Source: Bacillota bacterium (GTDB lineage: Bacteria; Bacillota; Sulfobacillia; Sulfobacillales; Sulfobacillaceae). From it: 53,589 nucleotides of DNA. How positions within the stretch are numbered: the stretch's first letter is position 1; every line of letters starts with the position of its first letter. Made by a program: the position numbers and the translations under genes. Below, piece by piece: positions 1-53,589 of the stretch. The stretch spans positions 1 to 53,589 of the forward strand of contig JAKACM010000023.1 in NCBI GenBank assembly GCA_021821465.1, in the 5' to 3' direction. Below the pieces are notes generated by a model, which was given only the letters and a program-made list of their open reading frames with translations, was not told the origin of the DNA and ran no database searches.

Positions 1-63
1 GCCCTCGGTTACAAAGTCACCATTGAGCCCTTAACCCCTCCCGTCAACGCAGTCCCGATCTAA
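1..63 (+). CDS. C-terminal tail of a truncated upstream gene
   Basis: An open frame enters from the left edge and ends at TAA 61-63, giving 20 residues (ALGYKVTIEPL, then a proline-rich end). Such a LGYxVTxxP tail is reminiscent of transposase C-termini, and the area is rich in transposon debris, but 20 residues are too few for a family assignment. The rest of the gene lies outside the window. Confidence 0.35.
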   Translation, partial: ALGYKVTIEPLTPPVNAVPI

Positions 64-81
64 ATATAGGTGTATGGATGA

Positions 82-477
82 GGAATAGATACAATATCTC
101 GTAGTATCAATCTTTTTTCAAGGGAGTTTCTTGATTTTACGAACTGGCAGCCAGATTCCAAGTTCTCGGCGGTGGATGATCAAGGTGAGGTGGTGGGTTT
201 CTTTGAGTTTTTTCACCACGATGGGGTCCTACAAATCGGTCTTGGGCTACATCCGGACCTTACGCGAAGAGGCGACGGGCTAAGTTTTGTTATGGCAGGA
301 CTAAGCTTTGCAACGAATAAGTTTGCACTAAAACTCTTCAAGTTGTCAGTCGCTACTTTCAATGTTCGGGCCATAAAGGTATACGAAAGAGCCGGATTTC
401 GGGAGACACGAACTTTTTGGAATGAGATCAACAGCAGTGTGTACGAATTCGTTGAGATGTCCCGAGAACCCTTATAG
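82..477 (+). pseudogene. GNAT acetyltransferase, N-terminally truncated
   Basis: The frame is open from 82 (just after an in-frame TGA at 79-81) to the stop at 475-477. It contains the GNAT acetyl-CoA-binding region (IGLGLHPDLTRRGDGLSFV) and the C-terminal motif AIKVYERAGFRE. The homologous-looking stretch begins before the first possible start (GTG 172), reading SREFLDFTNWQPDSKF then the strand that normally precedes VVGFFEF. About 40 N-terminal residues typical of the family are missing and no ribosome binding site is seen, so the 5' end was probably lost when the sequence upstream was inserted. Substrate unknown. Confidence 0.65.
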
Positions 478-640
478 AACGGCAGCACTACCCGCATCGA
501 TCATGCGCAGGCGAGGAAGTGTAAGTAGGATGAAAATCAAGGGCGTTTGTATCATGTTAGGAACAATGCCGTCCATCATTCACACGGAGAACAAGCCTTG
601 TCACAAATATTTGTTAAAAATGGAATATTGAATACATATT

Positions 641-670
641 TCGACAAAGAATTGGGTTTTTTCGTGTTAT
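641..670 (+). promoter_or_regulatory. Candidate sigma-A promoter of the peptide cluster
   Basis: TCGACA (641-646) and TGTTAT (665-670) are separated by 18 nt in an AT-rich stretch about 30 nt upstream of the small peptide gene. The match is moderate and made by eye. Confidence 0.35.
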
Positions 671-701
671 GTTCATTCTTAAAGAAAGGAGGTGGAAATT
701 A

Positions 702-782
702 ATGCGATCTCTAAATACTAAAGTAATAGTCGCTACTACAGACATTAAAACCAATAGTAAGGGCTGTCATTATCATATCTAA
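702..782 (+). CDS. Putative RiPP precursor peptide (26 aa)
   Basis: A 26-codon gene (ATG 702, TAA 780-782) has the strongest ribosome binding site of this region: AGGAGG at 687-692, inside a longer GAAAGGAGGTGG match, 9 nt from the start. The peptide begins MRSLNTKVIVATTD and ends KGCHYHI. It is followed by an intrinsic-terminator-like hairpin and then by a radical SAM/SPASM gene on the same strand, the usual architecture of ribosomally synthesised, post-translationally modified peptides such as PqqA-PqqE or streptide. The C-terminal Gly-Cys-His-Tyr-His is the obvious candidate core, because Cys, Tyr and His are typical sites of radical SAM chemistry. I recognise no known precursor family. 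That it is a substrate of the next enzyme is inference from position. Confidence 0.6.
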   Translation: MRSLNTKVIVATTDIKTNSKGCHYHI

Positions 783-804
783 TATGAAATGATGCGTTGC
801 CGCT

Positions 805-851
805 GCCCTAAAATTCAGCAGATACGCTTGAGTTTTGGGGCAAGCTTTTTT
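805..851 (+). terminator. Attenuator-like hairpin between peptide and radical SAM genes
   Basis: A 13-nt left arm (805-817, GCCCTAAAATTCA) pairs with 829-841 (TGAGTTTTGGGGC) through Watson-Crick and G-U pairs around an 11-nt loop. A run of six T follows at 846-851. Placed 22 nt after the peptide stop and before the radical SAM start, it would allow much more peptide message than enzyme message, as in many peptide-antibiotic operons. Confidence 0.65.
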
Positions 852-869
852 AAAAAGAGAGATGATAAA

Positions 870-2222
870 ATGTATTTAATTAAGGAGATTGACTTTATTG
901 AATTGGGAAACGGCAAACATTTAATGTTAAATCTAATTAATGGTGCAGCCGATTTGCTCAATGATGGATTATATCAAAGTATCATGGCAAATGATTTTAG
1001 TTCTATTGATAAAGAAATTATTAATTCAATGATGTTGAGAAGGTATCTCTTTAAATCAAAACAAAATTATGAAAAGTTTATTAATGAAATTAATTTAAAG
1101 ATTGACGAAGAAGAAAGAAAGAGCGCGCCCAATTTCTTGATAGTTCCTACATACGCATGCAACCTTGGATGTATTTATTGTTACGAACAGACGTACGTAA
1201 TTAAGAAGACCAGCAAGAGTCCTTGCGAATTGGTGGATATTCAATATGAGCATATTGATCGTATTGTTGAGGAGTTCAGAAGTTCCACTGGCAAGATTAA
1301 TGAAGAAATTTGTATTACGATCATGGGCGGGGAGCCGCTTTTAAAAAATAATGTGGAGGTTATTGAATATATTTTTGCCGCCGCACAATTGCGCGCCTAT
1401 ACTGTGGACATTGTAACAAATGGTGTTGATTTAGATAGTTATATTGACATGTTTCTGAAATTTAAGAGTACTTTTAAACATATACAGATCACCGTCGACG
1501 GTATTAAAGAAATTCATGATACAAGAAGGATATTCCGAAACGGGTCCGGTAGTTTTGACTTAATCTTTAGTAATATGAAATTGGCATTGAATCATGGTGT
1601 TAAGACTTATCTGCGGGTTAACGTAGATAAGTCAAATATTAATGAGCTTCCGTTACTGGCGGATACTTTACTCGAAAATTTTGGCAATGACGAAAACTTA
1701 CAACCATACGTGTACCTTCTGCAAGATGGAGGATGTTCAGGACAAAGCAACATTGTAGAAGAAAAAATAGGAATCGAACAAATTTTTGAATTAGAAGATG
1801 CAAATCCTAACATGAAAATATTCTATAAGAAGTTCCATCCAGCAGAGTTTATAGACAGTGTTTTTAATAATACACCATTTCAACCTGTTTTGAGACATTG
1901 TGGTGCCGCGAAGAATCAATATATATTTGATAGTAAGTCTAATGTTCATAAATGTTGGCATGGAATCGGTAACAATGACTTTAGAACTGGCGTTTTTGAG
2001 CCTGAATTTAAACTAAATAAGAAGAAAATGGAAGAGTGGACCGGGCGGAGTGGGAATAATTTATACGAATGCAAGAGTTGTAAATATAGATATATTTGTG
2101 GAACGGGCTGTCCAGCAGCACAACATAAAGCAGGAACGGAAATGGATGTTACAAAACCAAGCTGTGTGGATTACAAAGAATTAATCAGAACAATTGTTCT
2201 GCAAAAAACGAGGCACAATTAA
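870..2222 (+). CDS. Radical SAM/SPASM peptide maturase
   Basis: This 450-residue enzyme carries the radical SAM [4Fe-4S] motif CNLGCIYC (C97, C101, C104) followed by YEQ. Its C-terminal SPASM/twitch-type region has auxiliary-cluster cysteines in CKSCKYRYICGTGCP (C401, C404, C410, C414), with further Cys upstream (LRHCGAAKN, HKCWHG) and downstream (PSCVDYK). Enzymes of this build modify ribosomal peptides through C-C, thioether or epimerising chemistry. The N-terminal 90 residues resemble the peptide-recognition region that precedes the barrel in such maturases. I chose ATG 870 because an upstream in-frame start (789) would place the coding sequence across the terminator hairpin. The likely substrate is the 26-residue peptide immediately upstream; the reaction cannot be named from sequence. 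Confidence 0.85.
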   Translation: MYLIKEIDFIELGNGKHLMLNLINGAADLLNDGLYQSIMANDFSSIDKEIINSMMLRRYLFKSKQNYEKFINEINLKIDEEERKSAPNFLIVPTYACNLGCIYCYEQTYVIKKTSKSPCELVDIQYEHIDRIVEEFRSSTGKINEEICITIMGGEPLLKNNVEVIEYIFAAAQLRAYTVDIVTNGVDLDSYIDMFLKFKSTFKHIQITVDGIKEIHDTRRIFRNGSGSFDLIFSNMKLALNHGVKTYLRVNVDKSNINELPLLADTLLENFGNDENLQPYVYLLQDGGCSGQSNIVEEKIGIEQIFELEDANPNMKIFYKKFHPAEFIDSVFNNTPFQPVLRHCGAAKNQYIFDSKSNVHKCWHGIGNNDFRTGVFEPEFKLNKKKMEEWTGRSGNNLYECKSCKYRYICGTGCPAAQHKAGTEMDVTKPSCVDYKELIRTIVLQKTRHN

Positions 2223-2236
2223 GAAAGGATATATAT

Positions 2237-4231
2237 GTGGGCGATTTCTCAACTTTGGGCATTTTTGCACATGCAAATGCAGGAAAAACAACCATAACTG
2301 AACATTTACTATACAACATGGGCACAATTAGTAAAATTGGTCGTGTTGACAGTGGAAATACAGTTACCGATTCTATGAGCATTGAAAGAGAAAGAGGAAT
2401 CTCAGTCAAGGCTTCTGTGGTTTCCTTTGAGCTAGGTAATCGAACTATCCACTTAATTGATACACCAGGACATGTTGATTTTTCGGCTGAAGTAGAGAGG
2501 TCTATCAGTATTTTGGATGGGGCAGTGTTAGTTATTTCCGGTGTAGGGGGTTTAGAAGCTCAGACATACATGATTTGGAATGCTTTAATGAAAAAGAAAG
2601 TTCCTGTTGTTATTTTTGTAAACAAGATGGATCGGGCCGGAGCAGATTATAGCCGTGTGATTAGGCAATTAAAAACACTTTTGCCTGCCAAAATTATAAC
2701 ATTAAAACAAATACATCACAATCAAGACGGTACTTTTGAGCCAGAGGATTCATCCATAGAGAATCTGGTAGAAGAGTTGTCATTAGTTGATGAATGCCTG
2801 TTGCAGAGATATGTGCAAGGACAAGAGATAACGGACGAATACATAAAGACGAGAGTCAAAATACTCGCACAGTCTGGAAAAATGTACCCGATAATTGGTG
2901 GAAGCGCATTATCAGGCATTGGAATTATTGATTTAATAGATTGTATTAACGAGTGTTTGCCTTCTTATAAAAAAATGGACAATGAACCATTTTCCGCTTT
3001 TGTTTACTCTTTAAAAGAGGACGGTTCTGGAAAAAATGCCTATATTAAAGTGCTCAGTGGTTCATTGTCAACAAGAGACAGCATATGCACAAGTACAGGC
3101 ACAATGAAAAAGGTGAAAAAAATTTCTGTTCATATTGGGGCTCAGCTCGCTCCAACAGACAGCATTTCTTCAGGAGAATTAGCGGTCATTGGTGGGCTTG
3201 ATGTACGGTGTGGTCAACTGATAGGCGAGGAATATGAGTTTAATGAATATGTTGCGTTTGTAAGACCGCTGTTAAGTATGGAAGTGATTCCTTGTGAACA
3301 GGGTAACGTGATTAGGATTATGGAAGCTCTTAAGATTCTGAATGAAGAAGATCCCTACTTGAATCTAACATATAATGAAAATACGCATTCTATTTATGTG
3401 AGCTTGATGGGGGATTTGCAGTCACAGATTATTGAATCGCAGCTTTATGAGCGGTTTGGGGTTAAAGTTCGTTTAGAAAACCCTACAGTTATACATAAAG
3501 AGGTACCGATGATTACAGCACGGGCAAAGGCTACATATACAACCGTGTCAGGTATTGAAATTGAAGTAAAACCATTAGATACAGGAAGCGGATTTGTTTT
3601 CAAGTCAAAGGTGTCAAGTGATTTCCTTCATATTAAATATCAGAGACAAGCCGAACGTCTTATTAGGTACTATTCTAAACAAGGGCTTTATGGGTGGGAA
3701 CTTACCGACATAGAGGTTTCCATTGTGGGAGGACAGTTTGATTCAATGGGCTCTGATCCAATGCATTTTAACATTATTACTCCACTGGCGTTATTCAGGT
3801 GCTTGAAACAGGCAAACATTAAAGTAATGGAACCTGTTAGTAAATATACGATAATTGCACCGGAACAGTATCTAAATTATATTGTAAAAAGCCTTTCAAA
3901 TAAAAAAAGTGTTTTCGATGTAAATAAAACCTCGAACTCGATGGTAACTATTGAAGGCGAAGCACCTCTTTCTGTAATGTTAGAGTATTCAATTGAACTT
4001 TCAAAAATTACAAGTGGTCGAGGTTCCCTTTCTACAGTACTGTCAAGATACGCAATGAGCTTAAACCAGGGTACTGAAAAGGTATATGTAGGACCCGATC
4101 CAAGGAACGAAGTAAGATTTGTAATTAATGATATGAAGGCGAGTTTAGAGCCATTAGATAAGACGTTGATGAAGAAGAAAAAAGAAAGTAGGTCAAAATT
4201 TCGAAGACGTCAAAGAGAAAAGAGGGTGTAA
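2237..4231 (+). CDS. TetM/EF-G-like ribosomal protection GTPase
   Basis: A 664-residue translational GTPase with P-loop AHANAGKTT near the N-terminus, switch region ERERGISVKAS, DTPGHVDFSAEVERS and NKMDRAG, followed by EF-G-like domains II-V. Length and the ISVKASV and VDSGN features match tetracycline-resistance ribosomal protection proteins (TetM/TetO/OtrA family, about 640 residues) rather than housekeeping EF-G (about 690). The C-terminus is unusually basic (KKKKESRSKFRRR). It starts at GTG 2237 after AAAGGA, 14 nt behind the radical SAM gene. In a biosynthetic cluster such a gene usually protects the producer's ribosome, so the product may act on translation; this is inference. Confidence 0.85.
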   Translation: MGDFSTLGIFAHANAGKTTITEHLLYNMGTISKIGRVDSGNTVTDSMSIERERGISVKASVVSFELGNRTIHLIDTPGHVDFSAEVERSISILDGAVLVISGVGGLEAQTYMIWNALMKKKVPVVIFVNKMDRAGADYSRVIRQLKTLLPAKIITLKQIHHNQDGTFEPEDSSIENLVEELSLVDECLLQRYVQGQEITDEYIKTRVKILAQSGKMYPIIGGSALSGIGIIDLIDCINECLPSYKKMDNEPFSAFVYSLKEDGSGKNAYIKVLSGSLSTRDSICTSTGTMKKVKKISVHIGAQLAPTDSISSGELAVIGGLDVRCGQLIGEEYEFNEYVAFVRPLLSMEVIPCEQGNVIRIMEALKILNEEDPYLNLTYNENTHSIYVSLMGDLQSQIIESQLYERFGVKVRLENPTVIHKEVPMITARAKATYTTVSGIEIEVKPLDTGSGFVFKSKVSSDFLHIKYQRQAERLIRYYSKQGLYGWELTDIEVSIVGGQFDSMGSDPMHFNIITPLALFRCLKQANIKVMEPVSKYTIIAPEQYLNYIVKSLSNKKSVFDVNKTSNSMVTIEGEAPLSVMLEYSIELSKITSGRGSLSTVLSRYAMSLNQGTEKVYVGPDPRNEVRFVINDMKASLEPLDKTLMKKKKESRSKFRRRQREKRV

Positions 4232-4233
4232 GT

Positions 4234-5241
4234 TTGTTAGATATGTATCAAAATGAAACGCCATATTCGTATGAAGAAATGATTGAAATAGAAAAAGGCA
4301 TTTACGAAAAGCTTGTAATTAGAGACGATGAGGTTCCTGTTGAAGTAAATATTAATGAAATTCTGGGTAGGGATATCGAGGTATTTAATGATAAAGAATA
4401 TAACATGCCTCAAAATATTTTCCTTATTGAAGGATACGAAGGTAATGTTATTGTTGGCAGAAAGATTTGGTCAGTGTTAAGCAGGGAAGGTAAGATTAAT
4501 GCAATTAACTGCAGCATGCTAACTTCATCCATGTTACTGGGAATTTTAAAAAGTTGCTACAGAAAAAAGCCTAACATTCGAGTGGAATATTTTCCTCTTA
4601 AAAATGGTGAAAAACTCACTATTTTTGACTCCGTTAAACGCAACTTAAACAATGATGTTTATTATCCTTTTAATTTCAGAGATTACGCTAGCGGTCAGGA
4701 GAAAGAGTCTCCGAAAACAGGGTGGCCATTTAATTTGGAGAGAAAGGCATACCTTGGATACGGAGAATACCATATCCGGGAGTTTACAAAAAAGTACTTT
4801 AATGGAGAGAATATGGAGAACATGATAGTATACGATCCTGCATGTTCAACAGGAGAATTTTTAAATACTTTTAAGAAAAATCATAATACATGCATTACAA
4901 TAGGTCATGACTTGAGTAGCGAAATGATTGCATATGCGAAGGATTTTGTGGACGAAGCACTTTGTTGCGATGCGATTGAGTCTCCGTTGCCTGATGGTAG
5001 TGTAGATATAATGTTTCTTCGATTTTTAAATTCAGAAGTTGTATGTACGGGCAAGGCACATGCGAATATGGAAAAATTGATTAGTAAAGTAAAGACAAAA
5101 GGGCGTATTGTTTGCTTTGGACATACACCTGTTTTAATAAAACTTGAATGGTGCGAAGCCCATGGGCTCAGATGCTTAAACAAAATTGGGTATGACGACG
5201 ACCATGATGCAATTTTTCAATATTATGTGTTTGAAAGATAA
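4234..5241 (+). CDS. SAM-dependent methyltransferase with novel N-terminal domain
   Basis: The 335-residue protein has a class I methyltransferase core in its C-terminal half: motif I VYDPACSTGEFL near residue 200, an acidic residue in GHDLSSEMIAYA, and DGSVDIMFLRFLNSE then a KTKGRIVCFGHT strand. The first about 150 residues match no domain I recognise and may bind the peptide or another substrate. Start TTG 4234 lies 2 nt after the GTPase stop, with GAGGG upstream; ATG 4243 is an in-frame alternative. The tight spacing suggests cotranslation. It probably methylates an intermediate of the peptide-derived product; O-, N- or C-methylation cannot be decided. Confidence 0.75.
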   Translation: MLDMYQNETPYSYEEMIEIEKGIYEKLVIRDDEVPVEVNINEILGRDIEVFNDKEYNMPQNIFLIEGYEGNVIVGRKIWSVLSREGKINAINCSMLTSSMLLGILKSCYRKKPNIRVEYFPLKNGEKLTIFDSVKRNLNNDVYYPFNFRDYASGQEKESPKTGWPFNLERKAYLGYGEYHIREFTKKYFNGENMENMIVYDPACSTGEFLNTFKKNHNTCITIGHDLSSEMIAYAKDFVDEALCCDAIESPLPDGSVDIMFLRFLNSEVVCTGKAHANMEKLISKVKTKGRIVCFGHTPVLIKLEWCEAHGLRCLNKIGYDDDHDAIFQYYVFER

Positions 5242-5274
5242 TGAGGCGTTACCACGTCTGTGGTAGGAGTAAAT

Positions 5275-6264
5275 ATGAGAACGATCAGGGTTGTTGCACC
5301 ATCTAGAAGTCTTGGTACAATTTCAGAGAAAAATGTTCTATTGGCAACTGAAAAGTTGACACACTTAGGGTTTATTGTTGAATTTGGCAAGAATGCATCG
5401 CAAAAAGATGAGTTTTATTCATCAAGCATAGAAGAACGCATAGAGGATTTACATGAATCGTTTACTGATAACAGTGTAGATATTGTTTTGTCCGCATTGG
5501 GTGGTTCAAATTCAAATCAGTTATTAGATTATATTGATTACGATTTAATAGAACGTAACCATAAGGTAATTTGTGGATTCTCTGATATCGTAGCATTGCT
5601 AAATGCCATTTACGCAAAAACTAGTGTAGTTACCTATTGTGGTCCGAATTTTCACAGCTTCGCAATGAAGCAGGGCTTGGATAGTACGATTGATTCGTTT
5701 GAAGCGGTGGTGAGTGGACAAGAATATCAATTAGTCGATCCGGAATATTATAGTGATGACAAATGGTATGATAATCAGGATAATAGGGTATTTAAAAAGA
5801 ATACCGGCATGATTGTAGTTAATGAAGGTGAAGCGTCAGGAATAATTGTGGGGGGGAATTTATGTACGTTTAATCTTTTACAAGGAACTGCATATATGCC
5901 AGATCTAAATGGGAAAGTCCTATTTCTCGAGGATGACGATATGAGTGGAGACGCGTACGCCTTTGAATTTGACAGAAATATCCAATCAATAATCCATCAA
6001 CAAGGATTTAAGAATGTTAAGGGAATTGTAATAGGTAGAAGTCAGTCAAATACAAATATGGATTATTGCAAATGGGAAAAGATAATAAAATCTAAGCCAA
6101 CGCTGGAGCACATTCCGATCGTTATAAATGCGAACTTCGGTCATACCACTCCAATGGCTACAATTCCAATAGGCGGGGAATGCACAATCATCGCATGTGG
6201 TGCAAATATTGAAATAAAATATAGAGCAGAACCGTTGGTGAAAACATTTAATCAAAAGGTCTAA
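5275..6264 (+). CDS. S66-family serine peptidase, MccF-like self-immunity protein
   Basis: The 329-residue protein matches the LD-carboxypeptidase/MccF family (peptidase S66). It opens with RTIRVVAPSRSLG, has LSALGGSNSNQLLDYIDYD, then the nucleophile motif GFSDIVALLNAIY (catalytic Ser), YCGPNFHSF, VLFLEDDDMSGD (acidic residue) and the His-containing NFGHTTPMATIPIG near the C-terminus, giving a Ser-Glu-His triad. MccF cleaves microcin C and related aminoacyl or peptidyl nucleotides and gives self-immunity; other members trim murein peptides. No signal peptide is visible, so a cytoplasmic immunity role is more likely than cell-wall recycling. Start ATG 5275 follows TAGGAG; a GTG at 5260 lacks its own site. 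Confidence 0.85.
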   Translation: MRTIRVVAPSRSLGTISEKNVLLATEKLTHLGFIVEFGKNASQKDEFYSSSIEERIEDLHESFTDNSVDIVLSALGGSNSNQLLDYIDYDLIERNHKVICGFSDIVALLNAIYAKTSVVTYCGPNFHSFAMKQGLDSTIDSFEAVVSGQEYQLVDPEYYSDDKWYDNQDNRVFKKNTGMIVVNEGEASGIIVGGNLCTFNLLQGTAYMPDLNGKVLFLEDDDMSGDAYAFEFDRNIQSIIHQQGFKNVKGIVIGRSQSNTNMDYCKWEKIIKSKPTLEHIPIVINANFGHTTPMATIPIGGECTIIACGANIEIKYRAEPLVKTFNQKV

Positions 6265-6688
6265 GTGATGTCTAAGTCATAACGATAGCCAAGCCCCCTT
6301 AATTTGGTAGGTATCTTTTAACTATCCATCTCCGTGAGGCTCGTGCTAAGCACGGTGCGTTTACGTAAACCAGGGTTCAAGGATCTCTCGTCTTTTGGTA
6401 ATGTTGGTGGTGCTCCGATCCGCCACACGCTCTGTTAAGGGGACTTCGGAATGGGCATGGAACAGTACATGTATGCGTAAAAGATTAGAAGAGAAGACGG
6501 AGAGGTATGAAGGGGTTGACGCTCACTTATTTCTGTGGTGTAGTGAGGTTTATGAACTATGTGGTAACAAAGGAAAATAACACTATATACAATTGCAAAG
6601 AAAGTTTCCAAGCTGTTTAAATCCAACTAGGTGGGATTTATGTCAGGTGCTCTAAGGTAGATATCCTCAAAAAATGTGGGTGTGTTAG
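6265..6688. other. 424-nt intergenic region with two adjacent palindromes
   Basis: No convincing gene is seen. CGTGCTAAGCACG (6342-6354, 5-bp stem) and the perfect 12-nt palindrome GTTTACGTAAAC (6359-6370) lie 4 nt apart. They could be an operator for the exporter operon downstream or the relic of an element end. Small open frames here have neither ribosome binding sites nor recognisable products. Confidence 0.4.
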
Positions 6689-7927
6689 ATGCAACTCATT
6701 GGCTTTTTGAAGAGAATTAATTTTTCTATTTTTTTATCCATAACATTGTTGTCCAAAATAGGGAGTAAAATTTATTTACTTGGTATGCCGTGGCTCGTAT
6801 ATGATTTGACTGGTTCAGCAATTGGGATGGGGATCATGTTTTTCGCCGAAACCCTGCCTTATATATTTATGGCACCAATTGCCGGACATTTGGTTGATAA
6901 CCTTTCCACCAAACTATTGATGAGTATCAGTAGTTTGGTGGAAGCATCATGTGTTGTAGCCATACCTATCCTTCACGTTTTTTCAGTTTTAAATGTTACC
7001 GAAGTTTATATTTTAGGATTTATATTGTCGTGCGCTTCTGCTACATACATGGTGCTAAATGACACCATCTTGCCCCAATTATTTACAAACGATTCTCTTG
7101 AAAAAGCTAATTCAATAATTCAATTAATAGATACAGGAACCATGTTATTGGGGGCGTCGATTGGAGGGGTTTTAATCAGTGTATTTGGTGTGTTCGGGTT
7201 ATTTTGGGTCATTATGGTTGCCTATGCTGTCATCTCCCCTTTGGCATTGGTACTGAATTTGTCTAGGCACCACAGTTCTGAAAACCACCCCCCCCCAAAT
7301 TCATTAAGGCAATTTATTGACTCATTTCGGTATGTTATCAAGCATTCATCAATCAGACCGCTTGTAATATTAAACTTGCTAGCCAATATCACAGCAGCAA
7401 CAGTTGACTCTTTACTAATCTTCTTCTTGAGGCATCAACTGCATTTAACTTCAACTAAAGTTGGATTAACTTACGGTGTTGGTGGAGTTGCAGAAGTTCT
7501 GGGAGCCATAATTGCACCTGTATTGGCTCGTAGGAGATTGAGTGTAGGTACAATAATGATTATCTGTCAATTAGTATACGCTTTTGGCGTAATGTGGATG
7601 GCATTTTCCCTCGGGTGGATCACAGTTGGTGTTGGTATAATGATACAGAGTATTCCTGTAGTTATCTATAATATATTCAGTCGATCTATGCGCCAGCGAG
7701 TGGTGCCTTCAAATATGCTGGGAAGAGTCAATGGCATCTTTCTTATGTTGGGGCAGGCCGCGTATCCGGCAGCAGGATTCGCAAGTTCTGCTGTAGCACA
7801 ATTTGCAGGAGTTCGAAATGTATTTATTGTGGTGGCCTGGTTTACGGTATTCGTTTCACTTATTTACTGGTTTAGTCCATTTCGTAAAAATCAATTTGTT
7901 AATTCTGGACGAAGTACTATGACATGA
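6689..7927 (+). CDS. MFS efflux transporter
   Basis: A 412-residue, strongly hydrophobic protein with about 12 membrane segments. The N-terminal half has the MFS signature GMPWLVYDLTGSAIGMG and APIAGHLVDNLSTK between helices 2 and 3; the second half repeats the fold (MRQRVVPSNMLGRVNGIFLM). This pattern is that of the EntS/MefA-type exporters of siderophores and macrolides. Being next to the MccF- and TetM-like genes, it most likely exports the cluster product. The ribosome binding site before ATG 6689 is weak and a 424-nt gap separates it from the preceding gene, so it may have its own promoter. Confidence 0.85.
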   Translation: MQLIGFLKRINFSIFLSITLLSKIGSKIYLLGMPWLVYDLTGSAIGMGIMFFAETLPYIFMAPIAGHLVDNLSTKLLMSISSLVEASCVVAIPILHVFSVLNVTEVYILGFILSCASATYMVLNDTILPQLFTNDSLEKANSIIQLIDTGTMLLGASIGGVLISVFGVFGLFWVIMVAYAVISPLALVLNLSRHHSSENHPPPNSLRQFIDSFRYVIKHSSIRPLVILNLLANITAATVDSLLIFFLRHQLHLTSTKVGLTYGVGGVAEVLGAIIAPVLARRRLSVGTIMIICQLVYAFGVMWMAFSLGWITVGVGIMIQSIPVVIYNIFSRSMRQRVVPSNMLGRVNGIFLMLGQAAYPAAGFASSAVAQFAGVRNVFIVVAWFTVFVSLIYWFSPFRKNQFVNSGRSTMT

Positions 7928-7949
7928 CTAAAACTAGAGGGGTGTGAGC

Positions 7950-9272
7950 ATGTCTTTACCGTCGATGTCTCGTGATGTTGCCGAAAAGCTAGTTTCGAAA
8001 TATCCCGATATGGCTGAAATTACTTACTTCGAAGGGACGGTAGGAGAATTTTATGGACGATATTCGCAATTCCTTCATGCGCCGTCTGCGCGGCGGCGAC
8101 AACAGTTGCTTACAGCAGTTGAAATCGTAGCAAGAAGGGTATTTAGTGACACAGAAGTAAAATCTATTATAGAATCATTGGAAAAAAACTTTATCGTATC
8201 TACGGCGGAACATCATGCATCAATAACGCATCCAGAAACTTTAAATATCGTGTTAAATCAATTTCTAATTCAGGAAAAGGCTAATCTTCCGGTCATTTCA
8301 TTTTCCTGTGCTACTACCACATTGGACAATCATTTGTTTCCGCGTGGAGTTTTTATTGGGGATGAAAAAATCCCCTTCCTCCCTAAAAGTCAAAAAAGTT
8401 ATTTTGTATCGAATGCACCCGGAATAAACATTGAATCATTTACTCGCCGTTTACGGGAATTGCAAAGGATTTCGCGGATTAGTAAGACGGATGCGGAGTT
8501 TCTTGAAGACTGGTTTGATGCGGAATACGGCATATTGAAAAAATATCCCTTATTGTCAATGCAAATTAGTCGGTTAAATCAGGATCTCTGGAAATCAATC
8601 ATCCATAAAAATTTGCAATATGATGTGTTTAACTATTTTATGATACCTGCCGAAGACATTGTAGAAAATTTGCTGTTATTAGATATGGAATCTGAACGAC
8701 CTTCATGGATTTTCGAGAGTTTATTTAAACGGGACTCACGCGCCCGAATATTTAAGCTGTTTGACGGCACTCGACTTTTCTGGAACTCGACTAATAGAAA
8801 GGGAACTTTCTTCTTTTGGGGATACAACGCTCGGAATAGACCTGTACAATTGTTTTTGACTAAGGATCATTTGGTCTCCGACGACAGTGAATTGCAGGTT
8901 GAGTTGACTCCAGAATCAATTAAAAGCGCATTAGCCGAGAAACGAATTGTCCCAGCATCCAATCTATGTTCTTTATACCTCTCTTTTTACAGTGGGTTAT
9001 CTCTTATAGGTGGGATTTTACAGGTTAACTATTTGGGTGAGATGAAGCGGAAAATCCTATCTGGCAATCCATTACATCTTAGAGGTGAGGATCTTAGTAT
9101 CATTGATGGATTGCTAACGAATATTTATGCAAACTTCCAACGTTCGCGCTGGACCGAAGGGGGGATGTCACGAATAGTACGTCCTTTGTCTGACAAAGAT
9201 CTCGAAGATTATCAAACCCAAGATCATTTCAGTCAAATCCAGGAGTGTTTGCAGTTTCTGTATTCACTATGA
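7950..9272 (+). CDS. Uncharacterised 440-residue protein
   Basis: I do not recognise this protein. It starts at ATG 7950 behind AGAGGGGTG, 22 nt after the transporter. It has no signal peptide, membrane segment or low-complexity region. Noticeable stretches are EHHASITHPETLNIVLNQF, SFSCATTTLDNHLFPRGVF, KLFDGTRLFWNSTNRKGTF and FFWGYNARNRPVQLFL. They suggest a folded soluble enzyme or binding protein with aromatic-rich strands. The gene following, separated by about 25 nt, is an ATP-grasp ligase, so the pair may act together in tailoring or conjugating the peptide product. Confidence 0.6.
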   Translation: MSLPSMSRDVAEKLVSKYPDMAEITYFEGTVGEFYGRYSQFLHAPSARRRQQLLTAVEIVARRVFSDTEVKSIIESLEKNFIVSTAEHHASITHPETLNIVLNQFLIQEKANLPVISFSCATTTLDNHLFPRGVFIGDEKIPFLPKSQKSYFVSNAPGINIESFTRRLRELQRISRISKTDAEFLEDWFDAEYGILKKYPLLSMQISRLNQDLWKSIIHKNLQYDVFNYFMIPAEDIVENLLLLDMESERPSWIFESLFKRDSRARIFKLFDGTRLFWNSTNRKGTFFFWGYNARNRPVQLFLTKDHLVSDDSELQVELTPESIKSALAEKRIVPASNLCSLYLSFYSGLSLIGGILQVNYLGEMKRKILSGNPLHLRGEDLSIIDGLLTNIYANFQRSRWTEGGMSRIVRPLSDKDLEDYQTQDHFSQIQECLQFLYSL

Positions 9273-9297
9273 GGCGTTTTTGGGAGGAGAAATATTA

Positions 9298-10515
9298 ATG
9301 AGGTTATTAATTGTAGAAAGTGGAGATCAAAACTTTCGAGGCTACATCTTGCAAACCCTGTACAAGAACGACTTTAAAATTGTGCTCTTAAAGCAGAGTA
9401 ATCCAACATGGGAACAGCCATTTATTGAAGATACGATAATTACAGATTTCGAAAACGAGACTGAAGTATTATCTGCAGTAACGCAGTTTCATTTGACGAG
9501 ACCATTCGACGGTATTTTTACTTATGTGGAATTCCACGTTGAGTTAACCGCTAGGCTTGCTAAAGTACTCGGTTTACGCTTCTTCTCCGAAGAGTCGGCA
9601 CACTATGTGCGGAATAAGTATCTAATGAGGCAGCAGTTGCTTAACCAAGGTCTGCGGACGCCTCTGTTTACAAAGGTAGTGGGAGAAGTCGAAACGGCAA
9701 TAAGTCACGTAGGATTTCCCTTGGTTATCAAACCCGTTTACGGTACTGCTAGTATTAATGTAATAAAAATTACCGGAGAATCAGATGTCAATAAAATATC
9801 TTCCATAATAAATGGAAATAGCAGTATTGTCTTGGATATTGCGCCAGAATATATGGTTGAAGCTTATTTAGACGGCGATGAAGTAAGCGTCGAGTCATTG
9901 GTTATTGAAAGTCGGATTCATCATGTAACAGTTACGGATAAGTTCAAAAGTGCTGAGCCTTTCTTCGAAGAAATTGGTCATACGGTTCCCTCGGCGCTGC
10001 CTTTTGAAATGCAGTGTCAAGTGACGGAAGAGGTTACAAAGGGGATCCAGGCAATAGGATTGAATAATTGTGCCGTACACACTGAGTTGCGCCTGACCGA
10101 AGCCGGGCCAGTAATCGTAGAAATTGCTGGCCGTTTAGGAGGGGATAAAATACCGTTTCTCGTTTACTTGTCTAAACAAGTAGATATGGCATTGGCAACT
10201 GCATATGCTTCCGTTGGAGTAGAAATTAACCTGAAACTCAAAAGTACAAAGGCCGCAACTATTGGCTTCTTTGTTCCTATAACCAAACAGCAAATTAAGA
10301 ATGTGCCGAAGGCGCCACCGAAGATAGAGGGTATTTCAGAGTTCGTTTTCTGGGCTAACGTAGGTGATACGATTGCTTCTCCGCCCGAGCAGTTCTTTAC
10401 TCGACTGGGTTATGTGATTGCAGTGGGTAAATCGCATTTGGAAAGTCAGCACCGTGTGGCCAAGACAATAGAATGGGTAATGAATGAGACTGGTATAAAC
10501 CTATGCACATTCTGA
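9298..10515 (+). CDS. ATP-grasp ligase (carnosine synthase / L-amino acid ligase type)
   Basis: The 405-residue protein has an N-terminal Rossmann-like domain (MRLLIVESGDQ, DGIFTYVEFHVELTARLAKVLGL), a lid region (RNKYLMRQQLLNQG, FPLVIKPVYGTAS) and the ATP-grasp core with Mg-binding acidic residues in EAYLDGDEVSVESLV and AGPVIVEIAGRLGGDKIP. This layout is typical of carboxylate-amine ligases such as BacD and carnosine synthase, which make an acyl phosphate and couple it to an amine. Start ATG 9298 has GGGAGGAG 8 nt upstream; a frame extension to 9280 would include that site. It probably joins an amino acid or other amine to the peptide-derived product. Confidence 0.8.
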   Translation: MRLLIVESGDQNFRGYILQTLYKNDFKIVLLKQSNPTWEQPFIEDTIITDFENETEVLSAVTQFHLTRPFDGIFTYVEFHVELTARLAKVLGLRFFSEESAHYVRNKYLMRQQLLNQGLRTPLFTKVVGEVETAISHVGFPLVIKPVYGTASINVIKITGESDVNKISSIINGNSSIVLDIAPEYMVEAYLDGDEVSVESLVIESRIHHVTVTDKFKSAEPFFEEIGHTVPSALPFEMQCQVTEEVTKGIQAIGLNNCAVHTELRLTEAGPVIVEIAGRLGGDKIPFLVYLSKQVDMALATAYASVGVEINLKLKSTKAATIGFFVPITKQQIKNVPKAPPKIEGISEFVFWANVGDTIASPPEQFFTRLGYVIAVGKSHLESQHRVAKTIEWVMNETGINLCTF

Positions 10516-10607
10516 GTACAAGTGGGGACGAGTTTAAGAGGGCTACGGAGTCGGCACGGAGGCTTTATGGAGTCCCGCCAACAAAACACGGATTTACAAC
10601 ACTATAA
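10503..10607 (+). CDS. 34-codon ORF overlapping the ATP-grasp gene end
   Basis: An ATG at 10503 lies inside the last codons of the ATP-grasp gene, a typical coupling arrangement, and opens a frame of 34 residues (begins MHILSTSGDEFKRATES, ends PPTKHGFTTL) to TAA 10605. It reads like the first helix and loop of a normal protein. The island ends here in a Tn3-family remnant, so it may be the stump of a truncated gene. It could also be a small real gene or chance. Confidence 0.35.
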   Translation: MHILSTSGDEFKRATESARRLYGVPPTKHGFTTL

Positions 10608-10663
10608 TTGGAAAACTATGTCAGTTAATCTACCATGCTCATTCGTAGCGGTCGTAAGCGATC

Positions 10664-11353
10664 TCAAGGCGACACCTGATTGTCGTCGAAATGATATTCG
10701 CCCAGAAAATTGATGTGTGCCCACCCGAGAGGAAATACATGGGATAGCAGGCTCTCGTCGACCGCACCGTTCTCCTTCAAGACCTCAATGGCCTGCGCCA
10801 AATAGATCGTATTCCAGACACTAATCGTATTAATCACGATGTTCAGCGCACTGGCACGCTGGAGTTGATCCTGCAGGACTCGTTCACGAAACTCCCCGTG
10901 TTTCCCGAAGAAGATCGCCCGAGCCAAGGCATTCATGGCCTCGCCCGTGTTGAGCGCTTTGTGAATGCGTCGGCGCATTCCCTTATCCGCGAGGTAATCC
11001 ACCAAGAATAGGTGTATTTTCAATACACCCATTGCGCTGAGGGCTTTGGCGAGGCTGTTTTGCCGGGCGTGGGAGCCGAGCTTGCCCATGATCAGGGCGC
11101 CTGGGACTACGCCTCGTTGGATCGAGTTGGCCACTTTCAGCACGTCATGGTAGTTGTCCCGAATGATTTTCGTGTGGATATGGCCCCGTAATAACGCGCT
11201 GATGTCGGGAAAGTCTGCCCTTTCCCGACCGTGTAGAGATTCGTATCCCCACAATATCCCGCAACCGGGGGGCAAAGCGAAAGCCTAATAAGGGGTGAGT
11301 CCAAAGACTCCGTGTACCCTGCCGTATCCGTGTAGTGTTCTTCAAGCTGCAGA
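10664..11353 (-). pseudogene. Tn3-family transposase remnant, frameshifted
   Basis: On the minus strand the C-terminal catalytic region of a Tn3-family transposase is spread over more than one frame. The piece NLQLEEHYTDTAGYTESL is in one frame, HPLLGFRFAPRLRDI in a second (about 11250-11310), and HIHTKIIRDNYHDVLKVA through GKLGSHARQNSLAKALSAMG, LVDYLADKGMRRRIHKALN, IFFGKHGEF and SVWNTIYLAQAI to the C-terminal FPLGWAHINFLGEYHF is in the frame ending at 10664. At least two indels break it. Its upstream end is cut at about 11362 by the IS21-type left end, so the N-terminal two thirds are gone. Confidence 0.85.
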
Positions 11354-11365
11354 TTGCAGATTGTA

Positions 11366-11409
11366 TATTTCGGAAAGTCGCGACCAGGTATTTCGGAAAA
11401 TCGTGAACA
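11366..11409 (+). repeat. IS21-type left end: two 21-nt direct repeats
   Basis: Two near-identical 21-nt units (11366-11386 and 11389-11409), each beginning TATTTCGGAAA and ending in GA(C/A)CA, lie 2 nt apart just upstream of a truncated istA. Tandem repeats beginning TATTTCGGAAA near the ends are characteristic of IS21-family elements, where the transposase binds. Confidence 0.75.
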
Positions 11410-11476
11410 GTTCTCGGGGATCCGGCAGGATTCCTCCCTGATCTGGAGAAAACAGGTGACGGAGGTGAATGAGTTG

Positions 11477-11860
11477 ATGATCTCTCAAGGGAGGCGATTC
11501 ACGATGCGCCAAATTCGGGAAATTTTACGATTGTATCATGAACAACATTACAGTTTCCGGACCATTAGCCGGAGTCTGATGATTTCGCATGTCGCAGTCA
11601 AAAAAGTGGTGGATCGGGCTCAGGCAGCGGGGTATACGTGGTCTTTAGATCCTCAGTGCACGGACAACGTCTTGAATCAAGCCTTATATCCCCATCCCCA
11701 AGGCCGGCCGCTAAAGCGGCCGGAACCGGATTGGAGCGCGATTCATCGCGAATTGGCACGCAAAGACGACCTTATCGCTGTTGTGTTTTTTTATTGGCAC
11801 ACCACGCTGGGGGCGCCAATAAAGCATAGATCGGACGGATGGATGGCGCCAAATTATTAG
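11477..11860 (+). pseudogene. IS21-family transposase IstA, truncated
   Basis: From ATG 11477 the protein reads MISQGRRFTMRQIREILRL, an HTH-like SFRTISRSLMISHVAVKKVV, then RAQAAGYTW and EPDWSAIHRELARKDDL, which is the N-terminal DNA-binding part of IstA. Similarity stops near 11770, and the frame ends at 11860 after unrelated residues. The integrase core and istB are absent. About 128 of roughly 500 residues are left. The 11461-11466 GGAGGT supports the chosen start; the frame is open upstream but lies in the terminal repeats. Confidence 0.75.
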
Positions 11861-12205
11861 TGACACAGAGGACAAATAACATTAGCTAAAACAGCTCCAA
11901 CGCTTCGTCTGCGGGAGCCCTCCCTCCGTGTCGCACGGCACATCCAATAGGGCCGTGTCCCGTCATACTCGCCAAACCAGCCCAATTTGTGCAAAGGCCG
12001 TCCAACTGGTGTGACGCTCCTTGCTCAATTCCTGCGATGCTCGTATCATGATGATAGCTCTCTTGAGTTCATCAACCTCTTGTGACGAGCTACTTCGACA
12101 TCGACTCGCAAAAAGCCTTTGCATCGCCTCGAAAAATTTTATTCGATTAATTGCCTGGCATTAATTTCCTCACAAAAGTGAGGTACACCCAATTCGTTCG
12201 TACCC
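11861..12205. other. 345-nt region without a recognisable gene
   Basis: No supportable gene in either strand. A short hairpin CCTCAC-AAAA-GTGAGG (12168-12183) lies just before the next transposase relic and could belong to that element's left end. The rest is probably transposon debris. Confidence 0.4.
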
Positions 12206-13056
12206 GTGCGTTGCCCATATTGTGACTCTGAGAGATTTAACAAGCGCGAACTAACTGCCCACGGCATCCAACGGTATCGCTGTTCATGTGGTCAGACATT
12301 CGTACCCACTACTCACACGATTTTTGACGGACGCAAAATATCAGTCAGCGAGTGGATGGAGTATTGCCTGAATTTGTTCAGGTATGTGAGCATTAGTGCG
12401 GATTCTTGGAACAATAAAAATGCCTTTTCCACATCGCAATACTGGCTAAAAAAGCTCTTTTTGACCCTTGAAGACTGTCAGCAAGACATCGTTCTTTCTG
12501 GGTCAGTATGGCTTGACGAGACCTATTAACCTGTGATCCGTTCACAAATTGACCGTAAAGAGGACGGCAAAAAATATCGCGCTTTGTCGCATAACCGAAT
12601 CTGCATCGGTGTGGCTACAGATAAGCGAAACACCCTCTGCTTGGTAGAAGGTGTGGGGAAACCCTCAAAAGAAAAGTGTGACGACGTTCTCAAGCCATAT
12701 TGCGTCCGGTTCAACATGGATACATGACAAGGAAACGACTCATAAAAAACTCGTTTCCGCATTGAACCTGGTTAATCAAGCTTACGCAGCCGATGATTTA
12801 AAGAGACTTAAGGATAGCGACAATCCATGGGATCCAGTCAATGACATTCATGACCGCCTCAAAAAGTTTCTCAATGCACACTCGAGATTCAACCGGGATA
12901 GTCTACAGGCCTATCTTAACCTATTCACACTCGTACCGAATCCCCCCCTATGAAATGCTCGAAAAGGTTGAGAAAGTAGTGAATTTAGCTTTTCAAAATC
13001 AAAAAGTTCTTCGTTACAGAGACCAATTTGGCTTAAATGAAGGTGCTGAGACTTGA
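12206..13056 (+). pseudogene. Zinc-ribbon IS transposase (IS1595/ISXO2-like), degenerate
   Basis: An N-terminal zinc ribbon (CPYCDSERFN with YRCSCGQTF) leads to VWLDETY, where an in-frame TAA at 12527-12529 interrupts the gene. The same frame then continues PVIRSQIDRKEDGKK, ALSHNRICIGVATD and VEGVGKPSKEKCDD. A frameshift near 12710 moves the reading to SGSTWIHDKETTHKKL and NLFTLVPNPP. A second shift near 12945 gives PYEMLEKVEKVVNLAF to the end at 13056. The DDE-type elements and order match IS1595-like transposases, though the family name is from memory. One nonsense and two frameshift lesions make it non-functional. Confidence 0.75.
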
Positions 13057-13082
13057 ATTATATCCACTGTGCAAGTAAGGGT

Positions 13083-13238
13083 TTAATTTTTAAAAGGCGT
13101 CTGCTTACTTTGCCACTCCGTGGGCCGCAGCACGGCAGAAATTTTCCCATATTCTTCAAAGTTGAGTTTCACCCCGGTTAACGAAAATTCTTCCGCGACC
13201 CATGCAAATGCCCTAGACAAATGAAACCGCCGCGTCAT
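13083..13238 (-). CDS. Small unidentified ORF, possibly a gene remnant
   Basis: A minus-strand frame starts at ATG 13238 (MTRRFHLSRAFAWVAEEF) and ends at 13083 (51 residues). Its frame stays open a few codons further upstream to a TAG, with plausible protein-like sequence (PEGDGIN). There is no clear ribosome binding site. It could be the C-terminal relic of a lost gene at the transposon junction. Unrecognised. Confidence 0.25.
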   Translation of the reverse strand: MTRRFHLSRAFAWVAEEFSLTGVKLNFEEYGKISAVLRPTEWQSKQTPFKN

Positions 13239-13337
13239 GTTGATGCCATCGCCCTCTGGCTACAATGAAATCGCATAGATCAATCAATCATCCGATTACT
13301 TGTGATTGAACGTGTTGTATGGATCGGGGGAGAGCAT

Positions 13338-13979
13338 ATGATGGGGTACGAACAGCGGAGAGAACAGGTGCTGGACGGATGTGCCCATGCCTTCGCCGAG
13401 AAGGGCTACGATGCAGCATCCATTCGCGATATTGCCAAGGCCGCAAATATGAGTTCCGGGGGATTATATCACTATGGTATCAACAAACAGGATTTACTCT
13501 ATCAAGTCTGTGAAAGGACGTTTCGCTCCCTTACAGACCGTCTTGAGACGGCATTATCATCCGAGTACGCACCTAAAGAGCGTTTATATGCGGTGTTTGC
13601 CACTCACCTTGCCTATTTTCTTGAGCGACCCCATGAACTGATCACCTTGACCGAAAATCTCTCGTCACTGGAGCCTGCCGGCTCGGGGAAGATTCGAACT
13701 TTGCAGCGTCGGTACTATGACTTGGTGTCGGGAGTGCTCACATCCTTTCCCGGCATTGCCGAACATTCCCTGCGTGTCGCGACGATGACCCTATTTGGGT
13801 CAATCAATTGGGTGCACACCTGGTATCGCCGTGAGGTAGACGGGGAAGCTCAGGAATTGGCCCGGCTCATGACGGACTTATTCTTACATGGACTGGCTCC
13901 GAGTTACCAGTATTCACCTAAGACACGAGAAGCAGGTTCGCCGGAGACTTTGCAAAAAATGAGGAAGGGGGAGAAGTGA
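13338..13979 (+). CDS. TetR/AcrR-family regulator
   Basis: The 213-residue protein has an N-terminal TetR helix-turn-helix (RREQVLDGCAHAFAEKGYD, then SIRDIAKAANMSSGGLYHY) and a C-terminal helical ligand-binding domain of the size typical for FadR/PaaR-like regulators of acyl-CoA metabolism. ATG 13338 has GGGGGAG upstream; the frame opens earlier at 13302 without a site. Its stop overlaps the start of dch (GTGA), so it is the first gene of the benzoyl-CoA operon and most likely responds to benzoyl-CoA or a downstream CoA ester. The ligand is inference. Confidence 0.85.
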   Translation: MMGYEQRREQVLDGCAHAFAEKGYDAASIRDIAKAANMSSGGLYHYGINKQDLLYQVCERTFRSLTDRLETALSSEYAPKERLYAVFATHLAYFLERPHELITLTENLSSLEPAGSGKIRTLQRRYYDLVSGVLTSFPGIAEHSLRVATMTLFGSINWVHTWYRREVDGEAQELARLMTDLFLHGLAPSYQYSPKTREAGSPETLQKMRKGEK

Positions 13980-14746
13980 CTGTGTCCAGCGGCATTGAGG
14001 CGGAGCATGAGGGCCGAACGATTACCATTACTTTGAATCATCCACCGGTAAACGTTCTGGAAAAGGTTCATATTGACCAACTGGAGCGGATTCTTAGCCA
14101 AGCGCATGACCAAGAAGACGTAGATTTGGTGCGAATTCGGGCCAAAGACACTAAGGCGTTTTGCGCCGGAGTGTCCATAGAGGATCATTTGCGGGACCGG
14201 GCTTACCCGATGTTGGAATCCTTTCGCAAACTCGCGGAAACCATGCTGTCTCTCCCGCAGATCATCGTGAGTGAAGTCTTCGGAGCCGTACTGGGAGGGG
14301 GCATGGAACTGGTCTTATTGAGCGATTTAGTGGTGGCTGCCGATGACGCCAAATTCGGACAACCGGAAATATTACTGGCACAAACACCACCGGTAGCGGC
14401 CGCTTTCTTACCTCAACTGGTGGGATGGCAAGAGGCCAGTCGGATTTGTCTGCTCGGCGAAACTATGAGTGCGGCCTGGGCGCAGGAAAAAGGGCTGGTA
14501 CTCCGAGTGGTGCCCCGAACTCAGCTGAGAGAAGCGGCCGAGGAAATAAGCTTGCAGATTCTTAAAATGAGCGGCCCCGCCCTTAAAACGACTAAACGTA
14601 GTTTACAAGGTCCTTCTGACCATCGCTTGGCGGCATTGCGTTACAGTTTTCAACGCTATTTGGCGGATCTGGTTCCCACACAAGATAGCCAGGAAGGTCT
14701 CGAGGCCTTTTTGGCTAAAAGGCAGCCAATATGGACCCATCATTAA
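13976..14746 (+). CDS. dch: Cyclohexa-1,5-diene-1-carbonyl-CoA hydratase
   Basis: A 256-residue crotonase-family protein with AFCAGVSIEDHL (oxyanion-hole region), GAVLGGGMELVLLSDLVVAA and AKFGQPEILLAQTPPVAAAFLP. The AGVSxEDH and FGQPE...PPVAA signatures are those of the dienoyl-CoA hydratase of anaerobic benzoate degradation (Dch/BadK group), which adds water to the product of benzoyl-CoA reductase to give 6-hydroxycyclohex-1-ene-1-carbonyl-CoA. It starts at GTG 13976 overlapping the regulator stop, and is followed by the hydrolase and dehydrogenase of the same pathway. A generic enoyl-CoA hydratase is the alternative, but context argues against it. Confidence 0.85.
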   Translation: MTVSSGIEAEHEGRTITITLNHPPVNVLEKVHIDQLERILSQAHDQEDVDLVRIRAKDTKAFCAGVSIEDHLRDRAYPMLESFRKLAETMLSLPQIIVSEVFGAVLGGGMELVLLSDLVVAADDAKFGQPEILLAQTPPVAAAFLPQLVGWQEASRICLLGETMSAAWAQEKGLVLRVVPRTQLREAAEEISLQILKMSGPALKTTKRSLQGPSDHRLAALRYSFQRYLADLVPTQDSQEGLEAFLAKRQPIWTHH

Positions 14747-14787
14747 ATCCACTTCTGCCCAAGATTACGCCTTAGGAGGGTTTGTAT

Positions 14788-15732
14788 ATGAGTACAAAGT
14801 TCGAAGACATTTTATACGACGTATCATCAAAAGGCGTCGCACGGCTTACCATTAATCGTGAAAGTTCCTATAACGCGTATACCACAAAGACATTGCAAGA
14901 AATCCGCGAGGCGGTGCGAAAGGCCGCATTTGACCCCGGTGTCTATATGCTCGTCGTGACCGGAACGGGAAGAAAAGCCTTTTGCACCGGCGGGGACGTG
15001 AAAGAATATGCCGATCACTATGTGCAACATCCTCACGATTTTTGGCAATATATGGTCCACTTTCAGGATTGCCTCGATGCGATTCGCCATTTAGGAAAAC
15101 CCACTATTGCCCGTCTAAATGGGATGACCGTGGGGGGTGGCAATGAATTCAATATGGCTTGCGATTTGGCGGTTATGGCAGAGCATGCGTTCATTCGACA
15201 GGTTGGCACCCGGGTGGGCAGCGTGGCCGCGGGGGGAGGAACTCAGTGGCTCCCGATTATGGTCGGAGACAGGCGGGCTCGGGAATTGCTCTATTTTTCG
15301 GAACCCATATCCGCGGCCACGGCACTGGACTGGGGTTTGGTGAATCGTGTCGTGCCTTACGAGAACTTGGACGAAGTGATTGACGACTGGACCGAAAAAC
15401 TAACCGATAAATTCGGCGAGTGCTTACGTTATACCCAAGAAGCGACCAACTATTGGAAAGACAGTTCTTGGTACGGCACCATTGGTCATGCCAGGGAGTG
15501 GCTGTCGTTGCACTTTGCGCATCCGGAACCTCAGGAGGGCATGCAAGCCTTTGTCGAAAAACGAAGCCCGGACTACCGCGGCATTCGCGAACGGCAAAAG
15601 CAGGGCCGTGGAGATTTTTGGTACGGAGCACCGACGCGGATCTGTTCGTCTTGTGGGGCGCACGCCATTCCTCAGGATTTCCGGTTTTGCGGTGTGTGCG
15701 GGCACGAAATGCCGAAAGAAGGGGAAAAATGA
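14788..15732 (+). CDS. oah: 6-oxocyclohex-1-ene-1-carbonyl-CoA hydrolase with C-terminal zinc ribbon
   Basis: The 314-residue crotonase-family enzyme has FCTGGDVKEYADHYVQHP, RLNGMTVGGGNEFNMACDLAV and GSVAAGGGTQWLPIMVGDRRA, matching the ring-opening hydrolase Oah/BamA, which hydrates and hydrolytically cleaves the alicyclic ring to 3-hydroxypimelyl-CoA. After the catalytic domain there is an added tail CSSCGAHAIPQDFRFCGVCG, two CxxC knuckles 15 residues apart that form a small zinc ribbon. I do not know this in characterised Oah enzymes. ATG 14788 follows TAGGAGGG. The stop overlaps the had start (ATGA), indicating translational coupling. Confidence 0.85.
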   Translation: MSTKFEDILYDVSSKGVARLTINRESSYNAYTTKTLQEIREAVRKAAFDPGVYMLVVTGTGRKAFCTGGDVKEYADHYVQHPHDFWQYMVHFQDCLDAIRHLGKPTIARLNGMTVGGGNEFNMACDLAVMAEHAFIRQVGTRVGSVAAGGGTQWLPIMVGDRRARELLYFSEPISAATALDWGLVNRVVPYENLDEVIDDWTEKLTDKFGECLRYTQEATNYWKDSSWYGTIGHAREWLSLHFAHPEPQEGMQAFVEKRSPDYRGIRERQKQGRGDFWYGAPTRICSSCGAHAIPQDFRFCGVCGHEMPKEGEK

Positions 15733-16754
15733 AGGCCGCGGTATTTCATGGCCCGCACCGGCCGTTGGAGGTCAAAACGGTACCAGATCTCGAGATTGGT
15801 GCTGATGAGGTGTTGATTAAAGTGGCGGCCTGCGGCTTATGCCATACAGATCTGCATTATATCGACCATGACGTGCCGACTGCCAGAAAGCCTCCTTTGA
15901 TCCTGGGACACGAGGTGTCGGGAACCATTCGGGCGATGGGAGAAGCCGTAAAAGGGTTTTCCGTAGGGGAACGGGTTTTGGTGCCTGCCGTCTTCAGTTG
16001 TGGACACTGCCGCTACTGTCGCCAAGGACGGGAAAATATCTGTGAAAACATGATCATGCCCGGCAATCATGTTGACGGCGGCTATGCCGAGTTGATGGCG
16101 GCACCCGCCAAAGATATTCTGCCTTTACCGGACTCTCTTCCCTTGGTTGACAGTTGTATCATTGCCGATGCTCTCTCCACTCCGTATAACGCCGTGAAAA
16201 ACCGGGGCAAGGTGCGTGCGGGAGATCGGGTGGCGGTCTTTGGTTGCGGAGGCGTGGGGCTGAATGTGGTACAAATTGCAGCAGCTTCAGGGGCATACGT
16301 TATTGCGGTGGATATCGCTCGGGACAAATTGGAAGCGGCCGAAAGACTGGGGGCATCCGCCGTTGTGCTGGGCCGTGAAGGGAAAGAGACCGCCAAAGAA
16401 ATCCGCCGCATGAGTGGCGGCGGGGTGGATATCGCTTTTGAGGCGATTGGCAGGCCGCCTACCATCGAACAGGCGTTTGACAGCCTGGCCAAGGGAGGAC
16501 GTTTGGTGGTGGTGGGATATTGTCAACACCCGGCAGCCATTAACGTTTCCAAGCTCATGTTTTATGAAATGGAAATCGTGGGGTCTTTGGGCTGCCATCC
16601 CCTTGATTACATCCCCTTAATCGATATGGTGGCCCGGGGGACCCTACAATTGTCCCCCTTGATTTCACACCGGGTTTCGCTGGACCAAGTCAATGAGGGT
16701 TTGGATTATCTGCGCCGCGGTCAAGGCCTGCGCAACATTGTGGTAATGGAATAA
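15729..16754 (+). CDS. had: 6-hydroxycyclohex-1-ene-1-carbonyl-CoA dehydrogenase
   Basis: A 341-residue zinc-type medium-chain dehydrogenase. It has the catalytic zinc residues in CGLCHTDLHY and GHEVSGTI, the structural zinc site CGHCRYCRQGRENIC, the NAD-binding motif VFGCGGVGLNVVQIA and DIARDKLEAAERLGA. Its position between oah and bcrC identifies it as Had, the NAD-dependent oxidation of the 6-hydroxy intermediate to the 6-oxo substrate of Oah. ATG 15729 overlaps the oah stop; an open frame continuing upstream within oah is not used. Confidence 0.85.
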   Translation: MKAAVFHGPHRPLEVKTVPDLEIGADEVLIKVAACGLCHTDLHYIDHDVPTARKPPLILGHEVSGTIRAMGEAVKGFSVGERVLVPAVFSCGHCRYCRQGRENICENMIMPGNHVDGGYAELMAAPAKDILPLPDSLPLVDSCIIADALSTPYNAVKNRGKVRAGDRVAVFGCGGVGLNVVQIAAASGAYVIAVDIARDKLEAAERLGASAVVLGREGKETAKEIRRMSGGGVDIAFEAIGRPPTIEQAFDSLAKGGRLVVVGYCQHPAAINVSKLMFYEMEIVGSLGCHPLDYIPLIDMVARGTLQLSPLISHRVSLDQVNEGLDYLRRGQGLRNIVVME

Positions 16755-16784
16755 CGCCGAAAGATTTGAGAGGGAGGTGGGATC

Positions 16785-17969
16785 ATGGCCACAACAGCTT
16801 CCAACATCCAAGAAACCGAAAATCTGCCCGAGATCGTCAATGGATTGCGTCATCTTTTTGAAGATCCGGATTTTCAGGCTGTCGCGGAAATTAAAAAAGC
16901 GTCGGGTAAACCAGTGGTGGGGCACTTCCCCGTATATAGCCCCGTCGAATTGATTTACGCTGCCGGCATTCATCCCATAGGAGTGGTGGGAGCCGGTAAT
17001 CAAATTGAAATTGCCCATGCCGATTCCCGGTTTCAGTCCTTTGTCTGTTCCGTCATTAAGAGCACTCTAGAACTCGGATTCACAAACCGGCTCCAGAATT
17101 TTGAGGGGATGTTGTTTCACTCGATTTGTGACCCGGCCAGAAATTTGGCCAGCGTTTTTAAGCGGAATTTTCCGGATCAGTGGATCGAATACATCCATTT
17201 TCCGCAAAACATGCTCACGGAGGGAAGTCTCGACTATCTGGAAAGCGAATACCGGCGTATCCTCACCAGGCTGGAGGATCTGTCCGGAAAACAAGTCGGG
17301 AATGACGAGATCAATGAAGCCATCGGCAAATACAACAGAGCCCGGCACCTGATGCGGGATCTTTACCAATTTCGCCAAGAACACCCGGATATCCTGAGTA
17401 CTAAAGAACTCTACACTCTGGTGCGGGCCGGCCATATCCTCAGTGTTGACGATCACATTGGACTCTTGGAAAAAGCCAAGATTCTGGTAGGTAAAAAGAC
17501 ACCTCTGGTGCGCGATCACATCAAAGTGATTCTCGTGGGCTCGTTCTGCGAACAACCGCCTTTGGATTTGATATTTGCCATGGAAGAAGCCGGCCTTGAC
17601 ATCCTGGATGATGATTTTCTCTTGGGCCGAAGATGGTTTACGGCAGATGTTCCGGAACGCGGAGACGGAGTCCGGAATTTAGCCGAGTCATACCGCGATG
17701 GGTCGGTAATTTCCGCCGTAAAACACGATTCCCGTCGGAAAAAAGGAGAGGAACTGGTGGAGCGGGTACGGAGGTTCGAGGCCGATGCCGTTATTGTGTC
17801 CGTGGCCAAATTCTGCGAACCAGGACTTTTCGACTATGCACTCTACCGCAAAGCCCTGATAGAAGCGGGGATACCTCACCTCTTTGTGGAATTTGAGGAG
17901 AAGATGTGGCTGTTCGACAAGATTCAGACGGAAATCGAAACCTTCGTCGAGTCTTTGCTATTAGACTAA
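16785..17969 (+). CDS. bcrC: Benzoyl-CoA reductase, subunit C
   Basis: A 394-residue member of the 2-hydroxyacyl-CoA dehydratase/benzoyl-CoA reductase family, starting at ATG 16785 behind GGGAGGTGGG. It has the substrate-side motif GHFPVYSPVELIYAAGIHP, and cysteines in FVCSVIKS, HSICDPARN, SFCEQPPLDL and KFCEPGLFD suited to Fe-S ligation. Size and order (C before B) match BcrC of the Thauera-type ATP-dependent enzyme (BzdN in Azoarcus). With BcrB it forms the ring-reduction module that transfers two low-potential electrons to benzoyl-CoA. Oxygen-sensitive in known cases. Confidence 0.85.
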   Translation: MATTASNIQETENLPEIVNGLRHLFEDPDFQAVAEIKKASGKPVVGHFPVYSPVELIYAAGIHPIGVVGAGNQIEIAHADSRFQSFVCSVIKSTLELGFTNRLQNFEGMLFHSICDPARNLASVFKRNFPDQWIEYIHFPQNMLTEGSLDYLESEYRRILTRLEDLSGKQVGNDEINEAIGKYNRARHLMRDLYQFRQEHPDILSTKELYTLVRAGHILSVDDHIGLLEKAKILVGKKTPLVRDHIKVILVGSFCEQPPLDLIFAMEEAGLDILDDDFLLGRRWFTADVPERGDGVRNLAESYRDGSVISAVKHDSRRKKGEELVERVRRFEADAVIVSVAKFCEPGLFDYALYRKALIEAGIPHLFVEFEEKMWLFDKIQTEIETFVESLLLD

Positions 17970-18019
17970 GCGGGAGGGAGTAAAACCGAGAGAGACGAAG
18001 CGAGAAGGAGGAAAGAGAG

Positions 18020-19312
18020 ATGGCCAATGCATCTAAAGATTCCCAGGAGCCCCGCAGCCACTATCAGGGGAGCTTGCATCTGTTGCAAAAGGAACTGATG
18101 ACTGACTATTTTGACCAGATGACGCGAGCTGCGGAAGGGGCGGGGCCGCCGGCGGTGTATCTGCTTATTAGCGGCAATCCCGTTGAATTGATCCGCGCGT
18201 TCGATCTGCTTCCGGTGTTTCCGGAAATCAATGCCCTGCAAATTGCCGCTAAGCATCTGTCACTGCCTTTTATTCAGAAGGCCGAAGAGGTGGGGTATTC
18301 GACTGACAACTGTGCGTATGTCAAGGCGGATGTTGGATTATGGTATCAGGACAGGCAGGCTCCCATGGCTAAAATCCCTAAGCCGGATTTGCTCCTCACA
18401 AATTATGTCGGGTGCAACGTCTATTTGCATTGGTGGGAACATTTAAAGGAATTGTCCCACGCTCCCATTTTTGATATTGACATTCCTTTCATCCGTACAC
18501 CGGATGGGGAGCCCCGCCAAGAGGATATTACTTATGTGATGCGCCAGCTTGAGGAACTGATTCCGGTGTTCGAAAAGGTTTCAGGGAAAAAATTCGATCC
18601 CGATAAACTCACTGAGGTGATGGAATATTCCAAGGAAACCGGGGATCTATGGGCTCAGATTAAGCGCATGACAGTGGCCCGGCCGAGTCCCTTCGACGCC
18701 TATTTTGATGCTGTCACCATGATGGGGCCGCTCTACACCCTGCGCGGGACCAGAGAGGGCCGGGATTTCTTTCGGGATGTTCTTAAAATGGTCGAGCAGA
18801 CTCGGAGTCAAGGGAAAGGGCCGCTTCCGGAGGAAAAATTCCGTTTGGTGGTCGAAGGCCCGCCTCCTTGGCCGAATCTGAGAGTATTTCGAGACATGTT
18901 TGCAAGATGGGGTGCCGTGTTCGTGGCTTCCAGCTATTCTACTGTCGGCGGTCTGTGGGAATTCGGATTTAGCCACGATCCCTCGGATCCTCTGAGAAGC
19001 GTGGCCATGCATATGCTGAAGTGGAACTTGACCAACCGCAATTTTCTCCAACGCTATCAGCAGTTGAAGAGTTATGTCGATGAATGGGGAGCGGATGGAC
19101 TGGTGATTCATTCTGTCAAGAGTTGCCGGTTGTTTTCCGCGGGCCAGGGAGATATGCGCGAGTACTTCGCCCGTCAGGTGGGAGTACCTACTCTGCTCGT
19201 GGAATCGGACCTGGAAGATCCGCGTTACTTTTCCAAGGCCCAGATGCGTACACGCATTGATGCGTTCATGGAATCTCTGGAGCACCATAAGCTCGTGGGT
19301 TCCCAGAGGTAA
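18020..19312 (+). CDS. bcrB: Benzoyl-CoA reductase, subunit B
   Basis: The 430-residue protein is the larger partner of the reductase module. It contains LLISGNPVELIRAFDLLPVFPE, the cysteine sites TDNCAYVKADVG, NYVGCNVYLHWW and HSVKSCRLFSAGQGDM, and the family's C-terminal LLVESDLEDPRYFS. Length fits BcrB/BzdO (about 430-450). It begins at ATG 18020 with AAGGAGGAAAGAG upstream, 50 nt after bcrC. It shares the substrate site and one [4Fe-4S] cluster with BcrC and receives electrons from the ATPase module encoded next. Confidence 0.85.
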   Translation: MANASKDSQEPRSHYQGSLHLLQKELMTDYFDQMTRAAEGAGPPAVYLLISGNPVELIRAFDLLPVFPEINALQIAAKHLSLPFIQKAEEVGYSTDNCAYVKADVGLWYQDRQAPMAKIPKPDLLLTNYVGCNVYLHWWEHLKELSHAPIFDIDIPFIRTPDGEPRQEDITYVMRQLEELIPVFEKVSGKKFDPDKLTEVMEYSKETGDLWAQIKRMTVARPSPFDAYFDAVTMMGPLYTLRGTREGRDFFRDVLKMVEQTRSQGKGPLPEEKFRLVVEGPPPWPNLRVFRDMFARWGAVFVASSYSTVGGLWEFGFSHDPSDPLRSVAMHMLKWNLTNRNFLQRYQQLKSYVDEWGADGLVIHSVKSCRLFSAGQGDMREYFARQVGVPTLLVESDLEDPRYFSKAQMRTRIDAFMESLEHHKLVGSQR

Positions 19313-19349
19313 AGGGAGCGGAGAGATGAAAGGGAAGGAGGCAGACTCT

Positions 19350-20138
19350 ATGCATTATATGGCGGGAGTCGATGTGGGATCAACTCAGACTAAAGCTGTT
19401 TTAGTGAATGAAGAAGGAAATATCGTCTCATCGACGCTGGTGGATACCGGCAGTAATGTCGTCAGGGCAGCCGAGAGGGCTTTCGGCGAGGCTATGGGGC
19501 TGGCCAAGGTGGATCGGGACGCAATCGAATACATCATTGGCACCGGATACGGACGGTTTAACGTGACTTTCGGCAATGACCAGATCACGGAAATCAGTTG
19601 CCATGCCAAAGGAATTACTCACGTCAATCCCAAGGTGCGGACTGTCATCGATATTGGCGGTCAGGATGCCAAGGCCATTCACGTTGACGAAAGCGGCGAT
19701 GTCAAGGATTTTGTCATGAACGACAAGTGTGCGGCGGGAACCGGAAGATTTCTCGGGAATTCGGCAGAGGTGCTGAACTTGGAACTTGACGAAATCGGTC
19801 CCAGGTCATTAGAGGCCACGAATCCGGTGAGGTTGAGCACCGTGTGCACGGTTTTTGTGGAGTCCGATATCATGTCCCATTTGGCGTTAGGACGCAGTGT
19901 CGAGAATATCCTGGGCGGTGTGCACCGGGCCGTGGCGGCGCGAGTCGTAGCCTTGGCACGTCGGGTCGGCATTGAAGAAGTGGTGGCGCTAACAGGAGGC
20001 GTAGCCCGCAACGTCGGTATGGTTCATGCTTTGGAAGAACACCTCGGGGTCAAAATTTTTGTGGCTCCTAATGCTCACTTCATTGGCGCCCTGGGAGCCG
20101 CCTTGTTTGCCCGGGAGAGGGCTCTGGCCCTGAAGTGA
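19350..20138 (+). CDS. bcrA: Benzoyl-CoA reductase ATPase subunit, BcrA-like
   Basis: The 262-residue BadF/BcrA-type ATPase has the ASKHA phosphate loop GVDVGSTQTKAVL, then GTGYGRFNVTFG, the full IDIGGQDAKAI motif, the cluster cysteine motif NDKCAAGTGRFL and a second Cys in STVCTVFVESDIM, which together bind the bridging [4Fe-4S] cluster. It hydrolyses ATP to drive electrons into BcrBC. It is much shorter than Thauera BcrA (about 436 residues) and closer in size to BzdQ. I chose ATG 19350 because AAGGAGG stands 8 nt upstream; ATG 19326 is an in-frame alternative. Confidence 0.8.
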   Translation: MHYMAGVDVGSTQTKAVLVNEEGNIVSSTLVDTGSNVVRAAERAFGEAMGLAKVDRDAIEYIIGTGYGRFNVTFGNDQITEISCHAKGITHVNPKVRTVIDIGGQDAKAIHVDESGDVKDFVMNDKCAAGTGRFLGNSAEVLNLELDEIGPRSLEATNPVRLSTVCTVFVESDIMSHLALGRSVENILGGVHRAVAARVVALARRVGIEEVVALTGGVARNVGMVHALEEHLGVKIFVAPNAHFIGALGAALFARERALALK

Positions 20139-20211
20139 AGACGTAGGGGAATAGGGCGGCCCCAAGTTTAGGGGTGGAAGATGGGTTGTCAAAAAAGGGG
20201 GAGGATGCACG

Positions 20212-21003
20212 ATGCTGTGTTTGGGTCTCGACATGGGCTCGAGGTATACCAAAGCGGTGATCATGGATGAAACGGGAGAGGTGTTGGGTTCCACGGTATT
20301 GCGAACCCGGCCGCCTTTTGAAGGGATAGCCAAAGAGGCAATGGGAAGGGCCCTGGAAGTGGCAGGTCTGAAGGAAGACGAAGTGGACTATGTGGCAACC
20401 ACCGGATTTGCCAGATTTGCTGTTCCCTTTCGCCAAATTCAAATTACGGATTTAACCTGTGCGGCCCGGGGCGTGATTATGCTCTTTCCCCAAACCCGGA
20501 CGGTGTTGGACATCGGCTTTCAAAGTACGCGCACCATTCGAATTTTGCCCAATGGGCATGTTAAAGAATTCAAAACCAATGACAAATGCGCTGCAGGTGC
20601 CGGTGGGTTTGTCGAACGCAGCGCTCGTTACCTGGAGGTGAATCTGGACGAAGTGGGTTCTTTGTCCATGCATGCCACCAATCCTGTTTCGATTAGCAGT
20701 GTGTGCGCGGTATTAGCAGAATCCGAGATTATCAATCACGTGAGCGACAACCGTCAGGTTCCGGATATCTTAAGGGGTGTGCACAATTCGTTGGCGACTC
20801 GGGCGTTAGGACTTATGCGTCGGATCGGAGTGGAATCGGAGCTGAGCATGGTGGGCGGGATTGCCTTGCAAGCAGGGATGGTTGAAGAAGTGGAGAAGGT
20901 ATTTAAAATGAAGGTTAACGTGCCTCCTGCACCGCAGCTTGTCGCTGCCATCGGAGCGGCGAGACTGGGACTCAACCGTTTAATGGCCAAGCAAGCCGGA
21001 TGA
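20212..21003 (+). CDS. bcrD: Benzoyl-CoA reductase ATPase subunit, BcrD-like
   Basis: A 263-residue paralogue of the preceding gene with the ASKHA loop GLDMGSRYTKAVI, TTGFARFAVPFRQ, NDKCAAGAGGFVERSARYLEV and SSVCAVLAESEIINHVS. The usual GGQD motif is replaced by DIGFQSTRTIRI, and known BcrD/BadG proteins also deviate here, which supports the D assignment. The two ATPases would form the heterodimeric activator sharing one cluster through their CAAG cysteines. ATG 20212 has GGGGGAGG upstream. The 73-nt gap to bcrA contains no promoter that I can see. Confidence 0.8.
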   Translation: MLCLGLDMGSRYTKAVIMDETGEVLGSTVLRTRPPFEGIAKEAMGRALEVAGLKEDEVDYVATTGFARFAVPFRQIQITDLTCAARGVIMLFPQTRTVLDIGFQSTRTIRILPNGHVKEFKTNDKCAAGAGGFVERSARYLEVNLDEVGSLSMHATNPVSISSVCAVLAESEIINHVSDNRQVPDILRGVHNSLATRALGLMRRIGVESELSMVGGIALQAGMVEEVEKVFKMKVNVPPAPQLVAAIGAARLGLNRLMAKQAG

Positions 21004-21040
21004 ACCGGAAGACAAGAAATGGAGGGAAAGGAAGAGTCTC

Positions 21041-21280
21041 ATGGCTTACATCATTGCTGAACCCTGTATTGATGTGAAAGACGCTTCGTGTATGGAAGTT
21101 TGCCCAGTGGATTGTATCGCGACTACTGACGAGGCCAATCAATATTATATAAACCCCGACACGTGCATAGACTGTGGGGCTTGTGTTCTTGAATGTCCGG
21201 TTCAAGCCATTTTCGAGTTGTCGGAATTGCCGTCAGAGTGGGAATCCTTCATCCGGATAAATAGAGACTTTTTCCAGTAA
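21041..21280 (+). CDS. 7Fe/8Fe ferredoxin
   Basis: A 79-residue ferredoxin with two cluster motifs: C-x7-C-x3-CP (CIDVKDASCMEVCP, with the short IAEPCIDV lead) and CIDCGACVLECP. The first motif's wide spacing is that of 7Fe or Chromatium-like 2[4Fe-4S] ferredoxins. It follows bcrD closely and precedes a strong terminator, so it closes the operon. In Thauera a ferredoxin gene in the bcr cluster encodes the electron donor of benzoyl-CoA reductase; the same role is inferred here. Confidence 0.9.
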   Translation: MAYIIAEPCIDVKDASCMEVCPVDCIATTDEANQYYINPDTCIDCGACVLECPVQAIFELSELPSEWESFIRINRDFFQ

Positions 21281-21333
21281 CGAAGATGGCGAGTCCGTAT
21301 AACTGAAGATTTTTAACTCAAAATGAGAGGGTG

Positions 21334-21371
21334 CCCGGGCCCCATTGATTATTATGGCCCGGGAGATTTTT
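21334..21371 (+). terminator. Terminator of the benzoyl-CoA operon
   Basis: CCCGGGCC (with a CC bulge) AT at 21334-21345 pairs with ATGGCCCGGG at 21354-21363. The GC-rich stem is followed by five T (21367-21371). It lies 54 nt past the ferredoxin stop. Confidence 0.8.
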
Positions 21372-22145
21372 GGGTTACAGGGGTGTTCCTGCCTCTTAGT
21401 ACCAATTTCTCAAAGGCTTTATGCGGAAATTGCACGATATCCTAACATACATGATCGGTTAAGTCAGGTGACAGGGATGAGGCCCCAAAATCAGCACCGT
21501 AATGCACGTTCTGGCGGCGTACACTGACACTCAATACATCAGATTACCGCCCTGTCTTCCTCCGACGAGGTCCAACCTGACTTATCTGGGGATGTATGTA
21601 TCCTAAAGTCCGTCCGTGAGGGGCACGGGGGGATTGCCATAAGAGAAAATTTTTCATGGTCGAGGCTTATTATCGCCGCAGTGATTCCTTGTTCACGCGC
21701 ATCAGAAGATCCGATCACGATTATCAAGGCCTTCTTTGTCTCGGCAGTATCTTTCGTCACGACCTGGGGCTACCGCTTTTTGTTCGCATCGGGGAGCCGT
21801 ATCAATCGGGAGCCGGGCCCACCCCCAGATCCTCAAAAGACTTCGTTCGGGTTTTGGCACGATGTTCGTGTCAATAAGTCGGTGTTTATTGAGCAAATTA
21901 TGATGATCATGCAACCTATGCCGAGTCTTTGTCATTCCTGATGAACGAATATATAATGAGCATGCTGACGAGATAGCAAAACCTTGGAAAATCAGTGCGC
22001 GAAGAATCCATGGGCGCGAGAGCCGATCAGAAATTAGCGGTTTGGCTCTCACTATTACTGCGTTTGTAAAGGTTCTGGTGGGTATTGATTCTGCATCCAA
22101 GGCGGATATTATTGAGCCGTATGAAGTATAATAGGAGGTTTTGGA
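21372..22145. other. 774-nt intergenic region carrying a dispersed repeat
   Basis: No gene is supported in either strand. A 228-codon minus frame (21702-22388) overlaps the thioesterase gene and has no recognisable product. The stretch contains copy A of a 44-nt repeat. The remainder is uneven in composition and may be transposon or gene debris. Confidence 0.4.
21443..21486 (+). repeat. Dispersed 44-nt repeat, copy A
   Basis: The segment starts TAACATACATGATCGGTTAA and ends ATGAGGCCCC. It matches 53283-53326 at 39 of 44 positions with no gaps. Both copies lie outside genes. In one frame both read NIH(D/N)RLS(Q/H)V(T/I)G(M/V)RP, so a shared coding relic is possible. Confidence 0.7.
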
Positions 22146-22568
22146 GTGGTTTTTCAAGGATACGACACCGTGATGTTTGGGGATGTCGACGCATCGGGAA
22201 TCGGACATTTTGCTCACCAGGTTCGTTTTATCGAGCGCGCAGAATTTCTTTTTATGAATCACATTCATTTGAATCCCCGCGACTGGTTTTTGAAAAACTA
22301 CCTCTTTCCCCGTGTGAAACTGGAGGTCGAATATCTTTCTCCTTTGCATTTTGCCGACGAAATGCGCATGGATGTGCAGGTGGGGCATTTAGGCAACACC
22401 TCCTATTCTCTGGTTGTGAAGGTCATGAATTTGACTACGCAGATGACTGCCATGGCATGCCGGGTGGTCATTGTGGTCGTAGATCCAAAGACCCACAGAC
22501 CCGTGCCCCTTCCACCTGACTTGCGTAGGGCGCTAGAACCCTATTTACTGTCGGAGGCGAATGAATAA
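22146..22568 (+). CDS. 4HBT-type acyl-CoA thioesterase
   Basis: A 140-residue hotdog-fold protein with FGDVDASGIGHFAHQVRFIERAEFLF, the 4-hydroxybenzoyl-CoA thioesterase pattern with Asp in the DxDxxG region and a downstream Glu on the central helix. GTG 22146 is preceded by AGGAGG at 22133-22138. It would release free acids from CoA esters, perhaps benzoyl-CoA or 4-hydroxybenzoyl-CoA, to spare CoA when ring reduction is limiting. The exact substrate cannot be read from sequence. Confidence 0.8.
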   Translation: MVFQGYDTVMFGDVDASGIGHFAHQVRFIERAEFLFMNHIHLNPRDWFLKNYLFPRVKLEVEYLSPLHFADEMRMDVQVGHLGNTSYSLVVKVMNLTTQMTAMACRVVIVVVDPKTHRPVPLPPDLRRALEPYLLSEANE

Positions 22569-22653
22569 CCCACACCACCGCTTTTTGATGTGGGCGTCTT
22601 CCCAAAGATTCACCGGCGAGGATCAAAACAAGGAACGGTGGCGATCTATTGTC

Positions 22654-23082
22654 TTAGCTACGGCTCTTGGTACTTAGGCGAGATCGCTTGTCTTGGATTT
22701 GATCATCCAACCGTTGCCTGGGCATGCAAAATCGGCTATGTTCGGCTTCTCCCACTAAGTCGAGATTATCGTACACTTTGATATGAAATGCGATCTTTTG
22801 CCGATCAATGGCCACCACGACAGCTTCCGCCCAGATTACGAAACCCTCAGGGGTCAGCTTTAGATGTTTCAGATTTGCGGAAACACCCAGAGATATCCAA
22901 TCTTCCGGCATGACGGGCCGAATGGCATTGTCAGCGGCTATTTCCATGAGGTCCAGCAACATGGGAGTAGCCAGGACCGGCACGCCATCATTGCCAAAAG
23001 ACTCGGCAAGGTGTTTAGAATTTACGGTCCATTGAGCCATTCCCTTAAGACCTATGACGGGTGAGAACGATGACAATGACAC
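22654..23082 (-). CDS. FlK-like hotdog thioesterase
   Basis: This minus-strand 142-residue protein resembles the fluoroacetyl-CoA thioesterase-like family: the N-terminal WTVNSKHLAESFGNDGVPVLATP, LLDLMEIAADNAI, LGVSANLKHLKLTPEGF and VYDNLDLVGEAEHSRF. Members are small dimeric hotdog enzymes or binding proteins for acyl-CoA. GTG 23082 is supported by AAAGGGG nine nt upstream; ATG 23040 is an alternative start. It is convergent with the 4HBT-type gene, giving two unrelated thioesterases next to the benzoyl-CoA operon, and may protect the CoA pool. Confidence 0.7.
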   Translation of the reverse strand: MSLSSFSPVIGLKGMAQWTVNSKHLAESFGNDGVPVLATPMLLDLMEIAADNAIRPVMPEDWISLGVSANLKHLKLTPEGFVIWAEAVVVAIDRQKIAFHIKVYDNLDLVGEAEHSRFCMPRQRLDDQIQDKRSRLSTKSRS

Positions 23083-23553
23083 AGGCAGAGACCCCTTTCG
23101 TTATATCAAAATGAAGATAACCCAGAATCCGCACGGCTCTCGGCTTGAAAGACGCTGCGGCACTTAAGTCCCATTTTATGGTAATTGAAATCAACTCGGC
23201 AGGCAAGCATTCTTCAACAGCTGGCAGGATGAGCCCTTTTCATACTGTGGAGGTATGTGTGAAAGCCAAATCCTCTGCATTTAATCAATACACCCGGACG
23301 ATTAAATCATAGCACACCCTCGTTCCTGCAAGACACCATTGTGTGTTGTCAAGGGCCCGCCCGGCGGGCATCTAACTAATCACGTAAGCGTGAGGTTGGA
23401 TAGGCTATCTCTTTTTTAAGACCAGCGCCCAAAAATCTCACGGTATGCTGGAACATCTTAAGTGCCAAGGAGCGTGCTTTGAAAATATTCAATCACGGAG
23501 TGCTAAGACCAAAGGCAGGGGCTGGTGAAAAGACCACTTTCCCCCAATTCCTT
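23083..23553. other. 471-nt intergenic region with strong hairpins
   Basis: No gene is supported. GCCCGCC-C-GGCGGGC (23354-23368) and the perfect TCACG-TAAG-CGTGA (23379-23392) lie close together. The second is embedded in a longer imperfect stem (ATCTAAC with GTTGGAT), and a T-rich run follows at 23410-23416. This could be a terminator, the core of a small RNA, or a recombination-site-like fold. Direction and role are unknown. Confidence 0.45.
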
Positions 23554-24381
23554 TCAAGACAGGAGCAAAGCTTCATTGAGATGATGTTCGATATACGCGT
23601 TAGCGGGGTCATACCACTGATCATACAAATAGTGAAATAATGCCCTCGCTTTGGTACGGGAGAAATCTTCAGGAACCAGGGCGTGAGGTAATCCGGGATC
23701 AATGAACAAAAATTTTCGCCAGGCATGGACCAGAAAAATGCGATTGCGAAATGATTCCGATTCAGAAAGATCAAGAGGAGCTTGCGTCCATTCACGGATG
23801 AAATCACGATAACGCTGGTCCAAAAACTGAATCGGATACAAATTGGCTGCCCAGCTCGCCGGATCGGGCGTGGCGAGGGCTCCATTCATGAGCCAGGCAA
23901 ACCGTACAAGATCAAAGCGTCGTAGAATGTCCATGGTTTCTTCATGACGAATCAAAGGTGTTGCCCATTGGTAAGAAGCTAGAGCGGCCCAACCCACGAA
24001 TTCCAGCTCTCGGATTAGCCGCCGGCGAATACTCGGAGCCAAGGCCGGGACCGTCAAACCCAGTATCGTAAAGCCTCCATCCCAAGGTTCGTCGTCTTGC
24101 CGGTATATGCGCATCCGGGCCTGCATAAGACGCTCGTAGCCTCTTGCTGTCAACTGGTAAAAGCTTTGGCGCCCCTTCCTTTCGGATTGAAACCAGCCTT
24201 CTCGCGCTGTGCGCGACAAAGCCGCACGCGCTGCCTCAGGACCGATGTCCAGGGTTTGCAACAAAGCAGTGGCGCAAGCCAAGGGAATCGAGTCGGGGCG
24301 CTGCATAAAGGCATCCCCAAACAGAGTGAATAAGATTGAACGCGCACTCACGGCCAACCCTCCATTAAAGTTCAACAACAT
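23554..24381 (-). CDS. paaX: PaaX-family transcriptional regulator
   Basis: About 275 residues with the PaaX N-terminal winged helix (SILFTLFGDAFMQRP, LLQTLDIGPEAARAALSRTAREGWF, GRQSFYQLTARGYERL), a central DGGFTILGL segment and the C-terminal domain (FVHAWRKFLFIDPGLPHALVPEDF in part, YLYDQWYDPANAYI). PaaX repressors bind phenylacetyl-CoA or similar aryl-CoA and control aromatic-acid catabolism. ATG 24381 gives the family's length; the longer open frame upstream crosses the divergent promoter region and is unlikely. It is divergent from an acyl-CoA ligase that it probably regulates. Confidence 0.85.
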   Translation of the reverse strand: MLLNFNGGLAVSARSILFTLFGDAFMQRPDSIPLACATALLQTLDIGPEAARAALSRTAREGWFQSERKGRQSFYQLTARGYERLMQARMRIYRQDDEPWDGGFTILGLTVPALAPSIRRRLIRELEFVGWAALASYQWATPLIRHEETMDILRRFDLVRFAWLMNGALATPDPASWAANLYPIQFLDQRYRDFIREWTQAPLDLSESESFRNRIFLVHAWRKFLFIDPGLPHALVPEDFSRTKARALFHYLYDQWYDPANAYIEHHLNEALLLS

Positions 24382-24595
24382 CAAAATCAAAATTTTATGT
24401 TTATTATAACGCCTGTTGTGTCGGAATGCCGAGAAATTGGCATGCCGGTGAGTTAAAGGGACACTCTGCCGGCTTGTTGCGGGAAGAGGATAAGCAGAAT
24501 AGCATTGCATTTGTACTAATAAAGACAATTCAAATGATTCTGTCGAAGTAAGGACTAAGTCGGATACAACCAGGATGATTAAGAGGAAAATCGCG

Positions 24596-24626
24596 TTGAC
24601 AGGCGACTTCTTAAGAACCGGAATAA
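24596..24626 (+). promoter_or_regulatory. Candidate promoter of the acyl-CoA ligase gene
   Basis: A perfect TTGACA (24596-24601) is followed after 18-19 nt by a weak GAATAA-type -10 box (24619-24626 area). It lies 30-60 nt upstream of the TTG 24656 start and would leave a short leader. It supports that start against the in-frame ATG at 24575. Confidence 0.4.
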
Positions 24627-24655
24627 ACAAATCTTGTGAGGTAAGGAGGGAGAAT

Positions 24656-26221
24656 TTGCTCACTATCCATGATTACGATAAAAGGCTTTTTGAGGGACGA
24701 GAAGTGTCGTATGAGGACAAGGGCACATTGTGGGATATTGTGCGTACACAAGATGCTCATCAGATCGTTGCTATCATGGCCGAAGCGCGAGAAACGAAAA
24801 GCTTTGGGGACTTGATAGATGACGCCCGATTATGGTCCCGGAAATGGTGGGGACAAGGGGTGCGTCCCGGTGATGTCGTCGGGGTACAATTGCCTAACAT
24901 CTGGGACTTTATTCGTGCCCACGTTGCATTAGCGCGTATTGGGGCGGTGATAGCACCTATTCACACTCCTTATTCCGAGGAAGAGCGGGAAGAGTTGTTA
25001 AGTTTTGTCGGAGCCAAGGGATGGCTTGCGAATGGGAGGCAAGGCACAGGACTGCGGATGATGAATCGAGGTGCCCAGGACTCCAGAGAGTTTCCCCAAG
25101 ACCCGGAGGTGGCCGTTAACGATCCCTTGGCTATCTTCTTCACTTCGGGAAGTCACTCCCTAAAGCCGAAATCCTGTTTGCATTCTCACGGAACTCTTTT
25201 GGGAAATGCCCAGGTTCTTGCCCGCCATGCCGGCATCGGAAAGAATGACCGTATTATTTCTGCCAGTCCCTTTACTCATTTGTTCGGAATTCTTGCCCTG
25301 CATCTAAGTTTTGTCATGGGGATTCCTCAACTCCTGATAGATCGCTTTCACCCCCGGAAATTTGTCGCGGCTTGCCGCGAGGCTCGCGCTACCGTTGCGT
25401 TCATGGTACCGACTCATATCCGGGACACTCTTCGCTATCTCCAGGAAAATCCCGAAGACGGAAAGGGTCTGGTCTTGCGCGAAGTCCGGGCAGCGGGAGC
25501 TAAGCTTCCTCCCGATATGGTTTATGGCGTCGAAGATGTCCTGCACGCCCATGTGGTCAATCACTGGGGGATGTCTGAGCTGGGAGCAGGTCTCACCACC
25601 CATTGGAGCGACCGTTCCGAAATTCCCGGCCGCAGCATAGGGCGCCCTTTGCCGGGAAGTGTCCTTGCTATCGTGAAAGAAGACGGACAACCGGCACGCT
25701 TTGGGGAAACTGGGGAATTATGGTTTCGTGGTCCCTCTTTGTTTTATGGATACGTCGGGAATCCACAGGCGACAGAGGAAAGTCTTGAGCGTGACGATGA
25801 CGGGCGATATTGGTTTAAGACCGGAGATTTAGCCAAGTGGGGACCCGGGGGTGTTGTGGAATATTCCGGCAGGGTAAAAGATCTGGTCGTGCGGGGAGGC
25901 ATGAAAATCAGTGCAATCGAAGTCGAGTCGGCAATCTTGGAAATGCCGGGAGTACGCCAAGCCGCTCTCATAGCCGAGCCCCATGAAAGGCTGGGTGAAT
26001 TGGGATGTCTGGTGATGGCGACGGAAGCGGGGACACATTACCGGCTCGGAGATGTTCTGAGCTATCTGGAGTCTCGTCACATGGCCAAGTTTAAGTGGCC
26101 CGAGCGTTTGGTGGTGTGGGAGTCGTTGCCGACGACACCCACGGGGAAAATTGCTAAGGCCAAGGTCAAGAACGGGCTATTGAAGGAGTCTCAAATGACG
26201 GGTCCCGGGCAACGCCCTTGA
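24656..26221 (+). CDS. AMP-forming aryl/alicyclic acid-CoA ligase
   Basis: The 521-residue adenylate-forming enzyme has the P-loop-like IFFTSGSHSLKPKSCLHSHG, the A5-type NHWGMSELG, the hinge YWFKTGDLAKWGPGG and YSGRVKDLVVRGGMKI, and the C-terminal catalytic Lys in TPTGKIAKAKVK. It resembles cyclohexanecarboxylate- and benzoate-type ligases. TTG 24656 has AAGGAGGG upstream. The canonical TSGSTGxPKG is altered to TSGSHSLKPKS, which may affect kinetics but not the fold. It is divergent from paaX and followed by an MFS transporter, so uptake and activation of an aromatic or alicyclic acid is likely. Confidence 0.75.
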   Translation: MLTIHDYDKRLFEGREVSYEDKGTLWDIVRTQDAHQIVAIMAEARETKSFGDLIDDARLWSRKWWGQGVRPGDVVGVQLPNIWDFIRAHVALARIGAVIAPIHTPYSEEEREELLSFVGAKGWLANGRQGTGLRMMNRGAQDSREFPQDPEVAVNDPLAIFFTSGSHSLKPKSCLHSHGTLLGNAQVLARHAGIGKNDRIISASPFTHLFGILALHLSFVMGIPQLLIDRFHPRKFVAACREARATVAFMVPTHIRDTLRYLQENPEDGKGLVLREVRAAGAKLPPDMVYGVEDVLHAHVVNHWGMSELGAGLTTHWSDRSEIPGRSIGRPLPGSVLAIVKEDGQPARFGETGELWFRGPSLFYGYVGNPQATEESLERDDDGRYWFKTGDLAKWGPGGVVEYSGRVKDLVVRGGMKISAIEVESAILEMPGVRQAALIAEPHERLGELGCLVMATEAGTHYRLGDVLSYLESRHMAKFKWPERLVVWESLPTTPTGKIAKAKVKNGLLKESQMTGPGQRP

Positions 26222-26257
26222 AGACCACAATCTGTTCGAGAAGGAGGAATTGCCAGT

Positions 26258-27688
26258 ATGGAAAGAAATATCGAGTCTTTGAAATCCGGGAGAATCTTGG
26301 CGCGGATGGACCGCATTTCGGTATGGTCATTGCCCTACCTATTTATCGGCATTATCGGCGTGGGATTTCTGTTTACGTTTTATGACATCTTTAATATTAA
26401 CGTATCGTTTATCGAGACCTGCGGTGCCATTGTTAAGGGGTGCACTCCTGTGAGTGCCGCACACTTTATCGGGCTGCCGGTGTTGATGAATTTGGTGGGT
26501 TATGTGGTAGGAACCTTAATTCTAAGCCCCCTGGCCGACCGTTTCGGCCGCCGGGATATGTTGCTGGTGACCATGATGATTACAGGACTCGGGTCTTTGT
26601 GGACGGCATTTTCCCATGACTACAGCACTTTCATTTGGTCGAGGGCCGTGACCGGGGTAGGTGTGGGCGCCGATTTGGCCATTGTCAATACCTACATTAA
26701 CGAAGTGGCACCTAAGGAAGGGCGCGCGCGTTACACCGCTTTGATTTTTATTATGTCGGGAATCGGAGCATTTTTGGGAATATGGATTGGATTATGGTTA
26801 ACGACACCGGCTACGCCTTTTCCTTTGGGACTTCCCATTGCCATGGCCGGACCGCATTTTCTCAACGGATGGCGCGTTATGTATTTTGTCGGCGCATTTT
26901 TAGCTCTGGTTGGCGTGCTGCTCCGCGTGCGGATGCCGGAATCTCCTCGGTGGCTCATCACCAGGAATCGGACCGAGGAAGCGGAACACATTGTCTCCCA
27001 TATGGAAGAATTGGCACGGCAAAAACAGCCCCTGCAAAATCCGGGTACCGATGTTAAGGTGATACCGGCGACACAGCCCGTTCCCTATACGGAGATTTTT
27101 CTAGACGCCAAGTATCGTAAAAGGACCTTTCTTCTGTTGGCCATGTGGAGCATCGGTTATGTGACTGTGTATTCGTTTGCCGCAGGCTTTACCAGTCTTT
27201 TGGTCTCTTTGCACTACCCGGTACCCGAGGCTGGTTTAATTGCGGCTTTCGGCACTGTCGGCATGATTCTAAGCGGTGTCGTCGCATACGGATGGGGAGA
27301 GCGGTTGGAGCGCAAGGTCTGGATGCTCTGGTCGGCCTTGTTGACGCTTCTGGGAGGGTTCATTATTGCCCAAGCGGGTACCATCCTGTGGCTCAGCATG
27401 TTTGGGGCTATCATGGTCTTCTTTGGTTTCGACCTCTGGGTTCCCATTGCCTATGCGTGGTCTACCGAACATTATCCCACCCGAGTCCGAGCTTCCGGAT
27501 TCGCCTTAGTGGACGGCCTGGGACATTTGGGAGGCGGTGTCGGTGTTCTGTTGGTGGTGCCGTTTGTCAGTGGATTGCCGGTTTTGGGAGCCTTTATGAT
27601 TATTGGCGGATTTTTGGCAATCGGGGCAGTGGTGGCGCAAGGAGGCATGTCAACCCGGGGGATTGCTTTGGATGAACTCTCCCCTTGA
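26258..27688 (+). CDS. MFS aromatic-acid or carboxylate transporter
   Basis: A 476-residue transporter with 12 predicted membrane segments and the sugar/acid-porter MFS signatures SPLADRFGRRDMLLV (loop 2-3), RAVTGVGVGADLAIVNTYINEVAP (helix 4) and RMPESPRWLITRNR after helix 6. The RFGRR and PESPRWL motifs place it in the sugar-porter-like group that includes aromatic-acid and nucleoside permeases. ATG 26258 has GAAGGAGG upstream, 36 nt behind the ligase, and a terminator follows. Most likely it imports the acid that the preceding ligase activates. Confidence 0.8.
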   Translation: MERNIESLKSGRILARMDRISVWSLPYLFIGIIGVGFLFTFYDIFNINVSFIETCGAIVKGCTPVSAAHFIGLPVLMNLVGYVVGTLILSPLADRFGRRDMLLVTMMITGLGSLWTAFSHDYSTFIWSRAVTGVGVGADLAIVNTYINEVAPKEGRARYTALIFIMSGIGAFLGIWIGLWLTTPATPFPLGLPIAMAGPHFLNGWRVMYFVGAFLALVGVLLRVRMPESPRWLITRNRTEEAEHIVSHMEELARQKQPLQNPGTDVKVIPATQPVPYTEIFLDAKYRKRTFLLLAMWSIGYVTVYSFAAGFTSLLVSLHYPVPEAGLIAAFGTVGMILSGVVAYGWGERLERKVWMLWSALLTLLGGFIIAQAGTILWLSMFGAIMVFFGFDLWVPIAYAWSTEHYPTRVRASGFALVDGLGHLGGGVGVLLVVPFVSGLPVLGAFMIIGGFLAIGAVVAQGGMSTRGIALDELSP

Positions 27689-27696
27689 ATGATGCG

Positions 27697-27744
27697 GGGC
27701 AAAATGGGAGACCCATCAAAGAGCAGGTGGGTTCCTTTTTGCCC
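27697..27744 (+). terminator. Bidirectional terminator after the MFS gene
   Basis: GGGCAAAA (27697-27704) pairs with TTTTTGCCC (27736-27744). An inner stem GGAGACCCATC (27707-27717) pairs with GGTGGGTTCC (27726-27735). A and T tracts on both sides would let it work for the convergent LuxR-type gene as well. Confidence 0.75.
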
Positions 27745-27933
27745 GTAGACGATTTGATTGAAAAGGTGGCAAGATATTTGCGGACTATATGGAAACCGCC
27801 TCAGTTCCACCTTTTGTATCTACCTGAATCAACCTTTCCCTGCGCGTTTTGTGCTACGCTCGAGATACATCTTAATGCAGTGAGAGACCTAAGGCTGAGG
27901 ATCTGACCTTCGATGTAAACGCTATCCACTTTT

Positions 27934-28653
27934 TCATGGGTGAACTACGGGTACCTTGTTTGTTCGATCCGCTTTGTCCGAACACGGTTCTTTTTTGACC
28001 AACCCTTCTTGCAGGGCCACAACCACGGCCTCCACCCGACTGTGCACTCCCAGCTTGTCAAGGATATTTTGCACATGATTCCTGACTGTGGCATAGCTGA
28101 TATGAAGAAGATTGGCGATATCGTGAGAATCGTGGCATTCCGTCATGAGAGCCAAAACCTCAAGTTCGCGCGCGGTCAAACTGACAGGCGGAACCTCTGT
28201 CGGACTGATATCGGGAGGAACTTGCACTGCGTCCGTAATCCAGCTAACATCGTGGAACAGATGCACGCACATTGGACAGTAATCCGTCTGGATGCCAAGA
28301 GTACTGACGTTGAGAAGTAATTCGCCGCCATTTTTGCTGTGACTGCGAAGGATGTAGTCGTTGGGAGCCTGATTGAGGTGAAGCATGCGCAGTACACTGC
28401 AATTGGGATAACACAAGAGATTTCCCCGGGCGTCCTGGCCTTGGGTCAGCTCGTAACAGTGACGGTCCAGTACTTGGGAGGCGTCATGGCCAAATAAGTT
28501 CATGGCGGCCGAATTCCACAAAATGATCCGTCCCGCCGGATTCACTCCCATGACCGCAACCGTGGTTTTTTCAAACATTGATTCGAATATGTCGAAAGGA
28601 ATACTGGGTTCGGGTTCTTGCACTGGTGGAGCACCTACCCTTCTCGTACGCAA
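27934..28653 (-). CDS. PAS-LuxR family regulator with cysteine-rich PAS domain
   Basis: The 239-residue protein has an N-terminal PAS domain (FESMFEKTTVAVMGVNPAG, IILWNSAAMNLFGHD) with clustered cysteines: CYELTQGQDARGNLLCYPNC and a later YCPMC. A C-terminal LuxR/GerE helix-turn-helix follows (LTARELEVLALMTE, DIANLLHISYATVRNHVQNI). It is a single-component sensor-regulator; no phosphoreceiver domain is present. The cysteine pattern could hold an Fe-S cluster or act as a redox switch, fitting control of an oxygen-sensitive pathway. TTG 28653 is used; a GTG about 30 nt downstream is also possible. Confidence 0.8.
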   Translation of the reverse strand: MRTRRVGAPPVQEPEPSIPFDIFESMFEKTTVAVMGVNPAGRIILWNSAAMNLFGHDASQVLDRHCYELTQGQDARGNLLCYPNCSVLRMLHLNQAPNDYILRSHSKNGGELLLNVSTLGIQTDYCPMCVHLFHDVSWITDAVQVPPDISPTEVPPVSLTARELEVLALMTECHDSHDIANLLHISYATVRNHVQNILDKLGVHSRVEAVVVALQEGLVKKEPCSDKADRTNKVPVVHP

Positions 28654-28981
28654 TGTACCCTGTGCATGATGTCACGGACAGGGGGCCGGTACAGCCGAAA
28701 ACAATGGGAACGGTCATAAATATGTGACAAAACCAGTAAGATTACCATTAATTTTATCACGTGATGGAATTTAGGCACAATACAGTTAATTCTTTTTATT
28801 TTTCTGCCCGCGCGGCCCGGCAGTGGTGATTATTGAGTGCCGGATGATTTCGGATCGTTCTATGTTCCAATCTGATTGCGAGGTAAACCAAAAGCAATCA
28901 GAAGACCTACCAAGGACGTGAGGGCAACAAAAGGTATTGACACTCTCTTCAAAGGACGTCCGTTGCAGAGAGTAGGGTGTG
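28654..28981. other. 328-nt intergenic region between two minus-strand genes
   Basis: No gene seen. A 9-bp inverted repeat TCTGATTGC / GCAATCAGA (28871-28879 and 28894-28902) lies in it. No T-run follows, so an operator or an mRNA hairpin is as likely as a terminator. Confidence 0.45.
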
Positions 28982-29395
28982 TTAATCCGGTTCTAATTCC
29001 AAGGCTTCAGAGGGCATCTCGTTTTCGGCGGCGGGGAAGAGCATATTTTCTTCCCGATCCAGATGCTCTTGCAACATTTCGTCCAAAGCAAGGGCCAAAG
29101 ATCGTCTTAAGGGTGTTTCCGCGGAATAAAGTTTGTCTCTGACGCTTTGAATTTGCCGGTGGTCGTCGATAAACATTTTTACCCTGTCTGAACCGATATA
29201 CTGTGCAAAATGAGGAAATACCCGGTTGTCTTCTAAATCAATGTGCTGATCCAAATCAGCATTCAGAGCCGTCTTTGCCATTTCCAAAACTGTGTTCAGT
29301 GCATCTGGGTTCTCCTCGTCACAGGTCTGTGCCATCCGGCGCAAGAATGGCCGTAATTTTTGGTGCTCTTGGGTCAATATAGTAACGGCATTCAT
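28982..29395 (-). CDS. Hemerythrin-domain protein
   Basis: A 137-residue four-helix protein with the metal-ligand pattern of hemerythrin HHE domains: LTQEHQKLRPFL, LDQHIDLEDNRVFPHF, FIDDHRQIQSV and LQEHLDREENMLFPAAE. His, Glu and Asp positions fit a non-haem di-iron site. Start ATG 29395 is preceded by GGAG. It is divergent from the hcr operon and next to the PAS-LuxR gene. In bacteria such proteins bind or sense oxygen or nitric oxide; guarding oxygen-labile reductases is a reasonable inference. Confidence 0.8.
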   Translation of the reverse strand: MNAVTILTQEHQKLRPFLRRMAQTCDEENPDALNTVLEMAKTALNADLDQHIDLEDNRVFPHFAQYIGSDRVKMFIDDHRQIQSVRDKLYSAETPLRRSLALALDEMLQEHLDREENMLFPAAENEMPSEALELEPD

Positions 29396-29714
29396 GACTC
29401 CTCTCTCCCTTCGATAAGAACACTGCTCACGCGGAGTTAACGGACGTTCGATTAATACGCTCACGAATTAACGCTACCATAGTGCCTATTTGGCCCTCTG
29501 TCATGGGCCGAATGGTCCCGGGAAATGTGGCCGTTTGGACCACATTATTAGACCCTTGATTCTAGGCTGTACGCTTCTTTGTGGGCGGTGAGTCAAATAG
29601 CCTATGCTGGCTAGGGCTGATGATTCTTTGCAAATCTTTCTAATGTGACAAAAATATTGAATAGAGCACTAATTCTGTCGTGTATGGCATGCGTGGATTC
29701 AAGGGGGAACATTT
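29396..29714. other. Divergent promoter region, hemerythrin/hcr (319 nt)
   Basis: No gene is seen. The region separates the divergent hemerythrin and hcrC genes and carries two inverted repeats: GGCCC-N8-GGGCC (29492-29509) and AATGTGG-N9-CCACATT (29524-29546). Confidence 0.5.
29524..29546. promoter_or_regulatory. Candidate operator, AATGTGG-N9-CCACATT
   Basis: A perfect 7-bp inverted repeat with 9-nt spacer is centred between the divergent hemerythrin and hcr genes. This spacing suits a dimeric helix-turn-helix regulator. Neighbouring candidates are the PAS-LuxR, TetR and PaaX proteins; which binds is not known. Confidence 0.45.
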
Positions 29715-30215
29715 ATGGCCGAAGGCTTTGTCGCATTGACTGTGAATGGCTCTATACAGGGGGTATGGGTCCGGGAATCGGCGACTTTGTTGCAGGTTTT
29801 ACGCGAGGTCCTGGGACTCACAGGGACCAAGAACGGCTGCGAAACAGGCCAGTGCGGCAGCTGCACAATATGGATAGATGGTGCGCCCCGCCTAGCCTGT
29901 TTGACGCCGGTAGGTCTTGCGGCCGGAAGTCAAATCACCACGGTAGAGGGTCTTGGCGCCTGGTGGCAAGAAAGTCATCCGTCATCTCCTTACCATCCCT
30001 TACAGACGGCCTTTGTGGAATTTGGTGCGGTCCAATGTGGATTTTGCACCCCGGGTATGCTGATGGCGGCAGCGGCTCTTCTTCGCGATGTGAAGTTTCC
30101 CACAGTTGAGGAAATCCGAGAGCGGCTAGCGGGTCATCTTTGCCGGTGCACCGGCTATGAACAGATTGTCCGAGCAATAAGAGAGGCCGCAGTTGCGGAG
30201 GTGAAGGAGCTATGA
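29715..30215 (+). CDS. hcrC: 4-hydroxybenzoyl-CoA reductase, gamma (2Fe-2S) subunit
   Basis: A 166-residue small subunit of the xanthine oxidase family with both [2Fe-2S] sites: the plant-type motif in GCETGQCGSCTIWIDGAPRLAC (C42, C47, C50, C62) and the alpha-helical site QCGFCTPG...CRCTGYE (C108, C111, C143, C145). It carries electrons between ferredoxin and the molybdenum subunit. Start ATG 29715 follows GGGGGAAC. It overlaps the next gene by 4 nt. Assignment to HcrC rather than another hydroxylase rests on the diagnostic HcrB partner encoded two genes on. Confidence 0.85.
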   Translation: MAEGFVALTVNGSIQGVWVRESATLLQVLREVLGLTGTKNGCETGQCGSCTIWIDGAPRLACLTPVGLAAGSQITTVEGLGAWWQESHPSSPYHPLQTAFVEFGAVQCGFCTPGMLMAAAALLRDVKFPTVEEIRERLAGHLCRCTGYEQIVRAIREAAVAEVKEL

Positions 30216-32521
30216 GCGCCGGAACATCGGATCTCGTCACGCCAAAGGCTCTATCGGTTGGGCACCGCATTGATGCCTGGGCCAAAGTCACGGGCCAGGC
30301 CCTGTATGCCGATGACATCCGGTGGCCGAATATGGCTTATGGTGTGCTCGTGGCAAGCCCTTATCCCCATGCCCGAATCCTCACAGTCGACCTGGAACCG
30401 GCGAAGGCCATGGTGGGGGTATTGGCCGCCGTGGCAGGGCCAGGGAGTGTTACTCCTTATGGCATCATGCCCTCGACCCAAGACGAACAGGCGCTGGCCA
30501 CGGACAAGGTGGTCTATCTCGGAGAGCCACTGGCCGCCATAGCAGCCACAACGCTTGAAGCCGCAAGGAATGCTGCCCGCCAAGTCCGGTGCGAATATGA
30601 GGTTCTGAAGCCAGTGCTCCGACCAGGTATTGGAAAGGAAAAGCCGGGAATGGAACCGGTGCATCCCGATCGTCCTCAGCGGGACCTCTTCAAAGAGGTG
30701 GAACTCGAATTCGGTGACACGGCCCAAGGGTTTTTCAAGGCCTTCGAGACGGCAGAAGACACCTTTTTCTATCAAGGGAATACCCACGTTGCGATGGAGC
30801 CCCATTCGGCACTGGGGTACTGGACACCGGAAGGACGGGTGGAACTGATCACAGCGACCCAAACCCCGCACTATGTGCAACGGGAACTGGCACTTGCGCT
30901 GGGCATTGCGAGTTATCGCATTCGTGTCCGAGCCAGTGTTGTCGGCGGAGGTTTTGGAGGCAAAAGCGAACTTTTCCCTCATGAGATTGCCGCCGTCTTA
31001 TTGTCCCGAGCCTGTGGACGGCCTGTAAAAATCACCTTGAGCCGGGAAGAGGTCTTTTACGCGCATCGGGGACGGCATCCCGTATCGATGCGGGTGAAAA
31101 CGGCATGGGACGAGAATGGACGGATTCGGGCCATGGACTTCGGCTCGGTTCTCGACGGAGGAGCCTATGCTTCGTACGGTCTGGCCACGACTTATTACAC
31201 CGGGGCCTTGCAAACGGTGACCTATGCCATTCCTCGCTACCATTTTCACGCAGCACGATGGTACACGAACAAACCGCCTTGCGGTCCCAAGAGAGGTCAT
31301 GGAACCACTCAGCCTAGAGCCTTAGTGGAAGTCCATTTCGACCGGGTGGCCCGAGCCCTGGGGATCGACCCTATTGAGTTGCGAAGAAGGAATCTGACGC
31401 CTGGGTATTCACTGACCGTCAATGCGCTTGAAGTCGGCTCATCCGGGTTGGAGGCCTGCCTAAATCGAGTGGAGGTCTTAAGCAATTGGCATACCAGACA
31501 CTCTCGCCCGGAACCCGACCGAGGACTCGGGTTTGCCTGCTCCGCATATCTCAGCGGTGCAGGGTTGCCGATTTATTGGAATCCCTTGCCCCACTCGGGG
31601 GTCAGGATGGCTGTAAACCGTGACGGCGGTGTTCAAGTTTTTTCCGGGCTGACAGATATCGGGCAAGGAGCCGAGACGATGCTGACAGTGCTGGTGGCGA
31701 AAGCGCTCGGCATTAATCCGGATAGGATCCGAGTTTATACTGCGGATACCGGAACCACGCCTGTGGACTTGGGATCGTATTCCAGTCGGGTGAGCATGAT
31801 GGCCGGAAATGCGGTTCTTGAAGCCGCACAACGCATGCGCCAAATCTTGACAGATAGTGTGTGCAGCCGTACGGGTGCGAATCCAAGCCAGGTCATCCAA
31901 GTGGGCGAACTCTTTGAGTTGCAGGGGGACCAAACTGTCACCTTTACTCAAGCGGTTTTGTGGGCCGAAGAAGATGTGGGACCTTTGACGACTTTTGGGG
32001 GCTATACTCCTCCTAAAGCCGTGGGCCGTTATAAGGGGGCAGGAGTAGGGCCTTCTCCCGCTTATTCGTTTACCGCTTGTGTCGCGGACGTAAGCGTAGA
32101 CCGGGAGGACGGCCAAGTTAGGGTGCACCAGTTATGGGTGGCGCATGACCCGGGTACTGTCTTGCATGCTCCCTCTGTGGAAGGACAGATCCGAGGGGGG
32201 GTTGTGATGGGACTCGGAGAAGTGCTCATGGAACGTCAAAGCTTCAACCCGGACGGACGGCACCGGGGTCCTCATCTCTTGGGATATCCTATTCCCACTA
32301 TCCAGGACATTCCTCCGATAACCATTGCCGTGGTGGGAGAGCCCGACCCCAAAGGTCCGATGGGAGCCAAGGAAGTCGGTCAAGGCCCTCTAAATCCTGT
32401 GATTCCCGCAGTCATCAACGCCATTTCGGATGCGGTGGGGATTGATCTCAACGAGACGCCGGTGACCCCCGACAAAGTGCTTAAGGGACTTGACCCGAAG
32501 TCAAGGAGAAAAGGGCTATGA
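30212..32521 (+). CDS. hcrA: 4-hydroxybenzoyl-CoA reductase, alpha (molybdenum) subunit
   Basis: The 769-residue molybdopterin subunit contains GHRIDAWAKVTGQALYADDI at the N-terminus, the cofactor loop VVGGGFGGKSE, the FSGLTDIGQGAETML segment and the C-terminal GPMGAKEVGQGPLNP carrying the conserved Glu near molybdenum. The enzyme reductively removes the para-hydroxyl of 4-hydroxybenzoyl-CoA as water to give benzoyl-CoA, the reverse sense of most xanthine oxidase relatives. ATG 30212 overlaps hcrC by ATGA and the gene overlaps hcrB likewise, so the three subunits are translationally coupled. Confidence 0.85.
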   Translation: MSAGTSDLVTPKALSVGHRIDAWAKVTGQALYADDIRWPNMAYGVLVASPYPHARILTVDLEPAKAMVGVLAAVAGPGSVTPYGIMPSTQDEQALATDKVVYLGEPLAAIAATTLEAARNAARQVRCEYEVLKPVLRPGIGKEKPGMEPVHPDRPQRDLFKEVELEFGDTAQGFFKAFETAEDTFFYQGNTHVAMEPHSALGYWTPEGRVELITATQTPHYVQRELALALGIASYRIRVRASVVGGGFGGKSELFPHEIAAVLLSRACGRPVKITLSREEVFYAHRGRHPVSMRVKTAWDENGRIRAMDFGSVLDGGAYASYGLATTYYTGALQTVTYAIPRYHFHAARWYTNKPPCGPKRGHGTTQPRALVEVHFDRVARALGIDPIELRRRNLTPGYSLTVNALEVGSSGLEACLNRVEVLSNWHTRHSRPEPDRGLGFACSAYLSGAGLPIYWNPLPHSGVRMAVNRDGGVQVFSGLTDIGQGAETMLTVLVAKALGINPDRIRVYTADTGTTPVDLGSYSSRVSMMAGNAVLEAAQRMRQILTDSVCSRTGANPSQVIQVGELFELQGDQTVTFTQAVLWAEEDVGPLTTFGGYTPPKAVGRYKGAGVGPSPAYSFTACVADVSVDREDGQVRVHQLWVAHDPGTVLHAPSVEGQIRGGVVMGLGEVLMERQSFNPDGRHRGPHLLGYPIPTIQDIPPITIAVVGEPDPKGPMGAKEVGQGPLNPVIPAVINAISDAVGIDLNETPVTPDKVLKGLDPKSRRKGL

Positions 32522-33507
32522 CAACACATACCAAGATGATTGAGCCTTCTGCGGCGGAAGACGTGACCAGGATTTTAGGGAAACCGGGCTCCAAAATATT
32601 TGGGGGAGGCACGGATTTGGTGCCGAACCGGACATGGGGTCTCGACACGTCTCCCACGTGGGTTCAACTCCGCAGAGTTCCTGAAGCGAGCTTAATCTCT
32701 TCGGACGGGGAGGGAAGGTGGTCCATCGGAGCAGCCCTGACTCTTCAAGCCGTCCTGGAACACCCTCAACTCTGTGCATCATATCCTCTGCTTGCCGACG
32801 CCATTAGGGTCGTGGCCACCTATGAAATTCGCAATCAAGCCACTATCGGCGGCAATCTCTGTTTGGATACCCGATGCCGGTTTCGTAACCAGCCGCCGAT
32901 CTGGCGCTCGGGTCTGGATCCCTGTTTCAAGTCGGGGGGCACGCGGTGTTATGCCGCCCCCAGGAGTTCACAGTGTGTTGCTATTTTTTCGTCGGATACG
33001 GCTCCTGCCTTTATTGCCTTGGGAGCACAACTCAAAGTTCAGAGCCAAAACAATCCGCGGTGGATCGAGGCTTTGGATCTGTACACGGGGGACGGCGATC
33101 ACCATTTGGCGCTGGAAACGGGAGAGTGGATCGAAACCATCCGGTTGCCCAGCTCACCGCCCTTAGGGGTGTTTGACAAATGGCGAATCAGAGAGGGCAT
33201 TGATTTTCCCGAGGCGAACCTGGCGATCACGGTGGTGCCCAGGGAGAATTCGCGGGAAGTGCGCATGGTTGTGGGAGCAATGGGATCCGGGCCGATTCGT
33301 CTTAGGACGTCGGAAAGACTATTGGCCGAAGGGGTGTGGGATGACGATAAGCTGTTTCTTGCGGCTCATATGGTTACCGGTTCTATCCATCCCTATGACA
33401 ATGGACAAATGGGAGTGGTGGGTCGCAAGCGCGCGGCAGAGCACCTCCTTTACCGGGCTCTGGAGAAATTACGCACCATGATGGGAGAGAAGGGAGAGGA
33501 AGCATGA
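32518..33507 (+). CDS. hcrB: 4-hydroxybenzoyl-CoA reductase, beta (FAD, 4Fe-4S) subunit
   Basis: A 329-residue FAD subunit with KIFGGGTDLVP and TIGGNLC FAD-binding segments. Between about residues 115 and 155 it has an inserted loop with C115, C120, C136, C144 and C153. The last four are spaced 16-8-9, the pattern of the extra [4Fe-4S] cluster known only from HcrB-type subunits, where it allows low-potential electrons to be fed inward. This loop is the best evidence that the complex is a reductase and not an aldehyde oxidase or CO dehydrogenase relative. ATG 32518 overlaps hcrA; the stop overlaps the next gene. Confidence 0.9.
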   Translation: MTTHTKMIEPSAAEDVTRILGKPGSKIFGGGTDLVPNRTWGLDTSPTWVQLRRVPEASLISSDGEGRWSIGAALTLQAVLEHPQLCASYPLLADAIRVVATYEIRNQATIGGNLCLDTRCRFRNQPPIWRSGLDPCFKSGGTRCYAAPRSSQCVAIFSSDTAPAFIALGAQLKVQSQNNPRWIEALDLYTGDGDHHLALETGEWIETIRLPSSPPLGVFDKWRIREGIDFPEANLAITVVPRENSREVRMVVGAMGSGPIRLRTSERLLAEGVWDDDKLFLAAHMVTGSIHPYDNGQMGVVGRKRAAEHLLYRALEKLRTMMGEKGEEA

Positions 33508-34730
33508 GTTGGGCAGAAAGGGTCCTGGCGCAAAAAGCCAACCGAAGTCATGTAAACGCGGGGGAGTATGTGGTGGCCCGTCCCGATGCTTATATGATGC
33601 ACGATATTTTTGCGACCGACGTTCTTGAACTTCTGGAGAAAAGCGGAATAGAGCGGATTGACGATCCCAATCGTGTCAATGTGGTGTTTGATCACATGGT
33701 GCCGGCTCCTTCGGAATATGCCGCGACCCATCAGAGAAAAGCAAGAACCTTGATTCAAAAATACGGCATCGAGCATTTTTTCGACATGGGTCGGGGAATT
33801 TGCCATCAAGTGATGGTGGAGGAGAATTTGGTCAAAGAAGGAGATCTGGTCGTAGCCACCGATTCCCATACCACAACCTATGGGGCATTGGGTGCTGTGA
33901 GTGCCGGCATCGGATCCACGGAGATGGCTTATGCTCTCGCAACCGGAACCTTGTGGTTCAAAGTTCCGGAAACGGTATCGATTTGGCTCGAGAATCAATG
34001 GCATGAGAGTGTCTGCGGCAAAGACCTCATTCTCTCGTTGATGAAAACGATCGGATCCGATAGCGCACAAAATCGCTCCTTGGAATTTCGGGGGCCGGGT
34101 GCCGCGGCAATGCCCTTGGCCGGCAGGTTGACTATTGCCAATATGGGCGTGGAAATGGGGGCGAAATTCGCGCTCTTTCCTCCTCAGCAAGAGTCTCAGG
34201 CGAGCGGTCCTTATTCCCTCGAGTATTCCTTGGATCTTTCTGGGTTGGAACCCATGGTAGCCCTGCCTCATCATGTGGAAAATGTCGCCCGGGTGGCAGA
34301 TTATCAAGGACTTGAAATGGACCAAGTCTTTATCGGCTCTTGCACCAATGGGAGAATCGAAGATTTACGAGACGCTCAGAGAATTCTCGGTGGTCGGCAT
34401 ATTGCGCCGCAAGTACGGCTCATCGTGACTCCGGCATCAAGTGAGGTCTACCGGCAAGCTTTGCACGAAGGCATCCTGGAAGATTTGATTCAAGCAGGCG
34501 CCATTATTGAAGGCCCGGGCTGCGGTCCCTGTTTTGGGGGACATATGGGACTTTTGGCGGCCAAGGAGCGCTGTCTTGGAACCCATAACCGAAACTTTCA
34601 AGGACGCATGGGCAGCCTCGAAGCCGAAATCTACCTGGCATCTCCTCTTACCGCCGCGGCCACTGCGTTAACTGGCGTATTGACTGATCCTCGGGATGTA
34701 TTGGGCTTAAGCCGGGAGGTAATTCAATGA
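33504..34730 (+). CDS. Aconitase-family dehydratase, large subunit (LeuC-like)
   Basis: The 408-residue protein has the aconitase/isopropylmalate dehydratase architecture: VVFDHMVPAPSEYAA, DMGRGICHQVMVEE, ATDSHTTTYGALGAVSAGIGSTEMA, and [4Fe-4S] ligands in GSCTNGRIEDL and GPGCGPCFGG. It resembles LeuC, homoaconitase and dimethylmalate dehydratase; these cannot be separated by eye. ATG 33504 overlaps hcrB by ATGA, so it belongs to the hcr operon, far from any leucine genes. I infer a dehydration of an arylalkyl malate (for example benzylmalate to benzylmaleate) in aromatic catabolism. Confidence 0.8.
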   Translation: MSWAERVLAQKANRSHVNAGEYVVARPDAYMMHDIFATDVLELLEKSGIERIDDPNRVNVVFDHMVPAPSEYAATHQRKARTLIQKYGIEHFFDMGRGICHQVMVEENLVKEGDLVVATDSHTTTYGALGAVSAGIGSTEMAYALATGTLWFKVPETVSIWLENQWHESVCGKDLILSLMKTIGSDSAQNRSLEFRGPGAAAMPLAGRLTIANMGVEMGAKFALFPPQQESQASGPYSLEYSLDLSGLEPMVALPHHVENVARVADYQGLEMDQVFIGSCTNGRIEDLRDAQRILGGRHIAPQVRLIVTPASSEVYRQALHEGILEDLIQAGAIIEGPGCGPCFGGHMGLLAAKERCLGTHNRNFQGRMGSLEAEIYLASPLTAAATALTGVLTDPRDVLGLSREVIQ

Positions 34731-35239
34731 AGGATCTCTCTATGCGTCATCAAGGCAGAGCATGGGTTTTCGGTGATAACATTTCCACCGATCTGCTCTC
34801 TCCCGGGCATTATGTTCACGATCCAATGGACGTGCGTCTTAAGCACGTATTGGAATCCGTTCGCCCGGATTTTGCCTCAGGGGTCAGGGAGGGCGATATT
34901 GTGGTCGCGGGCAAGAATTTTGGCTGTGGGTCCAGTCGGGAATCGGCTCCCATGCATCTGAAGGATTTGGGTGTCGCCGGGGTTATTGCCCAGTCCTTTG
35001 CCCGAATATTTTCGCGAAATGCATTAGCCATAGGACTTGCGGTGCTGAGTTGCCCGTCAATAGGCGGCCGGGTGCAGGAGGGCGAGCAGATTTTGTTCGA
35101 TCTTCGGGCCGGCGAGGTGATTTTGACGGATGGATCGCGTCTGAAGTCGGAAAGATTGCCCGATCAAATGCTGGAAGTGCTGAATAAGGGCGGAATTATT
35201 CCCATTCTCGAAGAAATCGGACGAAGCATGAGATCTTAA
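34727..35239 (+). CDS. Aconitase-family dehydratase, small subunit (LeuD-like)
   Basis: A 170-residue swivelling-domain subunit with FGDNISTDLLSPGHYV, VVAGKNFGCGSSRESAPMHLKDLGV and IIAQSFARIFSRNALAIGL, the signature of LeuD and its relatives that completes the active site of the large subunit. ATG 34727 overlaps the large-subunit stop. Substrate specificity in this family depends on the loop between the first two strands, here NISTDLLSPGHYVHDP, which I cannot match to a known specificity. Confidence 0.8.
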   Translation: MKDLSMRHQGRAWVFGDNISTDLLSPGHYVHDPMDVRLKHVLESVRPDFASGVREGDIVVAGKNFGCGSSRESAPMHLKDLGVAGVIAQSFARIFSRNALAIGLAVLSCPSIGGRVQEGEQILFDLRAGEVILTDGSRLKSERLPDQMLEVLNKGGIIPILEEIGRSMRS

Positions 35240-35350
35240 CCGAAAAAGTTGAGTTTCGGAAGAAGAGAGTGGTCGTTGTCCACGACTAAGGATGAGTTTG
35301 GAATTCAAAGACGACACGAGCAAAAAAATAATTGATTGGAGGGAACAAAA

Positions 35351-36640
35351 TTGGCGATGACCCAGATAGACGAAGAGCGCTTTAGCCGTGATTTCGTGGA
35401 GATGAAGGCTGTAGAGGACTTTCGGTCCTTTATCGGGCGTGTGAAGAAGTCCGTTCCATTTTATCAAGGCAAGCTCGCGGGGATAGATCCGGAGTCGATT
35501 CGCACCCCGGACGACATTTCCCGCTTACCCTTTACCAACAAGGACGATTTGCGCGAGGGCTATCCCTTTCAAATGCTGGGCGTGAATATGTCCCAGGTCC
35601 AGGAAATTCACGCCACCTCGGGAACCAGCGGATCGGCCGTGGTCGCAGCCTATACGGCCAATGACCTGAAACTCTGGGGAAAGGCCATGGCCCGGGTTTT
35701 CAGCCGAGCCGGAGTCGGCCCCGATGATGTGGTGCATAACGCCTATGGCTACGGACTCTTTACCGGGGGGCTGGGAATGCATTACGCCGCTTTGGAAGTT
35801 GGGGCTGCCGTGGTGCCAATGTCGGGAGGATACACCCAAAGACAGGTGAAGATGCTGAAGGATTTAGGTGCGACGGTCATTTGTTCCACTCCGTCTTATG
35901 CCCAGCATATTGCGGAGGCCATGGAGGAAATGGGTGTGAGCCGTGACGATCTCCGTCTCAAAGTCGGCATTTTCGGGGCCGAGTCATGGTCGCAAGAAAT
36001 GTGTCGTGAACTTGAAACGCAATTGGGGATTAGCGCATTGGATGTGTACGGATTAGCCGAAATAATCGGGCCGGGGGTGGCCAGTGAATGTCTTGCTGGT
36101 CACGAGGGACTTCATATGGCCGAAGACCTCTTCTATTTTGAAGTGGTGAATCCTGATACCGGCCGTCCGGTTCCCGAAGGCGAGAGTGGAGAATTGGTCC
36201 TGAGTTCGCTCAAGCGGGAAGCCACACCGATTATGCGCTACCGGACCAAAGACATTACCCGCGTTCTCCCCGGCCCCTGTCCCTGCGGACGAACGACTCG
36301 CCGTATCGATCACATCAAAGGACGCGCGGACGATATGTTTACCTTGCGCGGCGTTAACTTGTTCCCCAAAGAAATCGAATCGGAACTTTTGCGGATTGAA
36401 GAATTGGCCCCGGTGTTTCAATTGATTTTGGACCGGAATTCTGCGCTCGATGTTTTGGAGGTGCATATCGAGCCTAAAGACGGGGACGTCCTTCATGAGC
36501 ACCTGATCACAAAAGTCAAAACCCATTTGAACCGGACCTTGGGAATCAACGTAATGGTATCCGTGAAGGAACCGCATTCGATTCCCCGAAGCGAAGGCAA
36601 GGCCGTTCGTTTAGTGGATCGCAGGAAACTGATTCGATGA
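35351..36640 (+). CDS. paaK: Phenylacetate-CoA ligase family protein
   Basis: The 429-residue enzyme has the PaaK P-loop ATSGTSGSAVVAAYT, the GAESWSQEM region, the hinge MRYRTKDITRVLPGPCPCGRTTRRI with zinc-like cysteines, GRADDMFTLRGVNLFPKEIE and the C-terminal IPRSEGKAVRLVDRR with catalytic Lys. Length matches phenylacetate-CoA ligases (about 430). TTG 35351 is chosen because GGAGGG ends 7 nt upstream; ATG 35357 is an alternative. It would activate phenylacetate or a related arylacetate. The CoA ester can be linked to phenylpyruvate by the IorAB enzyme encoded downstream. Confidence 0.85.
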   Translation: MAMTQIDEERFSRDFVEMKAVEDFRSFIGRVKKSVPFYQGKLAGIDPESIRTPDDISRLPFTNKDDLREGYPFQMLGVNMSQVQEIHATSGTSGSAVVAAYTANDLKLWGKAMARVFSRAGVGPDDVVHNAYGYGLFTGGLGMHYAALEVGAAVVPMSGGYTQRQVKMLKDLGATVICSTPSYAQHIAEAMEEMGVSRDDLRLKVGIFGAESWSQEMCRELETQLGISALDVYGLAEIIGPGVASECLAGHEGLHMAEDLFYFEVVNPDTGRPVPEGESGELVLSSLKREATPIMRYRTKDITRVLPGPCPCGRTTRRIDHIKGRADDMFTLRGVNLFPKEIESELLRIEELAPVFQLILDRNSALDVLEVHIEPKDGDVLHEHLITKVKTHLNRTLGINVMVSVKEPHSIPRSEGKAVRLVDRRKLIR

Positions 36641-36792
36641 AGACAAAAGACAAAGGCGGGCGAGACGTCAAGGGGAAAAAACTTGTGGGGTATGCCTCTT
36701 TTTTCTTCCCCCAGAGCATGATGCCAGCAAGTCAAGAGGATGATGCAAAGGGCTTAGGCAAACAGAGCAGATGCATGCTTGTGTGCCCAATA

Positions 36793-36831
36793 CGTGACAG
36801 ATACGATCAACGTGATGCATAAAGTGTCACG
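36793..36831. promoter_or_regulatory. Inverted repeat upstream of the LeuA-like gene
   Basis: CGTGACA (36793-36799) and TGTCACG (36825-36831) form a perfect 7-bp inverted repeat 25 nt apart within the 228-nt gap between paaK and the LeuA-like gene. It may be an operator or two half-sites around a promoter. Confidence 0.4.
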
Positions 36832-36868
36832 CAACGAACCTTGAGCATTACGAAAGGGGGAGTGTGTC

Positions 36869-38113
36869 GTGAAAGAATCACTCTTGTACGACTGGAACCA
36901 AGTGGGGTCATTAACGGCTGATTTTAGAGCCCCTGCTAAGCTGGAATTGAACGACGAAACGTTGCGTGACGGTTTGCAAAGTCCTTCGGTACGCCAGCCT
37001 TCCCTAGATGAAAAAATCGAGTTTCTCGGTCTTTTGCCGAGACTCGGCATTCATGCTGCGAATATTGGATACCCCGGTGCCGGCGAAAGTGCCTATCAAG
37101 ATGTGGTGCGATTAGCCCGGCTTATTTTGCGGGAACATCTGAACATTGAGCCTAATTGCGCCGGCCGAACTCACTTAGCCGATTTAAACCCGATTCTTAA
37201 GGCATCCCAGGAAGCAGGTATCCGGATTGAGGCCGCTTTGTTTTTAGGTTCGAGCGCGATTCGTCAATGGGTGGAGGGTTGGGAAGGGCCCAAACTGCTC
37301 CGCACGATCCAAGACAGCGTCAAAACGGCCGATAAAGAGGGTCTCGATGTGATGTTTGTGACCGAGGATAGTACCAGGGCCAGACCCGAGGATTTGGAAG
37401 CCATGTACCTGGCGGCTGCGGAGGCCGGAGCCACTCGCTTTTGTGTAGCGGATACCGTGGGTCATGCCACTCCGGTCGGCACACAACGGGTGGTCGGATT
37501 TGTGAAAAGTTGTCTCACTCAACACGGATTTGATCCGATCATTGACTGGCATGGGCACCGTGATCGGGGACTCGATGTGATCAATGCTTTAGCTGCTTTT
37601 TCAGCGGGAGCCACCAGGGTGCACGGGTGTGCTCTCGGTATTGGTGAACGAGTCGGCAATGCGCCCATGGACACGATTTTGGTCAATCTGGTCTTATTGG
37701 GATGGATGCAGCAGGATTTGACTCAACTTCCCGCCTACTGTCATTTAGCCTCGGCCATGACTCAAGTTGAGATTCCCAGAAATTACCCGGTCATGGGAGA
37801 AGATGCCTTCAGCACGAGTACCGGAGTCCATGCCGCCGCAGTCATTAAAGCCTATACCAAAGGGGAGACATGGCTGGCGGATCAAGTGTATAGTGCTGTT
37901 CCCGCATCTTTGGTCGGCCGGCATCAGGAAATTTTGGTCGGCCCCATGAGTGGACGTTCGAATGCCGAATTCTGGCTTCAGAACCATGGACTCGACGCCA
38001 CGCCGGCTCGCGTTGATGCGGTGATGAAAGCGGCGAAAACGACGTCCAAAGTTCTCAGTGCCGATCAAATCCGTCAAGTATTGGGACAACTGGAGACGCC
38101 CCGAGGAGCGTGA
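36869..38113 (+). CDS. LeuA/homocitrate synthase-family acyltransferase
   Basis: A 414-residue DRE-TIM metallolyase with ELNDETLRDGLQSPSV at the start of the barrel, the metal-binding HxH in IIDWHGHRDRGLDVINAL, GERVGNAPMDTILVNL and STSTGVHAAAVIKAYTKG. It condenses acetyl-CoA with a 2-oxoacid in known relatives (isopropylmalate, citramalate, homocitrate and benzylmalate synthases). The C-terminal regulatory domain of leucine-pathway LeuA is absent. No leucine or lysine genes are nearby, and a 2-oxoacid derived from an aromatic amino acid, such as phenylpyruvate, is the best fit to context. It starts at ATG 36869 (codon shown as GTG in the preceding bases gives gggggagtgtgtc GTG); the start is the first in-frame codon after GGGGGAG. 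Confidence 0.75.
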   Translation: MKESLLYDWNQVGSLTADFRAPAKLELNDETLRDGLQSPSVRQPSLDEKIEFLGLLPRLGIHAANIGYPGAGESAYQDVVRLARLILREHLNIEPNCAGRTHLADLNPILKASQEAGIRIEAALFLGSSAIRQWVEGWEGPKLLRTIQDSVKTADKEGLDVMFVTEDSTRARPEDLEAMYLAAAEAGATRFCVADTVGHATPVGTQRVVGFVKSCLTQHGFDPIIDWHGHRDRGLDVINALAAFSAGATRVHGCALGIGERVGNAPMDTILVNLVLLGWMQQDLTQLPAYCHLASAMTQVEIPRNYPVMGEDAFSTSTGVHAAAVIKAYTKGETWLADQVYSAVPASLVGRHQEILVGPMSGRSNAEFWLQNHGLDATPARVDAVMKAAKTTSKVLSADQIRQVLGQLETPRGA

Positions 38114-38174
38114 GTCAGCCCTTAAGGCGTCTCGGAATTCCGATGCAGGGGAAGCGGCATATCAAGAGGGAGGA

Positions 38175-39965
38175 ATGAAGGTGGCGAGTGTGACCAAAAC
38201 ACGGCGGTTGTTATTGGGCAATGAAGCGATTGCTTGGGGCTGTGTGGACGCCAAGGTGCGTGTTGTAACGGGATATCCGGGAACTCCGAGCACGGAAGCA
38301 CTGGAATATCTGGCCAAAATTGCTTCCCCAGCGGTAGAGGTAGAGTGGGCCACCAACGAAAAAGTCGCCATTGACGAGGCACTCGGGGCCGCCTTGTCCG
38401 GAGCAAGAAGTCTGGTGACTATGAAGCACGTCGGATTAAATGTGGCAATGGACGGATGGATGACCAGTCCTTTGGTGGGAGTCAATGCGGGATTGGTGGT
38501 TTTGGTGGCCGATGATCCCGGAATGCACAGTTCGCAAAACGAACAAGACAGTCGATACCTGGGGAGATTTGCCGGCGTGCCGATCTTTGAGCCGTCCGAC
38601 TCTCAGGAATGCTATCAGTTTGTTCGTGCTGCCTTTGAGGCCAGCGAAAAATGGGATTCTCCGGTGATGATCCGCACTACTACCCGTATATCGCATTCGA
38701 GTTCTCCGGTGACATTAGCTCAATCGGAACTTGTGCCCACTAAAGGTTTTCAGCGCAATCCCGGCAAATATGTCATGCTCCCGGTTAATGCCCGTGCCGG
38801 TCGGTTGCGTCATCTCGAAAGGTTGCCAAAGATGGCCCAGTGGGTTGAATCCCATCCCTTCAATCAAGAAGGGATAAGGTCGACTGAAATCGGCATTATT
38901 GCCTCGGGCGCCGCCTATCAATACGTGCGTGATGTGATGCCCGAGGCCAGTGTGCTGAAGCTGGGCATTACCAACCCTCTGCCCGAAAATATGATTCGGA
39001 ACTTTGCCGCAAAAGTCGACCGGCTTCTCGTGGTAGAAGAGTCGGAACCTTATCTGGAAGAGAGCGTCAAAAGCCTGGGCATTCCGGCAGAAGGCAAAGC
39101 CTTCTTCCCTCGTGCCGGAGAATTGTCCTCCGAGTCGGTTCGCAAGGGACTCAAAGGGGCGGGGGTTCTGCCGGATTCTTTGGAAGAGGTGGAGGATTCA
39201 TGGCCTGTGTCCGTTCCAAGACCCCCCTTGTTGTGCCCGGGCTGTCCTCATGTCACGCCGTTTTTAGTCTTGCACGAGATTGGGGCCTACGTGAACGGAG
39301 ATATCGGTTGCTACACCTTAGGGGCCTCAGAGCCTCTTTTGGCGATGGATACCTGCTTGGCTATGGGTTCCAGTATTGGCATGGCGGTGGGCATGGCGAA
39401 AGCGGGGGTCAGGGACAAACCTATCGTGGCGACCATTGGCGACTCAACCTTCTTGCACGGGGGGATCCCGGGGCTCATCGACGCAATGTGGAACAATGCC
39501 GACATTACCGTAATTATTTTGGACAACGGTACCACCGCCATGACCGGCGGCCAGCCTCATCCGGGGACGGCTCACAATGTTCGTGCTGCAGATGTGCCTC
39601 GCATCGACATTGTTGAATTATGCCGTGCAATCGGGGTAGAGCCCGTGGTGGTGGATCCCTATGATGTGGGCGCGACTCACCGCAGTATTCTGGCAGCCAC
39701 AAAAAAGCGTGGTGTGTCGGTAATCATTACCAACCGCCCCTGTGTTCAGGCCCCGGAAAAAATATTCGGACGAAGCTACCAGGTGGAATCACAGCATTGT
39801 GACGGTTGTCAGCTGTGCATGAATATCGGATGTCCGGCCTTGGGATGGGATCTAACCTCGGACGATTTGCGCCGAGTCAGGATTGACTCCGACCAGTGTA
39901 CCGGATGCACAGTATGCGCACAATTGTGCCCGCAATCGGCGATTGTGCCCATCATCCAAGATTGA
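38175..39965 (+). CDS. iorA: Indolepyruvate ferredoxin oxidoreductase, alpha subunit
   Basis: The 596-residue protein fuses the pyrimidine-binding part (LLGNEAIAWGCVDAKV, VTGYPGTPSTEALEYL, VEWATNEKVAIDEALGAALSGAR) with the thiamine-diphosphate-binding part (CPGCPH, GDIGCYTLGASEPL, IGDSTFLHGGIPGLIDAMWNNA, DNGTTAMTGGQPHPG). It ends with a double cluster ferredoxin domain (CDGCQLCMNIGCPALG, CTGCTVCAQLCP). This is the layout of IorA, which acts on arylpyruvates to give arylacetyl-CoA, CO2 and reduced ferredoxin. ATG 38175 lies behind GAGGGAGGA; the longer open frame overlapping the previous gene is not used. Confidence 0.85.
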   Translation: MKVASVTKTRRLLLGNEAIAWGCVDAKVRVVTGYPGTPSTEALEYLAKIASPAVEVEWATNEKVAIDEALGAALSGARSLVTMKHVGLNVAMDGWMTSPLVGVNAGLVVLVADDPGMHSSQNEQDSRYLGRFAGVPIFEPSDSQECYQFVRAAFEASEKWDSPVMIRTTTRISHSSSPVTLAQSELVPTKGFQRNPGKYVMLPVNARAGRLRHLERLPKMAQWVESHPFNQEGIRSTEIGIIASGAAYQYVRDVMPEASVLKLGITNPLPENMIRNFAAKVDRLLVVEESEPYLEESVKSLGIPAEGKAFFPRAGELSSESVRKGLKGAGVLPDSLEEVEDSWPVSVPRPPLLCPGCPHVTPFLVLHEIGAYVNGDIGCYTLGASEPLLAMDTCLAMGSSIGMAVGMAKAGVRDKPIVATIGDSTFLHGGIPGLIDAMWNNADITVIILDNGTTAMTGGQPHPGTAHNVRAADVPRIDIVELCRAIGVEPVVVDPYDVGATHRSILAATKKRGVSVIITNRPCVQAPEKIFGRSYQVESQHCDGCQLCMNIGCPALGWDLTSDDLRRVRIDSDQCTGCTVCAQLCPQSAIVPIIQD

Positions 39966-40004
39966 CGGCAAAAGGAAAGGCCGGGGGAGGGGGACCATCA
40001 GAAT

Positions 40005-40880
40005 ATGAAAGATCCGACACAAATTCGTGCTAATGTCGTCATCGCCGGGGTCGGGGGGCAAGGAGTGATATTGGCCGGCAACATTATATCGGACGTATGC
40101 ATGGCCTATGGGCTTGATGTCAAAAAGGCGGAAGTGCACGGAATGTCCCAGCGCGGGGGATCCGTGTCCGCCCAAATCCGTTTTGGTCCCGAGGTCCACG
40201 GCGCTCTCATCGAAAAAGGGCGGCTAAATTGGGCCCTCGGATTCGAGTGGGCAGAGGCCTTAAGATGGATGCCTCTACTATCCCCGGATGGGACGGTATT
40301 TGTCGGCATCCAGGAGATGATTCCTCCGATTTCCTTAAAAGACCGACTGTCGGGAAGAATGGATTATCCCCTGGAATTTCTTGGCCATCCTCGCATCCGG
40401 ACGATTGACGCGACATTGTTGGCCAAAGAGGCCGGCAATGTGAAAACGGCGGGAGTCGTGCTATTGGGCGCCTTATCCACGGAATTGCCCTTTTCTTATG
40501 AAGCCTGGTCAGAAGCTTTAAGCCAACGAGTGCCCGCTAAGGCGGTCGATGTCAACCTCCGCGCTTTCGACTTGGGTCGCCGATACAAAGAAAGGGTGAT
40601 GTCCCATTCGGTGCGAAGGCCCCGGCCTCTTGAACGCCACTTTTGGCTGCATTTGGAAGAATCGTGGTGCAAGGGATGCGGAATTTGCGTCAACGTCTGC
40701 CCCGAAAGGATTTGGATGCTGAATGACAAGGACGTCGTCGAAACCCGGTCTCCGGAACGGTGCACAGGTTGTGGCCTCTGTGAGAAGCTTTGCCCGGATC
40801 TCGCCATTGATGTGATCACCGACCCCAGATCTCATGTCTTGGTTCATGAAGGGGGAAATGTATTATGGCAACCGAATTAG
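40005..40880 (+). CDS. iorB: IorB-type beta subunit fused to a ferredoxin domain
   Basis: The 291-residue protein combines a gamma-type 2-oxoacid oxidoreductase domain (VVIAGVGGQGVILAGNII, KKAEVHGMSQRGGSVSAQIRFG, residues about 1-190) with a C-terminal 2[4Fe-4S] domain (CKGCGICVNVCPERI, CTGCGLCEKLCPDLAI). The first is IorB, partner of IorA; the second is KorD-like, normally a separate delta subunit of the 2-oxoacid enzyme. Its last 16 nt overlap korA, so it sits exactly between the two oxidoreductases and may serve both. Confidence 0.85.
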   Translation: MKDPTQIRANVVIAGVGGQGVILAGNIISDVCMAYGLDVKKAEVHGMSQRGGSVSAQIRFGPEVHGALIEKGRLNWALGFEWAEALRWMPLLSPDGTVFVGIQEMIPPISLKDRLSGRMDYPLEFLGHPRIRTIDATLLAKEAGNVKTAGVVLLGALSTELPFSYEAWSEALSQRVPAKAVDVNLRAFDLGRRYKERVMSHSVRRPRPLERHFWLHLEESWCKGCGICVNVCPERIWMLNDKDVVETRSPERCTGCGLCEKLCPDLAIDVITDPRSHVLVHEGGNVLWQPN

Positions 40881-42013
40881 TCTCAGGCAACGAGGCTTGC
40901 GCCAGAGGGGCCATTGCCGCCGGCTGTAATTTTTTTGGAGGATATCCCATTTCACCTTCGTCGGAAGTGGCCGAGACACTGGCAAAAAGCTTACCCCGCC
41001 ATAAAGGAATATTTATTCAAATGGAAGACGAAATGGCCTCTTTAGGATCGGTCTTGGGGGCGTCTTTGGGAGGTGCCAGAGCCATGACCGCTACCTCCGG
41101 TCCGGGATTTACCCTCATGCAAGAACATCTCGGGTATGCCACCTTAGCTGAAATTCCTTGTGTGGTTGTGGATGTTATGCGAGTGGGACCTAGCACGGGC
41201 GTGCCCACGGCTCCCTCACAAGGAGATGTGATGCAGGCGCGCTGGGGTTCTCATGGCGACCGGGAAGTGGCGGTTCTGGTTCCCGCTTCCGTCAAAGAAA
41301 TCTATGACATGACGGTGAATGCCTTTAATATTGCTGAACGTCTCAGAACTCCGGTAGTGGTGCTGTTTGACGAAGTGCTGGCCCACATGCGGGAAGGAAT
41401 AGAGCTGTCTTTGCCTTCAAATGAAGAACTGTGGCATCGTCCCAGCCCTTTGGATGACCCAGGTCCTACTTTTCGCGCCTATTTCCCTAACGAGGAAGGC
41501 GTGGCCGCTATGCCCAATTTCGGCGACGGCTATCATTTTCACGTCACCGGTCTCATGCATAACGAAAAGGGATTTCCCACCACTCATCCTGAAATCATAC
41601 GCCAGTTGATGGCCCGACTAAAGCGTAAGATGGAGCCTCTGCCTTTATGGCTGCCGGCTGAACACTACCGATTGCAAGATGCCGAACTGGCCGTGGTTGC
41701 CTATGGAATCACTTCACGGGTGGCGAGAGAAGCTGTCGACAGGCTTCGGGACCAAGGGGTTCTGGCGGGTCTTTACCGGCCCCGGGTCTTATGGCCGGTG
41801 GGTGCAGCCGACTTAAGAGACACCTTAGGGCAATTTAAGAATGTGGTGGTGGCTGAAATGAATCAGGGACAGTGGGTTGAAGTGGTGGAACGTTATTTGC
41901 CCAGTTCGGTGCGGGTAATATCAGAGAGCAAACTTGGAGGCGAACCCATGACCACAGAAGAAATTTTGGACAGATGCCGAGAGTTTGTGAAAAAAGGGGT
42001 GAGGGCGCTATGA
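40865..42013 (+). CDS. korA: 2-oxoacid:ferredoxin oxidoreductase, alpha subunit
   Basis: The 382-residue subunit starts with ELVSGNEACARGAIAAGCNFFGGYPISPSSEV and contains FIQMEDEMASLGSVLGASLGG and ATSGPGFTLMQEHLGYA, typical of the alpha chain of 2-oxoglutarate-type oxidoreductases, which binds the thiamine pyrophosphate pyrimidine. Thauera aromatica carries kor genes in its benzoyl-CoA gene cluster to supply reduced ferredoxin, and the same role is plausible here. An alternative is phenylglyoxylate oxidation to benzoyl-CoA. It overlaps iorB by 16 nt and korB by 4 nt. Confidence 0.85.
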   Translation: MATELVSGNEACARGAIAAGCNFFGGYPISPSSEVAETLAKSLPRHKGIFIQMEDEMASLGSVLGASLGGARAMTATSGPGFTLMQEHLGYATLAEIPCVVVDVMRVGPSTGVPTAPSQGDVMQARWGSHGDREVAVLVPASVKEIYDMTVNAFNIAERLRTPVVVLFDEVLAHMREGIELSLPSNEELWHRPSPLDDPGPTFRAYFPNEEGVAAMPNFGDGYHFHVTGLMHNEKGFPTTHPEIIRQLMARLKRKMEPLPLWLPAEHYRLQDAELAVVAYGITSRVAREAVDRLRDQGVLAGLYRPRVLWPVGAADLRDTLGQFKNVVVAEMNQGQWVEVVERYLPSSVRVISESKLGGEPMTTEEILDRCREFVKKGVRAL

Positions 42014-42843
42014 ATCCTGGCAAACAGCTTTTGCGTCCGGAAATGATGCCCCATATTCTGTGTCCGGGCTGCGGACACGGAATTGTTCTGAATACCCTCG
42101 TGAGGGTGTTGGCCAAGCGGTTCACTTCGATGGATCAACTCGCCCTCGTGGCGGGTATCGGTTGCTCTAGCCGAATTGTGGGCTATATTGACGCCAATAC
42201 CTTGCATACCACGCATGGACGGGCGTTGTCATTTGCCACCGGACTTAAACTGACAAGGCCTGAGCTAACCGTCATTGTGATTACCGGGGACGGAGACGGT
42301 TTGGGCATCGGCGGCAATCACTTGATTCACGCGGCCAGACGAAACCTGGATTTGACCTGTATTTTATTCAATAACGAAACGTACGGCATGACGGGAGGCC
42401 AGTTGGCTCCCACCACCGTCCCCCATGCATTTACGACCACCACTCCTTATGGGAATACGGAGAAAAGTTTTGACGCAGCAAATCTCGTCAAGGCTGCGGG
42501 AGCGACTTTTGTGGGACGGGGACAGGCTTACCGTCCCGATTTGCTCGAGGAGTTGCTGGATAAGGCAATAGCTCACCGCGGTTTTTCGTTTTTGGACATA
42601 ATGACGGATTGTACCGAGTATTTTGGCCGAAAAAATTCCTTAGGGGGAGGCTCCGATCTTCTATTCAGCCAAGCCCGCGCCGAAGAAGATATTGCCCTGG
42701 GTCTCGGGGAATGGCCGACATTAAGAGAGGCGGACGGATTTCCCATTCGCGAAACGATGTCCATGGGTGTTTTGCACGAAGAGAACCGTCCCACCTTGGA
42801 AGAAATGATGGGATTGGCCGGTTATAGTGCGGAGGAGGAATAG
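42010..42843 (+). CDS. korB: 2-oxoacid:ferredoxin oxidoreductase, beta subunit
   Basis: A 277-residue thiamine diphosphate subunit with HILCPGCGHGIVLNTLVR, AGIGCSSRIVGYID, THGRALSFATGLK, the ThDP/Mg motif ITGDGDGLGIGGNHLIHAAR and LFNNETYGMTGGQLAPTT. These are diagnostic for KorB/PorB-type beta chains. ATG 42010 overlaps the korA stop. The cysteines after CPGC and IGC ligate the [4Fe-4S] cluster proximal to the cofactor. Confidence 0.85.
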   Translation: MNPGKQLLRPEMMPHILCPGCGHGIVLNTLVRVLAKRFTSMDQLALVAGIGCSSRIVGYIDANTLHTTHGRALSFATGLKLTRPELTVIVITGDGDGLGIGGNHLIHAARRNLDLTCILFNNETYGMTGGQLAPTTVPHAFTTTTPYGNTEKSFDAANLVKAAGATFVGRGQAYRPDLLEELLDKAIAHRGFSFLDIMTDCTEYFGRKNSLGGGSDLLFSQARAEEDIALGLGEWPTLREADGFPIRETMSMGVLHEENRPTLEEMMGLAGYSAEEE

Positions 42844-42845
42844 CT

Positions 42846-43412
42846 GTGTGGAAGAAAGAGATTCGCCTTGCCGGATCCGGAGGCCAGGGTCTTGGACTCG
42901 CAGCCATTGTACTGGCCGAGGCCGCGCTCAAGGCGGGACTTCATGTCAGCACCTTGCAGTCGTACGGGCCGGAGGCCCGGGGAGGTGCCAGCCGATCCGA
43001 CGTCACTTTATGCGATCAAGAGATTGCTAATCCTTGGTTCTCCAAGCCGAGCGTTCTTCTCGCCTTAAACGAGAAGGCATGGATTAAATATGGCCTCGAA
43101 CTGGCCGAAGAGGACCTGGCGTTGGTGGACAGCGATTGGGTCAAGCTCCCTGAACGAAGGACCCTTTCTCAGATCCCATTGGAGCGTATAGCCAAAACGG
43201 AACTGAGGGAAAAACTGGCCGCGAATATGGTGGCCGTGGGTGCTCTCGCGGCACTGGTAGGGCGCATTCCGTTGCCCATCTTGGTTGAGGCGGCTCGCGT
43301 TCGTGCACCCAAAGGATTTGCCGGAATTAATCAGGAGGGCATCAAGCGGGGATGGGAATTGATGGAGGACTTAAAGGGAGGTGTCGATAATGGAGGCGCA
43401 CCAGGTGCTTGA
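42846..43412 (+). CDS. korC: 2-oxoacid:ferredoxin oxidoreductase, gamma subunit
   Basis: A 188-residue gamma subunit with EIRLAGSGGQGLGLAAIVLAEAA, LQSYGPEARGGASRSDVTL and NMVAVGALAALVGRI, typical of the CoA-binding gamma domain. It starts at GTG 42846, 2 nt after korB, with GGAGGAGG upstream, and runs 23 nt into the CoA-transferase gene. With korA and korB it forms a complete alpha-beta-gamma enzyme; the delta ferredoxin is apparently fused to IorB. Confidence 0.85.
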   Translation: MWKKEIRLAGSGGQGLGLAAIVLAEAALKAGLHVSTLQSYGPEARGGASRSDVTLCDQEIANPWFSKPSVLLALNEKAWIKYGLELAEEDLALVDSDWVKLPERRTLSQIPLERIAKTELREKLAANMVAVGALAALVGRIPLPILVEAARVRAPKGFAGINQEGIKRGWELMEDLKGGVDNGGAPGA

Positions 43413-44619
43413 CGGGATTAGGGTGCTGGATATATCCCAGGGCGCAGCCGGACCCAGTGCCGGCATGGTCCTAGGGGAATATGGAGCCACGGTGATTAAA
43501 GTGGACCCTCCGGAAGGCGACTGGGGAAGACGGCTTGGCCCTCCTTTTCTCGGTGAGGATGCGGCGGCATATATAGGGATGAACCGGAACAAACGTTCCG
43601 TGGTGATCAATTTGAAAACGGCGCAAGGTCCCCAAGTATTCAAAGCTCTTGCGGCAGAAAGCGACGTGATACTGGAAAGCTTTCGCCCAGGGGTCATGGA
43701 TCGGCTGGGTATTGGCTATTCTGTGCTCTCGCATCAACATCCGGACTTGATTTACTGTGCGATTTCCGCATTTGGTACCACAGGGCCCTGGCGGGATAAA
43801 CCGGGAGTTGACGGAATTATTCAAGCGATGAGTGGGTTAATGAGTGTAACCGGCGAGCCGGGGGGTCAGCCGGTAAAAGTCGGGGTGCCTGCCGCCGATA
43901 TGACGGCGGCTTTAATCGCCGTCCAAGGCATTTTGCTGGCCCTATTGGCACGTGCCCGGAGTGGCAAAGGGCAGCGAGTCGACGTCTCTCTTTTAGACAG
44001 TTTGTTTTTTTTCCAGACGGTGCCTTGGTCCATGTTCATGGTCAGTCATCAATCTCCGGGAAGACAGGGCAGTGCCGCCCCCTATTCGGCACCCAACGAA
44101 GTCTATCCCACCAAAGACGGCTTTCTGATGGTAGCCGCCTATTGGCCCCAAAGGTGGTCGCGGCTGACCCAAGTGTTGCAATGTCCGGAACTGGATCGGG
44201 ATCCGAGATTTTCTGAGGTGGGCGATAGAGTCGTTCACCGTGCGGAACTCTTTCGATTACTGGCGGAAAAGTTTCGAACGCGAAGCACCGAAGAATGGCG
44301 CCAGATCTTGGAAAAGGAGGATATTTTGTGTGCTCCCGTCATGGACTACGATCAATTGGCACAATTAGACCATGTGATGACACCCGAAAGTTTTCCCCGT
44401 CTGGAACATCCCGATTTGGGACTGACCCCCGGTGTGGGGATGCCGGCACAACTGGCGGACATGCCGCCCAAAGCTAGGTGCCCGGCTCCATTAGTTGGGG
44501 AACATTCCCGGGAGATCTTACAAGAATGGGGTTATGCTTCCCACGTCATTGATGACCTGATTGACCAAGGTGTTGTGTGGGAGAGGCCTCGGGCCTTAGC
44601 TAAAAGATCCCAAGACTAG
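43390..44619 (+). CDS. Family III CoA-transferase (CaiB/BbsE-F type)
   Basis: The 409-residue protein has the family signature: LDGIRVLDISQGAAGPSAGM, GATVIKVDPPEGDWGRR, RNKRSVVINLKTAQG, the catalytic Asp in VGVPAADMTAALIA, and SGKGQRVDVSLLDS. Such enzymes move CoA between carboxylates, for example succinyl-CoA to benzylsuccinate in BbsEF. It is the first gene of a run (CoA-transferase, hydratase, SDR, DUF35, thiolase) matching the bbs beta-oxidation set. ATG 43390 has GGGAGG 8 nt upstream. An arylalkylidene succinate such as phenylitaconate is my inferred acceptor; BbsEF uses two genes whereas only one is present. Confidence 0.8.
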   Translation: MEAHQVLDGIRVLDISQGAAGPSAGMVLGEYGATVIKVDPPEGDWGRRLGPPFLGEDAAAYIGMNRNKRSVVINLKTAQGPQVFKALAAESDVILESFRPGVMDRLGIGYSVLSHQHPDLIYCAISAFGTTGPWRDKPGVDGIIQAMSGLMSVTGEPGGQPVKVGVPAADMTAALIAVQGILLALLARARSGKGQRVDVSLLDSLFFFQTVPWSMFMVSHQSPGRQGSAAPYSAPNEVYPTKDGFLMVAAYWPQRWSRLTQVLQCPELDRDPRFSEVGDRVVHRAELFRLLAEKFRTRSTEEWRQILEKEDILCAPVMDYDQLAQLDHVMTPESFPRLEHPDLGLTPGVGMPAQLADMPPKARCPAPLVGEHSREILQEWGYASHVIDDLIDQGVVWERPRALAKRSQD

Positions 44620-44639
44620 GCTATTAGGAGGGGAGAAGT

Positions 44640-45422
44640 GTGGAGCAGTTATTGCAAAGAGAGAATCTGAACGGCGTGGTCCGAATCCGTATTAACCGGG
44701 AATCGGCCTTAAATGCCTTGACTCCGGAGATGTTAACGGATTTGCGAATGATGCTGGGTGAGATAGAGAACGATCCGAGCCTCAGGGTCATCATCTTGGC
44801 CGGTCAGAAAAAAGCCTTTTCCGTGGGAGCCGATATCAAAGGGAGGGTGGCCGAATATGATTTTGGGACGCTTAAGGATCCGCTGGGGGAGATTATTCGC
44901 GACTTGTTCGACTTCATCGAGAATCTCACCAAGCCGGTTATCGCCGCCTTAGCGGGGTACGTTTTGGGGGGAGGACTGGAACTGGCATTGGCAGCCGATG
45001 TTCGGATGGCCGATACCACAGCCAAATTGGGATTTCCCGAAGCCAACGTGGGGAGTCTGCCGGGGGCAGGAGGTACCCAAAGGCTGCCCCGGATTGTCGG
45101 TCCGAGCCGGGCTATGGCATTAATGTTTACTGCAGAACGCATTGATGCCGAACAGGCTTTTGCCTGGGGACTTGTGGACCGGGTGGTGGAAGAAGGAAAA
45201 CTCGACGAAGAGAGTCTCTTCTGGGCTCAGGTTATGGCCAAAAAAGCTCCATTGTCCCTGGCCTATATTAAGCAGTTGGTTCATCTTGCCTCCAATACCG
45301 ACATCAAGACGGGGATGGCATTGGAATCCTCGTGCCACACCATCTTGCGCAAGTCGAAAGACCGGGAAGAAGGAATGCGGGCCTTTGTGGAAAAGCGGCC
45401 GCCTCACTTTATCGGGCAATAG
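44640..45422 (+). CDS. Enoyl-CoA hydratase (BbsH-like position)
   Basis: A 260-residue crotonase with FSVGADIKGRV (oxyanion hole), GYVLGGGLELALAADVRMA and FPEANVGSLPGAGGTQRLPR. Both catalytic Glu residues (in GGLELA and FPEANVG) are present, as in true hydratases, unlike the Dch and Oah homologues in this window. It starts at GTG 44640 after GAGGGG. In the bbs-like gene order it would hydrate phenylitaconyl-CoA (benzylidenesuccinyl-CoA). A role in 3-hydroxypimelyl or crotonyl steps of lower beta-oxidation is the alternative. Confidence 0.8.
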   Translation: MEQLLQRENLNGVVRIRINRESALNALTPEMLTDLRMMLGEIENDPSLRVIILAGQKKAFSVGADIKGRVAEYDFGTLKDPLGEIIRDLFDFIENLTKPVIAALAGYVLGGGLELALAADVRMADTTAKLGFPEANVGSLPGAGGTQRLPRIVGPSRAMALMFTAERIDAEQAFAWGLVDRVVEEGKLDEESLFWAQVMAKKAPLSLAYIKQLVHLASNTDIKTGMALESSCHTILRKSKDREEGMRAFVEKRPPHFIGQ

Positions 45423-45461
45423 AACAAAAACCGAAACGATTGCGAAAGGAATTGATTAGGG

Positions 45462-46208
45462 ATGAAGGGATTTGAAGGACGAATAGCCCTTGTGACCGGC
45501 AGCGGCCAAGGGATCGGAGAGGCGATTGCCAAACGTTTGGCATTAGGCGGCGCCTTCGTTGTCCTAAATGATGTGGTGCCCCAAAGAGTAGAGGACGCTG
45601 CTGCCAAGATTGCCCCCGAGGGCCGAGCCGATTATTTCGTCAGTGACATTGCTACCAAAGAAGGGGCCGAGAAGTTGATGGGATATGCTCGGGAGAAATA
45701 CGGGCGGGTAGACATATTGGTGAATAATGCCGGGATCGCAAAAGATCGCTATTTGACCAAGATGTCGGATGAAGAATGGGAAGAGGTAATCCGTGTCAAT
45801 CTGAGCTCCCAATTTTTCACTTGCCGAGCTGCCGGCCGAATCATGATGGAACAAAAATACGGACGCATTATCAATATTGCTTCCCGGGCTTGGTTAGGGG
45901 GCCCGGGACAAGCTAACTACAGCGCATCGAAAGGGGGTGTGGTGAGTTTGACCCGAACACTGGCCTTGGAAATGGGAAAGTTTCAAATCACCAGCAATGT
46001 TGTGGCTCCCGGTTTAATTGACACCCCTTTGTACCGACAGTTAAAACCCGAAGTGCAAGAACGCCTAGCCAAGACCGTTCCCGTGGGTCGGGTGGGAACC
46101 TCGGAAGAGGTGGCGGACAGCGTAGCGTTTTTTGCCGATGATGATGCAGGGTATTTGAATGGCCAGGTTCTTTATGTTTGCGGAGGACGGAGTGTGGGGA
46201 GCTATTAG
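45462..46208 (+). CDS. Short-chain dehydrogenase (3-hydroxyacyl-CoA dehydrogenase type)
   Basis: A 248-residue SDR with the cofactor loop VTGSGQGIGEAIA, NNAGIAKD, catalytic Ser in IINIASRAW and YSASKGG (Tyr, Lys). It is FabG-like in sequence. The Asp after the second strand (VVLNDVVP) favours NAD over NADP. Located between the hydratase and the thiolase, it would oxidise the hydroxyacyl-CoA, in the model 2-(hydroxyphenylmethyl)succinyl-CoA to benzoylsuccinyl-CoA (BbsCD step; those are two SDR genes, here one). Confidence 0.8.
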   Translation: MKGFEGRIALVTGSGQGIGEAIAKRLALGGAFVVLNDVVPQRVEDAAAKIAPEGRADYFVSDIATKEGAEKLMGYAREKYGRVDILVNNAGIAKDRYLTKMSDEEWEEVIRVNLSSQFFTCRAAGRIMMEQKYGRIINIASRAWLGGPGQANYSASKGGVVSLTRTLALEMGKFQITSNVVAPGLIDTPLYRQLKPEVQERLAKTVPVGRVGTSEEVADSVAFFADDDAGYLNGQVLYVCGGRSVGSY

Positions 46209-46277
46209 ATGGAGTGCATGAGTCGAGTTTTCGGCTTAGTCTCAAAGGCAAAAAAGTCTTAAAAGGGGTGAAAAAAT

Positions 46278-46697
46278 ATGGCACAGATTCAAGAAGGAGT
46301 AAATGGTCCGGATCACTATGAACTGGATGGAAAGGCTGTTTATTTGCTGGGAAGTCAGTGTAATGCCTGTGGGGCGGTATTCTATCCGGAACAACCGGTA
46401 TGCGGACGTTGCGGTCATAGAAGCCACGAAAAAGTGCGACTAGGACCCAACGGCCTTCTTTATACCTGGACTCGGGTTCATCAGTCTACTCCCGAGTTCA
46501 AGACACCTTATGTGCTGAGTTATGTGGATTTTCCGCAAAATGTGCGGGTGTTGGTGCCATTGGTTGACAATGTGGAGCCAAAAGTCGGCATGGAAGTGGT
46601 CTTAACCTTGGCACCGGGTCCAAAACTTTCATCGGAGGGCCAATTCATGGAATTAGTCCATGTGGCACCCGCGACAAAGGAGGGGGAATCACGGTGA
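46278..46697 (+). CDS. DUF35 zinc-ribbon/OB-fold thiolase partner (BbsA-like)
   Basis: A 139-residue protein with an N-terminal zinc ribbon (CNACGAVFYPEQPVCGRCG) and an OB-fold domain (LLYTWTRVHQSTPEF, YVLSYVDFPQNVRVLVPL). Such DUF35 proteins form complexes with thiolases; BbsA with BbsB is the case in anaerobic toluene degradation. It starts at ATG 46278 behind AAAGGGGTG and overlaps the thiolase gene by 4 nt, a strong sign of complex formation. Confidence 0.85.
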   Translation: MAQIQEGVNGPDHYELDGKAVYLLGSQCNACGAVFYPEQPVCGRCGHRSHEKVRLGPNGLLYTWTRVHQSTPEFKTPYVLSYVDFPQNVRVLVPLVDNVEPKVGMEVVLTLAPGPKLSSEGQFMELVHVAPATKEGESR

Positions 46698-47842
46698 TCG
46701 GCAATGGCGTGTATGTGATTGGAGTGGGGATGACATCTTTCGGCAAACATCCCGAAAGTACGGCAGCGGATTTGGCTGCGGAAGCAATATTGGGCGCACT
46801 GGATGACGGAGGTGTCCAAGCTTCAGATATTGAAGCAGCCTGGGTTGGCCATGTCTATCAGGGAATGGCCATGGGTCAGAGGGGCCTCGGTGCGGCCGGT
46901 ATGTCGGGATTGCCTATAACAAACGTGGAAAATGCCTGCAGCAGCGGTTCTACGGCGATTTTCGACGCGGCGACGGCTCTTAAGGCCGGGCTCTATGATG
47001 TGGTTTTGGCTTGCGGAGTGGAATTATTGTCCACGCGATTTCGCGGAGCCTTGGCTCCCGATGAATCGGATATCGAGGCGCAAATAGGACTCACCATGCC
47101 GGCGGTCTATGCCATGCGTGCACGCCGGCATATGGAACAATATGGGACGACGTCCAGAATGCTTGCGGCCATTGCATCTAAGAACAAATTCAATGCCTCT
47201 CTCAATCCTCTGGCTCAGTTCAAGAAACCTGTCTCCGTGGATGAGGTGCTGGCGGGGCGTATGATAGCCGATCCCTTGCATTTGCACGAATGTGCTCCCG
47301 TTTCGGACGGTGCGGCGGCAGTGGTATTGATCAGCGAAAGAAAACTTAATCAATATGGCGCCTCGCGGGCGGTGAAACTTGCCGCTTCCGAATTGCGCAG
47401 CGGCAAGTTGGAAGTGGGACTGCCCGACATGACGATAGAAGATTTGACTTGGCGAACAGCCCAAGCGGCATACCGACACGCAGAATTGGGCCCCGAAGAT
47501 GTAGACATGGCCGAGGTGCATGACTGTTTCAGTATTGCCGAGGCTACGCGCGTGGAGGGGTTGAAACTTTACCCTCTGGGTGAATATCCCGCTCGGGTGG
47601 AAAAGGGTGAGGCCAATTTGAACGGACGGCTGCCGGTCAATATGAGTGGAGGGCTCTTAGGCAAGGGACATCCTCTCGGGGCTACCGGTGTCGCCCAAGT
47701 GATAGAAATCGTCAAACAATTGCGTCACGAAGCAGGGGATAGGCAAATCCAAAATGCCAGAGTTGGTCTGGCGCATTGCCGGGGGGGCAAGGCCAGAGGT
47801 GTGGAAGGAACGGCTTGCACCGTCAATATTCTGACACTTTAA
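46694..47842 (+). CDS. Thiolase (SCP-X/BbsB type)
   Basis: A 382-residue thiolase with the nucleophile in VENACSSGSTAIFDAATAL, the His motif EVHDCFSIAEATRVEGL, GHPLGATGVAQVIE and a C-terminal CRGGKARGVEGTACTVNI. It lacks the classic acetoacetyl-CoA thiolase pattern and belongs to the group that works with DUF35 proteins. GTG 46694 overlaps the DUF35 stop. The inferred reaction is thiolytic cleavage of benzoylsuccinyl-CoA to benzoyl-CoA and succinyl-CoA. Generic 3-oxoacyl-CoA thiolysis is possible. Confidence 0.85.
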   Translation: MIGNGVYVIGVGMTSFGKHPESTAADLAAEAILGALDDGGVQASDIEAAWVGHVYQGMAMGQRGLGAAGMSGLPITNVENACSSGSTAIFDAATALKAGLYDVVLACGVELLSTRFRGALAPDESDIEAQIGLTMPAVYAMRARRHMEQYGTTSRMLAAIASKNKFNASLNPLAQFKKPVSVDEVLAGRMIADPLHLHECAPVSDGAAAVVLISERKLNQYGASRAVKLAASELRSGKLEVGLPDMTIEDLTWRTAQAAYRHAELGPEDVDMAEVHDCFSIAEATRVEGLKLYPLGEYPARVEKGEANLNGRLPVNMSGGLLGKGHPLGATGVAQVIEIVKQLRHEAGDRQIQNARVGLAHCRGGKARGVEGTACTVNILTL

Positions 47843-47856
47843 GTGAGGCGACTAGG

Positions 47857-49023
47857 ATGGCCATTGAAGCGCAAATCCCCACGTTATTAGGGAGTCAGGA
47901 ACTCATTGGCGTTCGCTGTACGGTTATGCGGGGAGGTACCAGCAAAGCGGTTTTTTTGCCGGCCGAGGTGGTACCCGAATCGGAATCTGACCGAAAACGG
48001 TTCCTTTTGGCACTGATGGGCAGTCCGGATCCTCGTCAGATTGACGGATTAGGCGGTGCCGATCTCTTGACCACAAAAGTCGCGATTATCGGAGGGCCTA
48101 CGCGTAAGGACGCGGATTTGGATTACACTTTTGCCCAGGTATCAGTGACTCGCCCCGAGGTATATTTCGACATGAATTGCGGGAACATTTCCTCGGCAGT
48201 GGGGGTCTATGCCCTGGAAAAAGGTCTCATACCGGCCCAAGAACCTCTCACTCGCATCCGTATTCACAATCGCAACACTCATACCATTCTTTTGAGTGAT
48301 GTTCCCGTTAAAGGGAATCATGCCTTGATCGAGGGCGATTGCATGGTGGACGGTGTGCCGGGAACCGGGGCCGGGGTGAAAATGGACTACCATCTCACCG
48401 CTGGGGGTGCGACCAGATCGCTGTTGCCAACCGGCCATGCCCAGGATCTGATTGCGGTCAAGGGATGGGGGGAGTTCAGAATCTCGGTGGTCGACATTGC
48501 CAATGTGGGCTTTATGGTGTCGGCCGAAGATGTCGGGTTGGACCCATCCAAGCTCCCAAAGGTACCGGATCAGGAACTGTTGCGTAAAATGGACGCCATC
48601 CAAAGGGCTGTGGCCCGCAATCTGGGTATGGCCGAAGGGCAGTTGACACCCATTCCCGTCATTGTCGCGCCGCCCCATGATTTTGCTACCGTTGTTGGAG
48701 GCATTGCCATAAAGGGTCATCAAGTGGACATCGTCTCGGAGGTAATTGGGGGACAGCCACTCACACTTCATAAGGCATTTCCCGGAACCACCAGCGTGAC
48801 TCTTGCCGTAGCGGCAAAAATTCCGGGAACGGTGGCGTACGAACTCACTCGGAAAGAGGACACGCACTCGGTTCGGATAGGACATCCCAGCGGCCAGATG
48901 GAGGTAGGGGTCCGTGTCTCTTTCTCCGATGAAGGTTTTCCGGTCGTTAAGGAGGCGTCCTATCTTCGGACGGCTCGTTTGCTTATGGACGGCATCACGT
49001 ATTTGAGGCGTTCCAGGCTTTAA
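47857..49023 (+). CDS. prpF: PrpF-family carbon-carbon double-bond isomerase
   Basis: The 388-residue protein has the PrpF signatures CTVMRGGTSKAVFLPAE, IDGLGGADLLTTKVAIIG, FDMNCGNISSAVGVYALE, GVPGTGAGVKMD and the C-terminal RTARLLMDGITYL. The family includes aconitate isomerases, 4-oxalomesaconate tautomerase and 3-methylitaconate delta-isomerase, all of which shift a double bond next to carboxylates using the MRGGTSK Lys and NCGN Cys. ATG 47857 gives the normal length; the open frame continues into the thiolase. With a LeuCD-like dehydratase in the same region, an isomerisation of benzylmaleate to phenylitaconate is inferred. Confidence 0.85.
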   Translation: MAIEAQIPTLLGSQELIGVRCTVMRGGTSKAVFLPAEVVPESESDRKRFLLALMGSPDPRQIDGLGGADLLTTKVAIIGGPTRKDADLDYTFAQVSVTRPEVYFDMNCGNISSAVGVYALEKGLIPAQEPLTRIRIHNRNTHTILLSDVPVKGNHALIEGDCMVDGVPGTGAGVKMDYHLTAGGATRSLLPTGHAQDLIAVKGWGEFRISVVDIANVGFMVSAEDVGLDPSKLPKVPDQELLRKMDAIQRAVARNLGMAEGQLTPIPVIVAPPHDFATVVGGIAIKGHQVDIVSEVIGGQPLTLHKAFPGTTSVTLAVAAKIPGTVAYELTRKEDTHSVRIGHPSGQMEVGVRVSFSDEGFPVVKEASYLRTARLLMDGITYLRRSRL

Positions 49024-49129
49024 AGTCTCAATGGGAAAGCTTAGCCAATGAAGACGGCAAATCTCCGCTCAGGCTACGCTTCCCCATCTCAAAATGCAGG
49101 TCAAAATAGGAAGAAAGAAGGGACCGCAA

Positions 49130-50419
49130 GTGGTGAGTAAAACCCAGACGGGTCTCACAGGCGTCCGTTATCCTTCTTACCGCTGGGTCGTCGTGCTGGT
49201 GATTTTTCTGCTGGCATTGTTTCAAAACATGTCACTTTTGACGACCAGCATTATCAATCCGGTCTTATTAAAGACGTTTCATTTTTCTACGGCGCAGGTA
49301 GGTATGTTAAGTTCTGTGGCCGGATGGATCGCTATTCCCATGGCCTTGGTCGGCGGATACGCGGCCGATCGCTGGGGACCCAAAGTAGTCGGCGGGATTT
49401 TTTTGGCGGTGGCCTCCATTAGCAATTTTCTGTGGGCGGGAGCCGGTACGATGGGTTCAATGATCCTGGCCCGGATTGTTTACGGTTTCGGAGGGACCGG
49501 GGGATCCACACCGGTGGGAAACCGCATCATTGGATATTGGACCCCTAAGCCTGAGCGGGGACGAGCAGCAGCCATTTTTAATTTTAGTTTCCCGTTGGGG
49601 GTTCTGATTTTGACAGGCGTGGGAGCCCCTTTGGAATTTCTGTGGGGATGGCAAGCTCCTCTCATCGGCTTGGGAATTCTGGGATTGATCGTTCTCATTC
49701 TTTGGATGTTGCTGGTGTCAAACCGACCCGACCAGAACCGTTTTGTTCCCCCTGCTCAAAGTCATTACCTGAACGAACCGGAGGAGTCAGAGAAAATTCC
49801 CTTGAAGACCATCATTGCTTCGCCAACTCTCACCGGCACGGGAATCGCCTGGGGGCTTTCGGGATGGTCCTTCGTCTTTTTGGTGGCATGGCTTCCCGCT
49901 TACTTTGTGATGGTGAAGCACCTGAATATCATGCAGGCGGGATTTGCGGCGGTAGGGCCCTGGATCGGGGGAGCGGTGATGGGCCTTTTGGCGGGATTTA
50001 TTACCGACTACGTTTTTGCTCGCACCAAAAACCTGCGGGTGGCCCGAACCTATCTCGCGGCTTTGGGACAATTTGTCTTTGGCCTCGCGATTTTATCGAC
50101 TCTCTTTGCCCAGTCTGTGATTACGGTGGCCATTTTGCTCTTTATCGCCGAGAGTCTCAATGAACTGTCCGCTTCCATTTTCCAGGTCATTCCCGTTGAC
50201 ACTTTGGCTCGTCGGGCGGGTTCGGCCACAGGATGGATTTTCTTGTTGGCCCAGCTTATGGTGACACTGTCTCCACTCATTACCGGGGCGTTCTTGATTC
50301 ATGGCACAGAGTTCTTGCCTGCATTTTTGGTCGCGGGGATTTTGCCCTTGATTGGAGGCGTGGTGCTTCTCACCATGGTCTATCCCGGGCAATTGGGGCG
50401 AAACCGAGGGCCTGTCTAA
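49130..50419 (+). CDS. MFS transporter, ACS-like
   Basis: A 429-residue transporter with 12 hydrophobic segments. It has AQVGMLSSVAGWIAIPMALVGGYAADRWGPK (helices 1-2 and the loop 2-3 motif) and VYGFGGTGGSTPVGNRIIGYWTP (helix 4), typical of anion:cation symporter-like MFS proteins that carry organic and aromatic carboxylates. GTG 49130 has GAAGGGA 6 nt upstream; ATG 49094 is in frame but lacks a site. Followed by a benzoate-CoA ligase, it most likely imports benzoate, 4-hydroxybenzoate or an arylacetate. Confidence 0.75.
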   Translation: MVSKTQTGLTGVRYPSYRWVVVLVIFLLALFQNMSLLTTSIINPVLLKTFHFSTAQVGMLSSVAGWIAIPMALVGGYAADRWGPKVVGGIFLAVASISNFLWAGAGTMGSMILARIVYGFGGTGGSTPVGNRIIGYWTPKPERGRAAAIFNFSFPLGVLILTGVGAPLEFLWGWQAPLIGLGILGLIVLILWMLLVSNRPDQNRFVPPAQSHYLNEPEESEKIPLKTIIASPTLTGTGIAWGLSGWSFVFLVAWLPAYFVMVKHLNIMQAGFAAVGPWIGGAVMGLLAGFITDYVFARTKNLRVARTYLAALGQFVFGLAILSTLFAQSVITVAILLFIAESLNELSASIFQVIPVDTLARRAGSATGWIFLLAQLMVTLSPLITGAFLIHGTEFLPAFLVAGILPLIGGVVLLTMVYPGQLGRNRGPV

Positions 50420-50571
50420 AGAGGGAAAGAAGGGAGCCAAAGTGGACAAGAATGACCCCAAGGCAGCACAGAAAGAGGGGGGTATAACTGTCTGGTCACC
50501 GGTCTCATAGTTCCCACATGGATTTGAGGAGTCCCGGTATTGGGGTGACAGAACAAGAAAGAGGGGTCTTT

Positions 50572-52173
50572 ATGCAAGATGAGTCGGAACAACAAGGATT
50601 TTTGAACGTCACGGATGCCATTTTTGGACCTTGGGATCGGTCGGATGCCGAAGAGAGGCCGGCGGTGGTTTACCGTGATCAAATATGGTCTTACCGTCAG
50701 TTGATTGATGAAATAAACCGGGTGGGCAACGGACTTCTCAAAATGGGTGTAGAGCCCGAAGATCGCATATTACTAATCGGTTATGATTCCCCATTTTTTG
50801 TGGCTATTATGTTTGGCGCCATGAAAATCGGAGCAGTTCCGGTCCCTGTTAACACCTATCTTTCTGCTCGGGACTACCGCTATTTTCTTGAGGATTCACG
50901 GGCTAAAGTGCTGGTGACTCAACCGGAAATCTGGGATCAAGCGGCTTCGGAGTCTAGTCTTGGAGTGTCTGATCTGAGATGGGTGATGCTCTTGCCCGGG
51001 CTGAAAGATGCCTTTGTGCGTCCTCAAGGATACGGAGGTCCCTTTCTTTTTTATCAGGACTGGATTGAACAGTGGGATACAAAATTAGAAGCGGCTAAGA
51101 CGCACCCCGACGACATGGCGTTTTGGCTTTACAGTTCCGGCAGCACCGGGCGGCCCAAAGGCGTGGTGCATTGTCACAAGGACATGTTGTTTGCCAACCG
51201 AGTCTATGCCCGCAACATTTTGAATGTGACGGAGCGAGACCGCCTTTACAGCGCGTCGAAACTCTACTTTGCCTATGGTCTCGGCAACGGTTCATACTTT
51301 GCCTTTGCCAACGGAGCATCAGCCGTGCTGGTTCCAGACAAGGTAGATCCTCTAAACGTTTTCACGACCCTTGAAACGAGCCATCCTTCCCTTTTCTTCG
51401 GGGTACCGACCCTTTTTAATGCCATGTTAAGGATTCCCAATTCTTATTCTCCGCAAGGGCTGAGGGCTTGTGTTTCCGCCGGAGAGCCTCTTTCCCAAGA
51501 GATTTACCTGCGCTGGAAGAACCAATTTGGGGTGGAAATTCTGGACGGTATCGGTTCCACTGAGGTTCTTCATATTTATATTTCCAATCGCCTGGGCCGG
51601 TCCCAACCCGGAACCACCGGGACCGTTGTTCCGGGTTATGAAGTGCGTATTTTCGATGAAGATCTCCAACCGGTTAAATCGGGAGACATGGGGGATTTAT
51701 ACGTCAAAGGGGAGAGCGTCGCGCCCTATTATTGGGAAAAAAGTCAGAAAACCCGGGAGAGCATGATTGGCGAGTGGTTTAAGACGGGGGACAAATACTT
51801 TCAGGATGCCGAGGGACATTTTGTGTACTGTGGCCGTTCCGATGACATGATAAAGGTGGGTGGCATCTGGGTATCACCGATTGAAGTGGAAAATGCATTG
51901 GCGGAACATCCTCTGGTCATGGAAGCGGCCGTTGTCGGACAACGTGACGAGAATGATCTGGAAAAACCCGCGGCATTTGTGGTACTGCACCCTGATGCGG
52001 CTCCTGGCCCTCAATTAGCGACCGAACTTCAGAATTTCGTAAAAGAACATTTAGCCCATTACAAATTTCCCCGCGAGATTTATTTCGTGGCGGAACTTCC
52101 CAAGACGGCGACCGGTAAAATTCAACGCTATCGGCTTCGCGAAGAGAAGTGGTTAGCAAAAACCTTGGAATGA
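50572..52173 (+). CDS. Benzoate-CoA ligase family protein
   Basis: The 533-residue adenylate-forming enzyme has FWLYSSGSTGRPKGVVHCHKDM, SASKLYFAYGLGNGSYFAF, the A5-type GIGSTEVLHIYISN, the hinge GEWFKTGDKYFQD, CGRSDDMIKVGGIWVSPIEVE and catalytic Lys in PKTATGKIQRYRLR. The SASKLFFAYGLGN pattern is characteristic of benzoate-CoA and 4-hydroxybenzoate-CoA ligases. ATG 50572 follows GAGGGG. It feeds benzoyl-CoA or 4-hydroxybenzoyl-CoA into BcrCBAD and HcrABC. Which acid is preferred cannot be decided by eye. Confidence 0.85.
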   Translation: MQDESEQQGFLNVTDAIFGPWDRSDAEERPAVVYRDQIWSYRQLIDEINRVGNGLLKMGVEPEDRILLIGYDSPFFVAIMFGAMKIGAVPVPVNTYLSARDYRYFLEDSRAKVLVTQPEIWDQAASESSLGVSDLRWVMLLPGLKDAFVRPQGYGGPFLFYQDWIEQWDTKLEAAKTHPDDMAFWLYSSGSTGRPKGVVHCHKDMLFANRVYARNILNVTERDRLYSASKLYFAYGLGNGSYFAFANGASAVLVPDKVDPLNVFTTLETSHPSLFFGVPTLFNAMLRIPNSYSPQGLRACVSAGEPLSQEIYLRWKNQFGVEILDGIGSTEVLHIYISNRLGRSQPGTTGTVVPGYEVRIFDEDLQPVKSGDMGDLYVKGESVAPYYWEKSQKTRESMIGEWFKTGDKYFQDAEGHFVYCGRSDDMIKVGGIWVSPIEVENALAEHPLVMEAAVVGQRDENDLEKPAAFVVLHPDAAPGPQLATELQNFVKEHLAHYKFPREIYFVAELPKTATGKIQRYRLREEKWLAKTLE

Positions 52174-52267
52174 AGAACAGATGCATAAGAAAGCGACCAG
52201 ATCACCACGCTGCGGACTATTAGGGAGAACCTCAAGGGGTGCACAGGGGAACTCCCTGGCAAAAGTG

Positions 52268-53061
52268 TCAATCCGGTTGAACGTGTCCGTGAAGATGATG
52301 CCATTGTGTGTCATGAACCGAATGCAGCCACGGAACTTCTAAGCGGGGATCTCGGCAAATCCGGCCTTCTTCGAGGGCATCCAAATATTCCATGTCGGCA
52401 TCCAGACGACGTTGAAATTCTCTGGCGCCGTATCCCAGGTGCCCGTGACCGGGTACGAAAATGTGAAGGTAGGGTAAAACTTTTGACAATAAGGACAGTG
52501 CGATGCGGTAGTCTTTGACAGGATCCGGTGCCGTCAGGTCTAAGAGGGGAATTTCGACATCCGAGAGCATGTCTCCCAAGATGAGTAAGCCTCTTTCTGC
52601 CAGAAATAAGGCGGCGTGTCCGGGAGCATGGGCGTTGTGCGTAATTAGTTGGGCGGTCGGGCCGGTCCACGGCAGAGTCTCACTTGCTGGCGGAAGCTCC
52701 GTGAGTTGGCCGAACAAGGTGGGATCGTGGCCCGGGGCTCTGCCTGCATCATTTCTGCGAACATGATGTCGCGGTGAGTTCTTAGACTTTGAATGGCTCG
52801 CCCTGTCGCGTAACGAGGAAGGTTGCCTAGTGCAGGGCTCCACAAAACATGGTCCCAATGGGGGTGAGTCGAGAATCCCAATTCCGTTTTCATCCCTGCC
52901 TGGCGTAAATCCACACCGAGCATCATGAGTTCTTGTACGGTAACGGCCGGATCAATCACCAGCACGTTGTGATTTAAGCCTTCGATCACAACAGAATTGG
53001 TCAGATAAAGTGAGCTGGAGGCCACATACGCTCCTGGGGCAATTTGTACGAGTCGAAACAT
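52268..53061 (-). pseudogene. Metallo-beta-lactamase-fold hydrolase, frameshifted
   Basis: The N-terminal half reads from ATG 53061 (GAGGTG upstream): MFRLVQIAPGAYVASS, VLVIDPAVTVQELM and the zinc motif STHPHWDHVLW. Near 52740, in a CCCCGGG-rich stretch, the reading continues in a second frame, GHDPTLFGQLTELPP, then the second-His region AHAPGHAALFL, LILGDMLSD and FVPGHGHLG to 52268. Both halves are collinear parts of one MBL hydrolase of about 260 residues. A one-base indel, real or a sequencing error, separates them. Function of the intact form is unknown. Confidence 0.75.
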
Positions 53062-53383
53062 GACAACACCTCAATATTCGTTGATGGTATTACTGCTAAA
53101 TGTCTTTTGGACAAAAGTGTGTTCAGTCCGGATATATGTCGGGACTGAACATGCCATGATTACAAGGCAATGGGGTGAGCATACCAGGAAATGGGGCAGG
53201 GAGGATTAAACGCAAAAAATCCTGAGTCAGAATAACAGCGGCATTCATCGCAATCGTAAACACTTGTTTGAGGAGAATAATATAACATCCATAATCGGTT
53301 AAGTCACGTGATAGGGGTGAGGCCCCCAGGTCCTCGGCAAAGTTAGATTGCGACAATTATGACAATATCATGATGAAAATCGG
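53062..53383. other. 322-nt intergenic region
   Basis: No gene supported. It carries the second copy of the 44-nt dispersed repeat and leads into a group II intron. Confidence 0.4.
53283..53326 (+). repeat. Dispersed 44-nt repeat, copy B
   Basis: It matches 21443-21486 at 39 of 44 positions, starting TAACATCCATAATCGGTTAA and ending GTGAGGCCCC. It lies upstream of the group II intron and outside genes. Confidence 0.7.
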
Positions 53384-53589
53384 TGCGAGGCCCACTCAGA
53401 AGGGTGGGCACGGTAAGCGATGATGTTTCCGACCTGAAGACATGTCAAACCCCCGGTCGCTGGCGACCGGTCCCACGTGCGACTGGCAGGTACAGAAGCT
53501 TGCAGGTGAAAGTCCTGCTCCTGCGAATTACCCCATTCAAGTGGGATAGCCAAGAGTGGCAGGGTGTCCGGAGTAATCCGGAATCTGGT
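53384..53589 (+). mobile_element. 5' end of a group II intron, running off the window
   Basis: The right edge has hallmarks of a bacterial group II intron domain I: GCAGGTGAAAGTCCTGC (53501-53517 area), AGCCAAGAGTGGCAGGGTGTCC and GGAATCTGG. Possible 5' boundaries are GTGCGAG at 53384, followed by a GCCCAC...GTGGGC stem, or GTGCGAC at 53477. Between them is a perfect 8-bp hairpin CCGGTCGC/GCGACCGG. The intron-encoded reverse transcriptase would lie outside the window. Confidence 0.7.

What the first reader, a model, noticed from the sequence alone, without database searches (positions are those of the whole stretch)
33504..49023. Possible new route from arylpyruvate plus acetyl-CoA to benzoyl-CoA plus succinyl-CoA
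Seen: one region encodes a LeuA-type acetyl-transferring synthase (36869), a LeuCD-type dehydratase (33504/34727), a PrpF-type double-bond isomerase (47857), a family III CoA-transferase (43390), a two-Glu enoyl-CoA hydratase (44640), an SDR (45462) and a BbsAB-like DUF35/thiolase pair (46278/46694). Known: LeuA-like HphA makes benzylmalate from phenylpyruvate; LeuCD dehydrates alkylmalates; PrpF relatives (Mii) interconvert alkylmaleates and itaconates; Bbs enzymes turn phenylitaconyl-CoA (benzylidenesuccinyl-CoA) into benzoyl-CoA and succinyl-CoA. Inference: phenylpyruvate -> 2-benzylmalate -> benzylmaleate -> phenylitaconate -> its CoA ester -> hydroxy -> benzoylsuccinyl-CoA -> benzoyl-CoA. 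Carbon balances exactly (9+2 = 7+4). The missing fumarate-adding enzyme, BbsG-type dehydrogenase and LeuB-type dehydrogenase are all unnecessary in this route. 4-Hydroxyphenylpyruvate would give 4-hydroxybenzoyl-CoA, explaining hcr.
Basis: partly seen in the sequence, partly recalled or inferred. Interest (0 to 1): 0.93.

Follow-up and report, generated by a model that had tools for sequence, protein, structure and literature searches.

The report
New route to benzoyl-CoA from arylpyruvates
A conserved bacterial gene set, found in two phyla beside genes that resemble those for aromatic-ring breakdown, is predicted to join the 2-oxo acids of tyrosine or phenylalanine with acetyl-CoA and would, by an itaconate-like detour, cut the product into (hydroxy)benzoyl-CoA and succinyl-CoA, a likely way to degrade aromatic amino acids that we did not find described.

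Summary
Nine genes (LeuA-like synthase, LeuC, LeuD, Mii/PrpF-like isomerase, CoA-transferase, enoyl-CoA hydratase, SDR, DUF35 protein, thiolase) occur together in 18 of 18 genomes reached by handle that carry the synthase at 54% identity or more (Bacillota, Actinomycetota), in several gene orders, 16 times on one contig. No LeuB signature lay in 24 cluster loci from 14 of them. Two clusters lack Ior/Kor, so those are accessory. A 4-hydroxybenzoyl-CoA reductase-like gene is in all 18 genomes (adjacent in 12), a benzoyl-CoA reductase gene in 16; 0 of 4 same-genus genomes without the synthase have the latter. The host holds ordinary leucine, citramalate and homocitrate enzymes elsewhere; no glycyl-radical domain was found. 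The synthase has alanine at a site that published HphA work found important (equivalence inferred). The isomerase's best solved relative is methylitaconate isomerase, the thiolase's is BbsB; most equivalog cut-offs are missed. Added here: the upstream benzoyl-CoA reductase operon and an Ior-ferredoxin/Kor/PaaK module that may feed arylacetates in.

The parts
36869..38113 (+). LeuA-like (DRE-TIM) synthase; predicted arylpyruvate + acetyl-CoA -> 2-arylmethylmalate
   Evidence: HMGL-like Pfam; below the cut-offs of the 19 NCBIfam models listed; AlphaFold pLDDT 92.8, best folds homocitrate synthase 6ktq, MAM 6e1j and IPMS; A98/M162/V164/C192/H252 invariant in 41 of 41 selected sequences
33504..34730 (+). 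LeuC-like dehydratase large subunit; predicted dehydration of the alkylmalate to the maleate
   Evidence: aconitase/IPMI subfamily models above cut-off; SCTN and CGPC motifs 16 of 16 rows
34727..35239 (+). LeuD/DmdB-family small subunit of the same dehydratase
   Evidence: TIGR02087 LeuD/DmdB 167 bits, cut-off 109; GCGSSRE 14 of 15 rows, GVGSSRE in L009
47857..49023 (+). PrpF/Mii-type isomerase; predicted arylmethylmaleate -> arylitaconate (frame open from 47776)
   Evidence: PrpF Pfam 304 bits; best solved relative 3-methylitaconate isomerase 3g7k 278 bits, next 183
43381..44619 (+). family III CoA-transferase; predicted succinyl-CoA-dependent activation of the arylitaconate
   Evidence: CoA_transf_3 408 bits; Asp of the PxxD motif in 18 of 18 rows; best solved SUGCT 9br6 245 bits, benzylsuccinate CoA-transferase 9fn0 147 bits
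44640..45422 (+). enoyl-CoA hydratase with two Glu; predicted hydration of arylitaconyl-CoA (BbsH-like step)
   Evidence: ECH_1 217 bits; both Glu in 18 of 18 rows
45462..46208 (+). SDR dehydrogenase; predicted oxidation to aroylsuccinyl-CoA (BbsCD-like step, single gene)
   Evidence: adh_short_C2 205 bits; YxASK in 18 of 18 rows
46278..46697 (+). DUF35/Zn-ribbon OB-fold protein, BbsA-like thiolase subunit
   Evidence: zf-ChsH2 + OB_ChsH2_C; best NCBIfam match BbsA, 62 bits, cut-off 250; zinc motif 17 of 18 rows
46694..47842 (+). SCP2/BbsB-type thiolase; predicted cleavage to aroyl-CoA + succinyl-CoA
   Evidence: best solved relative BbsB 7pxp 232 bits, SCP2-thiolase 221; Cys motif 18 of 18, HDCF and GHP in the 17 rows that reach them
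29715..33507 (+). hcrC-hcrA-hcrB: 4-hydroxybenzoyl-CoA reductase-like enzyme (gamma, alpha, beta)
   Evidence: TIGR03194 722 bits, below cut-off 994.55; beta subunit best hit 1rm6_B with the Cys-rich insertion
16785..21003 (+). bcrC, bcrB, bcrA, bcrD: ATP-dependent (class I) benzoyl-CoA reductase type
   Evidence: TIGR02263 303 and TIGR02260 316 bits, both best match but below cut-off; CoA_E_activ above cut-off twice
13976..16754 (+). dienoyl-CoA hydratase-like ECH, a second ECH, and a 6-hydroxycyclohex-1-ene-1-carbonyl-CoA dehydrogenase-like protein
   Evidence: TIGR03201 253 bits is the best match of the dehydrogenase, below cut-off; TIGR03189 109 bits is only the eighth best of the first ECH; second ECH 14782-15732
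35336..36640 (+). PaaK-type arylacetate-CoA ligase (accessory, near the core in 12 of 18)
   Evidence: TIGR02155 488 bits, cut-off 646
38058..40880 (+). IorA and IorB with fused ferredoxin domain: aryl-2-oxoacid:ferredoxin oxidoreductase type (accessory, 16 of 18)
   Evidence: TIGR03336 659 bits, above cut-off 651; two [4Fe-4S] motifs in IorB of 15 of 16 rows, one in L011
40865..43412 (+). KorA, KorB, KorC: 2-oxoacid:ferredoxin oxidoreductase type (accessory, 16 of 18)
   Evidence: KorA NF006412 499 bits, above cut-off 411
23554..24663 (-). PaaX-like regulator
   Evidence: TIGR02277 164 bits, cut-off 265
50518..52173 (+). benzoate-CoA ligase family protein
   Evidence: TIGR02262 545 bits, above cut-off 375

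Best explanation
This gene set, conserved across two phyla next to ring-reduction-type genes, is predicted to be a catabolic pathway that would convert an arylpyruvate (most likely 4-hydroxyphenylpyruvate, also phenylpyruvate) plus acetyl-CoA into (4-hydroxy)benzoyl-CoA plus succinyl-CoA. Inferred steps: the LeuA-like synthase makes 2-(arylmethyl)malate; the LeuCD-like enzyme dehydrates it to the arylmethylmaleate; the Mii-like PrpF protein shifts the double bond to give the arylitaconate (benzylidenesuccinate); the CoA-transferase moves CoA from succinyl-CoA onto it; the hydratase, SDR and DUF35/thiolase pair then act as BbsH, BbsCD and BbsAB do on benzylidenesuccinyl-CoA. The carbon balances (9+2 = 7+4) and the succinyl-CoA formed can pay for the next activation. 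The hcr enzyme would remove the 4-hydroxyl group and the bcr enzyme would reduce the ring. Shown directly: the gene content, its recurrence, the conserved catalytic motifs, the co-occurrence with hcr and bcr, the lack of a LeuB signature in the loci scanned, and the separate ordinary leucine genes. Inferred: every substrate, reaction and direction.
For: Nine core genes in 18 of 18 genomes reached by handle, 16 of 18 on one contig, in differing orders. L048 (G068) and L047 (G404) hold the nine without Ior/Kor. Among 61 genomes (own included) the synthase, the thiolase and a PrpF of 68% or more are in the same five. An hcrA-like protein of 658 bits or more in 15 of 15 cluster genomes searched plus G000, G005, G006, where it is adjacent; bcrB in 16 of 18 cluster genomes against 0 of 4 same-genus genomes without the synthase. 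Own genome has separate enzymes passing cut-offs for LeuA, citramalate synthase, LeuC and homocitrate synthase. No LeuB signature in 24 cluster loci from 14 genomes; the motif rang beside the canonical LeuA. PrpF closest to methylitaconate isomerase; thiolase closest to BbsB. Synthase pocket: A98 where 6ktq has His, M162 where 6ktq, 2ztj, 3ivs have Arg and 3rmj Glu, 41 of 41; HphA has Ala73 at the His/Leu site and it matters for specificity (PMC12961565). A MAM enzyme of this family makes phenylalanine-derived elongated products (PMC6603273, passages). A HisC-like aminotransferase lies beside bcr in G404.
Against: No activity is known for any of these proteins. Most assignments are below equivalog cut-offs (BbsA 62 of 250, BbsB 274 of 750, hcrA 722 of 994.55). 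The thiolase scores better against the generic model PRK06064 (336 bits) than against BbsB, and SCP2-thiolase is nearly level in the PDB search (221 against 232). The CoA-transferase is closer to SUGCT than to benzylsuccinate CoA-transferase. Of the five published positions only one (Ala) equals HphA, and the paper says that Ala73 is itself poorly conserved among HphA relatives and that the A73L variant still uses the tyrosine counterpart; H252 equals homocitrate synthase 6ktq; the own NifV-type paralogue has Thr, not Arg, at the M162 site; and around A98 the alignment is gap-free only for 6ktq, the other three references being shifted by a gap. The hcrA search also rang in 4 of 14 control genomes, none over the cut-off, so the 658-bit line is my own. 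Four genomes with 50-52% relatives of the synthase (same pocket residues) lack PrpF and a close LeuC and in the tree group with the Actinomycetota clusters (long branches), so the synthase is not bound to this pathway. G007 and G008 lack bcrB (G007 is 61% complete). The HisC-like aminotransferase passes the HisC cut-off and may be just that.
Confidence: 0.72

Rival explanations
1. Same chemistry, different side chain: the route shortens another 2-oxo acid, such as indolepyruvate or 4-methyl-2-oxopentanoate, to the acyl-CoA two carbons shorter plus succinyl-CoA, and hcr/bcr are neighbours for other reasons.
For: The logic works for any R-CH2-CO-COOH; the pocket residues A98, M162, V164, C192 are not uniquely aromatic-selective. 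IorA passes the indolepyruvate oxidoreductase cut-off.
Against: hcr-like gene in 18 of 18 and bcrB in 16 of 18 cluster genomes, PaaK and benzoate-CoA ligase family neighbours, and the Ala at the presumed HphA Ala73 site point to a phenyl or 4-hydroxyphenyl group.
Confidence: 0.13
2. The LeuA/LeuCD genes perform amino-acid homologation (HphA/HphCD type) and the Bbs-like genes serve a separate pathway that happens to lie beside them.
For: The synthase resembles homologation synthases; a 41% relative in Streptomyces sp. KN37 lies in an NRPS/PKS cluster with an aconitase-family and an isopropylmalate-dehydrogenase-family gene.
Against: No LeuB signature in 24 cluster loci; the two halves stay together in 18 of 18 genomes although the gene order changes; no NRPS among the window proteins scanned.
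Confidence: 0.05
3. A toluene or benzylsuccinate-type pathway whose benzylsuccinate synthase is missing, as a recent paper read bbsA plus bcrBC in UBA5794 actinobacteria (PMC12008989, passages seen).
For: Bbs-like hydratase, SDR and DUF35/thiolase; bcr operon.
Against: No glycyl-radical domain in the window's genome (one genome, 98% complete); no acyl-CoA dehydrogenase and no second CoA-transferase or SDR among the 20 proteins scanned from 29715 to 52173; LeuA/LeuCD/PrpF would be unexplained.
Confidence: 0.04
4. Ordinary biosynthesis: LeuA/LeuCD make leucine, lysine or isoleucine precursors.
For: Family membership only.
Against: Below the cut-offs of the synthase models listed; dedicated copies elsewhere pass theirs; found in 5 of 61 genomes only.
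Confidence: 0.02

Closest known systems
Anaerobic toluene (benzylsuccinate) beta-oxidation, BbsEF-G-H-CD-AB
   Same: Predicted lower half: CoA transfer from succinyl-CoA, hydration, oxidation, thiolysis of aroylsuccinyl-CoA by a DUF35/thiolase pair (pathway as described in PMC10818641, passages seen).
   Different: No benzylsuccinate synthase or BbsG found; one CoA-transferase and one SDR gene instead of two each; the unsaturated acid would be made by isomerisation, not by dehydrogenation.
Homophenylalanine/homotyrosine homologation (HphA, HphCD, HphB)
   Same: Predicted upper half: aryl-2-oxo acid + acetyl-CoA to benzylmalate, then LeuCD-type dehydration (PMC12961565, introduction read).
   Different: No LeuB/HphB-type dehydrogenase found; the maleate would leave to an isomerase; catabolic neighbours instead of an NRPS.
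Dimethylmalate dehydratase + methylitaconate isomerase (Mii) of nicotinate fermentation (recalled, except the PDB name of 3g7k and the LeuD/DmdB family name)
   Same: LeuCD/DmdAB-type dehydratase paired with a PrpF-fold isomerase acting on an alkylmaleate/alkylitaconate pair.
   Different: Substrate would carry a benzyl group, and flux would run from malate to itaconate.
Anaerobic phenylalanine degradation by phenylacetyl-CoA and phenylglyoxylate to benzoyl-CoA (recalled)
   Same: Same start and end compounds.
   Different: That route loses two carbons as CO2; this one would keep them as succinyl-CoA and needs acetyl-CoA.

Membership tests
Bbs benzylsuccinate beta-oxidation | DUF35 (BbsA) + SCP2-type thiolase (BbsB) pair | tested here: met
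   Domains and order present; best solved relative of the thiolase is BbsB; NCBIfam equivalog cut-offs for BbsA and BbsB not reached
Bbs benzylsuccinate beta-oxidation | two-subunit CoA-transferase BbsEF and two-subunit BbsCD | tested here: not met
   one CoA-transferase III and one SDR among the 20 proteins scanned
Bbs benzylsuccinate beta-oxidation | benzylsuccinate synthase (glycyl radical) | tested here: not met
   0 of 1 genome with PF01228; rings in 3 of 14 controls
HphA-type 2-benzylmalate synthase | Ala at the site of HCS His / IPMS Leu (HphA Ala73); a residue shown to matter, not a family signature | tested here: inconclusive
   A98 in 41 of 41, aligned to 6ktq His; HphA sequence not held, its 73-157 spacing (84) exceeds that of 6ktq (60), and the paper reports Ala73 poorly conserved among HphA relatives
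HphA-type 2-benzylmalate synthase | the other four published residues (Asp157, Ala159, Met186, Ser242) | tested here: not met
   M162, V164, C192, H252 instead; Asp157 and Met186 are also poorly conserved among HphA relatives
HphA-type 2-benzylmalate synthase | activity with 4-hydroxyphenylpyruvate/phenylpyruvate | not testable with these tools
   needs assay
Mii/PrpF isomerases | PrpF family with active-site Lys and Cys (roles recalled) | tested here: met
   PF04303 304 bits; Lys in 16 of 16 aligned rows and NCGN or LCGN Cys in the 15 that reach it (read by eye; the strict regular expressions counted 10 and 13 of 16)
Leucine or lysine biosynthesis (LeuA, LeuC, homocitrate synthase) | passes curated equivalog cut-off of the family model | tested here: not met
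   window synthase below all 19 listed; LeuC above subfamily but below the leuC and LEU2 equivalog cut-offs; paralogues pass theirs
4-hydroxybenzoyl-CoA reductase | Cys-rich insertion in the beta subunit ([4Fe-4S] ligand role recalled) | tested here: met
   aligned to 1rm6_B; four insertion Cys in 10 of 11 rows by eye (strict pattern 9 of 11), absent in L018
4-hydroxybenzoyl-CoA reductase | alpha subunit over TIGR03194 cut-off 994.55 | tested here: not met
   722 bits in window; 0 of 19 genomes over cut-off, best 964; 4 of 14 controls ring below it
Class I (ATP-dependent) benzoyl-CoA reductase | four subunits BcrCBAD in one operon | tested here: met
   16785-21003; TIGR02260/02263 equivalog cut-offs not reached

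The most novel reading that the evidence does not exclude
The cluster is a complete oxygen-free pathway for both aromatic amino acids and arylacetates. PaaK activates the arylacetate; IorAB, whose beta subunit carries a fused ferredoxin, runs backwards and carboxylates arylacetyl-CoA to arylpyruvate with reduced ferredoxin and CO2 from the adjacent KorABC; acetyl-CoA then primes the arylpyruvate, and an itaconate-type isomerisation lets a Bbs-like module release aroyl-CoA and succinyl-CoA. Growth on phenylacetate would thus need CO2 fixation, and the two-carbon shortening would conserve carbon as succinyl-CoA. Some 'bbs without bss' genomes may have been misread as toluene degraders.
Probability: 0.35. 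Interest if true: 0.93.

Novelty: new variant of a known kind. Interest (0 to 1): 0.87.

Why it matters
If right, it adds a route into the benzoyl-CoA pathway that begins with a leucine-synthase relative and needs neither a radical enzyme nor oxygen, and it would explain how acidophilic Sulfobacillus relatives and several actinobacterial lineages could use tyrosine, phenylalanine and perhaps arylacetates without oxygen. It could also correct annotations that take bbs-like genes plus bcr as toluene degradation, and it gives two enzyme activities to look for (benzylmaleate/phenylitaconate isomerase, arylpyruvate-specific synthase) with clear assays.

Tried and rejected
Literature (open-licence PMC papers only): benzylmalate with benzoyl-CoA gave 0 papers; phenylitaconate with phenylpyruvate 0; benzylmalate with phenylpyruvate and acetyl-CoA 1, on Cannabis; Sulfobacillus with benzoyl-CoA 4, none on this route by the listing, and in one of them, passages seen, Sulfobacillus thermotolerans Kr1 is listed as carrying the hybrid phenylacetate (paa) pathway, so some relatives have another phenylacetate route; a five-of-six-term search gave 7, none on this route by title and abstract start; bbsA terms gave 9; methylitaconate with dimethylmaleate gave 1, on Ustilago itaconate; six compound names gave 26 papers, 25 listed, by titles plant, oral and medical work, toluene work and one on HphA. 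Subscription journals and preprints are not in that library.

Residue-level support for homocitrate synthase from papers gave nothing on the arginine at the M162 site; that it selects the substrate side chain is taken from the HphA paper's table.

Rejected: toluene pathway; leucine or lysine synthesis; reverse, biosynthetic direction (thiolysis runs toward cleavage; recalled thermodynamics, not tested). The neighbours of the 50-52% synthase relatives: L023 looks like housekeeping in the nine ORFs scanned, L024 gave no family in the one ORF scanned, L025 has hcr-like genes beside the synthase but the contig ends, L022 is 4.7 kb long.

Phylum-wide samples are thin: 3 of 396 genomes of the phylum of G063 (G063 itself among them) and 1 of 249 of the class of G068 (G068 itself) hold the synthase. 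Most of the 120 listed protein homologues have no genomic context here; 32 of them went into the alignment and 20 into the tree.

Full report
What is there. The window comes from a 4.96 Mb, 199-contig genome (completeness 98.16, contamination 5.11). From 13.3 kb to 52.2 kb the window is one aromatic-degradation island: a regulator related to BetI/FadR-type repressors, dienoyl-CoA hydratase-like and 6-hydroxycyclohexene-carbonyl-CoA dehydrogenase-like genes, class I benzoyl-CoA reductase type bcrCBAD, a PaaX-like regulator, hcrCAB, then LeuC-LeuD-PaaK-LeuA-IorA-IorB-KorA-KorB-KorC-CoA-transferase-ECH-SDR-DUF35-thiolase-PrpF-MFS-benzoate-CoA ligase family.

Is the set more than a neighbourhood accident? 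I compared the window's proteins with the loci of the relatives fetched. 'Cluster genomes' are the 18 with a synthase of at least 54% identity that I reached by genome handle: G000, G005-G008, G061-G069, G130, G404, G680, G681. All nine core genes (synthase, LeuC, LeuD, PrpF, CoA-transferase, ECH, SDR, DUF35, thiolase) were seen in 18 of 18, some cut by contig ends (LeuC of G681); in 16 of 18 on one contig, in G062 and G007 on two. In G067 the LeuCD pair lies about 21 kb from the synthase, between hcr and bcr (L116). Loci L007, L008 and L016 belong to further genomes with cut contigs and are not counted, and protein hits without context were not examined. The gene order differs: one co-directional run in the Sulfobacillus group, but PrpF-thiolase-DUF35 divergent from the CoA-transferase-ECH-SDR-LeuCD run in L047, L049, L050, L046 and L048. 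Pairwise distances of the eight partners track the synthase's (r 0.80-0.89, 0 of 2000 permutations), which vertical descent alone could also give. In 61 genomes (own included) the synthase, the thiolase and a PrpF of 68% or more are in the same five; three further PrpF hits (38-47%) are in genomes without the synthase.

Core against accessory. Ior and Kor accompany the core in 16 of 18 (KorC not detected in G066) and are missing from the stretches read in G068 (whole contig) and G404 (C1:500000-538999); elsewhere in those two genomes they were not sought. PaaK is near the core in 12 of 18, all of which also have Ior/Kor; a weaker PaaK (35%) lies near bcr in G130.

What the product should be. 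A protein of the 4-hydroxybenzoyl-CoA reductase alpha type (658 bits or more against TIGR03194) is in 15 of 15 cluster genomes searched and adjacent in G000, G005 and G006; it is next to core genes in 12 of 18. None of the 19 genomes passes the curated cut-off, the same search also rings below it in 4 of 14 control genomes, it is present in 3 of the 4 genomes with 50-52% synthase relatives, and in G066 the best copy is a fragment on another contig while the copy beside its cluster lacks the Cys-rich insertion. BcrB is in 16 of 18 cluster genomes, missing in G007 (61% complete) and G008, in 0 of 4 same-genus genomes without the synthase, and in 2 of 4 genomes with 50-52% synthase relatives. On the cluster's contig bcr lies in G000, G005, G006, G061, G063, G065, G067, G130 and G404; in G064, G680 and G681 it shares a contig with hcr. 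So the set keeps company with enzymes for 4-hydroxybenzoyl-CoA and benzoyl-CoA.

The rest of the chain. PrpF: best solved relative is 3-methylitaconate isomerase (278 bits against 183 for the next). Thiolase: BbsB best (232), SCP2-thiolase close (221). CoA-transferase: succinate-hydroxymethylglutarate CoA-transferase best (245), benzylsuccinate CoA-transferase 147. Catalytic motifs: CoA-transferase Asp, both ECH Glu and the SDR Tyr/Lys in 18 of 18 rows; thiolase HDCF and GHP in the 17 rows that reach them; DUF35 zinc motif in 17 of 18, missing in L017; LeuD GCGSSRE in 14 of 15. LeuB signature: none in 24 cluster loci, which cover 14 of the 18 genomes, by a motif scan whose control found it beside the canonical LeuA; the scan is crude, but the window's 20 cluster proteins were also named without an isopropylmalate-dehydrogenase domain.

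Mechanism. I commit to arylpyruvate + acetyl-CoA -> arylmethylmalate -> arylmethylmaleate -> arylitaconate -> CoA ester (from succinyl-CoA) -> hydroxy ester -> aroylsuccinyl-CoA -> aroyl-CoA + succinyl-CoA. The Bbs steps are as described for toluene in PMC10818641 (passages seen). The substrate is most likely 4-hydroxyphenylpyruvate because of hcr. In G404 a HisC-like aminotransferase lies beside bcr; it may be an aromatic aminotransferase or an ordinary HisC.

Ior, Kor, PaaK. IorB carries a fused ferredoxin domain with two [4Fe-4S] motifs in 15 of 16 rows and one in L011. Two readings remain. Either Ior oxidises surplus arylpyruvate and Kor supplies reduced ferredoxin to benzoyl-CoA reductase (role recalled from Thauera), or PaaK, Ior and Kor together turn arylacetate into arylpyruvate by reductive carboxylation. 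PaaK and PaaX favour an arylacetate feed; nothing here proves the direction.

Limits. Everything functional is inference from sequence. Several equivalog cut-offs are missed, as listed. Four genomes keep a related synthase with the same pocket but without PrpF or a close LeuC. The literature search covers open-licence PMC papers only; within it no such route was found, while one paper reads bbsA plus bcrBC in UBA5794 actinobacteria as toluene degradation (passages), which this pathway may explain; I did not examine those genomes.

Noticed in passing
window 789-10515: Low-GC (0.36-0.40 against about 0.5) block with radical SAM, EF-G-like GTPase, methyltransferase, LD-carboxypeptidase, MFS and ATP-grasp genes; looks like a peptide natural-product and self-immunity island.
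   Followed up: partly
L138:5889-6977 (G404): HisC-like aminotransferase next to the benzoyl-CoA reductase operon of the cluster that lacks Ior/Kor/PaaK; could supply arylpyruvate.
   Followed up: partly
L022-L025 (G070-G073): Synthase relatives (50-52%, same pocket residues) in Planctomycetota, Eisenbacteria and others without PrpF or close LeuC; in L025 beside hcr-like genes; role unknown.
   Followed up: partly
L149:11953-16221 (Streptomyces sp. KN37 plasmid): 41% synthase relative with aconitase-family and isopropylmalate-dehydrogenase-family neighbours inside an NRPS/PKS cluster, likely an amino-acid homologation cassette.
   Followed up: partly
L117:12270-19443 (G068): Second set of CoA-transferase (52% and 32%), ECH (49%) and SDR (35%) genes beside hcr on another contig of the genome whose core cluster lacks Ior/Kor.
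   Followed up: no
window 38058-40880: IorB fused to a ferredoxin domain, conserved in the 16 rows seen, beside KorABC with no separate delta-subunit gene named in the operon.
   Followed up: partly
window 27934-28653: PAS-LuxR-type regulator on the minus strand between the MFS gene and hcr.
   Followed up: no
L139:18166-19707 (G130): UbiD-family decarboxylase between the cluster and bcr.
   Followed up: no
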